DNA from: Bacteroidia bacterium
Lineage (GTDB): Bacteria > Bacteroidota > Bacteroidia > Bacteroidales > UBA932
Reading direction: 5' to 3'
Assembly: GCA_030529945.1 (NCBI GenBank)
Contig: JAUMVX010000021.1
Coordinates: 1 to 42,371, forward strand
Length of the DNA stretch: 42,371 nucleotides
Positions 1-42,371 of the stretch are shown in pieces. The position numbers were made by a program, and so were the translations under genes. The notes beneath the pieces were generated by a model. The model did no database searches and was not told where the DNA came from. It worked only from the letters and a program-made list of their open reading frames with translations. Positions within the stretch are counted from its first letter, which is position 1; each line of letters starts with the position of its first letter.

Positions 1-1562
1 TTAAGCGCCACACCGCGTGCCGCTACAAGCATATCTCCTGTCCGTTCGGCTCCGGAAAAACAAGCGTCCAATAGGACGACCGTCTGTTTCGTCGGGAATT
101 TTGAGAGATTTGAATAGAGTTCACTTAATTTGTATCCCGTCTTGACATTGGAGCCACTGCCATCAACTGGCAAAAGATATGCGTCTCTTGTCCCCTCATC
201 CGGTATCCCGTGTCCGGCATAATAGAAAATGAGACTGGCATCCCCATTATAAGCTTTTGCGATGCTCTCAAGCCAATCTACTTGAGCCCACATATTCACC
301 AGAGTGGCGTTGGGCACAAAATGGATGTTCTTCTCGGGAACACCAAGGGTCTTATGGCAGTATTCTCTGAATATGTCTCCATCATTCTCGGCGCAATCTA
401 CTTCAGTGACTGACTGATACTTCTCATTAGCGATGATTACGGCAAATGTCTTGTCATTGACAATCCTGGAAGAAGGAATGTTTGTGTCAACATCCGACTT
501 TCCTGTAACGACTGATTTTCTGAGAAGCCTTGACTTTCCGACATTGCCGTCGTCCGCATCGTCCGCATCTACATTGATACTGTCAAAGTTATAAGAGATG
601 TCAACACTTGCGAACTCCAGCGAATTGTTATTCCTGTAGGTGAAACTCCTCCCATCAGGCGTGGTGAACACAGCAGACTCAAGCCCCAGACGATCATCTG
701 ACACACAATAAGTGTTGCTTCTGGAAACATCGGCAAAGCCTTTCTCGAAAGATTCAGCCTGAGAGATCGGCACAGGGACTAATAGCGAGCCGAATTGTTT
801 ATCGTGAATCAAGAAAATCTCACCATCAGCATCATATTCCACGATAGACTGGTCAGTCTTTACTGATCTGCTCTGATAGGCAATGTACTCTCTCTTCGCT
901 GATTTCAACAACGAATCAATTAGCACGCGACGTGTCTCGATATTCACCCGTTTCTTCCAACTCTCAGTTTTTTCATATTTTCCTTTCTTCTGCCATTGGT
1001 TCACATATTGCTCTACATACTGCTTTGCGAAGCTCGAGTAGGTTTTTAGCACGTCCTCCTTATTGTCGTAGATTTTGCCTGCGGTGTCCACATATTTATC
1101 AACCCCGGCCAGGCTGACTGTCGCAAGTCCATTTCTGAAATCAGATGCAGCTTCGAATCGGAAAGGAATAACAGATTTCCCGGTGTTGTCGATATATCCG
1201 TACTTCCCGTTCATACACACGGCTGCAAGTCCTTCGGAGAAATTATTGGCAGAGTCATATTTATAGGGAATGACAGATTTCCCCTGCCGGTCAATATATC
1301 CGTACTTCCCGTTCATAGCAACAGCCGCGATTCCTTCGCAAAAAGGCCCGGCTACAGAGAATCTGGGCGGTATGATATACTCGCCGTACTGTTGGTAGCC
1401 CCATAAGCCGTTCTCGGCATAGGTGGGAATAAAGTCTCCGACCTTGTACACCACCTTTCCATCATTTGTATTCTGAGCGAAAGACGTCCAAGCAATGAGG
1501 CTGATTATCAAAAGCGCTGACATTCTTTTCAGAATTCTGATAATTACATTATATTCAATCAT
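1..1562 (-). CDS. WG-repeat protein with C-terminal caspase (peptidase C14) domain, 3' end outside window
   Basis: About 520 residues are visible; the gene runs off the left edge. It starts with a signal peptide (MSALLIISLIAWTSFAQ, preceded by a short in-frame extension). Residues ~45-160 hold three WG-type repeats (NGLWGYQQ, then two copies of MNGKYGYID). A charged linker contains QWQKKGKYEKTESWKKRVN. The C-terminal part is a caspase-like protease domain with the His motif YYAGHG (His451) and the Cys motif LLDACFSG (Cys501), 50 residues apart as expected for a catalytic dyad. The ATG at 1562 overlaps the upstream stop as ATGA, so translation is probably coupled to the DUF4384 gene. I infer an exported protease; its substrate is unknown. 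Only about 20 residues after the catalytic Cys are seen, so the length and any further domain cannot be judged. Confidence 0.88.
   Translation of the reverse strand, partial: MIEYNVIIRILKRMSALLIISLIAWTSFAQNTNDGKVVYKVGDFIPTYAENGLWGYQQYGEYIIPPRFSVAGPFCEGIAAVAMNGKYGYIDRQGKSVIPYKYDSANNFSEGLAAVCMNGKYGYIDNTGKSVIPFRFEAASDFRNGLATVSLAGVDKYVDTAGKIYDNKEDVLKTYSSFAKQYVEQYVNQWQKKGKYEKTESWKKRVNIETRRVLIDSLLKSAKREYIAYQSRSVKTDQSIVEYDADGEIFLIHDKQFGSLLVPVPISQAESFEKGFADVSRSNTYCVSDDRLGLESAVFTTPDGRSFTYRNNNSLEFASVDISYNFDSINVDADDADDGNVGKSRLLRKSVVTGKSDVDTNIPSSRIVNDKTFAVIIANEKYQSVTEVDCAENDGDIFREYCHKTLGVPEKNIHFVPNATLVNMWAQVDWLESIAKAYNGDASLIFYYAGHGIPDEGTRDAYLLPVDGSGSNVKTGYKLSELYSNLSKFPTKQTVVLLDACFSGAERTGDMLVAARGVAL
1192..1317 (-). 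repeat. 24-bp direct repeat inside the WG-repeat coding region
   Basis: The same 24 bases occur at 1192-1215 and 1294-1317. The offset is 102 bp, exactly 34 codons, which is one WG repeat unit (MNGKYGYID...). Identity at the nucleotide level points to a fairly recent tandem duplication of one repeat unit. Confidence 0.8.
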
Positions 1563-2443
1563 CTTTCTTGTTTTATAGTTATGTCGAATGTTTTTACTAC
1601 AATCCTATTATCACGAATGCGTATTCCTACAAGCCATTTTTGAAAATCACGGAATCCTACCCCACGCGGGAGCGAAGCCAAATCCGACTTTACATCCAAC
1701 GCCTTTGCGAACTCGTCAGGTGAATATATGCAATAAATCCGGTTGAACTCCACGGGTTGCTCGCTCGTCACGGTAAACTCATCGACATCGGTCGGTTTTA
1801 CCGGTGGCACGGCTTCGCCGGATGAAAACAGCACATATCGTTCACCTCCCTTTACATTGAACGCTCCCTGACTCATAGAAAGATATGGCAACAGGCAGTA
1901 TGCCGTATCCTTCCCGTCATACAGATATATGACAAGGTAGCCGTCCACAGGGGTTCGAAAAGAGACAAATAGGTCATCCCCACTGATAAAGTCGGTGCTT
2001 TCAAATCTATCATCAACCCCATTTCTCAGAATCCTTGCGTCAAAATCCACAGTAGATATGACAATCTCACGGACACGTCCGGTCACTTTAACTTTTATCG
2101 CCATCATATCATTTCTGTCAAGAAAGCGGCTGAATATTGGTTCTCCCACTGTTTCAAGCCACTCTCCTTTGACTACGGAATTGCCGACGCTGAACGTGTT
2201 GACTGCGGACTTGTCCTGAGAAGCGGATACAACCGTGGTAGATTCCGAGTTGATTACCGTCCCGAATACGTCAGCAAGAATCTGCTCCTTCGCACGCTGC
2301 AAGGCTTTTATCTTCGACAGTTCATAAGATTCAGTGTCAGGAGGATAATAGGTGTATTCTCCTGACACGGTTCTGATTCCTTGAGCATAGGCCGATACTG
2401 ACAGTAAGAGGAGCACCGACATCAGAAAAGATCTTGCCGACAT
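1559..2443 (-). CDS. Exported DUF4384-domain protein
   Basis: A 294-residue protein with a clear signal peptide (MSARSFLMSVLLLLSVSAYAQ). The middle part (about residues 150-215) carries the DUF4384-like pattern: DDLFVSFRTPVDGYLVIYLY, a LLPY motif, then a run ending in GGERYVLF. DUF4384 modules commonly sit beside or within bacterial caspase-like proteins, which fits the caspase gene directly downstream with an ATGA overlap. The N-terminal third (ALQRAKEQILADVFGTVI) resembles periplasmic proteins with an LPP20/flagellar-assembly-like fold, but that is a guess. It probably acts in the periplasm or at the envelope together with the caspase protein. No enzymatic motif is visible. Confidence 0.78.
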   Translation of the reverse strand: MSARSFLMSVLLLLSVSAYAQGIRTVSGEYTYYPPDTESYELSKIKALQRAKEQILADVFGTVINSESTTVVSASQDKSAVNTFSVGNSVVKGEWLETVGEPIFSRFLDRNDMMAIKVKVTGRVREIVISTVDFDARILRNGVDDRFESTDFISGDDLFVSFRTPVDGYLVIYLYDGKDTAYCLLPYLSMSQGAFNVKGGERYVLFSSGEAVPPVKPTDVDEFTVTSEQPVEFNRIYCIYSPDEFAKALDVKSDLASLPRGVGFRDFQKWLVGIRIRDNRIVVKTFDITIKQER

Positions 2444-2457
2444 TGACTTATTCTGCT

Positions 2458-3144
2458 TTAGTCAAGTTGCAGCAGAGAGTCAAGCTTATCGTGCAAATCC
2501 TCAGCTTGTTTCTTAAGCTCTTTCCGGATTACGCTTTTTGCGCTTTCCATAGCCATCTTGGAGTTATAGGCTATTTGAACACGCACTTCTTTATTCTTAT
2601 TCGGCAAGGTGCGATAACACTCCACCACGGTTATCACCCGCCCGAGTTTCTGCGAGATTACGTTCTTGCTGGCGGAAATAGTCTCCAGAACTGAACTGGC
2701 CTCCTCAGGTGACAACTCGCTATTCGCTACAGTGTTCTCAACCAAGCCGACAATCTCTGACGATACTTGGCCGGCGAGCTGCAACTTCGAAAGTTCCATC
2801 GCCTGAAATTTCGCGGCATCGTAATTCTGGCCCACAGATATCGCTTCACTCATAAGGTACAGAGGGTAACCGGACTCGTCGAATTCATACTGCATTGTGT
2901 ATGCTCTGTCAAGCTGCTTCTCAAGCGGAAGATGCCCCGGGGCGACTTCCCATCCATCACGGATGTATGCTTTAGCGGCTTTCCTTGCGTTCTTTGAGGC
3001 TTTCGCGGCGAGTTCCTTTTTGGCGTATTTATTCATTGTCTTGCGAGCCTCGAGAGACGAGATGTCCTGAGCGTCAATTGTTGTGAAAAAGGTGGCGGCA
3101 ATAATTAAGATGGCCGCAATTCTTCTGAAATTACTTACTGTCAT
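2458..3144 (-). CDS. Exported protein of unknown function
   Basis: A 228-residue protein with a signal peptide ending ...FFTTIDAQ. The mature part is lysine/alanine-rich near its start (residues ~30-65, likely helical) and has a helical C-terminus (SAKSVIRKELKKQAEDLHDK). The central region (LQLAGQVSSEIVGLVENTV) looks like the SYLF/LPP20-type 'trace amount' proteins found in Bacteroidota envelope operons; I do not recognise a named family with certainty. It lies 14 bp upstream of the DUF4384 gene on the same strand, so it is probably cotranscribed with the caspase set. Confidence 0.7.
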   Translation of the reverse strand: MTVSNFRRIAAILIIAATFFTTIDAQDISSLEARKTMNKYAKKELAAKASKNARKAAKAYIRDGWEVAPGHLPLEKQLDRAYTMQYEFDESGYPLYLMSEAISVGQNYDAAKFQAMELSKLQLAGQVSSEIVGLVENTVANSELSPEEASSVLETISASKNVISQKLGRVITVVECYRTLPNKNKEVRVQIAYNSKMAMESAKSVIRKELKKQAEDLHDKLDSLLQLD

Positions 3145-3185
3145 AGGTCCTGTATTTTTAGGTGTTCTTGTGTTGTGGTTGTTTT

Positions 3186-3902
3186 TTAGAAGTTGATTCT
3201 TATCCCCAAGCCGGCTCCACCTTGGGCGTACACAACCGGTGTGGTGGAAACGTTGATAGCGTGGTTCTTCCCATAGTTGTCATAATACTCGTAACTACGT
3301 TTGAGCTTGGCCTTCGCGGGAGCTGTCAGTACGCAGCCAGATATTATTAAGGCACATCCCGAAGCGAGGAACGGCAGGATCTGATAACTATAATCATAAA
3401 CCCCATACTGTTCATAATACTCATCATAAGTCCAACCATCCACTGTATTCACTATAATACGTACGATTCCCACGGCACTTACGGCTGCTCCTGTACAGCA
3501 GACAACAGTGCTCAGGTTTTTTCTCCTTTTGTATTTCTGATAGTATCTCATAGAAGTGGTGTTGTCTCCCCAGAAATCGGTGGTTTTCACATCTCTCCAT
3601 GCTGCCTTTGCCGCCCTTTTATATTCCTCGAAAGACAGAGCAGGAGATTCTGAAGATTCTGCTCTTGACGTACTGGAAGTTCTCGGTACGGTTATTCTGG
3701 ATATTTCTGAACGTGAATAATAGAACATATCCCCGTTTGCCGTAGTGACGATAACATCGTCACCCTGTGTCATCACCGTTCCTTCGATGACAGTACCATT
3801 CTTCAAAGTCACCTTGCTGGTCTCTGAGGTGTTTTGAGCATTTGCGATTAACGCCGGGCAGACAACCGCCAGAATCAGAATAATTATTTTTTTCATCACC
3901 AC
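3186..3902 (-). CDS. Exported or membrane protein, first gene of the caspase operon
   Basis: A 238-residue protein. Either ATG may start it (3902, or 3896, which gives the cleaner signal peptide MKKIIILILAVVCPALIANAQ). After the signal, residues ~28-70 form a short beta-rich module (VTLKNGTVIEGTVMTQGDD...FYYSRSEISRI) of the kind seen in Bacteroidota proteins that start with a small SH3/Lsm-like fold. Two hydrophobic segments follow (STVVCCTGAAVSAVGIVRII and ILPFLASGCALIISGCVLTA), so the protein probably sits in the inner membrane. Function unknown. It is the first coding sequence after the structured leader at 3941-4148, with 41 bp to the next gene, so any attenuation there would control all four genes. 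Confidence 0.72.
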   Translation of the reverse strand: MVMKKIIILILAVVCPALIANAQNTSETSKVTLKNGTVIEGTVMTQGDDVIVTTANGDMFYYSRSEISRITVPRTSSTSRAESSESPALSFEEYKRAAKAAWRDVKTTDFWGDNTTSMRYYQKYKRRKNLSTVVCCTGAAVSAVGIVRIIVNTVDGWTYDEYYEQYGVYDYSYQILPFLASGCALIISGCVLTAPAKAKLKRSYEYYDNYGKNHAINVSTTPVVYAQGGAGLGIRINF

Positions 3903-3940
3903 TGTGTTTATTTTCGCAAACTCCTGACGAAATGAACAAT

Positions 3941-4014
3941 AAAAAAAAGTGTGGAGTTCTGTCTATTTGAATAGAGGCTCTGCAAAGCCCGCGAATGAAT
4001 AAACAACTCCACAC
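3941..4014 (-). terminator. Intrinsic terminator with long loop in the leader
   Basis: On the minus strand a perfect 10-bp stem (GTGTGGAGTT at 4014-4005, AACTCCACAC at 3958-3949) is followed directly by eight Ts (3948-3941). The 46-nt loop is itself folded. It ends the leader RNA or acts as a conditional terminator before the gene at 3902. Confidence 0.65.
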
Positions 4015-4148
4015 CAGCTATGGATAGAGGTGTGGAGACACCAATACCTGCAATGGTGATGAAGTGCTTCTTATCCCATTCGTTGAAATTTTGCAGATTT
4101 CTATTCAAGATAAGGCAACACCTTTATGTAATGCCGACTATTTGCCGA
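3941..4148 (-). ncRNA. Structured leader or small RNA upstream of the caspase operon
   Basis: From the inferred start (~4148) the minus-strand transcript would run ~208 nt into a T-tract at 3948-3941, about 40 nt before the first start codon. Visible structure: a GGTGT/ACACC hairpin (4029-4042); a long stem GTGTGGAGTT/AACTCCACAC (arms 4005-4014 and 3949-3958) enclosing 46 nt with smaller hairpins (CTATT/AATAG, GGCT/AGCC); and a possible long-range pair TTGAATAG/CTATTCAA. The CTCCACAC sequence occurs twice, once in the 4029-4042 hairpin and once as the terminator arm. The intervening GTGTGGAG can pair with either copy, which is the layout of an attenuator. I match it to no named RNA family. 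Confidence 0.5.
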
Positions 4149-4154
4149 CATTGG

Positions 4155-4185
4155 CAAAAGTAATGATTATTATTTGAACTTGCAA
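4155..4185 (-). promoter_or_regulatory. Bacteroidota-type promoter, minus strand
   Basis: Read on the minus strand: TTG (4185-4183), a 20-bp spacer, then TACTTTTG (4162-4155), which fits the TAnnTTTG -7 element. The predicted start near 4148 gives the structured leader of the caspase operon. Confidence 0.6.
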
Positions 4186-4378
4186 GATGTGGTTACACAT
4201 GAACCCAATGTCTCTTGACGATACTACTCCAAGGTGCTATCTTGACTCTTTCGCTCCGTCTTGTTGCCGCAATCAGCCGGAACAACTGAACATCCCGTCC
4301 ATTCCGTTCATCTTTCAGAAGGACGAATACCTTAAAGGCTTATGATTTGACCGAAACACTATGAATTAATCATTTATT
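4186..4378. other. Intergenic region without visible gene
   Basis: Together with the leader (3941-4148), this region separates the divergent caspase operon and the ATPase gene. I see no coding sequence, repeat or hairpin of note between the two promoters. Two of the four CATG sites in the window lie in or beside it (4198 and 4390). Confidence 0.5.
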
Positions 4379-4410
4379 TTTGATTTTTTCATGGTGTTTT
4401 GATAATTTTG
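4379..4410 (+). promoter_or_regulatory. Bacteroidota-type promoter for the ATPase gene
   Basis: TTTG (4379-4382), a 20-bp spacer, then TAATTTTG (4403-4410). The predicted start lies about 15 nt before the ATG at 4433, so the leader is very short. Confidence 0.7.
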
Positions 4411-4432
4411 CGTCTGAAAAGAAACGGTTCTT

Positions 4433-5740
4433 ATGAGACGCAGAATAGAACAGCAGCTGATAGACTGGAAATCATCTCCCGACAGGAAACCGCTCCTTCT
4501 TAACGGAGCACGGCAGGTCGGAAAGACATACATCCTGGAGAAGTGGTTCGGCAAGAACCATTTCAAAAATTGTATCCGTGTAAATCTGGCGCAGAATGCC
4601 TCGATGGTACAGACCTTTGAAGGCGACCTGAAGCCGCAGAGAATCATCGAGGCCATAGAAGCCACCTACGGGGTCAATATTAATCCGGACGAGACCCTGA
4701 TAATCTTGGACGAGATCCAAAAATCCGGACGTGCGCTGATGTCGCTGAAGATGTTCTGCGAAGAAGCTCCGCAGTACTATGTCGCCGCAGCCGGGAGTCT
4801 TCTGGGTGTGAAGATCAAGCAAGACGAGTCTATCTATCCTGTGGGAAAAGTCAAGAATCTGGACCTTTACCCAATGGATATGGAGGAATTCCTTTGGGCG
4901 ACCGGACGGGAAGAACTTGCAGATCAAATACGAGAGCATTTCCGCGATATGTCCCCGATGCCGGAAGCCAGCCATAAAGCGGCCCTGGAAGCCTATCGGC
5001 AATATCTCGTTGTCGGCGGAATGCCTGAAGCCGTCCTGAGATATTCCACTTCCGGGAGCATTATAGATGCCGCAGAGTCTCAAATGGATATTCTTAAAGA
5101 CTATATGGCGGACACCACCCAATATGCGACCGAAAGCGAGTCCGTAAAGATTCGCGCCTGCTACAACTCCATTCCCTCGCAGCTCTCAAAGGAAAACCTC
5201 AAGTTCCAGTACAAGGTGGTAAGAAAGGGAGGTACTGCCTCCATTTTCGGCGCGTCTCTCGACTGGCTCAAATATGCCGGCCTCATATATCAATGCGATA
5301 TGGTGGACTCGGCGTTCCTGCCGCTTAAGGCATATGTCGATCCGTCCGACTTCAAAATCTATATGAACGATGTCGGTCTGCTCACCCAGCATTCCGGAAT
5401 GCCGGCTCAACTTCTGCTTTCCGAGATTGAGGTGGACAATACTTTTATGGGCGGAATGACAGAGAATTATGTCGCACAGGCTCTCACCGCCGCCGGCCAT
5501 AAACTCTATTACTGGAAGAACGAGAATGTCGGTGAAGTGGATTTCGTGATTCAGGGCGATACAGGGGTCATTCCCGTGGAAGTCAAAAAAGCCATCCGGA
5601 CGAAATCCGTGAGTCTCAACAAGTTCCGACAATTGTACTCCTCCGCGATAGCCATAAGGTTCTCGAAGAAGAACTTCGGCCGGATCGATGATTTGCACTC
5701 CATTCCGCTCTACGCCATATTCTGTCTGAAGGCGAGGTAG
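4433..5740 (+). CDS. AAA ATPase with C-terminal DUF4143
   Basis: A 435-residue protein of the common AAA_14/DUF4143 family. Walker A is GARQVGKT (residues 25-32) and Walker B is LIILDE (Asp93-Glu94). The C-terminal DUF4143 part contains EVDFVIQ and, further on, PVEVKK (around residues 375-395), a pattern like the PD-(D/E)xK nuclease core (D...ExK). Family members are widespread in Bacteroidota, usually as isolated single genes; their function is unproven, with proposals ranging from NTP-dependent regulators to defence or toxin-like ATPases. Here it has its own promoter and no obvious partner. It lies at the edge between the AT-rich left segment and the GC-rich body of the window. Confidence 0.9.
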   Translation: MRRRIEQQLIDWKSSPDRKPLLLNGARQVGKTYILEKWFGKNHFKNCIRVNLAQNASMVQTFEGDLKPQRIIEAIEATYGVNINPDETLIILDEIQKSGRALMSLKMFCEEAPQYYVAAAGSLLGVKIKQDESIYPVGKVKNLDLYPMDMEEFLWATGREELADQIREHFRDMSPMPEASHKAALEAYRQYLVVGGMPEAVLRYSTSGSIIDAAESQMDILKDYMADTTQYATESESVKIRACYNSIPSQLSKENLKFQYKVVRKGGTASIFGASLDWLKYAGLIYQCDMVDSAFLPLKAYVDPSDFKIYMNDVGLLTQHSGMPAQLLLSEIEVDNTFMGGMTENYVAQALTAAGHKLYYWKNENVGEVDFVIQGDTGVIPVEVKKAIRTKSVSLNKFRQLYSSAIAIRFSKKNFGRIDDLHSIPLYAIFCLKAR

Positions 5741-5765
5741 CCTATTTTTATCGAGGCCGGGGATG

Positions 5766-5796
5766 TTGCAGGTGATATGGATATGGCTTATCTTTG
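5766..5796 (+). promoter_or_regulatory. Promoter upstream of the FKBP gene
   Basis: TTG (5766-5768), a 20-bp spacer, then TATCTTTG (5789-5796), matching TAnnTTTG. The leader to the ATG at 5863 is about 60 nt and contains a T-run (5833-5841). Confidence 0.6.
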
Positions 5797-5862
5797 CCGC
5801 CGTTCATCGGATGAGGATGAAATTACAGGTATGTTTTTTTTAGCTTCTAATTGATTTCAGAT

Positions 5863-6468
5863 ATGGACAAACTAAGTTATGCTCTCGGAATGAGCATTGC
5901 ACACAACCTCAGGGAGTCGGGTGTGAACTCCCTGGACTTCGAATCTTTCACTTCAGGCCTGCGCGACCTTATGTCCGGCGGACAGACCCGGCTTTCTTTC
6001 GACGAGGCGGGGAAGATTCTCGACAGATTCTTCACCGAGACTGAAGCCCGAATGAAAGAAGAACAGGGCGAGATGGCCGCCGCATTCAAGGAAGAGGGAG
6101 AGACCTGGCTCAAGGCCAATGCCGCTAAAGAAGGGGTGAAGACTCTCGCCAGCGGACTGCAGTACAAGGTGATAAAGGAAGGCAACGGAAAGAAGCCAGG
6201 CCCGAGGGACAAGGTGCGCTGCCACTATGAGGGCACGCTCGTAAACGGGATGAAGTTCGACAGTTCCTACGATCGCAATGAACCGGCCGTGTTCGGCGTG
6301 AACCAGGTGATCGCCGGCTGGACGGAGGCGCTGCAGCTTATGACCGAAGGCTCCGTATGGGAACTCTACATCCCTTATCAGCTCGCTTACGGCGAACAGG
6401 GTGCTCAGGGCGCGATTCCGCCCTGTGCGGCACTCATCTTCAAGGTCGAGCTCCTCGAAGTCCTGTAG
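5863..6468 (+). CDS. FKBP-type peptidyl-prolyl cis-trans isomerase
   Basis: About 201 residues from the ATG at 5863 (MDKLSYALGMSIAHNL); an in-frame TTG at 5851 would add four residues and is less likely. The N-terminal ~95 residues are the helical dimerisation part typical of FkpA/Mip-like proteins. The C-terminal ~100 residues form the FKBP domain (VRCHYEGTLVNGMKFDSS, then FGVNQVIAGWTEALQLM, then IPYQLAYGEQG). It catalyses proline isomerisation and usually acts as a folding chaperone. Unlike FkpA or Mip it has no signal peptide, so it should be cytoplasmic. It has its own promoter and a strong terminator, so it is monocistronic. Confidence 0.93.
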   Translation: MDKLSYALGMSIAHNLRESGVNSLDFESFTSGLRDLMSGGQTRLSFDEAGKILDRFFTETEARMKEEQGEMAAAFKEEGETWLKANAAKEGVKTLASGLQYKVIKEGNGKKPGPRDKVRCHYEGTLVNGMKFDSSYDRNEPAVFGVNQVIAGWTEALQLMTEGSVWELYIPYQLAYGEQGAQGAIPPCAALIFKVELLEVL

Positions 6469-6486
6469 TGATTCCCCACAAATAAG

Positions 6487-6514
6487 GATGACCCCGCAAG
6501 GGTCATCTTTTTTT
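6487..6514 (+). terminator. Intrinsic terminator after the FKBP gene
   Basis: A perfect 8-bp stem GATGACCC/GGGTCATC (6487-6494 and 6500-6507) with loop CGCAA is followed by seven Ts. It isolates the large biosynthetic operon from upstream transcription. Confidence 0.93.
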
Positions 6515-6558
6515 CGGGTTCCGAGCTGAGCGCAGCCCAAGGCGGACTGCCGCCGATT

Positions 6559-6589
6559 TTTGGGGAATACGGATTTTTTACTAATTTTG
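6559..6589 (+). promoter_or_regulatory. Promoter of the large biosynthetic operon
   Basis: TTTG (6559-6562), a 19-bp spacer, then TAATTTTG (6582-6589). It is placed between the FKBP terminator and fabG (ATG 6612) and is the only good promoter I see for the gene run up to 28855. Confidence 0.7.
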
Positions 6590-6611
6590 TCGATTAAATG
6601 ACAATTAGCCT

Positions 6612-7343
6612 ATGAGCCGTTATGCTTTGGTGACCGGAGGGTCCAGAGGAATAGGACGAGCGGTGTGCGTGGAGCTTGCACGCCGCGGTTATCCGGTGGT
6701 CATAAACTATAATTCGAATACCGCAGCAGCCGAGCAGACTGCCGCGCTCATCGCGGCGGAGGGCGGGACTTCCGAGCTCCTTCCTTTCGACGTCGCCGAC
6801 GCGAAGGCCGTCGAGGCGGCACTCGAAAAGTGGCAGGAAAAGCATCCTGATGACTATATCGCGGTGCTGATAAACAACGCCGGCATCCGTCACGACCAGC
6901 TCCTCGTCTTTATGCAGGACGGTGAATGGGAGTCGGTTCTGAACACCACCCTCGGCGGCTTCTTCCACGTCACCCGCCGGCTGCTGAAAGATATGATGAC
7001 ATCACGCTGGGGCCGCATCGTGAATATGGCCTCGCTCTCGGGCGTGAAGGGCTTGCCGGGCCAGGCCAATTATTCTGCTGCGAAGGCGGCCCTCATCGGG
7101 GCTATGAAAGCCCTCGCCCAGGAAGTCGCGCCGCGCGGCATAACCGTGAACGCCATAGCCCCCGGTTTCATCTCCACGGATATGACGAAGGACCTCGACG
7201 AGAAGGAACTCAAGAAGATGATTCCCGTCGGCCGCTTCGGCAGACCCGAAGAGGTGGCCGCACTCGTGGGCTTCCTCGTGTCAGAAGACGCAGCCTACAT
7301 CACCGGACAGACCATCTCGGTGAATGGCGGCTTATATACTTAA
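6612..7343 (+). CDS. fabG: 3-oxoacyl-ACP reductase (FabG-like SDR)
   Basis: A 243-residue short-chain dehydrogenase. The cofactor motif TGGSRGIG is at residues 8-15, NNAG at 88-91, and the catalytic Ser141, Tyr154 (NYSAAK) and Lys158 are all present. The PGFISTDM and GQTISVNGG motifs near the C-terminus are standard for FabG. It should reduce the 3-ketoacyl-ACP made in each round of chain extension, using NADPH. It is the first gene of the biosynthetic operon, in the position and role of the ketoreductase of aryl-polyene clusters. Housekeeping FabG activity cannot be excluded from sequence alone, but the context argues for a dedicated enzyme. Confidence 0.92.
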   Translation: MSRYALVTGGSRGIGRAVCVELARRGYPVVINYNSNTAAAEQTAALIAAEGGTSELLPFDVADAKAVEAALEKWQEKHPDDYIAVLINNAGIRHDQLLVFMQDGEWESVLNTTLGGFFHVTRRLLKDMMTSRWGRIVNMASLSGVKGLPGQANYSAAKAALIGAMKALAQEVAPRGITVNAIAPGFISTDMTKDLDEKELKKMIPVGRFGRPEEVAALVGFLVSEDAAYITGQTISVNGGLYT

Positions 7344-7375
7344 TACTAAATCATTTACTCTAAAACAGCTTCATT

Positions 7376-7897
7376 ATGAAAAAAATGATCCTCATCGTAG
7401 CGGCCATCTCTCTGCTTGCTACCGCAGCTTCCGCACAGAAGTCCATCCGCGTACCTCACGGCTACGCCGCGATGATAGAGCAGGAAAACACTTTCCATTT
7501 CAGCGGCTCCCAGACGTCCATCGCCCTGTCGATGACCCACGGAGCATATTATTCGGACAATGTTTATGTGGGTCTGGGCTTCGGACTCGAAGGGAATGAT
7601 GACTACACCATACTGCCTGTCTTCGCAGCCACCCGCTATATTTTCAACGGCCACGCCAAGGTCTCCCCTATGTTCACCGCGCGTCTGGGCTCCTATGTGG
7701 GAGACGATCTGGGCGCATATGGCGAGGCGGGATTCGGCCTGCGTTTCGCATCTCCAAGCAAATTCGCCTTCGCGCTTTCGCTGGTCGGCAAATACGTCTC
7801 CGGTCTGGAGTACTGTGATTACTCAAGCAGCTCCGTCTGCACCGTGAAGGAAAACAGTCTGTCCGGTGTCGGCATACGCTTCAGCATAGAATGGTAG
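7376..7897 (+). CDS. Small outer-membrane beta-barrel protein
   Basis: A 173-residue protein with a signal peptide (MKKMILIVAAISLLATAASAQ). The rest alternates aromatic and glycine-rich beta strands (VYVGLGFGLEG, YGEAGFGLRF, SGVGIRFSIEW) and ends in an aromatic residue, as outer-membrane barrels do. It probably forms an 8-stranded barrel of the OmpA/OmpX type. It sits between the ketoreductase and the first ketosynthase, whose start overlaps its stop (7891), so it belongs to the operon. It may help place or shield the lipid product in the outer membrane; that is inference. No close named family recognised. Confidence 0.75.
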   Translation: MKKMILIVAAISLLATAASAQKSIRVPHGYAAMIEQENTFHFSGSQTSIALSMTHGAYYSDNVYVGLGFGLEGNDDYTILPVFAATRYIFNGHAKVSPMFTARLGSYVGDDLGAYGEAGFGLRFASPSKFAFALSLVGKYVSGLEYCDYSSSSVCTVKENSLSGVGIRFSIEW

Positions 7898-9117
7898 AAA
7901 GAAGAGTAGCAGTTACGGGAATCGGCATCTGGGGATGCCTGGGCCAGAGTACCGATGCCGTGAGGGACTCGCTTTTCGCGGGTCGCTCCGGCATCGGCAT
8001 AGAAGAAATCCGGAAGGAGTACGGCTACCGTTCTCCGCTCACCGGCATAGTGCCGCGTCCGGTCCTGAAGGGACTGCTGGACCGCCGTCAGAGAGTGGGA
8101 ATGCCCGAAGAGGCTGAATATGCATATATGGCGTCGCGCGATGCGTTCGCCGCCGCGGGGATAGACGAAGACTATCTCTATGCGAATGAAGTGGGGGTCA
8201 TCTTCGGCAACGACTCCTCGTCGGTGCCGGTCATCGAGACCGCGCGTCTTATGGAACAGCACAAGGACTCGGCTATGCTGGGCTCCGGGCTGATTTTCCA
8301 GTCGATGAACTCCACCGTGAATATGAACATCAGCACCATCTTCCACCTGCGTGGCGTGAACTTCACCGTAAGCGCCGCCTGCGCAAGCGGGAGCCATTCC
8401 ATAGGCCTGGGTTATATGCTTATCCGCCAGGGACTCCAGGATATGGTCCTGTGTGGAGGAGCGCAGGAGGTTAACCATTACTCTATGGCATCCTTCGACG
8501 CCCTCTCGGCCTTTTCCACCAGAGTGGACGACCCTTCCGGGGCTTCCCGTCCTTTCGACCGGGACCGCGACGGACTCGTACCGAGCGGCGGAGCGGCCGC
8601 CCTCGTACTGGAAGACTATGAGCACGCGGTGAAGAGAGGAGCTCCCATCCTCGCCGAAATCTCCGGCTACGGCTTCTCCTCGAACGGGTCGGGAGGCATC
8701 TCCCAGCCTAATTCGGACGCGTCCTACCTTGCGATGAGCCGTGCCCTGAAAGATGCCGGAGTAACCGCTGATGATGTGGACTATATAAACGCCCACGCTA
8801 CATCCACCCCTCAGGGGGATATGTTCGAGGCCATCGCCCTCGCCAGGCTCTTCGAAGGCCGCAAAGCCTGGATCAGCTCCACCAAATCGATGACCGGCCA
8901 CGAATGCTGGATGGCGGGAGCGAGCGAGATAGTCTATTCCATCCTTATGCTGCGCGGTGACTTCATCGCGCCGAACATAAATTTCGAGAATCCGGACGAA
9001 CACTCGGCCCGGCTCCGCATAGCCGCGAAGACCAGAGAACAGAAACTTGACGTGATTCTATCCAATTCCTTCGGTTTCGGAGGAACCAACAGCGCACTCG
9101 TAATCAAAAGAATATAA
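7891..9117 (+). CDS. 3-oxoacyl-ACP synthase (FabF-type ketosynthase 1)
   Basis: A 408-residue complete ketosynthase. The active-site Cys164 lies in SAACASGS; the two histidines are His302 (NAHATSTPQGD) and His337 (KSMTGHE); the C-terminal FGFGGTNSALV is typical. It should condense malonyl-ACP with an acyl-ACP. In aryl-polyene pathways one stand-alone KS is thought to act in initiation or early extension while a KS-CLF pair builds the polyene, so this may be the initiating KS; that assignment is inferred. The start overlaps the preceding gene by 7 bp and the methyltransferase follows after 1 bp. Confidence 0.9.
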   Translation: MVERRVAVTGIGIWGCLGQSTDAVRDSLFAGRSGIGIEEIRKEYGYRSPLTGIVPRPVLKGLLDRRQRVGMPEEAEYAYMASRDAFAAAGIDEDYLYANEVGVIFGNDSSSVPVIETARLMEQHKDSAMLGSGLIFQSMNSTVNMNISTIFHLRGVNFTVSAACASGSHSIGLGYMLIRQGLQDMVLCGGAQEVNHYSMASFDALSAFSTRVDDPSGASRPFDRDRDGLVPSGGAAALVLEDYEHAVKRGAPILAEISGYGFSSNGSGGISQPNSDASYLAMSRALKDAGVTADDVDYINAHATSTPQGDMFEAIALARLFEGRKAWISSTKSMTGHECWMAGASEIVYSILMLRGDFIAPNINFENPDEHSARLRIAAKTREQKLDVILSNSFGFGGTNSALVIKRI

Positions 9118-9118
9118 G

Positions 9119-10228
9119 ATGTACCTGTCACCAGCCCTTGAAAAAACTTACACAAAAGAACAGCTCAACGCCCGTCAGGCCCAGAGACTCGCGGAATTCA
9201 TAGCCTGGGGTCCCGTCATCTTCCAGGCTTCCCGCCTGATGGTGAAATTCGGCATCCTCGACCTTCTCCGCGACAGCGACCAAGGTCTGACACAAGAAGA
9301 GATAGCCGAGGCTACAAAGCTCTCCGTCTATGCGGTGAAAGTCCTTACGGAGGCTTCCCTCTCCATCGGGACCGTACTGGTGGACAAGGACAGCGAGCGT
9401 TTCACCCTCTCGAAGACAGGCTGGTTCCTTCTGAACGATCCGGCCACGAGAGTGAACATAGACTTCAACCACGATGTGAACTACATCGGCTGGTTCGACC
9501 TCGAAGAGGCCCTGAAGACAGGCAAGCCTGCAGGCCTGAGGCACTTCGGCGACTGGCCCACGGTATATGAGGCACTTTCCCAGCTCCCGAAGCAGGTGCA
9601 GAAAAGCTGGTTCGGATTCGACCATTTCTACTCCGACCACTCTTTCGACGAGGCCCTCAAGATAGTCTTCGGCGAGCACAGCACCCGCACTCTTATGGAT
9701 GTGGGCGGCAACACCGGCCGCTGGGCCCTGCGCTGCGTGGATTATGACCCTCAGGTGAAAGTGACCATACTCGACCTGCCTCAGCAGTGCGAGATGATGC
9801 GCGAGCAGACGGCGGGAAAGAAGGGGGCGGACAGAATCGAGGGCTACGGCATCAATCTTCTGGACCCGCAGGCCCGCTTCCCTCAGGGGCAGCATCCTGA
9901 CGCCATCTGGATGAGCCAGTTCCTGGACTGTTTCTCCGAGGATGAAATCTACAGCATACTCAGCCGTGCCGTGGAAGCTATGGACGGCGGAACACGCCTC
10001 TACATAATGGAGACTTTCTGGGACCGCCAGAGATTCGAGCCGGCCACCCTCTGCCTCACGATGACGAGCCTCTATTTCACGGCCATCGCGAACGGGAACA
10101 GCAAGATGTATCACTCCGAGGCGATGGAGGCCCTGGTGAAGAAGGCCGGGATGGAAGTCGAGAAGATCTACGACGGCCTCGGCCAGGGGCACAGCATAAT
10201 GGTCTGCAAAATCAAGAAGCTGCAATAA
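9119..10228 (+). CDS. SAM-dependent methyltransferase (winged-helix O-methyltransferase type)
   Basis: A 369-residue protein. The N-terminal ~110 residues form a winged-helix dimerisation domain (LTQEEIAEATKLSVYAVKVL, GWFLLND). The catalytic class I fold starts with motif I DVGGNTG (194-200), followed by the acidic strand TILDLP (216-221). This is the architecture of plant-like O-methyltransferases and of methyltransferases in polyketide clusters. It may methylate the head group of the polyene, either at oxygen or at carbon; the substrate cannot be told from sequence. It is tightly packed between the first KS and the first ACP. Confidence 0.87.
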   Translation: MYLSPALEKTYTKEQLNARQAQRLAEFIAWGPVIFQASRLMVKFGILDLLRDSDQGLTQEEIAEATKLSVYAVKVLTEASLSIGTVLVDKDSERFTLSKTGWFLLNDPATRVNIDFNHDVNYIGWFDLEEALKTGKPAGLRHFGDWPTVYEALSQLPKQVQKSWFGFDHFYSDHSFDEALKIVFGEHSTRTLMDVGGNTGRWALRCVDYDPQVKVTILDLPQQCEMMREQTAGKKGADRIEGYGINLLDPQARFPQGQHPDAIWMSQFLDCFSEDEIYSILSRAVEAMDGGTRLYIMETFWDRQRFEPATLCLTMTSLYFTAIANGNSKMYHSEAMEALVKKAGMEVEKIYDGLGQGHSIMVCKIKKLQ

Positions 10229-10270
10229 TCGGGAACAGACTCAAAACAGCTTCAAAGTAACACATATAAT

Positions 10271-10516
10271 ATGGATAGAAAAGAGATAGAAAAGAAGGTC
10301 CGCGATTTTATGGTGGAGGACCTGGAGATCGACGAGGTGAAAATCACGGATGACGCGCTTCTGAAGAAAGACCTGGGAATAGACAGCCTCGACTTCATCG
10401 ACATCGTGGTCATCGTCGAGAAGAACTTCGGAGTGAAGATCAAGGCCGAGGAGATGGCCGGAGTCACCACTTTCAGCAAATTCTGCGACTATCTGGAGCA
10501 GAAGCTTTCGGCATAG
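10271..10516 (+). CDS. Acyl carrier protein 1
   Basis: An 81-residue acidic four-helix carrier protein with the phosphopantetheine site GIDSLDFIDIV (Ser39). It carries the growing chain as a thioester. It is the first of two ACPs in the operon. The pair differ in sequence (DSLDFID here, DSIDALEL in the second), which suggests separate roles, for example starter loading and extension. A phosphopantetheinyl transferase is needed but none is visible in the window. Confidence 0.93.
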   Translation: MDRKEIEKKVRDFMVEDLEIDEVKITDDALLKKDLGIDSLDFIDIVVIVEKNFGVKIKAEEMAGVTTFSKFCDYLEQKLSA

Positions 10517-10531
10517 AAGGGACCCCTGAGG

Positions 10532-11518
10532 ATGGAGGAGCATAAGGACAAGCGGCAGCCGGAGCGCCCGGAGGAGAGCGTCGCCGCGAAGCGCGAGCTT
10601 GCGGGGAGCGATACTCCGGAAGGCAAGCCTTCCGCTCAGGCACCCGCCTGGAGCGGCCGCAGCGACGGCCTTCCCTGGATGATACGTTCGCTTGTCGCGA
10701 TGATGAAAGTCGTGGACAGGCGCGTTTTCTACGGGGTGATGGCAGCGGTGGTGCCGTTCTATATGCTCTTCAGCCATAAAGGCTACCTCGCATCCTACCG
10801 CTTCTTCCGCCGCAGGCTCGGTTACTCTCATCTGAAATCCTTCTTCAGCGTCTATGCAAACCATTTCTGCTTCGGCAAGATCATCATAGACAGGTATGCG
10901 GCATACGCCGGGCGCAAGTTCACCCTGATCAATTCCGACCCCGACCATTTCGCGGAACTTATGGGCCGCGAAGGAGGCTTCGTACAGCTGAGTTCGCACG
11001 TGGGCAGCTTCGAGATGACGGGATACCTGCTGACCTCAAGCAAAAAGGTGAACGGGCTGGTCTATGCGGGCGAGACCGAAGTGATGATGAGATACCGCAG
11101 CTCCATTATGGGGCGGCACAATATCAGCCTCATCCGTATGGACGGCACGATGACGGCCCTTTTCGAGCTGAACGCGGCCCTGAACAGGGGAGAAGTGGTG
11201 AGTATGACTGGAGACAGGCTCTTCGGCTCGCAGAAAAGTGTCAAATGCAGGTTTTTCGGCAGCGACGCACTTTTTCCGGCGGGTCCGTTCTCGCTGGCCG
11301 CGCAGAAGGATGTCCCTCTGCTCGCGGTGTTCAATATGCGGGAGAGGGGAGGGGCCTACAAGGTTTACGAATTTCTGCTCGAAGCAGATGCCGCCCTGCC
11401 CGCCAGACGGAGGATAACGGCCCTTGCCCAGGAATTCGCCGACAGACTGGAGGAGACGGTGAGACTCTATCCTCACCAGTGGTTCAACTATTATGATTTT
11501 TGGGAGATTCCGCAATGA
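10532..11518 (+). CDS. LpxL/HtrB-like acyltransferase
   Basis: A 328-residue member of the lipid A biosynthesis lauroyl/myristoyl acyltransferase family. The HxxxxE catalytic motif is HVGSFE (His156, Glu161), followed further on by MTGDRLFGSQK and FPAGPFSLAAQ, the family's later conserved blocks. The first ~48 residues are charged and low in complexity (KDKRQPERPEES), so the true start may be a later ATG, for example the Met at residue 50. A hydrophobic segment (VFYGVMAAVVPFYMLF) would anchor it at the inner membrane. In aryl-polyene clusters such enzymes are thought to move the polyene chain onto a lipid or glycolipid. Confidence 0.86.
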   Translation: MEEHKDKRQPERPEESVAAKRELAGSDTPEGKPSAQAPAWSGRSDGLPWMIRSLVAMMKVVDRRVFYGVMAAVVPFYMLFSHKGYLASYRFFRRRLGYSHLKSFFSVYANHFCFGKIIIDRYAAYAGRKFTLINSDPDHFAELMGREGGFVQLSSHVGSFEMTGYLLTSSKKVNGLVYAGETEVMMRYRSSIMGRHNISLIRMDGTMTALFELNAALNRGEVVSMTGDRLFGSQKSVKCRFFGSDALFPAGPFSLAAQKDVPLLAVFNMRERGGAYKVYEFLLEADAALPARRRITALAQEFADRLEETVRLYPHQWFNYYDFWEIPQ

Positions 11519-11949
11519 CAGAACCGGAATGCATCGACATACAGGAGCTGCTGCCTCAGCGTCCGCCTTTCGTGATGGTGGACAGAATGACCTCTTTCAC
11601 GAGGGATAAGGTGACGACCGCTCTTACCGTGCGCGAAGACAATATCTTCGTGGACGGGGGGCATCTTTCCGTGTCCGGACTGAACGAGAACATCGCCCAG
11701 ACCTGTGCAGCGAGGATGGGCTACATCAGCCGGGGCTGCGAAGGCAAGGTGAAGCTCGGCTTCATCGGGGCCATAGACAGCTTCAGGGCATACAGGACTC
11801 CCGCTGTGGGCGAGACCATCGAAACTACTATGGAAGTAGTAGAGGAGGTCTTCAACATAGTGATGGCGAACGCCACAGTGAAGGCCGGTGACGAGCTCAT
11901 AGCCGAATCCAGACTGAAGATAGCCTTGAGCGACATAGAGAAAGCGTGA
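11515..11949 (+). CDS. 3-hydroxyacyl-ACP dehydratase-like hotdog protein (ApeP type)
   Basis: About 144 residues from the ATG at 11515, which overlaps the previous stop as ATGA. The N-terminus LLPQRPPFVMVDR is the FabZ-like start of a hotdog dehydratase. The central helix reads GGHLSVSGLNENIAQT, with His and Glu in place of the usual HFPxxPxxPG motif; this pattern is typical of the dehydratases of aryl-polyene clusters. It should remove water from 3-hydroxyacyl-ACP to leave a trans double bond. No enoyl reductase is seen in the operon, so double bonds would be kept and a polyene would result. Confidence 0.8.
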   Translation: MTEPECIDIQELLPQRPPFVMVDRMTSFTRDKVTTALTVREDNIFVDGGHLSVSGLNENIAQTCAARMGYISRGCEGKVKLGFIGAIDSFRAYRTPAVGETIETTMEVVEEVFNIVMANATVKAGDELIAESRLKIALSDIEKA

Positions 11950-11950
11950 T

Positions 11951-12382
11951 ATGGCACAGTACAGGGAACTCAGGACGGAAAAGGAAATCGACATCCGTTT
12001 CAGCGATGTGGATTCGATGAAGATAGTGTGGCACGGGAACTACATCAAGTATTTCGAGGATGCGCGCGAAGCCTTCGGCGCCCGGTACGGACTCGGCTAT
12101 CTGGACATCTATGCGGCGGGATGCTACGTCCCGCTGGTGGACATATCGGTGAAGTTCCTCCATCCCCTGACATTCGGCCGCAAGGCGGCGGTGAGTGCCG
12201 TGTGGCGTCCCTGCGACGCCGCCAAGCTGGTGTTCGACTATGAGATAAAGGATATGGAGACAGGGGTGATGGCAGCTACGGGACGCAGCGTCCAGGTGTT
12301 CACGGACCTGGAGAACAGGCTTCTCTGGGCAGCCCCCGAGTTTTTTGAGAATTGGAAGAAGAAATGGACCGTAGAACAGTGA
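11951..12382 (+). CDS. Acyl-CoA/ACP thioesterase (4-hydroxybenzoyl-CoA thioesterase family)
   Basis: A 143-residue hotdog thioesterase of the YbgC type. The active-site region reads FSDVDSMKIVWHGNYIKYFE, with Asp21 at the catalytic position and the HGNY segment conserved. It may release a chain from an ACP or edit wrongly loaded intermediates; thioesterases of this family recur in aryl-polyene clusters. It lies 1 bp after the dehydratase and overlaps the next ketosynthase by 19 bp. Confidence 0.87.
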   Translation: MAQYRELRTEKEIDIRFSDVDSMKIVWHGNYIKYFEDAREAFGARYGLGYLDIYAAGCYVPLVDISVKFLHPLTFGRKAAVSAVWRPCDAAKLVFDYEIKDMETGVMAATGRSVQVFTDLENRLLWAAPEFFENWKKKWTVEQ

Positions 12383-13518
12383 TATGTGTCTCAGACAGCA
12401 TAATCTCTCCCCTGGGAATGAACACGGAGGAGAATTACGCTGCTGTTCACGGGGGTGAAAGCGCAGTCCGCCGTTATGACGGTATGGGAAAGCGCGGAGA
12501 GAGCGTGGTGATGTCCCGCCTCGACCGCGAAAAGATAAAGGCCGAAAGGGAGCGCAGAGGCATAGGAGAGCAGTACAGCTTCTTCGAGGGTCTGTGCATT
12601 ATGGCCGCATTGGACGCGTGCGCGGCCGCCGGCATAGACGCTTCGGATGGGCGCACCCTGTTCGTCGTTTCCACGACGAAGGCGAATGTCTCGATGCTTG
12701 GCGGAGCGGATTCCGATCTTCCGCGCAGCAGAGTGCTTCCGGGCGTGGCGGCACGTGCGGTGAGCGGATTTTTCCGCAATCCGAATGCTCCGCTTGTGGT
12801 CTGCAACGCCTGCATTTCCGGCGTGAGCGCTCAGATACAGGCGCTCCGAGCTTTGCGCAGCGGCCGTTACGACACTGCGGTCGTGGTGGGCGCGGACGAG
12901 CAGTCTGAATTCATATATTCTGGTTTCCTTTCCTTTAAAGCCCTGTCCGACGAGCCTTGCCGCCCGTTCGACGCCGACAGGAAGGGACTCAACCCCGGCG
13001 AAGCCGCTGCCGCGATGGTGCTCAAGGCTGTGGACAAGGCAGGAAGCGGAGACTGGACTCTGGTGGCGGGAGCCTCCAGAAATGACGCGAACCACATCAG
13101 CGGCCCGTCCCGCACGGGCGAGGGCAGCTATCTGGTACTGAAGCAGATGCTGCGTTACTGCAGCCCGGACGAGCTCGCGTTCATAAATGTCCACGGCACG
13201 GCGACCGTCTACAACGACGAGATGGAGTCCATCGCCATCGACCGCGCCGGTCTGATAGACGTACCCGTCACGGGACTGAAAGGCTGCTACGGCCACACGA
13301 TGGGAGCCGCCGGCCTGCTCGAAAGCATACTCGCGATGCGTGCCGTCGAGCACGGCTGCGTCCTCGCGACCAGAGGATTCTCCCGACCGGGCGTTTCCCG
13401 CCCGGTCAATGTAAGTGCGTCTGACAGGCCTACAGCACGACGCTCGTTCATAAAACTGATTTCGGGCTTCGGCGGAAGCAATGCGGCCCTGCTATACAGA
13501 AAGGAGGAGAAGATATGA
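12364..13518 (+). CDS. Ketosynthase 2 (3-oxoacyl-ACP synthase)
   Basis: About 384 residues from the ATG at 12364; an in-frame TTG at 12352 would add four residues. The active-site Cys is in NACISGV (Cys150). Both histidines are present, in NVHGTATVYND and KGCYGHTMGAAG. It is more divergent from FabF than the other complete ketosynthases (ISLSTT-like regions replaced by LFVVSTTK, and a short C-terminus GGSNAALLY). It probably carries out a chain-specific condensation in the pathway. It is followed, with an ATGA overlap, by a truncated KS-like protein that could be its partner. Confidence 0.87.
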   Translation: MDRRTVICVSDSIISPLGMNTEENYAAVHGGESAVRRYDGMGKRGESVVMSRLDREKIKAERERRGIGEQYSFFEGLCIMAALDACAAAGIDASDGRTLFVVSTTKANVSMLGGADSDLPRSRVLPGVAARAVSGFFRNPNAPLVVCNACISGVSAQIQALRALRSGRYDTAVVVGADEQSEFIYSGFLSFKALSDEPCRPFDADRKGLNPGEAAAAMVLKAVDKAGSGDWTLVAGASRNDANHISGPSRTGEGSYLVLKQMLRYCSPDELAFINVHGTATVYNDEMESIAIDRAGLIDVPVTGLKGCYGHTMGAAGLLESILAMRAVEHGCVLATRGFSRPGVSRPVNVSASDRPTARRSFIKLISGFGGSNAALLYRKEEKI

Positions 13519-14204
13519 GGAAATGGACGGCGATACGGCCCCACTCGCTGCTGGTGAACGGAGTGAAGCCGGAGAAATATGAGTCTTCGGGAGCGCAGCT
13601 GCTTTCGGACATATATCACGCCCGGGTGAAGGACTGGCCCAAATTCTTCAAGATGGACGGGCTTTCGAAACTGGGTTTCCTCTGCTCGGAGCTGCTTCTG
13701 AGGGAGGAGGGCGAGACACGCCCCGGAGAGGGGGAGTACCGCGAAGACAGGGCGGTGCTGCTTTTCGGGCGCACATCCTCGCTCTGCGCGGACAGAAGCT
13801 ATCAGCAGACCATCGAAGACGCGCAGAACTACTACCCGAGTCCGGCCATTTTCGTATATACGCTTCCGAACATAGTCACCGGCGAGATATGCATCAGGAA
13901 CCATTACCGGGGAGAGAGTTGCTTCTACGTCCTCGCGGAGCGCGATGCAGCGCTGATGGCCTCAGTCATAAGCGAGGCTTTCGATGACGATGTCACGGAC
14001 TCCGTGCTTTTCGGCTGGCTGGACTGTGCCTCGGCAGACGAGTTCGAGGGCTTCACGGCGCTCGCCCGAAGGGGTGAAAGCAGGGAGGCGATGGAAAAGG
14101 ATATGGAGAAGATGTTCGCGGCGCTGCGCCAGGACACGGAAAGCGCCCGCTCACGCTCCTGCGGAACCCTCGGCGGGGCGGAGAAGATGAATGAAGACAT
14201 TTAA
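13515..14204 (+). CDS. Truncated ketosynthase-like protein without catalytic residues
   Basis: A 229-residue protein. Residues ~78-140 resemble the N-terminal half of a ketosynthase (AVLLFGRTSSL, then TLPNIVTGEICIRNHYRGES at 116-135, matching the 'N-x-P-A-G-x-x-I-x-x-G-L-x-G-P' stretch before the nucleophile). Counting nine residues from the conserved Gly133, as in ketosynthase 1, the nucleophile position is Glu142 rather than Cys. The C-terminal half of the KS fold with both histidines is missing. The C-terminus is charged. It is probably a non-catalytic partner of a ketosynthase or a scaffold; similar proteins occur in Bacteroidota polyene clusters, as far as I recall. The start overlaps the upstream stop. 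Confidence 0.65.
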   Translation: MRKWTAIRPHSLLVNGVKPEKYESSGAQLLSDIYHARVKDWPKFFKMDGLSKLGFLCSELLLREEGETRPGEGEYREDRAVLLFGRTSSLCADRSYQQTIEDAQNYYPSPAIFVYTLPNIVTGEICIRNHYRGESCFYVLAERDAALMASVISEAFDDDVTDSVLFGWLDCASADEFEGFTALARRGESREAMEKDMEKMFAALRQDTESARSRSCGTLGGAEKMNEDI

Positions 14205-14221
14205 AAAACAGATACGTTATT

Positions 14222-14479
14222 ATGGAAGAACTGATTGCAAAACTTAAGGAAGAAATTATCGATGTCCTTAATCTCGAAGATGTAAAACCTGAAGATATCG
14301 ATAACGACGCCCCGCTTTTCGGCGAGGGCCTCGGACTCGACTCCATCGACGCTCTCGAACTCATCGTGCTGATGGAGAAGAACTACGGCATCAAGCTTCA
14401 GGACCCTTCGAAGGGCAAGGAGATATTCAAGTCCATCAACGTGATGGCTGATTACATTCAGAAAAACCGCACGAAATAA
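14222..14479 (+). CDS. Acyl carrier protein 2
   Basis: An 85-residue ACP with the modification site LGLDSIDALEL (Ser41) and many acidic residues. It lies immediately before the KS/KS-like pair with a TAATG overlap, the place where the extending ACP is often found. It is likely the carrier of the elongating polyene. Confidence 0.93.
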   Translation: MEELIAKLKEEIIDVLNLEDVKPEDIDNDAPLFGEGLGLDSIDALELIVLMEKNYGIKLQDPSKGKEIFKSINVMADYIQKNRTK

Positions 14480-15681
14480 TGCCTGATTCCCGTTCCGTCT
14501 ACATAAGCGGCAGCGGTATCGTCTGTGCTGCGGGACTCTGCACACGGGAGGTCCTCTCCACCCTGCTTGCCGGAACCTGCGGCATCGCCCCGGTCAGATA
14601 CCTTCAGACCGGCCATCGCGAATTTCCTGTGGGGGAGGTCAAGCTCTCCGATGCCCTGATGTGTGACAGACTCGGGATACCCGAGGATGAAATCACCACC
14701 AGAACGGCCCTGCAGGGGATGATGGCATTGGGCGAAGCCCTGGAGAATGCGGGTCTTTCCCGCGAAGATCTGCGCTCGGCGGGCTTCATTTCGGGCACTA
14801 CGGTGGGAGGAATGGACAGGAGCGAGAACTGCTATCTCGACTTTATCGAAAACGACAGCAAGAACGCTTACCTGCGCACGCACGACTGCGGCTCCTGCTC
14901 GGAGATGATCGCAGACCATTTCGGAGACTTCGCTTTCATAGAGACCATCTCCACGGCCTGCTCCTCGGCTGCGAACGCCATAGGCCTCGCCGCAGAGATG
15001 ATTCGTGCGGGCGAAGCGGAAATCGTGGTCGCCGGAGGTGCCGAGTGCATAACGCGCTTCCACCTGAACGGCTTCAACACTCTGATGATTCTCGACCGCA
15101 GACCCTGCCGCCCTTTCGATGCAGAAAGGGCCGGACTGAATCTCGGCGAAGGAGCCGCCTATCTGGTGCTGGAATCGGAAGAGTCGCTCCGCAGACGCGG
15201 CGCATCTCCGCTCGCACGGCTTTCGGGTTATGGAAACGCCTGCGACGCCTTCCACCAGACGGCCTCATCTCCGGACGGGGAAGGAGCATATCTGGCTATG
15301 TGCAAGGCTCTGGACGATGCGGGACTGCGCCCCGAGGACATAGATTACATAAACGCCCACGGCACCGGCACGCCGAACAACGATCTGAGCGAGAGCCGTG
15401 CTATGCTGCGCCTTTTCGGGGAGAAGCTTCCTCCGATGTCCTCCACGAAGTCCATAACAGGCCATACCACAAGTGCTTCCGGAGCCATAGAGAGCGTCAT
15501 CTGCCTGCTTGCCCTGCGTGAGAAGTTCCTGCCGGTAAATTACGGCTGGAGCACTCCTATGGCGGAAGTTCCGGTGAGACCGAATATGGACATCTCGCGC
15601 GGAACCGTCCTCAGGCACGTTCTGTGCAACTCTTTCGGTTTCGGAGGAAATGACTCTTCACTTGTAATCTCGGCCCTATGA
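14479..15681 (+). CDS. Ketosynthase 3 (FabF-like, catalytic half of KS-CLF pair)
   Basis: A 400-residue complete ketosynthase. The nucleophile is Cys161 (STACSSAAN) and the histidines lie in NAHGTGTPNND and KSITGHTTSASG. FGFGGNDSSLVI closes the protein. It is followed with an ATGA overlap by a KS homologue that has lost all three catalytic residues, the standard arrangement of a KS with a chain-length factor. By analogy to aryl-polyene systems this pair would carry out the iterative extension, with chain length set at the heterodimer interface. Confidence 0.92.
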   Translation: MPDSRSVYISGSGIVCAAGLCTREVLSTLLAGTCGIAPVRYLQTGHREFPVGEVKLSDALMCDRLGIPEDEITTRTALQGMMALGEALENAGLSREDLRSAGFISGTTVGGMDRSENCYLDFIENDSKNAYLRTHDCGSCSEMIADHFGDFAFIETISTACSSAANAIGLAAEMIRAGEAEIVVAGGAECITRFHLNGFNTLMILDRRPCRPFDAERAGLNLGEGAAYLVLESEESLRRRGASPLARLSGYGNACDAFHQTASSPDGEGAYLAMCKALDDAGLRPEDIDYINAHGTGTPNNDLSESRAMLRLFGEKLPPMSSTKSITGHTTSASGAIESVICLLALREKFLPVNYGWSTPMAEVPVRPNMDISRGTVLRHVLCNSFGFGGNDSSLVISAL

Positions 15682-16697
15682 TGAAAAGGATAAACATACT
15701 CTCTGCGGAACAGATTTCCATACAGAAGCCTCTGTGCGAGGACTGGATGGATGCCCCGCTGAGCTTCACGGAGAACTATGTACGCTGCACGGACCCTGAT
15801 TTCAGACAGTTCATCTTCGCAGGCGAGGCCCGCCGTATGGGCAGACTCCTGAAACGCGCTCTCGCCACCTCCCTAACGGCGCTTGCGAAGGGAGGGATGG
15901 AGCATCCCGACGCGATAATCACCGGAACCGGTTTCGGCAGCGTGGAGAACACCGAGCTTTTCCTGGACGCTATGGTGCGCGAGGGCGAAAGTCTTCTGAA
16001 GCCTACGCAGTTTATGCAGTCCACCCACAACACGACCTCTTCTCTGATAAGCATACATACAGGGTCGCACGGCTACAATTCGACCTATTCGCAGAAGCAT
16101 CTGTCCTTCGACTGCGCTCTCCACGATGCGTGGCTGCAGCTGCGTCTCGGCCGGATCCATAGCGCGCTGGTCGGCGCCCACGACGAGATGACCCCGGTGT
16201 TCCATACTTTTATGCGAAAGGCGCGTTTCCTGCCGGATTTTGACATCTGCAGCGAGGCCGCAGTGTCACTGCTCCTCTCGGACGAAGCATCTGACAAGTC
16301 CCTCTGCACCCTCGGAGGCGTATGGATGAAGAGCCGCCCATCATCTGATGAAATCCTCGCCGCGCTCCGCAGAATGCTGGAGGAGAACGGACTGGATACG
16401 GAGGATGTGGGAGCCGTGATGACGGGTATGGACGGCAGCGAGGCTGACGCAGACTATGCGTTCCTCGATCAGGCGCTCCCGGGGGCTGCGAAGCTCCGCT
16501 ACAGGCCGCTCTTCGGAGACTGTTTCTCCGCTCCGGCTCTGGGAGTCTATGCCGCGTGCCACTGCCTGTCGAGAGGGAAGATTCCTGCGGCACTGATGTT
16601 CTCAGCGGGAGATCGGAACACCTGCGGGAAGGCCATATTGGTGGTGAACATCGCGCAGAGGCGGCACTGCTCGCTGACGCTGCTCTGCGGGAATTGA
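15678..16697 (+). CDS. Chain-length-factor-like ketosynthase homologue
   Basis: A 339-residue protein of the thiolase-fold KS family, shorter than a working KS. Aligning on Gly132 before the active site and on the later LRLGRIHSALVG both put His141 (SQKHLS) where the nucleophilic Cys should be. The first histidine motif is replaced by VMTGMDGSEAD, and the second (GH) by FGDCFSAPALG, so Cys-His-His are all absent. It should therefore be a non-condensing partner of the KS just upstream. The first 30 residues are unlike KS. A non-coding gap of 86 bp follows, the largest in this operon. Confidence 0.83.
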   Translation: MMKRINILSAEQISIQKPLCEDWMDAPLSFTENYVRCTDPDFRQFIFAGEARRMGRLLKRALATSLTALAKGGMEHPDAIITGTGFGSVENTELFLDAMVREGESLLKPTQFMQSTHNTTSSLISIHTGSHGYNSTYSQKHLSFDCALHDAWLQLRLGRIHSALVGAHDEMTPVFHTFMRKARFLPDFDICSEAAVSLLLSDEASDKSLCTLGGVWMKSRPSSDEILAALRRMLEENGLDTEDVGAVMTGMDGSEADADYAFLDQALPGAAKLRYRPLFGDCFSAPALGVYAACHCLSRGKIPAALMFSAGDRNTCGKAILVVNIAQRRHCSLTLLCGN

Positions 16698-16712
16698 GAA
16701 AGATACGCTGCG

Positions 16713-16772
16713 GCAGTTCATTATGACTGCTGAGCCGGTAGAACTGATTTGACTATTGACTGCGGAGCAGTC
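16713..16772 (+). repeat. Two short hairpins in the gap inside the operon
   Basis: GCAGT/ACTGC (16713-16717 and 16726-16730) and GACTGC/GCAGTC with loop GGA (16758-16763 and 16767-16772). Because the arms share the GCAGT/ACTGC sequence, they can also pair with each other. No T-tract follows, so these are not a typical terminator; they may be an RNA-processing or stability element. Confidence 0.4.
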
Positions 16773-16783
16773 GAGTAAAGAAT

Positions 16784-17137
16784 ATGTGGAAGATAGTACC
16801 CATAGCGTTGATTCAGAGCGTGTTTCTTGCGCTCGGGCAGGTCTTTCTGAAACTGGCGCTCGCCAGGATGGGAGACTTCGTCTGGAAGTGGAAATTCTTC
16901 GCCGCCCAGCTCACGAACTGGTGGTGGCTCGGCTGCGGACTGTCATTTCTGACCGCGTCTCTGCTGTGGTTCTATATACTCAAGCATTTCCCTTTCAGCA
17001 TCGCATACCCTATGAGCTCGCTCAGTTACGTGATGGGTATGCTGGCGGCCATCTTCATTTTCGGAGAGCAGGTGCCTCTGGTACGCTGGATAGGAATATT
17101 GCTGATACTTCTGGGCTGTGTGCTGATAGCAAGATGA
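16784..17137 (+). CDS. Small four-helix membrane transporter (EamA/SMR-like)
   Basis: A 117-residue hydrophobic protein with four predicted helices (IVPIALIQSVFLALGQVFLK, WWWLGCGLSFLTASLLWFYI, SIAYPMSSLSYVMGMLAAIF, WIGILLILLGCVLIAR). This size and the GIxLILLGV-like C-terminus fit the small multidrug-resistance/ArnE-ArnF type of drug/metabolite transporters, which act as dimers. ArnE/F-like members flip undecaprenyl-linked sugars. It might flip a lipid intermediate of this pathway, but that is inference. The longer reading frame that extends upstream from 16756 belongs to a different frame and is not used here. Confidence 0.82.
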   Translation: MWKIVPIALIQSVFLALGQVFLKLALARMGDFVWKWKFFAAQLTNWWWLGCGLSFLTASLLWFYILKHFPFSIAYPMSSLSYVMGMLAAIFIFGEQVPLVRWIGILLILLGCVLIAR

Positions 17138-17787
17138 TGATTATGAGAAAATTGATGATGCTTTGCGCCTTGACGGCGGCGCTCGGGACTGCACTGCAAG
17201 TGGAAAACGCTGCGGCGGGAGGGACTGCGCTGCATGCGCAGTCCGCCACGGACAGGATGCTGAATAAGATCACTGCGGCCGCCTCGGAGATGAGGACTAT
17301 GAAATGCGATTTCGTACAGGTCCGCAGAATGTCGCTTCTCGCCGATGAGATGAAGTCCTCCGGGGTGATGTATTTCGAGAAAGACTCCAAACTCCGCTGG
17401 GAGTATGTGGAGCCGGTCGCCTATGTGATGACCATAAACGGCGGCACGGTGACCGTGGAGTCTGAAGCGGGCCGCAGCGTGAGCGACGCCTCCACAAGCC
17501 GGATCTACAAGGGCATAGCGGATCTGATAATGGGCTGTATGAGCGGGGAGAGCCTCAGGGACTCCAGAATGTTCCGGACCTCATTCACCGACCTGGGCTC
17601 TGTCTGGGTGGCTGAAATGCGGCCTGTGCGCAAGGACCTGCAGCGTATGTTCACCTCCATAGTCCTGAATTTCGACCCTTCCACCGGCCTGCTGAGGAGT
17701 ATGGTGATGAACGACCCTGCCGGCAACAGCACGGAAATAAGCGTATCGAATGTCTCTGTAAACGGCGATTATGGTATTAAGTGGTAG
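17134..17787 (+). CDS. LolA-like outer-membrane lipoprotein carrier
   Basis: About 217 residues starting at one of the closely spaced ATGs at 17134-17143, which overlap the stop of the previous gene. A signal peptide (MRKLMMLCALTAALGTAL...) leads into a LolA-like fold (MKCDFVQVRRMSLLADEM, GVMYFEKDSKLRWEYVEP, FDPSTGLLRSMVM). LolA-type proteins ferry lipidated cargo across the periplasm. In aryl-polyene clusters a LolA-like gene sits next to the MMPL exporter and is thought to carry the polyene lipid to the outer membrane. One of the four CATG sites of the window lies in its signal-peptide region (17233). Confidence 0.85.
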   Translation: MMIMRKLMMLCALTAALGTALQVENAAAGGTALHAQSATDRMLNKITAAASEMRTMKCDFVQVRRMSLLADEMKSSGVMYFEKDSKLRWEYVEPVAYVMTINGGTVTVESEAGRSVSDASTSRIYKGIADLIMGCMSGESLRDSRMFRTSFTDLGSVWVAEMRPVRKDLQRMFTSIVLNFDPSTGLLRSMVMNDPAGNSTEISVSNVSVNGDYGIKW

Positions 17788-18181
17788 TTTCTTCACCGTC
17801 CTTTCCTCGGATGTCGAGGACGGGACCGGAACCTATGGTCTCAGACTGAATCCGGAGCATTTCATCTTCCGCTGCCATTTCCCGGAACAGCCCATAGTTC
17901 CGGGCGTCTGCATAGTGCAGATGCTCTCGGAGCTGCTTTCCGCCTATGCCGGCAGACCTCTCTATGTAAAGGAGATGCGCCGTGTGAAATTCGTGCGTCC
18001 CGTCTATCCCGGTGTCACCCCGGAGCTTCTCTACAGGGTCGTTTCCTATAAGGACTATGGCGAGGCAGTCTGCGTCAGCGCGGTGCTCACGCCTCTGGAG
18101 GATGAACACGATGTACTCTGCAAACTCTCACTCACGCTCGTGAGCGAAGCTTTCAGAAAAGACCTATGGAATTCTGCGTAA
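17771..18181 (+). CDS. Second hotdog dehydratase (FabZ/ApeI-like)
   Basis: A 136-residue protein overlapping the LolA-like gene by 17 bp. The motif HFIFRCHFPEQPIVPGVCIV contains the classical H-F-P-x-x-P-x-x-P-G dehydratase signature, followed by QMLSELL with the catalytic acid. It should dehydrate 3-hydroxyacyl-ACP. Aryl-polyene pathways use two dehydratases of unlike type, which matches this one and the protein at 11515. Confidence 0.85.
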   Translation: MVLSGSFFTVLSSDVEDGTGTYGLRLNPEHFIFRCHFPEQPIVPGVCIVQMLSELLSAYAGRPLYVKEMRRVKFVRPVYPGVTPELLYRVVSYKDYGEAVCVSAVLTPLEDEHDVLCKLSLTLVSEAFRKDLWNSA

Positions 18182-18885
18182 TAATTCCCACATATAACAA
18201 TCCCGGGACTCTCCGCGACGTGGTGGAGAGGACTCTGGAGCAGTGCAGCGACGTGATAGTGGTGGACGACGGCAGTTCCGTCCCCGCCGCAAGCCTGCTT
18301 CAGGGCGTTCCCGTGGAGGTGATTCCGCACAGCCGCAACCTCGGCAAGGGAGCCGCGCTGCGCACCGGTTTCGAAAGAGCCCGCAGCGAAGGCTATACGC
18401 ACTGCGTCACCATAGACGCCGATTCCCAGCACTTCCCGGAAGACATCCCCGTGCTCTGCACCCTCTCGCGCGAGCATCCCGAAGCCTTCATAATAGGCAG
18501 CCGCAGCCTCGCTGCGGACAATATGCCCCGCGGCAACACCTTTGCGAACCGATTCTCGAATTTCTGGTTCCGTCTCCAGACAGGCGGGAGCCTTCCCGAC
18601 ACCCAGTCCGGTTTCCGTGTCTATCCGCTGCACAGGATTTTCGGCCTGAGGCATATCACGGCACGCTATGAAGCCGAGCTCGAGCTTCTGGTATATGCCG
18701 CGTGGCACGGAGTGGAGCTGATTCCCGCGGACATCAGGGTCTGCTACCCCGAAGACAGGGTCTCCCACTTCCGTCCCTTCGCCGACTTTATGCGCATAAG
18801 CGCCCTTAACACAGCGCTCTGCTTCGGGGCGCTCTTCTACGGCCTGCCGCTTGCGGCATATAGAAAACTGAAGAAGAATGGTTAG
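18166..18885 (+). CDS. Family 2 glycosyltransferase (dolichyl-phosphate-mannose-synthase-like)
   Basis: A 239-residue GT-A enzyme. It begins CVIIPTYNNPGTLRDVVERT, with the nucleotide-binding VVDDGSS and the metal-binding DAD in TIDADSQHFPED. The NLGKGAALRTGFERAR segment is typical for DPM1-like enzymes, which use a lipid phosphate or sugar nucleotide. It lacks C-terminal membrane helices. Such an enzyme recurs in aryl-polyene operons and probably glycosylates the product or its lipid anchor. The start overlaps the dehydratase by 16 bp and its end overlaps the exporter by 8 bp. Confidence 0.9.
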   Translation: MEFCVIIPTYNNPGTLRDVVERTLEQCSDVIVVDDGSSVPAASLLQGVPVEVIPHSRNLGKGAALRTGFERARSEGYTHCVTIDADSQHFPEDIPVLCTLSREHPEAFIIGSRSLAADNMPRGNTFANRFSNFWFRLQTGGSLPDTQSGFRVYPLHRIFGLRHITARYEAELELLVYAAWHGVELIPADIRVCYPEDRVSHFRPFADFMRISALNTALCFGALFYGLPLAAYRKLKKNG

Positions 18886-21800
18886 GTTTTTCCTTGCGCT
18901 ATATGACTTCCTCTCGAAACGGAAGGGCCTGACGCTCACGGTGCTCGCAGCGACGGTGGTCCTCTGCCTGTGGTCGCTCTGCACTCTGCATTACGAGGAG
19001 GACATCTCCGAATTCCTGCCCATAGACAAGCGCAACAGCGATGAAGTGGAGTTTTTCGCACAGCTGAACGAACAGAGCCGCATCGCGGTGATTTTCCGCT
19101 ATGACAGCAGCGCGGTGGCAGGAAGCGGTGTGCAAGACCTTGAGGCAGAGCGTTCCGGAATCGGAGTGCAAGACCTCGACCCCGAATATGGCTCCGGAGC
19201 CGGAAGCTCCGAGCAGGCCCTTGTCGCGGCGATGGACTGCTTTGAGGAGCTCTGGTACGAGACTGACTCCCTTATGAGCGTTCCCGATATGAGCGCGACC
19301 GTGGATGAGTCCTCCGCCCTCGAACTCATAGCGCAGGTGCAGACCCGCTACCCGAGTTTCCTCCGCGAGCAGGACTACGCGAGAATGGACTCGCTGCTCG
19401 CCCTTCCCGGCTATGTGCGGCAGCAGCTCGAAGCGGACAGACGCCTTCTTTCCCTGCCGCAGGGGACCTTCCTCGCGACCACTATGCCTTACGACCCGCT
19501 CCACCTTTTCACCCCGGTGCTCAGCCGCCTCGCACAGGCGGGCGGCAATACCGGCTACCGCATAGTGGACGGCCATCTTCTGCACTGCGAGAAGCCCGTC
19601 GGACTGATATTCTTCGACTCCCCGCACGGCGAGAGCGAGTCGATGCAGAACGAGCAGCTTTCCGAGATGCTCGCGCAAGTGGGTGAGCAGCTCGAGCAGC
19701 GCTGCCCCGGCATCAGCGTTTCCGCCGTGGGGTCGCCTCTTATCGCGGCGACCAATGCCCACCGCATCAAGGTGGACAGCATCTGGGCCGTCGTCCTCGC
19801 GGTGGTCGGCATTCTGCTGGTTCTGGGCCTGTCGTTCCGGAACTGGAAATACATACTCTGGATAGCCCTTTCCCTCATCTTCGCGGGCATATTCTCTCTG
19901 GGCCTCATAGGACTTTTCAAAGACAGCATCTCCATAATAGTGCTGGGGCTGGGCTCCATAATAGTGGGCATAGCGGCGAACTACCCCCTTCATTTTATGC
20001 ACTATCTGCGCGACACGCGGGACAACCGCCTCACGCTCAGGGATATGGTTTCTCCGCTTCTGACCGGAAACATCACCACCGTCAGCGCTTTCCTCTGCCT
20101 TATCTTTCTGAAGGCAAAGGCAATGCACGATCTGGCCCTATTCGGCTCCTTTATGCTTGTGGGTACCATTCTTTTCGTGCTGATCATTATGCCGCTTTTC
20201 GCGAGTCCCGTGAAGACCTCAGTGGGAGAGAAGAACCGCCTGAAAGCCGGAAGGCCTCCTCGGCGGCGGGGGCCTCTGCGCCGCGCCGCGCCTTGGGCCA
20301 TCGTGGCTGTGACCATAGGCATCCTCATCAGCGGCGAGGGAGGGGAGTCTTTCGATACCGACCTTCACCACATAAATTATATGACCCCTCAGCAGCAGGC
20401 CGACCTGGACCTGCTCGCGGGAAGCCTGGAACAGATGGGATCCGCCTCGGTAGTGGCTTCGCTACTGCCCGGGGACGAGGAGAGGGCAGCATTGGACGGC
20501 CGATGGCCGGCCTTCTGGAAAGAACACGCCTCGAGCATCACGCAGCTGGAGGAATGCGCACAGTCCCTGGGCTTCTCGCAGAACGCTTTCGCCCCGTTCC
20601 TGGAGTCGGTGCGCGAAACGCCCGAGCTGCTCACCCGGGAGGACTTCGCCTCCGCCGATATGGGGAAGGTGGTCACTTCGCTCGTGACTTCGCTCTCGCA
20701 GGACTTCGATATGGTGCTCGCGATGTGCTCGCTCGCGGTCTTCTTCTTCCTCTGGCTCTCCTTCGGGAGTCTGGAGCTTGCGCTGCTCTCGTTCCTGCCG
20801 CTGATGGTAGGCTGGATATGGATTCTGGGCATAATGAATCTGCTCGGGCTCCAGTTCAATATCGTGAGCATCGTGCTCGCGACTTTCATCTTCGGCCAGG
20901 GTGACGACTACACCATATACATAACGGAGGGGCTGATGAAGGAGTACGCCAGCGGAAAACGCTCCCTGTCGGACAGAAGCGAGAGTGTGCTGATCTCCGC
21001 GATACTGATGTTCATAGGCATAGGCACTCTGATCATATCGGGACATCCGGCTATGCGTTCGCTCGCGGAAATCACCATCCTCGGTATGTTCGTGGTGGTG
21101 GTGATGGCCTGCTTCCTGCCGGAGTGGATTTTCCGCTATCTGACGCTCAAGCACGGAAAACGGCCGCGGCAGATGCCCGTGACGCTGCTGCGATGGCTGC
21201 GAAGCGTTTTCGCGTTCTCGTTCTTCCTGCTCGTGACGATAATCGTCTCGCCGCTCGCTATGCTCGTCTTCGCGCTCGGACCGAAACGCAAATGGAAAGA
21301 AAAATGGCTTCACAGGGTGCTCTGCGGCTTCTCGCGTTTCGTGATACGCAGGGTGCCGGGGACTGAGTTCGAGCTGCGCAACGACGGCGGCGAGGATTTC
21401 AGCCGTCCGGCCGTCATAATCAGCAACCACCAGTCGCATCTGGACATTATGTGTCTGCTGATGCTCACGCCGAAGATGGTGCTGGTGACTAACAAGTGGG
21501 TGTGGAACAACCCTCTGTACTCCGCCCTTATCCACCGCGCCGAGTTCGTGCCGGCGGACGACGGGATGGAGGAGGCTCTGCCGAAACTGCGCGAACTTGC
21601 CTCCAGAGGCTATTCCATAATGATATTCCCGGAAGGGAGCCGCTCGGAGGACTGCAGCATAGGGAGGTTCCATCGCGGCGCATTCCACGTGGCGGAGGAG
21701 CTCGGGCTTGACATACTTCCGGTATTCCTGCACGGTGTCGGCCACGTGCTGCCGAAGAGTGACTTTATGCTCCGTCCGGGGAAAATCTATGTGGAGGTGG

Positions 21801-22282
21801 GGCGTAGAGTAAGTCCCGCAGACACCCGTTACGGAAGCACTTCCCGCGAGCGGACCTCCGGTTTCCGGAAATACTACAGGGAACACTACGCGCAGATCCG
21901 CCGCGAAAGGGAGAATGCGGATTATTGGCTTCCGTTCGTCAGAAGTCAGTATCTCTATAAGGGGAGCGAGGTGGAGAACAGGGCGAAACGCGCCCTTTCC
22001 GACCGGGAAAAGCTCCGCAGGGCAGTGGACGGCCTGCCGTCAGGCTGCACGGCCGTCGTTATGGACGGCAGCTCCCAGGGTGAAACGGCCTTCCTTATGG
22101 CCCTCACGCATCCGGACACCGAGGTGTTCGCATATGAGCGGGACACCGAGCTGCACGAGATAGCGGCCGCCTGCGCGAATGCCCCGGCCAACCTTCATTT
22201 CCTTCAGGGAAGCTCGGAGGAAGACCCGCAAGCTCTCTGGAGCGGGTATTACAGTGTAATTCATCTTCAGGAGGGCTTATGA
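18878..22282 (+). CDS. MMPL/RND-type exporter fused to PlsC acyltransferase and a Rossmann-like tail
   Basis: A 1134-residue fusion. Residues 1-~800 form an MMPL exporter: one N-terminal helix, a large periplasmic domain (~35-305), a bundle of helices, a second periplasmic domain (~465-595) and a second bundle with QGDDYTIYIT. Residues ~830-1010 are a PlsC-like acyltransferase with NHQSHLD (~850) and FPEGSRS (~917). The last ~80 residues (VVMDGSSQGETAFLMAL, then TEVFAYERD) resemble the start of a SAM-methyltransferase Rossmann fold but stop short of a full domain. The exporter should extrude the polyene lipid; the PlsC part would acylate a glycerol- or sugar-type acceptor on the cytoplasmic side. 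ATGA overlap with the next gene. Confidence 0.9.
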   Translation: MVRFFLALYDFLSKRKGLTLTVLAATVVLCLWSLCTLHYEEDISEFLPIDKRNSDEVEFFAQLNEQSRIAVIFRYDSSAVAGSGVQDLEAERSGIGVQDLDPEYGSGAGSSEQALVAAMDCFEELWYETDSLMSVPDMSATVDESSALELIAQVQTRYPSFLREQDYARMDSLLALPGYVRQQLEADRRLLSLPQGTFLATTMPYDPLHLFTPVLSRLAQAGGNTGYRIVDGHLLHCEKPVGLIFFDSPHGESESMQNEQLSEMLAQVGEQLEQRCPGISVSAVGSPLIAATNAHRIKVDSIWAVVLAVVGILLVLGLSFRNWKYILWIALSLIFAGIFSLGLIGLFKDSISIIVLGLGSIIVGIAANYPLHFMHYLRDTRDNRLTLRDMVSPLLTGNITTVSAFLCLIFLKAKAMHDLALFGSFMLVGTILFVLIIMPLFASPVKTSVGEKNRLKAGRPPRRRGPLRRAAPWAIVAVTIGILISGEGGESFDTDLHHINYMTPQQQADLDLLAGSLEQMGSASVVASLLPGDEERAALDGRWPAFWKEHASSITQLEECAQSLGFSQNAFAPFLESVRETPELLTREDFASADMGKVVTSLVTSLSQDFDMVLAMCSLAVFFFLWLSFGSLELALLSFLPLMVGWIWILGIMNLLGLQFNIVSIVLATFIFGQGDDYTIYITEGLMKEYASGKRSLSDRSESVLISAILMFIGIGTLIISGHPAMRSLAEITILGMFVVVVMACFLPEWIFRYLTLKHGKRPRQMPVTLLRWLRSVFAFSFFLLVTIIVSPLAMLVFALGPKRKWKEKWLHRVLCGFSRFVIRRVPGTEFELRNDGGEDFSRPAVIISNHQSHLDIMCLLMLTPKMVLVTNKWVWNNPLYSALIHRAEFVPADDGMEEALPKLRELASRGYSIMIFPEGSRSEDCSIGRFHRGAFHVAEELGLDILPVFLHGVGHVLPKSDFMLRPGKIYVEVGRRVSPADTRYGSTSRERTSGFRKYYREHYAQIRRERENADYWLPFVRSQYLYKGSEVENRAKRALSDREKLRRAVDGLPSGCTAVVMDGSSQGETAFLMALTHPDTEVFAYERDTELHEIAAACANAPANLHFLQGSSEEDPQALWSGYYSVIHLQEGL

Positions 22283-23781
22283 ACAGGGAGAACGGTAGGG
22301 ACTGCATCGTCATAGGCGGCGGTATGGGAGGACTCTTCACGGGGGCGCTGCTCGCCGTGCGCGGACATAAAGTGACGGTGCTCGAAAAGAACGCCTCCAT
22401 CGGCGGAGGCCTGCAATGCTTCGTGCGCGGCGGCGAGAAATACGAGACCGGGATGCACGTGGCCGGAGGCTTCGGCAGCGGAGCGGTCCTCGACCGTCTG
22501 TGCCGTTATCTCGGACTGCGCCCGCAGGTCGCGTCCAATGACGCCCTCGCCACCGTGCATTTCCTGTCCGATTCTTCCCGTTATGAATTGCCTTGCGGCC
22601 GCGAGGCCCTCACGGACTATCTGATTTCGGTCTTTCCCACCGAGAGGGAGGGGGTCATTTCGTATATGGATGCCCTGTACAGGCTTTCGAGGGAGGAGAG
22701 CCTTTTCTATATGCAGACCGGCGGCGGCACGGAAGATGCCGGGGAGCATTCCGAGGAATTCCTCGGCGGAGCTTCGCGCTTCATCGCCGGAAAAGTCGCT
22801 GACCCGCGCCTTCGCTCCCTTCTGGCTTTTCTTGCCCCTATGTACGCCGGAGTCGAGGACAAGACTCCGGCATACCTTCACATAATGGCCTCCGTGCTTT
22901 TCATCGAGCAGTCCTGCCGTTTCACAGGCGGGAGCGACTCCCTCGCGGAAGGCCTGGCGGACATCATTCGCTCCAGGGGAGGAGAAGTGCTCACCGGAGC
23001 TGAGGTTACCGGGATACAGGTGGAGGAGCGCAGGGTGACCGCTGTGCGCACAGGCGACGGAAGGACCTTTTCCGCCTCCAGCTATGTGTCGGACATACAC
23101 CCTCTCGCGCTTATGCGCAGCCTTCCGGAAGGGACTTTCCCCCGCGGCTACGCCACTCGCCTGAAAGAGATTCCGCTGTCCTCCTCCGCCTTCAAGGTCT
23201 ATCTGCGTCCCGCTCCCGGCACGGTTCCCTTCACAGCACATCCGGTATTTGTCTATAGCGATTACGACTCCGTATGGAAGATGGCCCGGACTTCGGGCTG
23301 GCCCCACGGAGTGACGGTGTTTATGACACCCGCCTCGGACGGGAGCGCCTCGCATCTTACCCTGCTGAGTCCTATGGATTTCGGACAGGTCGAGCCTTGG
23401 GCCTCCGCAGGCCCTTTCAGACGGGGGGCCGGTTACGCCGAATGGAAGCGGGACAGGATGCGGGAGCTTTGCTCCCTGGCCTCGGCGGTGATGCCGCAGG
23501 TTTTCGCAAACGGCTCTGTGACGGAGCGTTTCGCGGCCTCGCCCCTGACTTTTCGCGACTGGTACGGCACTCCGCGCGGTTCCATCTATGGTTATGCGAA
23601 AGATTTTAACTATCTTGCGCTCTCACGCCTTTCAGTACGCACCAAGGTATCGAATCTGTTCCTCACGGGGCAGAATGTGAATATGCACGGTATAGGGGGA
23701 GTCCCGATGACCGCCATAGAGACGGCGGAGGCCGTGGAGGGAAGCGATGAATTGAGAAATGAAATAGCTAAGATATTATGA
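22279..23781 (+). CDS. FAD-dependent oxidoreductase, phytoene-desaturase (CrtI) family
   Basis: A 500-residue flavoprotein with the N-terminal dinucleotide motif IVIGGGMGGLFTGALLA and VLEKNASIGGG, followed by the C-terminal NLFLTGQNVNMHGIGGVPM, which completes the FAD site of the CrtI/amine-oxidase-like family. Members desaturate, isomerise or oxidise polyene and carotenoid-like chains. Here it probably acts on the polyene chain or its head group; the exact reaction is not clear. It directly precedes the radical SAM gene with an ATGA overlap, so the two are likely expressed together. Confidence 0.88.
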   Translation: MNRENGRDCIVIGGGMGGLFTGALLAVRGHKVTVLEKNASIGGGLQCFVRGGEKYETGMHVAGGFGSGAVLDRLCRYLGLRPQVASNDALATVHFLSDSSRYELPCGREALTDYLISVFPTEREGVISYMDALYRLSREESLFYMQTGGGTEDAGEHSEEFLGGASRFIAGKVADPRLRSLLAFLAPMYAGVEDKTPAYLHIMASVLFIEQSCRFTGGSDSLAEGLADIIRSRGGEVLTGAEVTGIQVEERRVTAVRTGDGRTFSASSYVSDIHPLALMRSLPEGTFPRGYATRLKEIPLSSSAFKVYLRPAPGTVPFTAHPVFVYSDYDSVWKMARTSGWPHGVTVFMTPASDGSASHLTLLSPMDFGQVEPWASAGPFRRGAGYAEWKRDRMRELCSLASAVMPQVFANGSVTERFAASPLTFRDWYGTPRGSIYGYAKDFNYLALSRLSVRTKVSNLFLTGQNVNMHGIGGVPMTAIETAEAVEGSDELRNEIAKIL

Positions 23782-25088
23782 AGCCTTTTAAACTGCATCT
23801 GATCTATCCCCGCTGGGAGAAGCTCAAGGGACAGACTACTTTCAATCTTCCGCCTCACGGCCCCGTGGCTTTCGCCGCCACGCTGCCCGAGTGGGTGGAC
23901 GTGTTCTTCACTGACGAAAACGTCGAGGCGATCGACTTCGAGAAGGAATGCGACGGCGTTGCCATCTCGATGATGCTCAGCACCCAGGTCAAGCGGGGCT
24001 GGAAAATCGCCGAGGAGTTCCATAAGAGGGGCAAGCTCTGTATGGCCGGAGGCATATCCACTATGCTCCACGCCGAGGAGATGGTCGAGCATATGGACAG
24101 CGTCTTTCTGGGAGAATCCGAAGGCAGGATGGAGGCCGTGATGCAGGACTGGGTGAACGGCCGGCTGCAGAAGGTGTATAACTATATGGGCCGGCAGCCC
24201 GACATAAATCTCGTGGGGCCTTGCCGCAGAGACCTTTATAAGCGTGAGCTCTATAATCACAAGGGCGTGCAGATGGTGGACCTCTTCCACGCGAGCCGGG
24301 GCTGCCGCTTCAGCTGCTATCCCTGCGCGGTCTCGTATCTGGGCGGCCGCGTGTTCAGACCGCGCCCGATAGACAAGGTGGTGGAGGATATGGCCGGCAT
24401 CGACAACAACCGCCTCTTCATAGTGGACAACTCCCTGGCCCAGAACAAGCAGTGGGAGAAGGAACTCTTCACCGCCATAGCCCCTCTGAAAAAGAAATGG
24501 ATAAGCCATACCATAGAGGACGACCCGGAGGTGCTCGACCTCGCAGCGAAGGCCGGAGCCTGGTATGTGTATCAGGCCGTCTATGACACTTCCGACTATA
24601 TCAAGGAAAGGGTAAAGCGCTATCACGACTACGGCATAGGCGTGGAGGGGACCATCCTTCTGGGTCTGGACAACCAGACCGAGGATGACATCAAGCGGCT
24701 CATAGACTTCCTCGGGGAGATCGACCTCGACCTGGCGGAATTCACGGTGATGACCCCGTTCCCTCATACGAAGGGCTACGATGACCTCCTGCGTCAGGGC
24801 CGCATCTTCGACTTCGACTGGGACCATTACAATGCCGGCCAGGTGGTCTTCCACCCTAAGCATATGAGCGCCGAGCGGCTTCAGGAACTCTACGATTACG
24901 CCTGGAAGAGCTTCTACAGCGACGAGAGCCAGGAGCAGAAGATGTTCCGTCTCTTCTGTCAGGTGGCTATGCGCGAGATGGAGGACGGCACCTACCGTCC
25001 GCGTGACCGGAAGCTGGCGAACCGTTCCTTCGGCAAGGACGTGGTGAGAGTAATCAAAAAAACAGACAATACGCAGAACGCAATATGA
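23778..25088 (+). CDS. B12-binding-like radical SAM enzyme
   Basis: A 436-residue protein. The N-terminal ~150 residues look like the flavodoxin-like B12-binding domain (VDVFFTDENVEAIDF, GVAISMMLSTQ, MAGGIS), although the DxHxxG cobalt-ligand motif is not seen. The [4Fe-4S] site is Cys176-x3-Cys180-x2-Cys183 (GCRFSCYPC). Further on, VEGTILLGLDNQTEDDIKRL and FTVMTPFPHTKGYDDL are the usual strand motifs of the BchE/methylthiotransferase-like class. Such enzymes perform methylation, cyclisation or C-C bond chemistry. The substrate is unknown; a polyene head-group or chain modification is plausible from context. Confidence 0.87.
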   Translation: MKPFKLHLIYPRWEKLKGQTTFNLPPHGPVAFAATLPEWVDVFFTDENVEAIDFEKECDGVAISMMLSTQVKRGWKIAEEFHKRGKLCMAGGISTMLHAEEMVEHMDSVFLGESEGRMEAVMQDWVNGRLQKVYNYMGRQPDINLVGPCRRDLYKRELYNHKGVQMVDLFHASRGCRFSCYPCAVSYLGGRVFRPRPIDKVVEDMAGIDNNRLFIVDNSLAQNKQWEKELFTAIAPLKKKWISHTIEDDPEVLDLAAKAGAWYVYQAVYDTSDYIKERVKRYHDYGIGVEGTILLGLDNQTEDDIKRLIDFLGEIDLDLAEFTVMTPFPHTKGYDDLLRQGRIFDFDWDHYNAGQVVFHPKHMSAERLQELYDYAWKSFYSDESQEQKMFRLFCQVAMREMEDGTYRPRDRKLANRSFGKDVVRVIKKTDNTQNAI

Positions 25089-25447
25089 AAGTATCTCCTG
25101 ACTATTACGATGAGATATTCCCTTTCAAGGGACAGTGGGATATGCCTTCGAGCTGCGGACTGAAGGTCCGCCGCGCGGGCGGGAAGACTTTCGTCATAGT
25201 GACGGAACTCTATCAGGACAATCCCGGGACTTCCGTGACCTATGCCGGACGCAGCCTCGCGGAGCAGATATGCCAGGCCAAGGGGCTGGAGCTGAAAGAC
25301 ATATGTTTCGTGGAGTGTAATCCCTGCACGAACTCCAAGCTTTCTTTCTATGACGAGGAGTACTTCGAGGTGGATTTCGGCGCGGACCCTTCGCACAAAT
25401 ACCGCCAGCTTACGAGGGATGAAGTGAATGTGATGTTGGGAAGATAG
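25085..25447 (+). CDS. Small cysteine-containing protein of unknown function
   Basis: A 120-residue protein overlapping the radical SAM gene by 4 bp (ATGA). It has five cysteines (24, 63, 74, 78, 81). CFVECNPC (74-81) has the spacing Cx3Cx2C, the same spacing as in radical SAM enzymes, but the protein is far too short for that fold. The middle (GGKTFVIVTELYQDNPGTSV) is predicted beta/alpha. It has no signal peptide or membrane segment. The tight coupling suggests a partner of the radical SAM enzyme, for example an Fe-S or substrate-handling subunit; that is inference. I do not recognise a family. Confidence 0.7.
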   Translation: MKVSPDYYDEIFPFKGQWDMPSSCGLKVRRAGGKTFVIVTELYQDNPGTSVTYAGRSLAEQICQAKGLELKDICFVECNPCTNSKLSFYDEEYFEVDFGADPSHKYRQLTRDEVNVMLGR

Positions 25448-25459
25448 TTTGAGGGAGAG

Positions 25460-26416
25460 ATGATTTTTTTTCTGAGGGCTGCTTTTCTGGCGGCGGCGCT
25501 GCTGACGGCGCTTCACCTGAACGCGCAGCCGATAAGCATCTGGGGAGAAGGCAAAAGGCATCACGCCCGCCAGGCGATTCTCAGGCCCTACATCTGTCGG
25601 GGGTCCGACATTTCGGTCATAGTCTGCCCGGGAGGCAGCTATTACTGGCTGGACATTGACAACGAGGGCAAGCTGGTCGCCGAACGCCTGAACGAAAAAG
25701 GCATAAGCGCTTATGTGCTTTCGTACCGCGTGGGTGGCATCACTCCGTTCATCTTCCACAGGGGGCTGGTCTTCCGGGGGAAGAGACATCCGGATATGAT
25801 AGCCGACCTGCAGAGGGCCATAAGTCTGGTGCGCAGCGGGGCCGCGGGAGCGCCCGCTCCGGAAAAGCTGGGGGTGATGGGTTTCTCGGCGGGAGGACAT
25901 CTGGCGATGTGCTCGGCCTGCTTCTACGATACTGATTTTCCGCAGATGCAGACGGGGGAGCCTTCACGGGAGAGTCTGAAGCCGGATTTCGTCGCAGCGG
26001 TCTATCCCGTGGTCACGATGGAGGATCCGTATGCCCACCGCCGCTCCCGCCGGGGACTGCTCGGTGACATAAGGATGTACTCGGGAAAGATGAGGGATTC
26101 TCTCTCTCTGGAAAAGAAGGTCAGGGATGACAGCCCTCCGGTGTTCCTGCTGAACGCTGATGACGATCAGGTGGTGGATCCCCGAAATTCGGCCCTGCTG
26201 GATTCAGCCCTCACGGCCCGGGGAGTGCCGCACGAATACCTGCGCTTCGAAACCGGCGGACACGGTTTCGGCGCGGACGAGAGCAGGGGCAGCGCCCGGA
26301 CGCGCGGCTGGATGCAGCTGTTTGTGGACTGGCTCGGGAGGCTTTTCCCGGAGCTTCCGTCCGGCAGCGGGATAAAAGAAAACGATTGGACGGCTGAAAG
26401 CCGGCCGAAGAGATAA
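25460..26416 (+). CDS. Exported alpha/beta-hydrolase (acetyl-esterase-like)
   Basis: A 318-residue protein with a signal peptide (FLRAAFLAAALLTALHLNAQ). It carries the esterase core: VIVCPGGSYYWL (oxyanion region), AYVLSYRVGG, the nucleophile Ser143 in GFSAGG, the acid in NADDDQVVDP and the His in GGHGFG. This is the pattern of the xylan-esterase/BD-FAE family of lipases and carboxylesterases. Sitting in the operon between the small Cys protein and the adenylating enzyme, it may deacylate or remodel the exported product in the periplasm; a general carbohydrate-esterase role is the alternative. Confidence 0.85.
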   Translation: MIFFLRAAFLAAALLTALHLNAQPISIWGEGKRHHARQAILRPYICRGSDISVIVCPGGSYYWLDIDNEGKLVAERLNEKGISAYVLSYRVGGITPFIFHRGLVFRGKRHPDMIADLQRAISLVRSGAAGAPAPEKLGVMGFSAGGHLAMCSACFYDTDFPQMQTGEPSRESLKPDFVAAVYPVVTMEDPYAHRRSRRGLLGDIRMYSGKMRDSLSLEKKVRDDSPPVFLLNADDDQVVDPRNSALLDSALTARGVPHEYLRFETGGHGFGADESRGSARTRGWMQLFVDWLGRLFPELPSGSGIKENDWTAESRPKR

Positions 26417-27714
26417 TGACTATGGATATTGAATTCAAGACGCCCGAAGAGATCAAGGCGTATCAGGAGGAGCTGCTGCACAAGGCTCTGGAGTATCTGA
26501 ACGGGAACTCGCGCTACTACAGGCGGATGTTCTCCGAACACGGCATCGACATCGGAGAGATAAGGCATCTGGAGGACCTCGAGCGCATCCCGTTCACGGA
26601 GAAGAAGGATCTTCAGATCTACAATGACGATTTCTGCTGTGTGCCGCGGAGCAAGATAATCGACTATATCACCACCTCGGGGACCCTCGGCGAGCCGGTG
26701 CTTTTCGGCTGCACCGACGCGGATCTGGAGCGTCTGGCCTATAACGAGGCGAAGTCTTTCCGCTGCGCGGGACTGGACGAGAACAGCGTGCTCCAGCTGA
26801 TGACCACCATAGACAAGCGCTTTATGGCGGGACTTGCTTACTTCCTGGGCCTCAGGAAGATGGGGGCGGGGGTCATCCGCGTGGGGAACGGCATCCCCGA
26901 GCTTCAGTGGGACACGGTGCGCCGCTTCCGTCCGGACGCCATAATGTGCGTGCCTTCGTTCATCCTGAAGCTCATCGAATATGCCGAGGCGCACGGTATC
27001 GACTACCGGAACAGCAGCATAAAGAAAATCATCGGCATAGGCGAAGGCCTGCGCGAACAGGACTTCAGCCTGAATCTGCTCGGCCGCCGCATCCACGAGA
27101 AATGGCCCGAGGTGCAGCTCTATGCCACATATTCCTCCACCGAGATGGGCGCGACCTTCAGCGAGTGCGAATGCGGTTGCGGCGGGCACGTGCATCCCGA
27201 GCTCATCATCGTGGAGATTATCGGCGAGGACGGACGTCCTGTTCCGGACGGGGAGCCGGGCGAAGTGGTCGTCACCACTCTCGGCGTGGAAGCTATGCCT
27301 CTGCTGCGCTTCCGCACGGGGGACATCAGCGTGAAGCATACGCAGCAGTGCGCCTGCGGACGCCGGTCCTACCGCCTTTCGCCGCTTCTGGGTCGCAAGA
27401 ACAATATGATAAAGCTGAAGGGCACGACCCTCTATCCGCCGGCCATAAACGATGTTCTGGACAACACCGAGTACATCGACAACTACGTCGTCATAGTCCG
27501 GAACTCCGATGCGGGCACGGACGATGTCCTGGTGAAGGCCGGGCTGAAATATGACCCGGGCTTCGACGTGGTGAAGGAACTCAAGGACCGTTTCCGCTCC
27601 CGCATCCGCGTGGCCCCTGCGGTGGAGATATGCCCTGTCGCAGAGATTGCCGCCATAAACTTCCCGGCGAAGAGCCGCAAGCCTGTCAAGTTCATCGACG
27701 AAAGAAAGAAATAA
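26416..27714 (+). CDS. PaaK/CapK-like acyl-adenylating ligase
   Basis: A 432-residue member of the phenylacetate-CoA ligase-like branch of adenylate-forming enzymes. Seen are the phosphate loop TTSGTLGEP, the ATSSTEMG-like YSSTEMGATF, a cysteine cluster (ECECGCGG, then CACGRR) that would bind zinc, RTGDIS and the C-terminal KGTTLYPPAI. It should activate an aromatic or other carboxylic acid as an acyl-AMP and pass it to CoA or an ACP. It is the best candidate in this operon for loading the starter unit. The stop of the esterase gene overlaps its start (TAATG); an ATG at 26422 is an alternative start. Confidence 0.87.
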   Translation: MTMDIEFKTPEEIKAYQEELLHKALEYLNGNSRYYRRMFSEHGIDIGEIRHLEDLERIPFTEKKDLQIYNDDFCCVPRSKIIDYITTSGTLGEPVLFGCTDADLERLAYNEAKSFRCAGLDENSVLQLMTTIDKRFMAGLAYFLGLRKMGAGVIRVGNGIPELQWDTVRRFRPDAIMCVPSFILKLIEYAEAHGIDYRNSSIKKIIGIGEGLREQDFSLNLLGRRIHEKWPEVQLYATYSSTEMGATFSECECGCGGHVHPELIIVEIIGEDGRPVPDGEPGEVVVTTLGVEAMPLLRFRTGDISVKHTQQCACGRRSYRLSPLLGRKNNMIKLKGTTLYPPAINDVLDNTEYIDNYVVIVRNSDAGTDDVLVKAGLKYDPGFDVVKELKDRFRSRIRVAPAVEICPVAEIAAINFPAKSRKPVKFIDERKK

Positions 27715-27715
27715 T

Positions 27716-28855
27716 ATGGATACCGCACGTTTCGAGTCAATGCGTCCCTACCGTGACGACGAGGTGCCCGCCGCTATGGCGCGCATCGCCGCCCATCCCT
27801 CATTCACTATGCTCTCTTCCTACCTTTTTCCGGGCACTCCGGTGGAGGAGGTCAGGGCCCTGCTGCTGTCCTTCCGCAGCATAGCCGATTTCCAGGTGGG
27901 GGTTATGAAGGCGTTCAACGAGCAGGTCATAGCCCGGAGTACGACCGAGTTCACTTTCGGCGGAGCCGAGAAGATCGACCCGGACAAGCGCTATCTCTTC
28001 GTGAGCAACCATCGCGACATCGTGCTGGATTCCAGCCTGATGCAGTACGCTCTCTATCTCAGCGGCCTCGACACCACCGAAATCACCTTCGGCGCGAATC
28101 TGATGCAGGGACAGCTCATCATCGACATCGGCAAGAGCAACAAGATGTTCCGCGTCGAGCGGGCGGGCGTCACCCCGCGCGATTTCTACAACAGCTCCCT
28201 CCTCCTGTCCGAGTACCTCCGCCATACCATTCGGGAGAAGCGGCAGTCCGTCTGGATAGCCCAGCGCAACGGGCGGACCAAGGACGGCATAGACCGCACC
28301 GACCAGGGCATAGTGAAGATGTTCGGTATGAGCGGCGGCGGCGACCGCGTCGCGGCGCTCTCGGAGCTGAACATCATACCGGTGAGCGTGTCCTACGAAT
28401 GGGAGCCTTGCGATGAACTGAAGGCTCTGGAACTCTACGTGACAAGCAGCGGCGGCAGCTACATCAAGAAACCCGGCGAGGACCTGAACAGCATCCTGAC
28501 CGGCCTGATGCAGCCGAAGGGCCGCGTGCACATCGAGTTCTGCGATCCCGTGACCGAAGAGGACCTGAGAGCCTTCGACGATGTGCCTAACGTGCAGTTC
28601 CACAGGAAAGTGGCGAATCTTCTCGACCGCCGCATCTGCGCGGCGGTCAATCTCTACCCGAACAATTACATCGCGCACGACCTGCGTTACGGCCAGAGAG
28701 CCTTCGAGGACAGGTACAGCGATGAGCAGCTGCTACGCTTCGACGAGCGCCTCGAATCCCTGAACAAGTATCAGGACGCAGACTCGGAGCGGCTGAAGGA
28801 CATCTTCCTCAGCATATACTCGAATCCTATAGCCGTTCCCGTGACGGAGCAGTGA
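27716..28855 (+). CDS. PlsC-like acyltransferase
   Basis: A 379-residue acyltransferase starting 1 bp after the ligase stop. The substrate block is FVSNHRDIVLDSSL (an NHRD/HxxxxxD variant of the usual NHxxxxD), followed by the later blocks GANLMQGQLIIDIGKSNKMF and WIAQRNGRTKDG. It is of the glycerol-3-phosphate/1-acylglycerol-3-phosphate acyltransferase type common in Bacteroidota. It may act in general phospholipid synthesis or attach the polyene to a glycerol lipid; the position as last gene of the tight block favours the second view weakly. It is the third acyltransferase module of the operon. Confidence 0.85.
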   Translation: MDTARFESMRPYRDDEVPAAMARIAAHPSFTMLSSYLFPGTPVEEVRALLLSFRSIADFQVGVMKAFNEQVIARSTTEFTFGGAEKIDPDKRYLFVSNHRDIVLDSSLMQYALYLSGLDTTEITFGANLMQGQLIIDIGKSNKMFRVERAGVTPRDFYNSSLLLSEYLRHTIREKRQSVWIAQRNGRTKDGIDRTDQGIVKMFGMSGGGDRVAALSELNIIPVSVSYEWEPCDELKALELYVTSSGGSYIKKPGEDLNSILTGLMQPKGRVHIEFCDPVTEEDLRAFDDVPNVQFHRKVANLLDRRICAAVNLYPNNYIAHDLRYGQRAFEDRYSDEQLLRFDERLESLNKYQDADSERLKDIFLSIYSNPIAVPVTEQ

Positions 28856-28873
28856 TTCTTAAAAAAAAACAGA

Positions 28874-29455
28874 ATGGATTTCTGGGAGATATTCACCCTC
28901 GTCACCGGGCTGATTTATATCGTGTTCGAAATCCGTCAGAGCCGATGGATGTGGGCCGTGGGCGTGCTGACCGGAGGTGCGGCCGTCGTAGTCTTCGCCC
29001 GGGAAGCGCTCTGGGCGTCGATGGGACTGAATGTCTATTACGTGCTCATTTCCTTCTGGGGCCTCTACGCCTGGGCGAGGGATGAAAAGAAATTGGCCGC
29101 CGCGCAGGCGGCTGATGACGCTCTGCATCTGCGTCCGCTCACTCTCCGCATCCTGCTTCTGAGCGCGTTTCTGCTCGTGGCGGGCACTGCGGCCCTCGTG
29201 CTGCTGCTGCGCGCTCTCTCGGACCCGATGCCGGCTCCGGATGCTTGCGTGGCCGTGCTCAGCGCCATAGCCACTTGGTGGCTGTCGCGTTCGCACATCG
29301 GCCAATGGTGGCTCTGGATCGCCGCCGATCTCTGCTCCACGCTGCTCTGTGCGGGGCAGGGACTGTATGGGATGACGGCTCTCTACGCCTTCTACACTCT
29401 GTCTGCAGTCGTAGGTTATCTGCACTGGCGGCGGCACGGGGTGTACGTGGGGTGA
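28874..29455 (+). CDS. pnuC: Nicotinamide riboside/mononucleotide transporter (PnuC)
   Basis: A 193-residue membrane protein with about seven helices and the PnuC hallmarks IVFEIRQSRWMWAVGV, VYYVLISFWGLYAW and WLSRSHIGQWWLWIAADL. It imports a nicotinamide riboside-type vitamin for NAD synthesis by facilitated diffusion. The start at 28874 follows the acyltransferase by 18 bp without a visible terminator, so it could be read through from the biosynthetic operon, though its role is unrelated. Confidence 0.92.
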   Translation: MDFWEIFTLVTGLIYIVFEIRQSRWMWAVGVLTGGAAVVVFAREALWASMGLNVYYVLISFWGLYAWARDEKKLAAAQAADDALHLRPLTLRILLLSAFLLVAGTAALVLLLRALSDPMPAPDACVAVLSAIATWWLSRSHIGQWWLWIAADLCSTLLCAGQGLYGMTALYAFYTLSAVVGYLHWRRHGVYVG

Positions 29456-29497
29456 TATTTTTTTGCACCTCATAATCCGAGCTACTGAAAAAATGGA

Positions 29498-29505
29498 TAT
29501 ATTTG
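29498..29505 (+). promoter_or_regulatory. Candidate -7 element upstream of the kinase gene
   Basis: TATATTTG matches TAnnTTTG, 20 bp before the ATG at 29526. No clear TTG/TTTG element lies at the usual 19-20 bp distance upstream, so support is partial. Confidence 0.45.
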
Positions 29506-29525
29506 CACGCTAAAATTAATACAAA

Positions 29526-30392
29526 ATGATCATCATCGTCGACAGCGGCGCCACCAAAACCGACTGGTGCTCCGTATCTGAATCAGGTAAAGTATCGAAC
29601 GTCAAGACTGCGGGGATGAATTTCGCGGTTATGCCCGCCGAGGCCATAAGCGAAATCGTCAACGAGGCCACCTCAGAGCTGAATCCCGGAAATGAAGAAG
29701 TTACGCAGGTGCATTTCTATGCCGCCGGGCTTATCGTGCGTCCCGGAGAAAGCGTTCCCGTGTCAGCCGCGACGCTGCACGGAACCCTTGCCGGCGTCTT
29801 CCCGAAGGCCGGTATGGAGTACGCCTCCGACCTTCTGGCGGCCGCCCGCGCCGTCTGCGGACACAAGAGCGGCATAGCCGCCATCCTCGGCACAGGCTCG
29901 AACAGCTGTTTTTTCGACGGAGTGAACGTGGTGAAGAATGTCCGTTCCGCAGGCTTCATCCTCGGAGACGAGGGCGGAGGAGCCTGCCTCGGAAAGCTAT
30001 TTATGGCGGATTTCCTGAAGGGGCTGGTCCCCGAGCCGGTGTCCTCCGAATTCGCCTCCGACTTTACCGTGGACTATATGACCGTCGTCCGGAATGTATA
30101 TAAGAGCGACGCCCCTTCGAAATATCTCGGCAGCTTCGCCCCGTGGATTCTCGAAAGATATGACAGCTGCGGGTATGTCCGCGACCTGGTGGACGCGAAC
30201 TTCCGCAATTTCATCGAAAGGGCCCTCAAGCAGTACGACATAGCGCAGTACCCGGTCGGTATCGTGGGCGGCTTCGGCTATCATAATCAGAAGGCTTTGC
30301 GCAAGGTGGCGTCGGAGTACGGCATCCGTTTCTCCGAGATCATAGCCGCTCCGGTAGATGGACTCGTGAAATATCATAAAGGCGAAATATAA
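29526..30392 (+). CDS. BadF/BadG-type sugar kinase, probable N-acetylmuramate kinase (MurK)
   Basis: A 288-residue ASKHA-fold kinase: DSGATKTDW (phosphate 1, Asp6), AAILGTGSNSCFF (phosphate 2), DEGGGACLGKLF and IVGGFGYHNQKAL (adenosine). The family includes N-acetylglucosamine kinases and MurK. The overlap with murQ (TAATG) argues for MurK, which phosphorylates N-acetylmuramic acid to the 6-phosphate that MurQ needs. That would allow recycling of cell-wall sugars without a PTS, as described for some Bacteroidota and clostridia. Confidence 0.85.
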   Translation: MIIIVDSGATKTDWCSVSESGKVSNVKTAGMNFAVMPAEAISEIVNEATSELNPGNEEVTQVHFYAAGLIVRPGESVPVSAATLHGTLAGVFPKAGMEYASDLLAAARAVCGHKSGIAAILGTGSNSCFFDGVNVVKNVRSAGFILGDEGGGACLGKLFMADFLKGLVPEPVSSEFASDFTVDYMTVVRNVYKSDAPSKYLGSFAPWILERYDSCGYVRDLVDANFRNFIERALKQYDIAQYPVGIVGGFGYHNQKALRKVASEYGIRFSEIIAAPVDGLVKYHKGEI

Positions 30393-31204
30393 TGAGAACG
30401 ACCGAACAATCCTCGCATTACGATAATCTGGACAAGATGAGCGTCGGAGAGATCCTCCGGGGCATCAACTCCGAAGACAAATGTGTTCCTGCAGCGGTGG
30501 AGAAGGCCATCCCGCAGATAGAGAAGCTCGTGGAGGGCATAGTCCCGAGGGCGGAGAAAGGCGGAAGGGTATTCTACCTCGGAGCCGGCACGAGCGGAAG
30601 GCTCGGCATAGTGGACGCTTCCGAGATTCTGCCCACATACGGCTGCGGAGACGTCTTCGTAGGTATGATGGCCGGCGGCGACGGAGCCATACGCACTGCC
30701 GTGGAAGGTGCCGAGGATGAGCCGGAAGGCGGATGGAACGACCTGCAGCCCTATCACCCGGGCATAAATGATACCGTGGTCGGCATAGCCGCTTCCGGTA
30801 CTACTCCCTATGTCATCGGAGCCCTGAAAGAGGCGCGTTCCCGGGGGATGCTCACAGGATGCATCACCTGCAACGAGGGCAGCCCCGTAGCCGCAGCCTG
30901 CGAGTGTCCGATAGAGGTGGTGGTCGGTCCGGAATTCGTGACCGGAAGCACCAGGATGAAGGCGGGAACCGCCCAGAAGCTCGTGTTGAATATGATATCC
31001 ACCTCCGTGATGATCCGTCTGGGCCACGTGAAAGGCAACAAGATGCTCGATATGCAGCTGACCAACATCAAGCTCGTGGACCGGGGAACCAGAATGATAA
31101 TGTCCGAAACCGGCATCACCGACTACGGCCGCGCCAAGGAGCTTCTCCTGCGTTACGGCCACGTCCGTGAGGCTGTGGACGCTTTCAAGTCCGGCAAGGA
31201 GTAA
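30392..31204 (+). CDS. murQ: N-acetylmuramic acid 6-phosphate etherase
   Basis: A 270-residue SIS-domain protein with the signature GAGTSGRLGIVDASEILPTYG-like block starting near residue 67, GIAASGTTPYVIGAL and EFVTGSTRMKAGTAQKLV. It cleaves the lactyl ether of MurNAc-6-phosphate to GlcNAc-6-phosphate and lactate, the step after the kinase gene just upstream. It is about 25 residues shorter than the E. coli enzyme, mainly at the C-terminus, where the helical CUE-like tail is reduced. TAATG overlaps on both sides suggest coupled translation with the kinase and recR. Confidence 0.94.
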   Translation: MRTTEQSSHYDNLDKMSVGEILRGINSEDKCVPAAVEKAIPQIEKLVEGIVPRAEKGGRVFYLGAGTSGRLGIVDASEILPTYGCGDVFVGMMAGGDGAIRTAVEGAEDEPEGGWNDLQPYHPGINDTVVGIAASGTTPYVIGALKEARSRGMLTGCITCNEGSPVAAACECPIEVVVGPEFVTGSTRMKAGTAQKLVLNMISTSVMIRLGHVKGNKMLDMQLTNIKLVDRGTRMIMSETGITDYGRAKELLLRYGHVREAVDAFKSGKE

Positions 31205-31827
31205 TGAAACAGCAGTATCCTTCCCGCCTGCTCTCGGATGCCGTCGAGGCCATCTCCTCCCTCCCGGGGGTGGGGGAGAGGAGCGCTCTGCGCCTTGCCC
31301 TGCACCTTCTGTCGCAGCCGAAGGAGAATGTCCACCATTTCGCGGACGCCATCCGCAAGCTTTCCGACGAAGCCCTCTACTGCAGCGACTGCCGGATGAT
31401 TTCAGACGGGGAGCGCTGCGCCATCTGCTCCGACGCCTCCCGCGACCATCGCACGATCTGCGTGGTGGAAAGCGTGCGCGACGTTATGAGCATAGAGGCC
31501 ACCGGCCAATACCGTGGCGTATATCACGTTCTGGGCGGGATCATTTCGCCGATTGGCGGCGTGGGGCCGTCAGAACTCACCATAAAGGAACTCGTCGGCA
31601 GGCTATCCGCACTCGAGTCCGGGGAGAACCAGGCCGAGCTGATACTTGCGCTCAGCGGAGATGTCGAGGGGGAGACCACATCCTTCTACATCTACCGTCA
31701 GGTCTGCGGTCTCGGCGTGAAGGTCACTACGCTCGCGCGGGGACTCGGCTTCGGGGCCGACCTGGAATACGCCGACTCCCTCACGCTGGGCCGCTCGCTG
31801 CTTAACAGGCAGATATTCAAACCTTAG
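31204..31827 (+). CDS. recR: Recombination mediator RecR
   Basis: A 207-residue protein of standard length. It has the N-terminal helix-hairpin-helix (LPGVGERSALRLALHLL), the four-Cys zinc finger YCSDCRMISDGERCAICSD, and the Toprim domain (ICVVESVRDVMSIE, LGGIISPIGGVGP, LILALSGDVEGETT). It loads RecA in the RecFOR pathway at gaps and stalled forks. Its start overlaps the murQ stop, an unrelated but probably conserved operon partner. Confidence 0.97.
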   Translation: MKQQYPSRLLSDAVEAISSLPGVGERSALRLALHLLSQPKENVHHFADAIRKLSDEALYCSDCRMISDGERCAICSDASRDHRTICVVESVRDVMSIEATGQYRGVYHVLGGIISPIGGVGPSELTIKELVGRLSALESGENQAELILALSGDVEGETTSFYIYRQVCGLGVKVTTLARGLGFGADLEYADSLTLGRSLLNRQIFKP

Positions 31828-31848
31828 TGATTCCTGAAGTATAACATT

Positions 31849-32403
31849 ATGACATTTGCCGAAGTCCTTCTGGCCCTCGTTCTGGCGCTTTCCCTCTGCG
31901 CGGACTGCTTCGCAGTCTGCGTCTGTTCCAGCGTGACCCTCGACAAGGTGGAGTGGAGAAGCGTCTCGCCCATAGCGCTCGTGTTCGGTTTCGTGCAGGC
32001 GGGCCTTCTGCTCGCGGGCTACCTTTTCGGAGACCTCTTCGTCGGTTATGTGGAGAAGGCGGCGCACTGGATCGGCTTCCTGCTTCTGCTCTATGTGGGC
32101 GGCTCGATGATTATCGAGTCCTTCCGGAAGCAGTGCGAGGTCAGAAACCTGAACGGGCTGACGGCGGTGGTCATCGGAGCGGTCGCGACCAGCATCGATG
32201 CCCTCGCAGTGGGCATTTCCCTCTCGATGGGTCAGCTGGAGACTCACGATATCATACTGGATACCGCCGCAGTGTTTCTTGTCACCTTCCTTTCCGTCGT
32301 CACCGGTATGTTCTTCGGGCACAGGCTCGGCAAGACCGCGGAATTCGCCGGAGGCGCGGTTCTGATTCTGATAGGCTTGAATATTCTTCTGGGAATCGTG
32401 TAG
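31849..32403 (+). CDS. mntP: Manganese efflux pump MntP
   Basis: A 184-residue protein with six hydrophobic segments. It has the pair of duplicated motifs ALSLCADCFAVCVC and VATSIDALAVGISLSMG, each with the conserved Asp of the MntP (YebN) family. It exports Mn2+ across the inner membrane. The 21 bp between recR and this gene leave no room for a Mn riboswitch, so the regulation must lie upstream or be post-transcriptional. Confidence 0.92.
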   Translation: MTFAEVLLALVLALSLCADCFAVCVCSSVTLDKVEWRSVSPIALVFGFVQAGLLLAGYLFGDLFVGYVEKAAHWIGFLLLLYVGGSMIIESFRKQCEVRNLNGLTAVVIGAVATSIDALAVGISLSMGQLETHDIILDTAAVFLVTFLSVVTGMFFGHRLGKTAEFAGGAVLILIGLNILLGIV

Positions 32404-32465
32404 TTTTTGCGATACTGGAAAGAAAGAAAAAAGATGATGCAGGTTATTTTTTGAAGGTTTCTTAT

Positions 32466-32500
32466 TACCTTTGCGCGCCGGCCTATCTGTAGAGCCGGCG
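32466..32500 (+). promoter_or_regulatory. Candidate promoter and 5' hairpin before corA
   Basis: TACCTTTG (32466-32473) fits TAnnTTTG; a -33 element is unclear (TTTG at 32450-32453 is too close). Immediately downstream is a 7-bp hairpin CGCCGGC/GCCGGCG (32476-32482 and 32494-32500), which would form the extreme 5' end of the corA transcript and might protect it. Confidence 0.45.
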
Positions 32501-32555
32501 TGTTACGCGCGTATTAACCCTTCCGACAGACTTGCCGGGATAATCAGGAAGAGGA

Positions 32556-33503
32556 ATGATCAATATTTTCTACAGACACGACGGCCAGGTGGACGTTTCT
32601 CAGGCCATAGCCGATTTCGGCGCCCTCAAGAAGGAAGATGTCCTCTGGATAGACCTTATGGACCCGGACGGAGATGAGAAGAGGGCCGTCGAGACTTTTC
32701 TCGGAACTGAAATCCAGAGCCGCGCGACAGCCGAGGAGATCGAGAGTTCGTCCCGTTTCTCCGAAGACGACAGGGCCATCTACGCGAATACGAACTACCT
32801 TACTCCGGCCGACGACGAGTTCAAATCCGACCCCGTGTCCTTCACGATCGCCGGAGAGACCCTCGCCACGCTGCGTGAAGTGCCGCTGCGAAGCTTCAAC
32901 ACACTGCAGATGAAACTTATGGCGCGGCCGAACCTCTTCCCCAACGGCTTCACCATCTTCCTCGCCATAATGGACCAGAGAGTGGACCTCGACGCTGACA
33001 TAGTCGAGATTCTCTCCAAGGACACCGCGCGCTTCAGCCGCAGGATAAACCAGCAGGAGCAGATTAACGAGGACTTCATCCTGGACATAAACCAGCTTCA
33101 GGAGAACACGATGGTGGTGCGCGAGAATGTGGTGGACAAGCAGCGGCTCATCTCGAACATAATGAAGAGCGGCCGCTATCCGAAGAAATACGACCAGAGG
33201 CTGAATGTCCTTCTGCAGGACATAGCTTCCCTGATAAACCACACCAATTTCAACTTCGAGCGTCTCGAATATCTCCAGGACACCGTTCTGGGCCTCATCA
33301 ATCTCGACCAGAGCCGGGTGATGAAGATATTCACCCTCGTGTCCCTTCTGCTTATGCCGGCCACGCTCGTGGCGAGCTTCTACGGGATGAACGTCACCCT
33401 GCCTTTCGCGCAGCTTCCTCTGGCCTGGCTCTTCATCGTCCTGGTTATGCTGCTCGTGGTCCTCTCGCTATGGTTCGTCTTCAAGCGCAGACGGATGCTG
33501 TAG
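32556..33503 (+). CDS. corA: CorA family magnesium/divalent cation transporter
   Basis: A 315-residue protein. Its cytoplasmic domain (~1-240) ends in the long helix with INHTNFNFERLEYLQDTVLG. Two C-terminal membrane helices follow, with the selectivity motif YGMN (FYGMNVTLPF) between them. It forms a pentameric Mg2+ (or Co2+/Ni2+) channel. The C-terminal tail FKRRRML is basic, as usual. It has its own leader but no M-box-like riboswitch that I can recognise. Confidence 0.95.
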   Translation: MINIFYRHDGQVDVSQAIADFGALKKEDVLWIDLMDPDGDEKRAVETFLGTEIQSRATAEEIESSSRFSEDDRAIYANTNYLTPADDEFKSDPVSFTIAGETLATLREVPLRSFNTLQMKLMARPNLFPNGFTIFLAIMDQRVDLDADIVEILSKDTARFSRRINQQEQINEDFILDINQLQENTMVVRENVVDKQRLISNIMKSGRYPKKYDQRLNVLLQDIASLINHTNFNFERLEYLQDTVLGLINLDQSRVMKIFTLVSLLLMPATLVASFYGMNVTLPFAQLPLAWLFIVLVMLLVVLSLWFVFKRRRML

Positions 33504-33665
33504 GCACGGCGCCGCGACCTCTCGCCCCGCACATATCAGCCCTCCCTGCCGCGAGGTGCCCGCACAAAGACTTCGTTTTCTATCACTTAAACCTTTATAT
33601 GCGTCAGATTTCTTACAATCTGAAATCCTTTCGCGCACTTTTTGTTTATAATTATAGGCAAAGTC

Positions 33666-33696
33666 TTGCCCGTCACAAAAAAGTGTATTACATTTG
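33666..33696 (+). promoter_or_regulatory. Promoter of the citrate lyase operon
   Basis: TTG (33666-33668), a 20-bp spacer, then TACATTTG (33689-33696). The predicted start (~33703) is about 52 nt before the citD ATG. The 251-bp gap after corA otherwise shows only an AT-rich upstream part. Confidence 0.7.
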
Positions 33697-33708
33697 TCAC
33701 ACTGTAAA

Positions 33709-33727
33709 AACTGTTGACAGTTAACTG
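33709..33727. promoter_or_regulatory. Overlapping palindromes, candidate operator of the citrate lyase operon
   Basis: AACTGTTGACAGTT (33709-33722; 6-bp arms, 2-bp spacer) overlaps the perfect palindrome CAGTTAACTG (33718-33727). Together they give three AACTG(T/C) half-sites. They lie just downstream of the predicted transcription start, where a repressor would block initiation; a short RNA hairpin is the alternative. Confidence 0.45.
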
Positions 33728-33754
33728 CACATAATTTACTAAAACGATTTTAAA

Positions 33755-34033
33755 ATGGATTTGAAAAATGCTGCCGCCGGAACTCTCGAATCTGGAGATA
33801 TAATGATCCAGATAGCTCCGGCTGAAACCAAGGGCCTGCATATCGAACTCGACAGCACTGTCGCCGCTCAGTTCGGAAGGCAGATCCGCACGGTCATTAC
33901 AGAGACCCTCACGGGACTCGGCATCGAAGACGCCGACGTGAAGGCCGTAGATAAAGGGGCCCGCGACTGCACCATACGTGCGAGAGTCACGGCTGCCGCA
34001 GTACGCGCCACAGGCAAGGATGTTTGGGCATAA
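33755..34033 (+). CDS. citD: Citrate lyase acyl carrier protein (gamma subunit)
   Basis: A 92-residue protein with the N-terminal motif LESGDIMIQIAP; the Ser of ESGD carries the 2'-(5''-triphosphoribosyl)-3'-dephospho-CoA prosthetic group. Later SDNVxA-like text is replaced by VDKGARDCTIRARVTAAAVRA, as in other CitD proteins. It moves the acetyl group between the alpha and beta subunits. It is the first gene of the operon, behind a promoter and a candidate operator. Confidence 0.93.
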   Translation: MDLKNAAAGTLESGDIMIQIAPAETKGLHIELDSTVAAQFGRQIRTVITETLTGLGIEDADVKAVDKGARDCTIRARVTAAAVRATGKDVWA

Positions 34034-34046
34034 AGACATAAGGATT

Positions 34047-34943
34047 ATGGAAGACAGATTGAGAAGAACTATGATGTTCATTCCGGGAAACAACCCGGGA
34101 ATGATGCAGGACGCTTACATTTACAGGCCGGATTCCATTATGCTCGACCTGGAGGATTCCGTCACGATGGCGGAGAAGGATGCCGCCCGTCTGCTCGTGC
34201 ACAATGCCCTCAAGTCCATCGATTACGGTGACATAGAGATGGTGGTGCGCATAAATCCCCTCAGCACCCCTTACGGCCGCAAGGACGTGGAGGCCGTGGT
34301 GAAGGCCGGCGTGCACGTCATCCGTATGCCCAAGACCGAGACTGCGGACGAAGTCCGCGAGCTCGAGGCCGAGATAGTGAAGGTGGAGAATGAAATCGGC
34401 TGCCTCGGAAGGACTAAGATAATGGCCGCCATCGAAAGCGCGGAAGGCATCTGCAACGCCTTCGCCATCGCCAAGGCCTCGAAGCGTATGATGGGCATCG
34501 CCCTGGGCGCCGAGGACTACTGCGCGAGCCTCAAGACCCAGCGCACCCCGGGCGGAGACGAGCTGCTCTATGCCCGCCAGACCATAGTGGTGGCCGCACG
34601 CGCGGCCGGAGTATATGCCCTCGATACCGTGTTCTCGAATCTGGACGATATGGAGTCCTTCCGCAAGGAAGTGGAGTTGATAAAGACCCTCGGCTTCGAC
34701 GGCAAGTCCATCATAAACCCTCGTCAGATCAGGATCGTGAATGAAGTGTTCGCCCCGAGCGAGAAGGCCATAGAGAAGGCCAGGAAGATTCTCGCCGCCA
34801 TAAAGGAGGCGGAGAAGAAGGGCTCCGGAGTCATTTCCCTGAACGGCAAGATGGTGGACCGTCCCGTAGTCATCAGAGCGCAGCACACCATCGACCTTGC
34901 CGTCGCTTCAGGTATCATCTCAAAGGAAGAAGTTTATGAGTAG
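34047..34943 (+). CDS. citE: Citrate lyase beta subunit (citryl-ACP lyase)
   Basis: About 298 residues from the ATG at 34047 (MEDRLRRTMMFIPGNNPGMM); the frame is open further upstream but lacks homology there. It is a TIM-barrel protein of the HpcH/HpaI family with SIMLDLEDSVTMAEKDAAR (metal-binding Glu/Asp), VVRINPLSTPYG and IALGAEDYCASLKTQRT. It splits citryl-ACP to acetyl-ACP and oxaloacetate with Mg2+. The stop overlaps the citF start. Confidence 0.95.
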   Translation: MEDRLRRTMMFIPGNNPGMMQDAYIYRPDSIMLDLEDSVTMAEKDAARLLVHNALKSIDYGDIEMVVRINPLSTPYGRKDVEAVVKAGVHVIRMPKTETADEVRELEAEIVKVENEIGCLGRTKIMAAIESAEGICNAFAIAKASKRMMGIALGAEDYCASLKTQRTPGGDELLYARQTIVVAARAAGVYALDTVFSNLDDMESFRKEVELIKTLGFDGKSIINPRQIRIVNEVFAPSEKAIEKARKILAAIKEAEKKGSGVISLNGKMVDRPVVIRAQHTIDLAVASGIISKEEVYE

Positions 34944-36471
34944 TTTGAAAGACAGGGCGGAGGGCATCCGCAGAGTTGCCGCCGCTATGGGCAAAGAGGT
35001 CTATTCCGGTGAGACCTTAAAGAACACCGTTTTCCGCAAGGACCTTCAGAAATCCGACCATAAAGTAGTCACCCTCGAAGAGGCCATCGTCAGAAGCGGC
35101 CTGAAGGACGGGATGACCATTTCCTTCCACCACCATTTCCGCGGAGGCGACAAGGTTGTGAATATGGTAGTGGACAAGCTCGCGCAGATGGGCTTCAAGA
35201 ATCTGCATCTGGCCGCTTCCAGCCTCTCCGACGTGCACGCTCCACTCATCGAGCATATCAGAAACGGCGTCATAACGAAGATCTCCACTTCGGGACTTCG
35301 CGGCGAACTGGCCAAGGAGATATCGCACGGCCTTATGAAGGAGCCTGTAGTGTTCCGCAGCCACGGCGGCCGCGGCAGCGCCATCTCCACGGGAGACCTG
35401 CACATTGACGTGGCCTTCCTCGGAGCCTCTTCCAGCGACCCGGCGGGAAACGCCAGCGGCTACTCCCGCTCCGAACACGCCAAGTCCATCTGCGGCTCGC
35501 TCGGCTACGCCAAGCCTGACGCCCAGTATGCGGACAAGGTGGTCATCATCACGGACGACCTGGTGGACTACCCGAACACCCCGAACTCCATCTCAGAGCA
35601 CGATGTGGACTTCGTGGTCCTCGTGGACTCCGTGGGCGACTCGTCGAAGATTTCCTCCGGCGCGATCCGCGACACGAAGAACCCTCGCGACATACTCCTC
35701 GCGATGAGCGCCGCCGATGTCATCATTAACAGCGGCTACTTCAGGGAGGGCTTCTCCATCCAGACCGGCTCGGGCGGCGCATCCCTCGCGGCCGTAAAAT
35801 ACATCAGGGAGAAGATGATTGAAAAAGGCATCCACGCCAGCTTCGCTCTCGGCGGCATCACCGCCCATATGGTGAAGATGCACGAGGAAGGCCTCATCGA
35901 AAGGCTCATCGACGTGCAGTCCTTCGACCGCGTCGCCGCCGAGTCCATAAAGAACGACCCGTTCCACAAGGGCGTCTCGGCGAATGAATACGCTGCGGCG
36001 GACGAATCCGGTTCGGCCGTGCATTATCTGGACATAGTGATCCTTTCCGCCCTCGAGGTGGACGTGAACTTCAACGTGAACGTTCTCGTGGGTAGCGACG
36101 GTGTAATCCGCGGCGCCGTGGGAGGCCATCCTGACACTGCTGCGGATTCCGCCCTCTCCATCATAGTATGTCCGCTTCTGCGCGGGAGAATCCCTTGCAT
36201 CGTGGATGAAGTCACCACCCTCATCACTCCGGGTTCCACAGTCGATGTGGTCGTGACCGAGTACGGCATCGCCGTGAACCCGCGCCGGGGCGAAATAGCG
36301 GAAAGGCTACGCGCGGCCGGGATGAAGGTAGTGGACATCAATGCGCTTAAAGACCTGGCTCTCGAGCAGATAGGTACACCTGACCCTCTGCCGTTCGGCG
36401 ACAAGGTGGTCGGCGTGGTGATGAACCGCGAGGGCACGGTGCAGGATGTCATAATGAACATCGAAGACTAG
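34936..36471 (+). CDS. citF: Citrate lyase alpha subunit (acetyl-ACP:citrate ACP-transferase)
   Basis: About 511 residues from the ATG at 34936 (MSSLKDRAEGIRRVA), overlapping citE by 8 bp. The family signatures GMTISFHHHFRGGD, ATSTGDLHID-like AISTGDLHID, VGSDGVIRGAVGGHPDTA and GSTVDVVVTEYGIAVNPRR are present. It exchanges the acetyl group on the ACP for citrate. The size matches the usual ~510 residues. Confidence 0.95.
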   Translation: MSSLKDRAEGIRRVAAAMGKEVYSGETLKNTVFRKDLQKSDHKVVTLEEAIVRSGLKDGMTISFHHHFRGGDKVVNMVVDKLAQMGFKNLHLAASSLSDVHAPLIEHIRNGVITKISTSGLRGELAKEISHGLMKEPVVFRSHGGRGSAISTGDLHIDVAFLGASSSDPAGNASGYSRSEHAKSICGSLGYAKPDAQYADKVVIITDDLVDYPNTPNSISEHDVDFVVLVDSVGDSSKISSGAIRDTKNPRDILLAMSAADVIINSGYFREGFSIQTGSGGASLAAVKYIREKMIEKGIHASFALGGITAHMVKMHEEGLIERLIDVQSFDRVAAESIKNDPFHKGVSANEYAAADESGSAVHYLDIVILSALEVDVNFNVNVLVGSDGVIRGAVGGHPDTAADSALSIIVCPLLRGRIPCIVDEVTTLITPGSTVDVVVTEYGIAVNPRRGEIAERLRAAGMKVVDINALKDLALEQIGTPDPLPFGDKVVGVVMNREGTVQDVIMNIED

Positions 36472-36482
36472 GCGCTTTCCTT

Positions 36483-36986
36483 ATGGGGATCACGCTTGAA
36501 GAGCTGCTTGCGAGCCGCGAGGCGAGGGCGCTTCGCCAGAAGGATTATCTGCGGGATTATCCGGAAGGAACCCTCGTATGCCTCACCGTCATAATGCCGG
36601 GCAGCGTCAAGCGTGATTCCGCATCTCTGATAACGGCGCAGGCGGCCGTGACGGCTACAGTGTCCGCTTTCGGCCGCAGCCTCGTCACCCTCGAGCTGCG
36701 CGATCTGCCCACAGGATATGAAGCATATATGGTCACGTCTCTGCCTTGCCTGCAGGCCAAGGCGGAGACCTGCCGTATAGAGGACAGCCATCCTCTCGGG
36801 AGGCTGTTCGATCTGGACGTGATAGGCTCCGACGGCATCCCCGTATCCAGGACTGCGGTAGGCAAGGCCCCGAGGGGCTGCCTGCTCTGCCCGAATACGG
36901 CCGCGTATTGTATGAGAAACCGCACTCACACTCAGGAGGAACTTCTGAAGAGGATCGGCGAGATGATAGACGCGTATGTGCAGTGA
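36483..36986 (+). CDS. citX: Apo-citrate lyase phosphoribosyl-dephospho-CoA transferase
   Basis: A 167-residue protein with the CitX pattern: LLASREARALRQKDYL, LVCLTVIMPGSVKR, HPLGRLFDLDVIGSDG and CLLCPNTAAYCMRNRTHT. It attaches the prosthetic group made by CitG to CitD. The size is within the family range. It overlaps the next gene by 11 bp. Confidence 0.92.
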   Translation: MGITLEELLASREARALRQKDYLRDYPEGTLVCLTVIMPGSVKRDSASLITAQAAVTATVSAFGRSLVTLELRDLPTGYEAYMVTSLPCLQAKAETCRIEDSHPLGRLFDLDVIGSDGIPVSRTAVGKAPRGCLLCPNTAAYCMRNRTHTQEELLKRIGEMIDAYVQ

Positions 36987-38721
36987 CCGCTTCATAAATA
37001 CGGTACCGCTTTCCCTTTCTTCAGTGCGCCGCCGCGTGGAGGACTTCCTTGCGGAGAACGGTCTGCGCTATGCTCCGATGGACACTTACGTGACCGTCAG
37101 CGAGGATGAAGAAGGGGACAGGATTCTGGCCGGGGGCGGTCTGGAGGGCAATCTCATAAAATGCGTGGCCGTCAGCGGAGCGGCCCGTTCGGAGGGCCTC
37201 ACCGCGAAACTCGTCTCCGCTCTTCTCACCCTCGCCCGCGAAAGGGGCTATGATTCCGTCCGCCTTTTCACCAAGCCCGAGAACCGGAGCATCTTCGCCA
37301 GCCTGGGCTTCAGGCTTCTGGGCTCATCCGATGCCGCCATCCTTATGGAGACGGGTGCAGACGCCCTCAGGGACTATGAAAGATACCTGTCTTCACTCAA
37401 GGGCGAAGGCAGCGCCGGAGTCATAGTGATGAATGCCAACCCTTTCACCCGGGGACACCGCTATCTGGTGGAGCAGGCCGCCTCACAGGTGGACAGGCTC
37501 TATGTCATCGCCGTGAAGGAGGACCGCTCCCTTTTCCCTTCCGGGGAAAGGCTCGCGATGATCCGCAGCGGCTGTGCCGGCATAGATAACGTGACGGTCT
37601 GCAGGGGAAGCGATTATGCCGTCTCCGCAGCCACGTTCCCGACCTACTTCCTGAAAAAGGCGGATGATGCGACTCTCGCCTATATGGATCTCGATCTGGA
37701 CATATTCGCCGCTCATATAGCTCCCGCATTGGGCGCGAAGCGCCGCTTCGCGGGGAGCGAACCTCAGGACGCGCTCACGCGTCTGTACAATTCCCGGATG
37801 GCGTCTCTGCTGCCGGCTCGCGGGGTGGAGTTCATCGAAATCCCGAGGCTTGTGCAAGGAGGCGAAGCGGTGAGCGCGAGCAGGTTGAGAGCTGCATTGG
37901 ACGGCGGCGATTTCGCCGCGGCCGCGAGGATGGCTTACCCGACTACGATTCCGCATCTGCTTTCACATCTTGCTGAAAAGGCTCTGCGTGAGGAACTTGA
38001 CACTACTCCGAAGCCGGGTCTTGTGGACCGGGAGGACAGCGGTGCGCACTCCGATATGGACTACGCTCTGATGTCCCGGGGGATAGCGGCTCTGCGGCCG
38101 TTCTTCACGGAGCTGGCTTTGGAGGGGTGGAAGAAGGGATTGGACGCGGAAAGCGTCCGCAGCATAGGTATAAGTGCGGAAAAGGCTATGCTCGAAGCGA
38201 CCGGGGGAGTGAATACGCACAAGGGTGCGCTTTTCTGTATCGGTCTCGCGCTCAGCGCGGCGGCCTCTGTTCTGGGCTCGGGCGAAGTGCTCGGCGAGGA
38301 TAATCTGCGGCGGGGGATTTCGCTTCTGGCGAGCGGCATTCCGCAGGCGGAGGGGACGCACGGGGCGAATGTAAGACGCTCATACAGAGTGGGCGGCGCG
38401 CTTGACTGCGCTATGCGCGGCTACCCGGCTCTTTTCGGAGACTGGCTGCCCTATTACCGCTCTCTGCGGGGCGACTCTTATAGGAACCACCGCACGCTGC
38501 TGCGCATTATGTCCTCGCTGGACGACACGAATATCCTGCACAGGACCTCCGCGCAGACGCTCGCCCGGGTGAAGGAAGTTTCGGCGGAGCTTTGCGGGAA
38601 CTTCAGCGTCGGCGCTCTGCGGGAACTGAACAGAAAATTCATCTCGGAGAACATATCTCCCGGCGGAAGCGCCGATATGCTTTCACTGACTATATTTATT
38701 ACTGACATTATAAACCAATAA
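36976..38721 (+). CDS. citC-citG: Fused citrate lyase ligase (CitC) and triphosphoribosyl-dephospho-CoA synthase (CitG)
   Basis: A 581-residue fusion. Residues 1-~135 are the GNAT-like domain of CitC (LIKCVAVSGAARSEGLTAKL, LFTKPENRSIFASLGF). Residues ~140-320 are the nucleotidyltransferase with NANPFTRGHRYLVEQAA (the HxGH-type site) and ...SASRLRAALDGGDF. From ~325 onwards comes CitG, starting ALREELDTTPKPGLVDREDSG, with GVNTHKGALFCIGLA, EGTHGANVRR and DDTNILHRT. CitC acetylates the prosthetic group of CitD; CitG makes that group from dephospho-CoA and ATP. Both domains look complete, so this reads as a genuine bifunctional enzyme. No frameshift between the halves. Confidence 0.93.
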   Translation: MCSDRFINTVPLSLSSVRRRVEDFLAENGLRYAPMDTYVTVSEDEEGDRILAGGGLEGNLIKCVAVSGAARSEGLTAKLVSALLTLARERGYDSVRLFTKPENRSIFASLGFRLLGSSDAAILMETGADALRDYERYLSSLKGEGSAGVIVMNANPFTRGHRYLVEQAASQVDRLYVIAVKEDRSLFPSGERLAMIRSGCAGIDNVTVCRGSDYAVSAATFPTYFLKKADDATLAYMDLDLDIFAAHIAPALGAKRRFAGSEPQDALTRLYNSRMASLLPARGVEFIEIPRLVQGGEAVSASRLRAALDGGDFAAAARMAYPTTIPHLLSHLAEKALREELDTTPKPGLVDREDSGAHSDMDYALMSRGIAALRPFFTELALEGWKKGLDAESVRSIGISAEKAMLEATGGVNTHKGALFCIGLALSAAASVLGSGEVLGEDNLRRGISLLASGIPQAEGTHGANVRRSYRVGGALDCAMRGYPALFGDWLPYYRSLRGDSYRNHRTLLRIMSSLDDTNILHRTSAQTLARVKEVSAELCGNFSVGALRELNRKFISENISPGGSADMLSLTIFITDIINQ

Positions 38722-38733
38722 CATTATTTCTTT

Positions 38734-40980
38734 ATGGAAGAACTGATTCCACAAGGTGTTTATCTTAAAGACGGCAAGACGCTTGTCAAAGATGCCGCCG
38801 GAATGCCTTCTGCAGAAGAGGCCCGCGAAAATACCATCGCCTACAGGATCCTGCGTTCTCACGACGTGGACGGGTCCAGGGGCAAGAAGATGCGCATCCG
38901 CTTCGATGCGATGGTTTCCCACGACATTACCTATGTGGGCATTATCCAGACTGCGCGTGCAAGCGGTCTCGAAAAGTTCCCTCTGCCTTACGCGATGACG
39001 AACTGCCACAATTCGCTCTGCGCGGTGGGCGGAACCATCAATGAGGACGACCACGTGTTCGGTCTTTCCGCCGCGAAGAAATACGGCGGCATCTATGTCC
39101 CTGCAAACCAGGCGGTCATCCATCAGTACACCCGTGAGGCCATCGCCGAGTGCGGCAATATGGTTCTCGGCTCCGACAGCCACACGCGTTACGGCTCTCT
39201 CGGCTGTATGGGCGTCGGCGAAGGCGGCGGCGAGCTTGTGAAGCAGCTCCTGAAGAACACCTGGGACATCAACGCCCCGGAAGTGGTTCTGGTATGGCTC
39301 GAAGGCAAGCCTAAGAAGGGTATCGGCCCGCACGATGTGGCCATCTCCCTCGTGAAGGCGGTGTTCGAGAACGGCTTCGTGAAGAACAAGGTGCTCGAAT
39401 TCGCGGGTCCCGGCGTGGAGAACCTCTCCATCGACTTCCGCAACGGCATCGACGTGATGACCACCGAGACCACCTGTCTGAGCTCCATCTGGATCACCGA
39501 CGGGAAGGTGGAGGAATACTACAGGATGCACGGCCGTCCTCAGGCATACCGCAAGCTCGCTCCGGGCGAGGTCGCATACTACGACAGTATGATCAGAATC
39601 GACCTCTCGCAGCAGGAGGCTATGATCGCCCTGCCGTTCCATCCTTCGAACGCATACACCATCCACGAGTTCCAGAAGAACCCGAAGGCCATCCTCGAGG
39701 CTGTCGAGGCGGACGCGCGCAAGCGTTTCGGAGACAAGATTTCCATCGACCTCGTAGGCAAGCTCCGTGACGGAAAGGCCGTGGCGGACCAGGCGCTCAT
39801 CGCCGGCTGCTCGGGCGGAACCTACGAGAACCTCAGCGAGGCCGCCGCCATCCTGAAGGGCAAGACCATAGGCAACGACTACTTCACGATGTCCGCGTAC
39901 CCGCAGTCCACTCCGGTATATCTCGCGACCACGCGCAACCACATCGCCGAGGAGCTTCTCGAGGCGGGTGTAGTCATCAAGCCGGCGTTCTGCGGACCTT
40001 GCTTCGGAGCCGGCGACGTGCCGGCCAATAACGGCCTGTCCATCCGCCACACCACCCGCAACTTCCCGAACCGCGAGGGTTCCAAGCCGGGTCAGGGCCA
40101 GATTTCCCTCGTCTGCCTGATGGACGCGCGCTCCATTGCCGCCACGGCGGCCAATGGCGGAGTCATCACCGCAGCCACGGATATCGAGTACAACGACACC
40201 CACGCTCCGTATTCTTTCGACGACCGTATCTACAAGAGCCGCGTTTACTACGGCTACGGCCACGCCGACCCTTCAGTGGAGCTCCGTTACGGCCCGAACA
40301 TCAAGGACTGGCCTAAGATGTATCCTATGCAGGACAATATGCTCCTCGAGCTGGCTGCGGTCATCCACGACCCTGTCACCACCACCGACGAGCTCATCCC
40401 GTCCGGCGAGACATCCAGCTACCGTTCGAACCCTATCAAGCTCTCCGAGTTCACGCTTTCGCGCCGGGTTCCGGAGTATGTGGGCATCTGCAAGAGAATC
40501 CAGCAGGAAGACCGCGAGCGCCGCGAGGGTAAAGTTCCCGCCGATGTGGCAGAGGCTCTCGCCAAGGTCGGGGCCCCGGCTTCCGACACTTCGTTCGGTT
40601 CCTGCGTGTTCGCGAACAAGCCGGGCGACGGCTCCGCTCGCGAGCAGGCCGCTTCCTGCCAGAAGGTTCTGGGCGGCGACGCCAACATCTGCTACGAGTA
40701 TGCGACGAAGCGCTACCGCAGCAACTGCATCAACTGGGGCATAGTTCCGTTCACGATTGCACCGGAAACAGCCTTCGATTACAAGCCGGGCGACTTCGTG
40801 TTCATCAAGGGCATCCGTGAGGCCATCCTCTCCGGTAAGGAGGAGATCGACGCCAAGGTCATCTGCGCCGAGGGTCTGAAGGACATACATCTGTACTTCC
40901 GGAACCTGACCGCCGATGAGCGCGAGATTCTTGCGGACGGCTGCCTTATGAACTATTACGCAGCACAGAAGGGCAAATAA
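38734..40980 (+). CDS. acn: Aconitate hydratase
   Basis: A 748-residue aconitase of the length usual in Bacteroidota. Visible are GSDSHTRYGSLGCMGVGEGG, the three [4Fe-4S] cysteines (one in GCSGGTYEN, two in FCGPCFGAGD), and the C-terminal swivel domain with FGSCVFAN-, YEYATKRYRSNCINWG- and GDFVFIKG-type motifs. It interconverts citrate and isocitrate. It starts 12 bp after citCG without a terminator and is followed by icd after 24 bp, so all are probably one transcript. A 526-codon antisense frame overlaps it and is taken as spurious. Confidence 0.96.
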   Translation: MEELIPQGVYLKDGKTLVKDAAGMPSAEEARENTIAYRILRSHDVDGSRGKKMRIRFDAMVSHDITYVGIIQTARASGLEKFPLPYAMTNCHNSLCAVGGTINEDDHVFGLSAAKKYGGIYVPANQAVIHQYTREAIAECGNMVLGSDSHTRYGSLGCMGVGEGGGELVKQLLKNTWDINAPEVVLVWLEGKPKKGIGPHDVAISLVKAVFENGFVKNKVLEFAGPGVENLSIDFRNGIDVMTTETTCLSSIWITDGKVEEYYRMHGRPQAYRKLAPGEVAYYDSMIRIDLSQQEAMIALPFHPSNAYTIHEFQKNPKAILEAVEADARKRFGDKISIDLVGKLRDGKAVADQALIAGCSGGTYENLSEAAAILKGKTIGNDYFTMSAYPQSTPVYLATTRNHIAEELLEAGVVIKPAFCGPCFGAGDVPANNGLSIRHTTRNFPNREGSKPGQGQISLVCLMDARSIAATAANGGVITAATDIEYNDTHAPYSFDDRIYKSRVYYGYGHADPSVELRYGPNIKDWPKMYPMQDNMLLELAAVIHDPVTTTDELIPSGETSSYRSNPIKLSEFTLSRRVPEYVGICKRIQQEDRERREGKVPADVAEALAKVGAPASDTSFGSCVFANKPGDGSAREQAASCQKVLGGDANICYEYATKRYRSNCINWGIVPFTIAPETAFDYKPGDFVFIKGIREAILSGKEEIDAKVICAEGLKDIHLYFRNLTADEREILADGCLMNYYAAQKGK

Positions 40981-41004
40981 TAACATTTTATAAACCGATT
41001 TTTT

Positions 41005-42213
41005 ATGAAAAAGATTCAGATGATCACCCCTATCGTGGAGATGGACGGTGACGAGATGACAAGAATCCTGTGGAAGATGATAAAGGACGAGCTTATCCTG
41101 CCTTTCGTCGACCTCAAGACCGAATACTACGATCTGGGCCTCGTGAACCGCGACAATACCGGCGATCAGGTTACCATAGATTCCGCGAATGCCGCGAAGA
41201 AGTACGGAGTGGCCGTGAAGTGCGCCACCATCACACCTAACGCCAAGCGTATGACGGAGTACAAGCTGCACCAGATGTGGAAGAGCCCGAACGGGACCAT
41301 CCGTTCGATGATGGACGGAACCGTGTTCCGCACTCCTATCACCATCCCTTCCATACATCCTGCGGTGAAGTTCTGGAAGAAACCTATCACCATCGCCCGT
41401 CACGCCTATGGCGACGTTTACAAGAGCATCGACATCAAGGTGGATGAACCGGGTGTGGCCAAGCTCATCTTCGAAGGCGAGAGCGGAAAGAGGGAGGAGC
41501 AGGTGGTACATACCTTCAAGGGCCCGGGCGTCCTCCAGGGTATGCACAACACTGACGCTTCCATACGTTCCTTCGCGCACGCCTGCTTCAAGTATGCTCT
41601 CGACCTCAAGCAGAGCATCTGGTTCGCCACGAAGGATACCATCTCGAAGAAGTACGACGGACGTTTCCGCGAGATTTTCGAAGAGGTCTTCGAAGAGTAC
41701 AAGGACCGTTTCGCAGCCGCCGGCATAGAGTATTTCTATACTCTGATCGACGATGCGGTAGCCCGCGTTATGCGCAGCGAAGGCGGTTTCATCTGGGCCT
41801 GCAAGAACTATGACGGCGACGTGATGAGCGATATGGTCTCCACCGCTTTCGGTTCACTGGCGATGATGACTTCAGTGCTCGTAAGTCCGGACGGCAAGTA
41901 TGAGTACGAGGCCGCCCACGGCACCGTGACACGCCATTACTACAAGTATCTGGCGGGCGAGGAGACTTCCACGAACCCTATCGCGACGATTTTCGCCTGG
42001 AGCGGAGCTTTCCGCAAGAGGGGAGAGATGGACTCCATCCCTGAGCTTATGAATTATGCCGACCAGCTTGAGGCGGCCTGCTTCGACACTCTGAACGAGG
42101 GCATCGTCACCAAGGACCTCGCGAATCTGATGGAGGGAGTCACCCCTGTGGTGAAGAATTCAGCAGATTTCATCGCCGCGATCCGCAGCCGTCTCGAAAA
42201 GAGACTCTCATAA
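41005..42213 (+). CDS. icd: NADP-dependent isocitrate dehydrogenase
   Basis: A 402-residue protein of the eukaryotic-type (homodimeric, type II) NADP isocitrate dehydrogenases: VEMDGDEMTRILWKMIKDEL, PNGTIRSMMDGTVFRTPI, KYDGRFREIFEE, YTLIDDAVARVMRSEGGF, YDGDVMSDMVSTAFGSLAMM and AAHGTVTRHYYKYLAGEETS. It converts isocitrate to 2-oxoglutarate with release of CO2, supplying NADPH and the carbon skeleton of glutamate. It is the last gene of the citrate operon. Confidence 0.97.
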   Translation: MKKIQMITPIVEMDGDEMTRILWKMIKDELILPFVDLKTEYYDLGLVNRDNTGDQVTIDSANAAKKYGVAVKCATITPNAKRMTEYKLHQMWKSPNGTIRSMMDGTVFRTPITIPSIHPAVKFWKKPITIARHAYGDVYKSIDIKVDEPGVAKLIFEGESGKREEQVVHTFKGPGVLQGMHNTDASIRSFAHACFKYALDLKQSIWFATKDTISKKYDGRFREIFEEVFEEYKDRFAAAGIEYFYTLIDDAVARVMRSEGGFIWACKNYDGDVMSDMVSTAFGSLAMMTSVLVSPDGKYEYEAAHGTVTRHYYKYLAGEETSTNPIATIFAWSGAFRKRGEMDSIPELMNYADQLEAACFDTLNEGIVTKDLANLMEGVTPVVKNSADFIAAIRSRLEKRLS

Positions 42214-42228
42214 GAGGTTTTATCGATT

Positions 42229-42268
42229 GAGAGGGTGACTGCAGGTCTTGACTTGCAGTCACTCTCTC
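42229..42268. terminator. Long hairpin after icd, probable terminator
   Basis: A 15-bp stem with one G-T pair (arms 42229-42243 and 42254-42268), including GTGACTGCA/TGCAGTCAC, with a 10-nt loop. The T-tract after it is weak (TCTCTT), so it may act as a bidirectional or factor-assisted terminator, or protect the 3' end of the message. Confidence 0.7.
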
Positions 42269-42292
42269 TCTTATGGCGACCTTTATGACAGA

Positions 42293-42366
42293 GGATGGCC
42301 GCTGCAGGCTATCCTTTATACGTTTAACCCACATTGCAGCGGAAGCCCCCTCCGATTTTTTTTCGC
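42293..42366 (+). other. Alternative hairpins followed by a T-tract at the window edge
   Basis: GGATGGCC/GGCTATCC (42293-42300 and 42307-42314) competes with CCGCTGCA/TGCAGCGG (42299-42306 and 42335-42342). A small CGGA/TCCG hairpin (42340-42343 and 42351-42354) then precedes about eight Ts. This could be a terminator or the start of an attenuated leader for a gene beyond the window; the edge prevents a decision. Confidence 0.35.
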
Positions 42367-42371
42367 GTCCC

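Follow-up and report, generated by a model that had tools for sequence, protein, structure and literature searches.

The window, a stretch of 42,371 bases, is one contig (C62) of a draft assembly of 2,279,705 bases in 93 contigs that is 95.7% complete. An AT-rich stretch at its start is followed by almost wholly coding DNA with genes for an ATPase, a fatty-acid-type biosynthesis cluster, CorA, citrate lyase, aconitase and isocitrate dehydrogenase (Table 1). CATG is present 4 times in the window against 197.8 expected from a maximal-order Markov model (observed/expected 0.020; Poisson lower tail ~10^-78), the lowest ratio of all 256 tetranucleotides. The sequence-only reading that preceded this analysis had noticed the near-absence of CATG, named four copies and proposed a Markov-corrected count; exact counting found all four in place and no further copy, giving 4 sites and not tens. 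It had also put three of them in AT-rich accessory DNA. Their position in the first 4432 bases is correct, but CATG is depleted in that part too. GATC, described there as freely present, is found 85 times against 191.5 expected. The words next lowest to CATG in the window are CTAG (1 versus 44.4), TTAG (0.28), CTAA (0.36) and GATC (0.44).

Table 1. Positions of CATG sites, composition segments and genes in the window and at the other loci discussed in the text.
Feature	Sequence	Position	Strand	Description	Basis
CATG site 1	window	3598..3601		AT-rich first 4.4 kb	exact count, composition
CATG site 2	window	4198..4201		AT-rich first 4.4 kb	exact count, composition
CATG site 3	window	4390..4393		AT-rich first 4.4 kb	exact count, composition
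CATG site 4	window	17233..17236		within ORF 16756-17787, LolA-like by Pfam	exact count
AT-rich stretch	window	1..4432		GC 0.40-0.50; CATG 3 versus 12.7 expected
Remainder of window	window	4433..42371		almost all coding; CATG 1 versus 185.8 expected
Aconitase-family gene	window	38734..40980	+	0 CATG; used for comparison with relatives
D12-class methyltransferase match	C26	13003-13857			PF02086, E 1.9e-49
ICEA match	C26	13875-14204			PF05315, E 1.3e-52
CRISPR-like array	C73 (L235)	1-1550
RE2, first example	L088	2309-3442
RE2, second example	L151	4865-5995

The depletion of CATG is written at synonymous positions. Thirty-five open reading frames of the window (36,642 bases) contain one CATG, against a mean of 154.8 and a minimum of 135 in 200 within-gene shuffles of synonymous codons. 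None of the 351 codons that precede an internal ATG in these frames ends in C, which is the commonest third base overall (4941 of 12,179 codons), and histidine before a codon starting with G is written CAC 76 times and CAT once; both habits of codon choice had been picked out correctly by eye. The aconitase-family gene allowed a comparison with relatives, 26 of 29 of which have 5 to 18 copies of CATG in it, the other three (G083, G047 and G020) having 1, 1 and 2, respectively. We examined 18 aligned sites of this gene where CATG is found in 30% or more of the CATG-normal relatives. Our genome retains the word at none of them, 14 of the changes being synonymous, while four CATG-normal relatives retain it at 7-10 of 15-17 positions. 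The replacements in our genome are 6 CACG, 6 TATG, 5 GATG and 1 CAAG.

Beyond the window, CATG is likewise far below its Markov expectation: 32 copies were counted against 1021 expected in 257,439 bases from 16 stretches of nine other contigs, which were chosen through methyltransferase searches and are not a random sample of the genome. Together with the window this makes 36 versus 1218 in 299,810 bases, or 13% of the genome (observed/expected 0.03). Both this genome-wide count and the codon shuffles place the depletion beyond what base and codon composition give. The 36 residual sites lie at a lower local GC than the background (median 0.534 versus 0.567, p=0.0018), which bears out the expectation that remaining sites would be found in AT-rich DNA. 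The context GCATGA/TCATGC holds 14 of these 36 sites, compared with about 13% in CATG-normal relatives. CTAG, whose depletion had gone unmentioned, is found 15 times against 307 in the same 257,439 bases and 16 times against 354 in all 299,810. Among the 45 genomes of the genus with a sufficient expectation, 36 have CTAG at or below 0.30. Since CTAG is low whatever the CATG status, we regard it as a separate phenomenon, genus-wide and known generally; in the sections of Rusinov et al. (2015; PMC4687349) drawn on here, CTAG is reported as under-represented in most genomes whatever their systems.

A search of the assembly for a CATG nuclease or methyltransferase, as the sequence-only reading had suggested, identified two genes side by side on contig C26. 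One encodes the only D12-class methyltransferase match in the genome, a protein of 334 residues with a DPPY motif, whose start overlaps the stop of the other gene, an ICEA-family nuclease directly before it. The ICEA family includes Helicobacter pylori IceA1, an NlaIII-like gene adjoining the methylase gene hpyIM; in the available portions of two reports, IceA1 is named as a CATG-recognising endonuclease and hpyIM as a CATG-specific methylase (PMC13340068, PMC2749054). The C26 pair resembles NlaIII and IceA1-HpyIM in the adjacency of the two genes and in their families. From these families and from the depletion itself, we infer that the C26 enzymes recognise CATG. In relatives, the gene orders include MT1-ICEA-D12, MT1-ICEA-RE2-D12 and MT1-RE2-D12, and the operon differs from IceA1-HpyIM by a second methyltransferase (MT1) and often by RE2; in Campylobacter jejuni, iceA1 and hpyIM are clustered with one more methylase, an orphan, according to the parts of PMC4658567 and PMC4687069 used here. 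The closest named relatives of the C26 methyltransferase come from Bacteroidales metagenome bins, and the genus is one of the Bacteroidales. No close phage source was found for it (11 phage records match, the best at 45% identity), and one plasmid record matches ICEA as a distant relative at 32%. Neither ICEA nor D12 had a relative of solved structure at the limits used.

The nuclease gene on C26 looks interrupted, and no complete copy was found in the assembly. The match spans only positions 113-218 of the ICEA profile, and the contig ends 42 bases past it. In an alignment with ten relatives, the frame matches only from D115 of the DHKDGRK motif onward, and the residues before D115 do not match. 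The 45 non-matching bases belong to a repeat that six contigs of the assembly carry at their start or end, exact over a 20-base pattern in C6, C26 and C73 and with two differences in C39, C57 and C93; each copy closes with identical letters and then turns to differing DNA. An ICEA search of the whole assembly did not find the front half of the nuclease, and neither MT1 nor RE2 was found in the assembly. The front half and MT1 may be deleted or unbinned. We consider it likely that a multicopy mobile element has inserted in the nuclease gene, the repeat being its end, and that mainly the methyltransferase remains. Since the nuclease gene is interrupted in the assembly, the system may now be a remnant. 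Such a state would be like that of H. pylori iceA1, most genes of which are reported to have disabling mutations in the part of PMC13340068 consulted, in that the nuclease is broken while the methyltransferase is kept; it is unlike IceA1-HpyIM in that the break is at a multicopy repeat.

On a less probable reading, to which we give about one chance in four, most cells still have an intact and active system; the contig-end break would then come from a strain variant in the minority or from the assembly, and the missing half would sit in unbinned DNA. The remaining ICEA frame and the D12 frame are both open, repeats do break draft assemblies, and CATG in our genome (0.03) is as low as in the relatives with a complete ICEA gene (0.01 and 0.07), all of which suits an intact system. 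Against it, the bases before the break do not code for ICEA and recur at the ends of five other contigs, and the whole-assembly search for the front half came back empty. The repeat end gave a single plasmid match at chance level and had no further copy in the other loci compared. On C73, a CRISPR-like array adjoins the repeat end that interrupts the nuclease gene; 8 copies of its repeat GTCGCACCCCGTGTGGGTGCGTGGATTGAAAC are listed, mostly 65-67 apart.

We then compared CATG across the genus. In one draw of 200 genomes, our own included and the same draw being taken for all four tallies, ICEA was present in 3, a D12 match in 12 (5 of them at 65% identity or more), an MT1 match in 6 (3 of them close) and RE2 in 2, one of which is a remnant; in G169, a short piece of RE2 is left, placed between ICEA and D12. 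CATG was measured in 98 genus genomes on stretches chosen by known contig places or as first contigs, not at random; three of the values (G060, G090 and G037) were obtained from 4-5 kb and another four from less than 10 kb, and two stretches that read only N (L069 and L070) were left out. All four operon genomes among the 98 are strongly depleted, with observed/expected values of 0.01 in G169, 0.03 in our genome (G000), 0.07 in G106 and 0.07 in G137. G137 has both methyltransferases, with RE2 (377 residues) in place of ICEA. G103 has a D12 gene flanked by unrelated genes and by no nuclease, and its CATG is at 0.42. The other 93 genomes have a median of 0.83, and 78 of them exceed 0.30. A rank test of carriers versus others gave p 7.8e-6, treating these related genomes as independent and counting G137 as a carrier without ICEA.

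With a probability of roughly 0.8, we favour restriction-site avoidance as the reason why CATG is nearly absent, this being the imprint left by an NlaIII/IceA-type type II system long carried by the lineage. In this mechanism, a restriction-modification system of that type would have been resident for a long time; a CATG that is briefly unmethylated could be cut, such self-cutting would act as a selective force, variants rid of CATG by synonymous change would be favoured, and the loss would accumulate as an imprint. The nuclease gene would then have been interrupted by the multicopy element, leaving mainly the methyltransferase. The phenomenon is of a known kind, and our genome is a strong and informative example of it. 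The sequence-only reading had proposed avoidance driven by a resident or frequently met NlaIII-like system. The adjacent ICEA and D12 genes and the depletion in all four operon genomes support a resident system; the interruption of the nuclease gene and the avoidance in 15 of 93 genomes without a matching system call for changes to that proposal.

These 15 genomes (G001, G020, G022, G030, G047, G055, G083, G130, G132, G134, G142, G159, G188, G193 and G196) have no match to ICEA, D12, MT1 or RE2 and have CATG at 0.04-0.29. It follows that a resident system of the ICEA/D12 family does not account for all avoidance in the genus, and that loss of systems, incompleteness of the drafts or a system that goes unrecognised must be frequent. 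Conceivably, though we think it improbable, most of the avoidance is due to a different, unrecognised CATG-specific nuclease or defence system that many members of the genus have, and the ICEA/D12 operon is one source only. Several of the 15 genomes are as low as 0.04-0.07, and a search with the Pfam D12 model found no D12-family gene in G047, G020 or G083, which are 95, 80 and 99% complete. Among palindromes, moreover, only CTAG is as often depleted as CATG (GATC in 6 of 97 genomes, three others in 1 each). However, our genome does carry ICEA/D12 genes, many genomes among the 15 are unfinished drafts, with a completeness of 74-99%, and traces of lost systems are documented: in the cited part of PMC4687349, they were seen in 18.4% of 5162 cases in which the system is encoded only in a different species of the same genus. 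In the aconitase tree, G083, G020 and G093 form a supported clade with CATG at 0.18, 0.17 and 0.70, respectively, as decay after the loss of an old system would give. G047 (0.06) is sister to G023 (0.71) in the same tree; its low value is compatible with the recent loss of a system, a gap in the assembly or a system that is unrecognised. A PF01555-type gene of G047 stands between unrelated genes. Avoidance of a longer site containing CATG was rejected for the 15 genomes pooled (188 sites), as nine of the ten NCATGN classes are at 0.65-1.39 of their usual share, with a single site in the remaining class, ACATGT.

Beyond the genus, the best 80 loci with a D12 gene were examined across phyla, with CATG measured over 7-13 kb each. 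An ICEA relative with an identity of 50% or more is present at 22 of them; CATG is at 0.20 or below at 10 of the 22 and above 0.30 at the other 12. The 22 include 10 Bacteroidales loci, 9 of which are at 0.13 or below and one (L149) at 0.57; the link between ICEA and CATG beyond Bacteroidales is loose. RE2 recurs in operons of Bacteroidota, Campylobacterales, Melioribacteraceae and Treponema loci. Neither Pfam (at E 0.01) nor PADLOC (at 0.001) gave a match for it. Its front resembles the UPF0310 family (NCBIfam PRK00809.1, E 5.6e-5), which we take to be EVE-like, and its only match of solved structure is a weak one to the UPF0310 protein PH1033 (PDB 1wmm, E 0.038). Nine RE2 relatives have in common an invariant aspartate and a PIELK stretch (D...IELK), presumably a PD-(D/E)XK nuclease core. 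A survey of EVE domains (PMC7641849) makes no mention of NlaIII, IceA, Dam methylase, type II restriction or D12. G137 is poor in CATG although it has RE2 and lacks ICEA, which suggests either that CATG is restricted by RE2 as well or that the loss of ICEA is recent. A tentative extension, which we hold to be possible and somewhat doubtful, is that CATG pressure is recurrent in the genus, with the NlaIII family explaining part of it and a second, undescribed type of CATG nuclease (e.g. RE2, which joins or replaces ICEA in the operon) plus at least one further kind, in the genomes that lack any match, scrubbing genomes repeatedly.

A mutational or repair bias that removes CATG without restriction, the alternative that the sequence-only reading had offered, found no support and is very improbable: CTAG is depleted genus-wide and such depletion is partly attributed to causes of this sort (PMC4687349, in the text cited), but most relatives are near expectation (median 0.83; 190 observed versus 187 in G016), low CATG values are found on several distinct branches of the tree, and the mixed replacements at the 18 aconitase sites, together with the near-expectation relatives, led us to reject a single-mutation bias.

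The sections of Rusinov et al. (2015; PMC4687349) relied on here report site avoidance in about half of the cases with orthodox type II systems, and more of it with longer residence of the system. The CATG depletion is like that avoidance in being tied to a type II system and in persisting in relatives without the system. The 16% of genomes depleted without a match here (15/93) is close to the 18.4% of that study, the two being measured differently. Unlike what those sections describe, the depletion is very strong (0.03) and several apparent stages are found within one genus, which looks like a natural experiment on the speed at which a restriction imprint is written and erased: operon genomes at 0.01-0.07, a methyltransferase-only genome at 0.42 and three sister species without a system at 0.17, 0.18 and 0.70 stand side by side, and our own genome has an apparently interrupted nuclease gene, yet is still fully scrubbed. 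If this is true, word depletion could reveal which defence genes a genome had in the past. The 15 scrubbed genomes without a match point to frequent loss or to an unrecognised CATG enzyme.

Other methyltransferases and depleted words were seen along the way. On our contig C16 (L010), a PF01555 methyltransferase gene adjoins a nuclease gene of the DpnII family (PF04556, E 7.7e-100), and GATC is mildly depleted in our genome, at about 0.43. About ten cytosine-5 methyltransferase genes (11 PF00145 matches) are located on contigs C34, C50, C76, C46, C49, C90 and C4, forming adjacent pairs on C50 and C76, and GTCGAC is low in our contigs (15 versus 86.9). In the relative G138 (L126 and L127), AGCT is almost absent, with 2 copies against 85 in 40 kb, and this is probably another restriction imprint.
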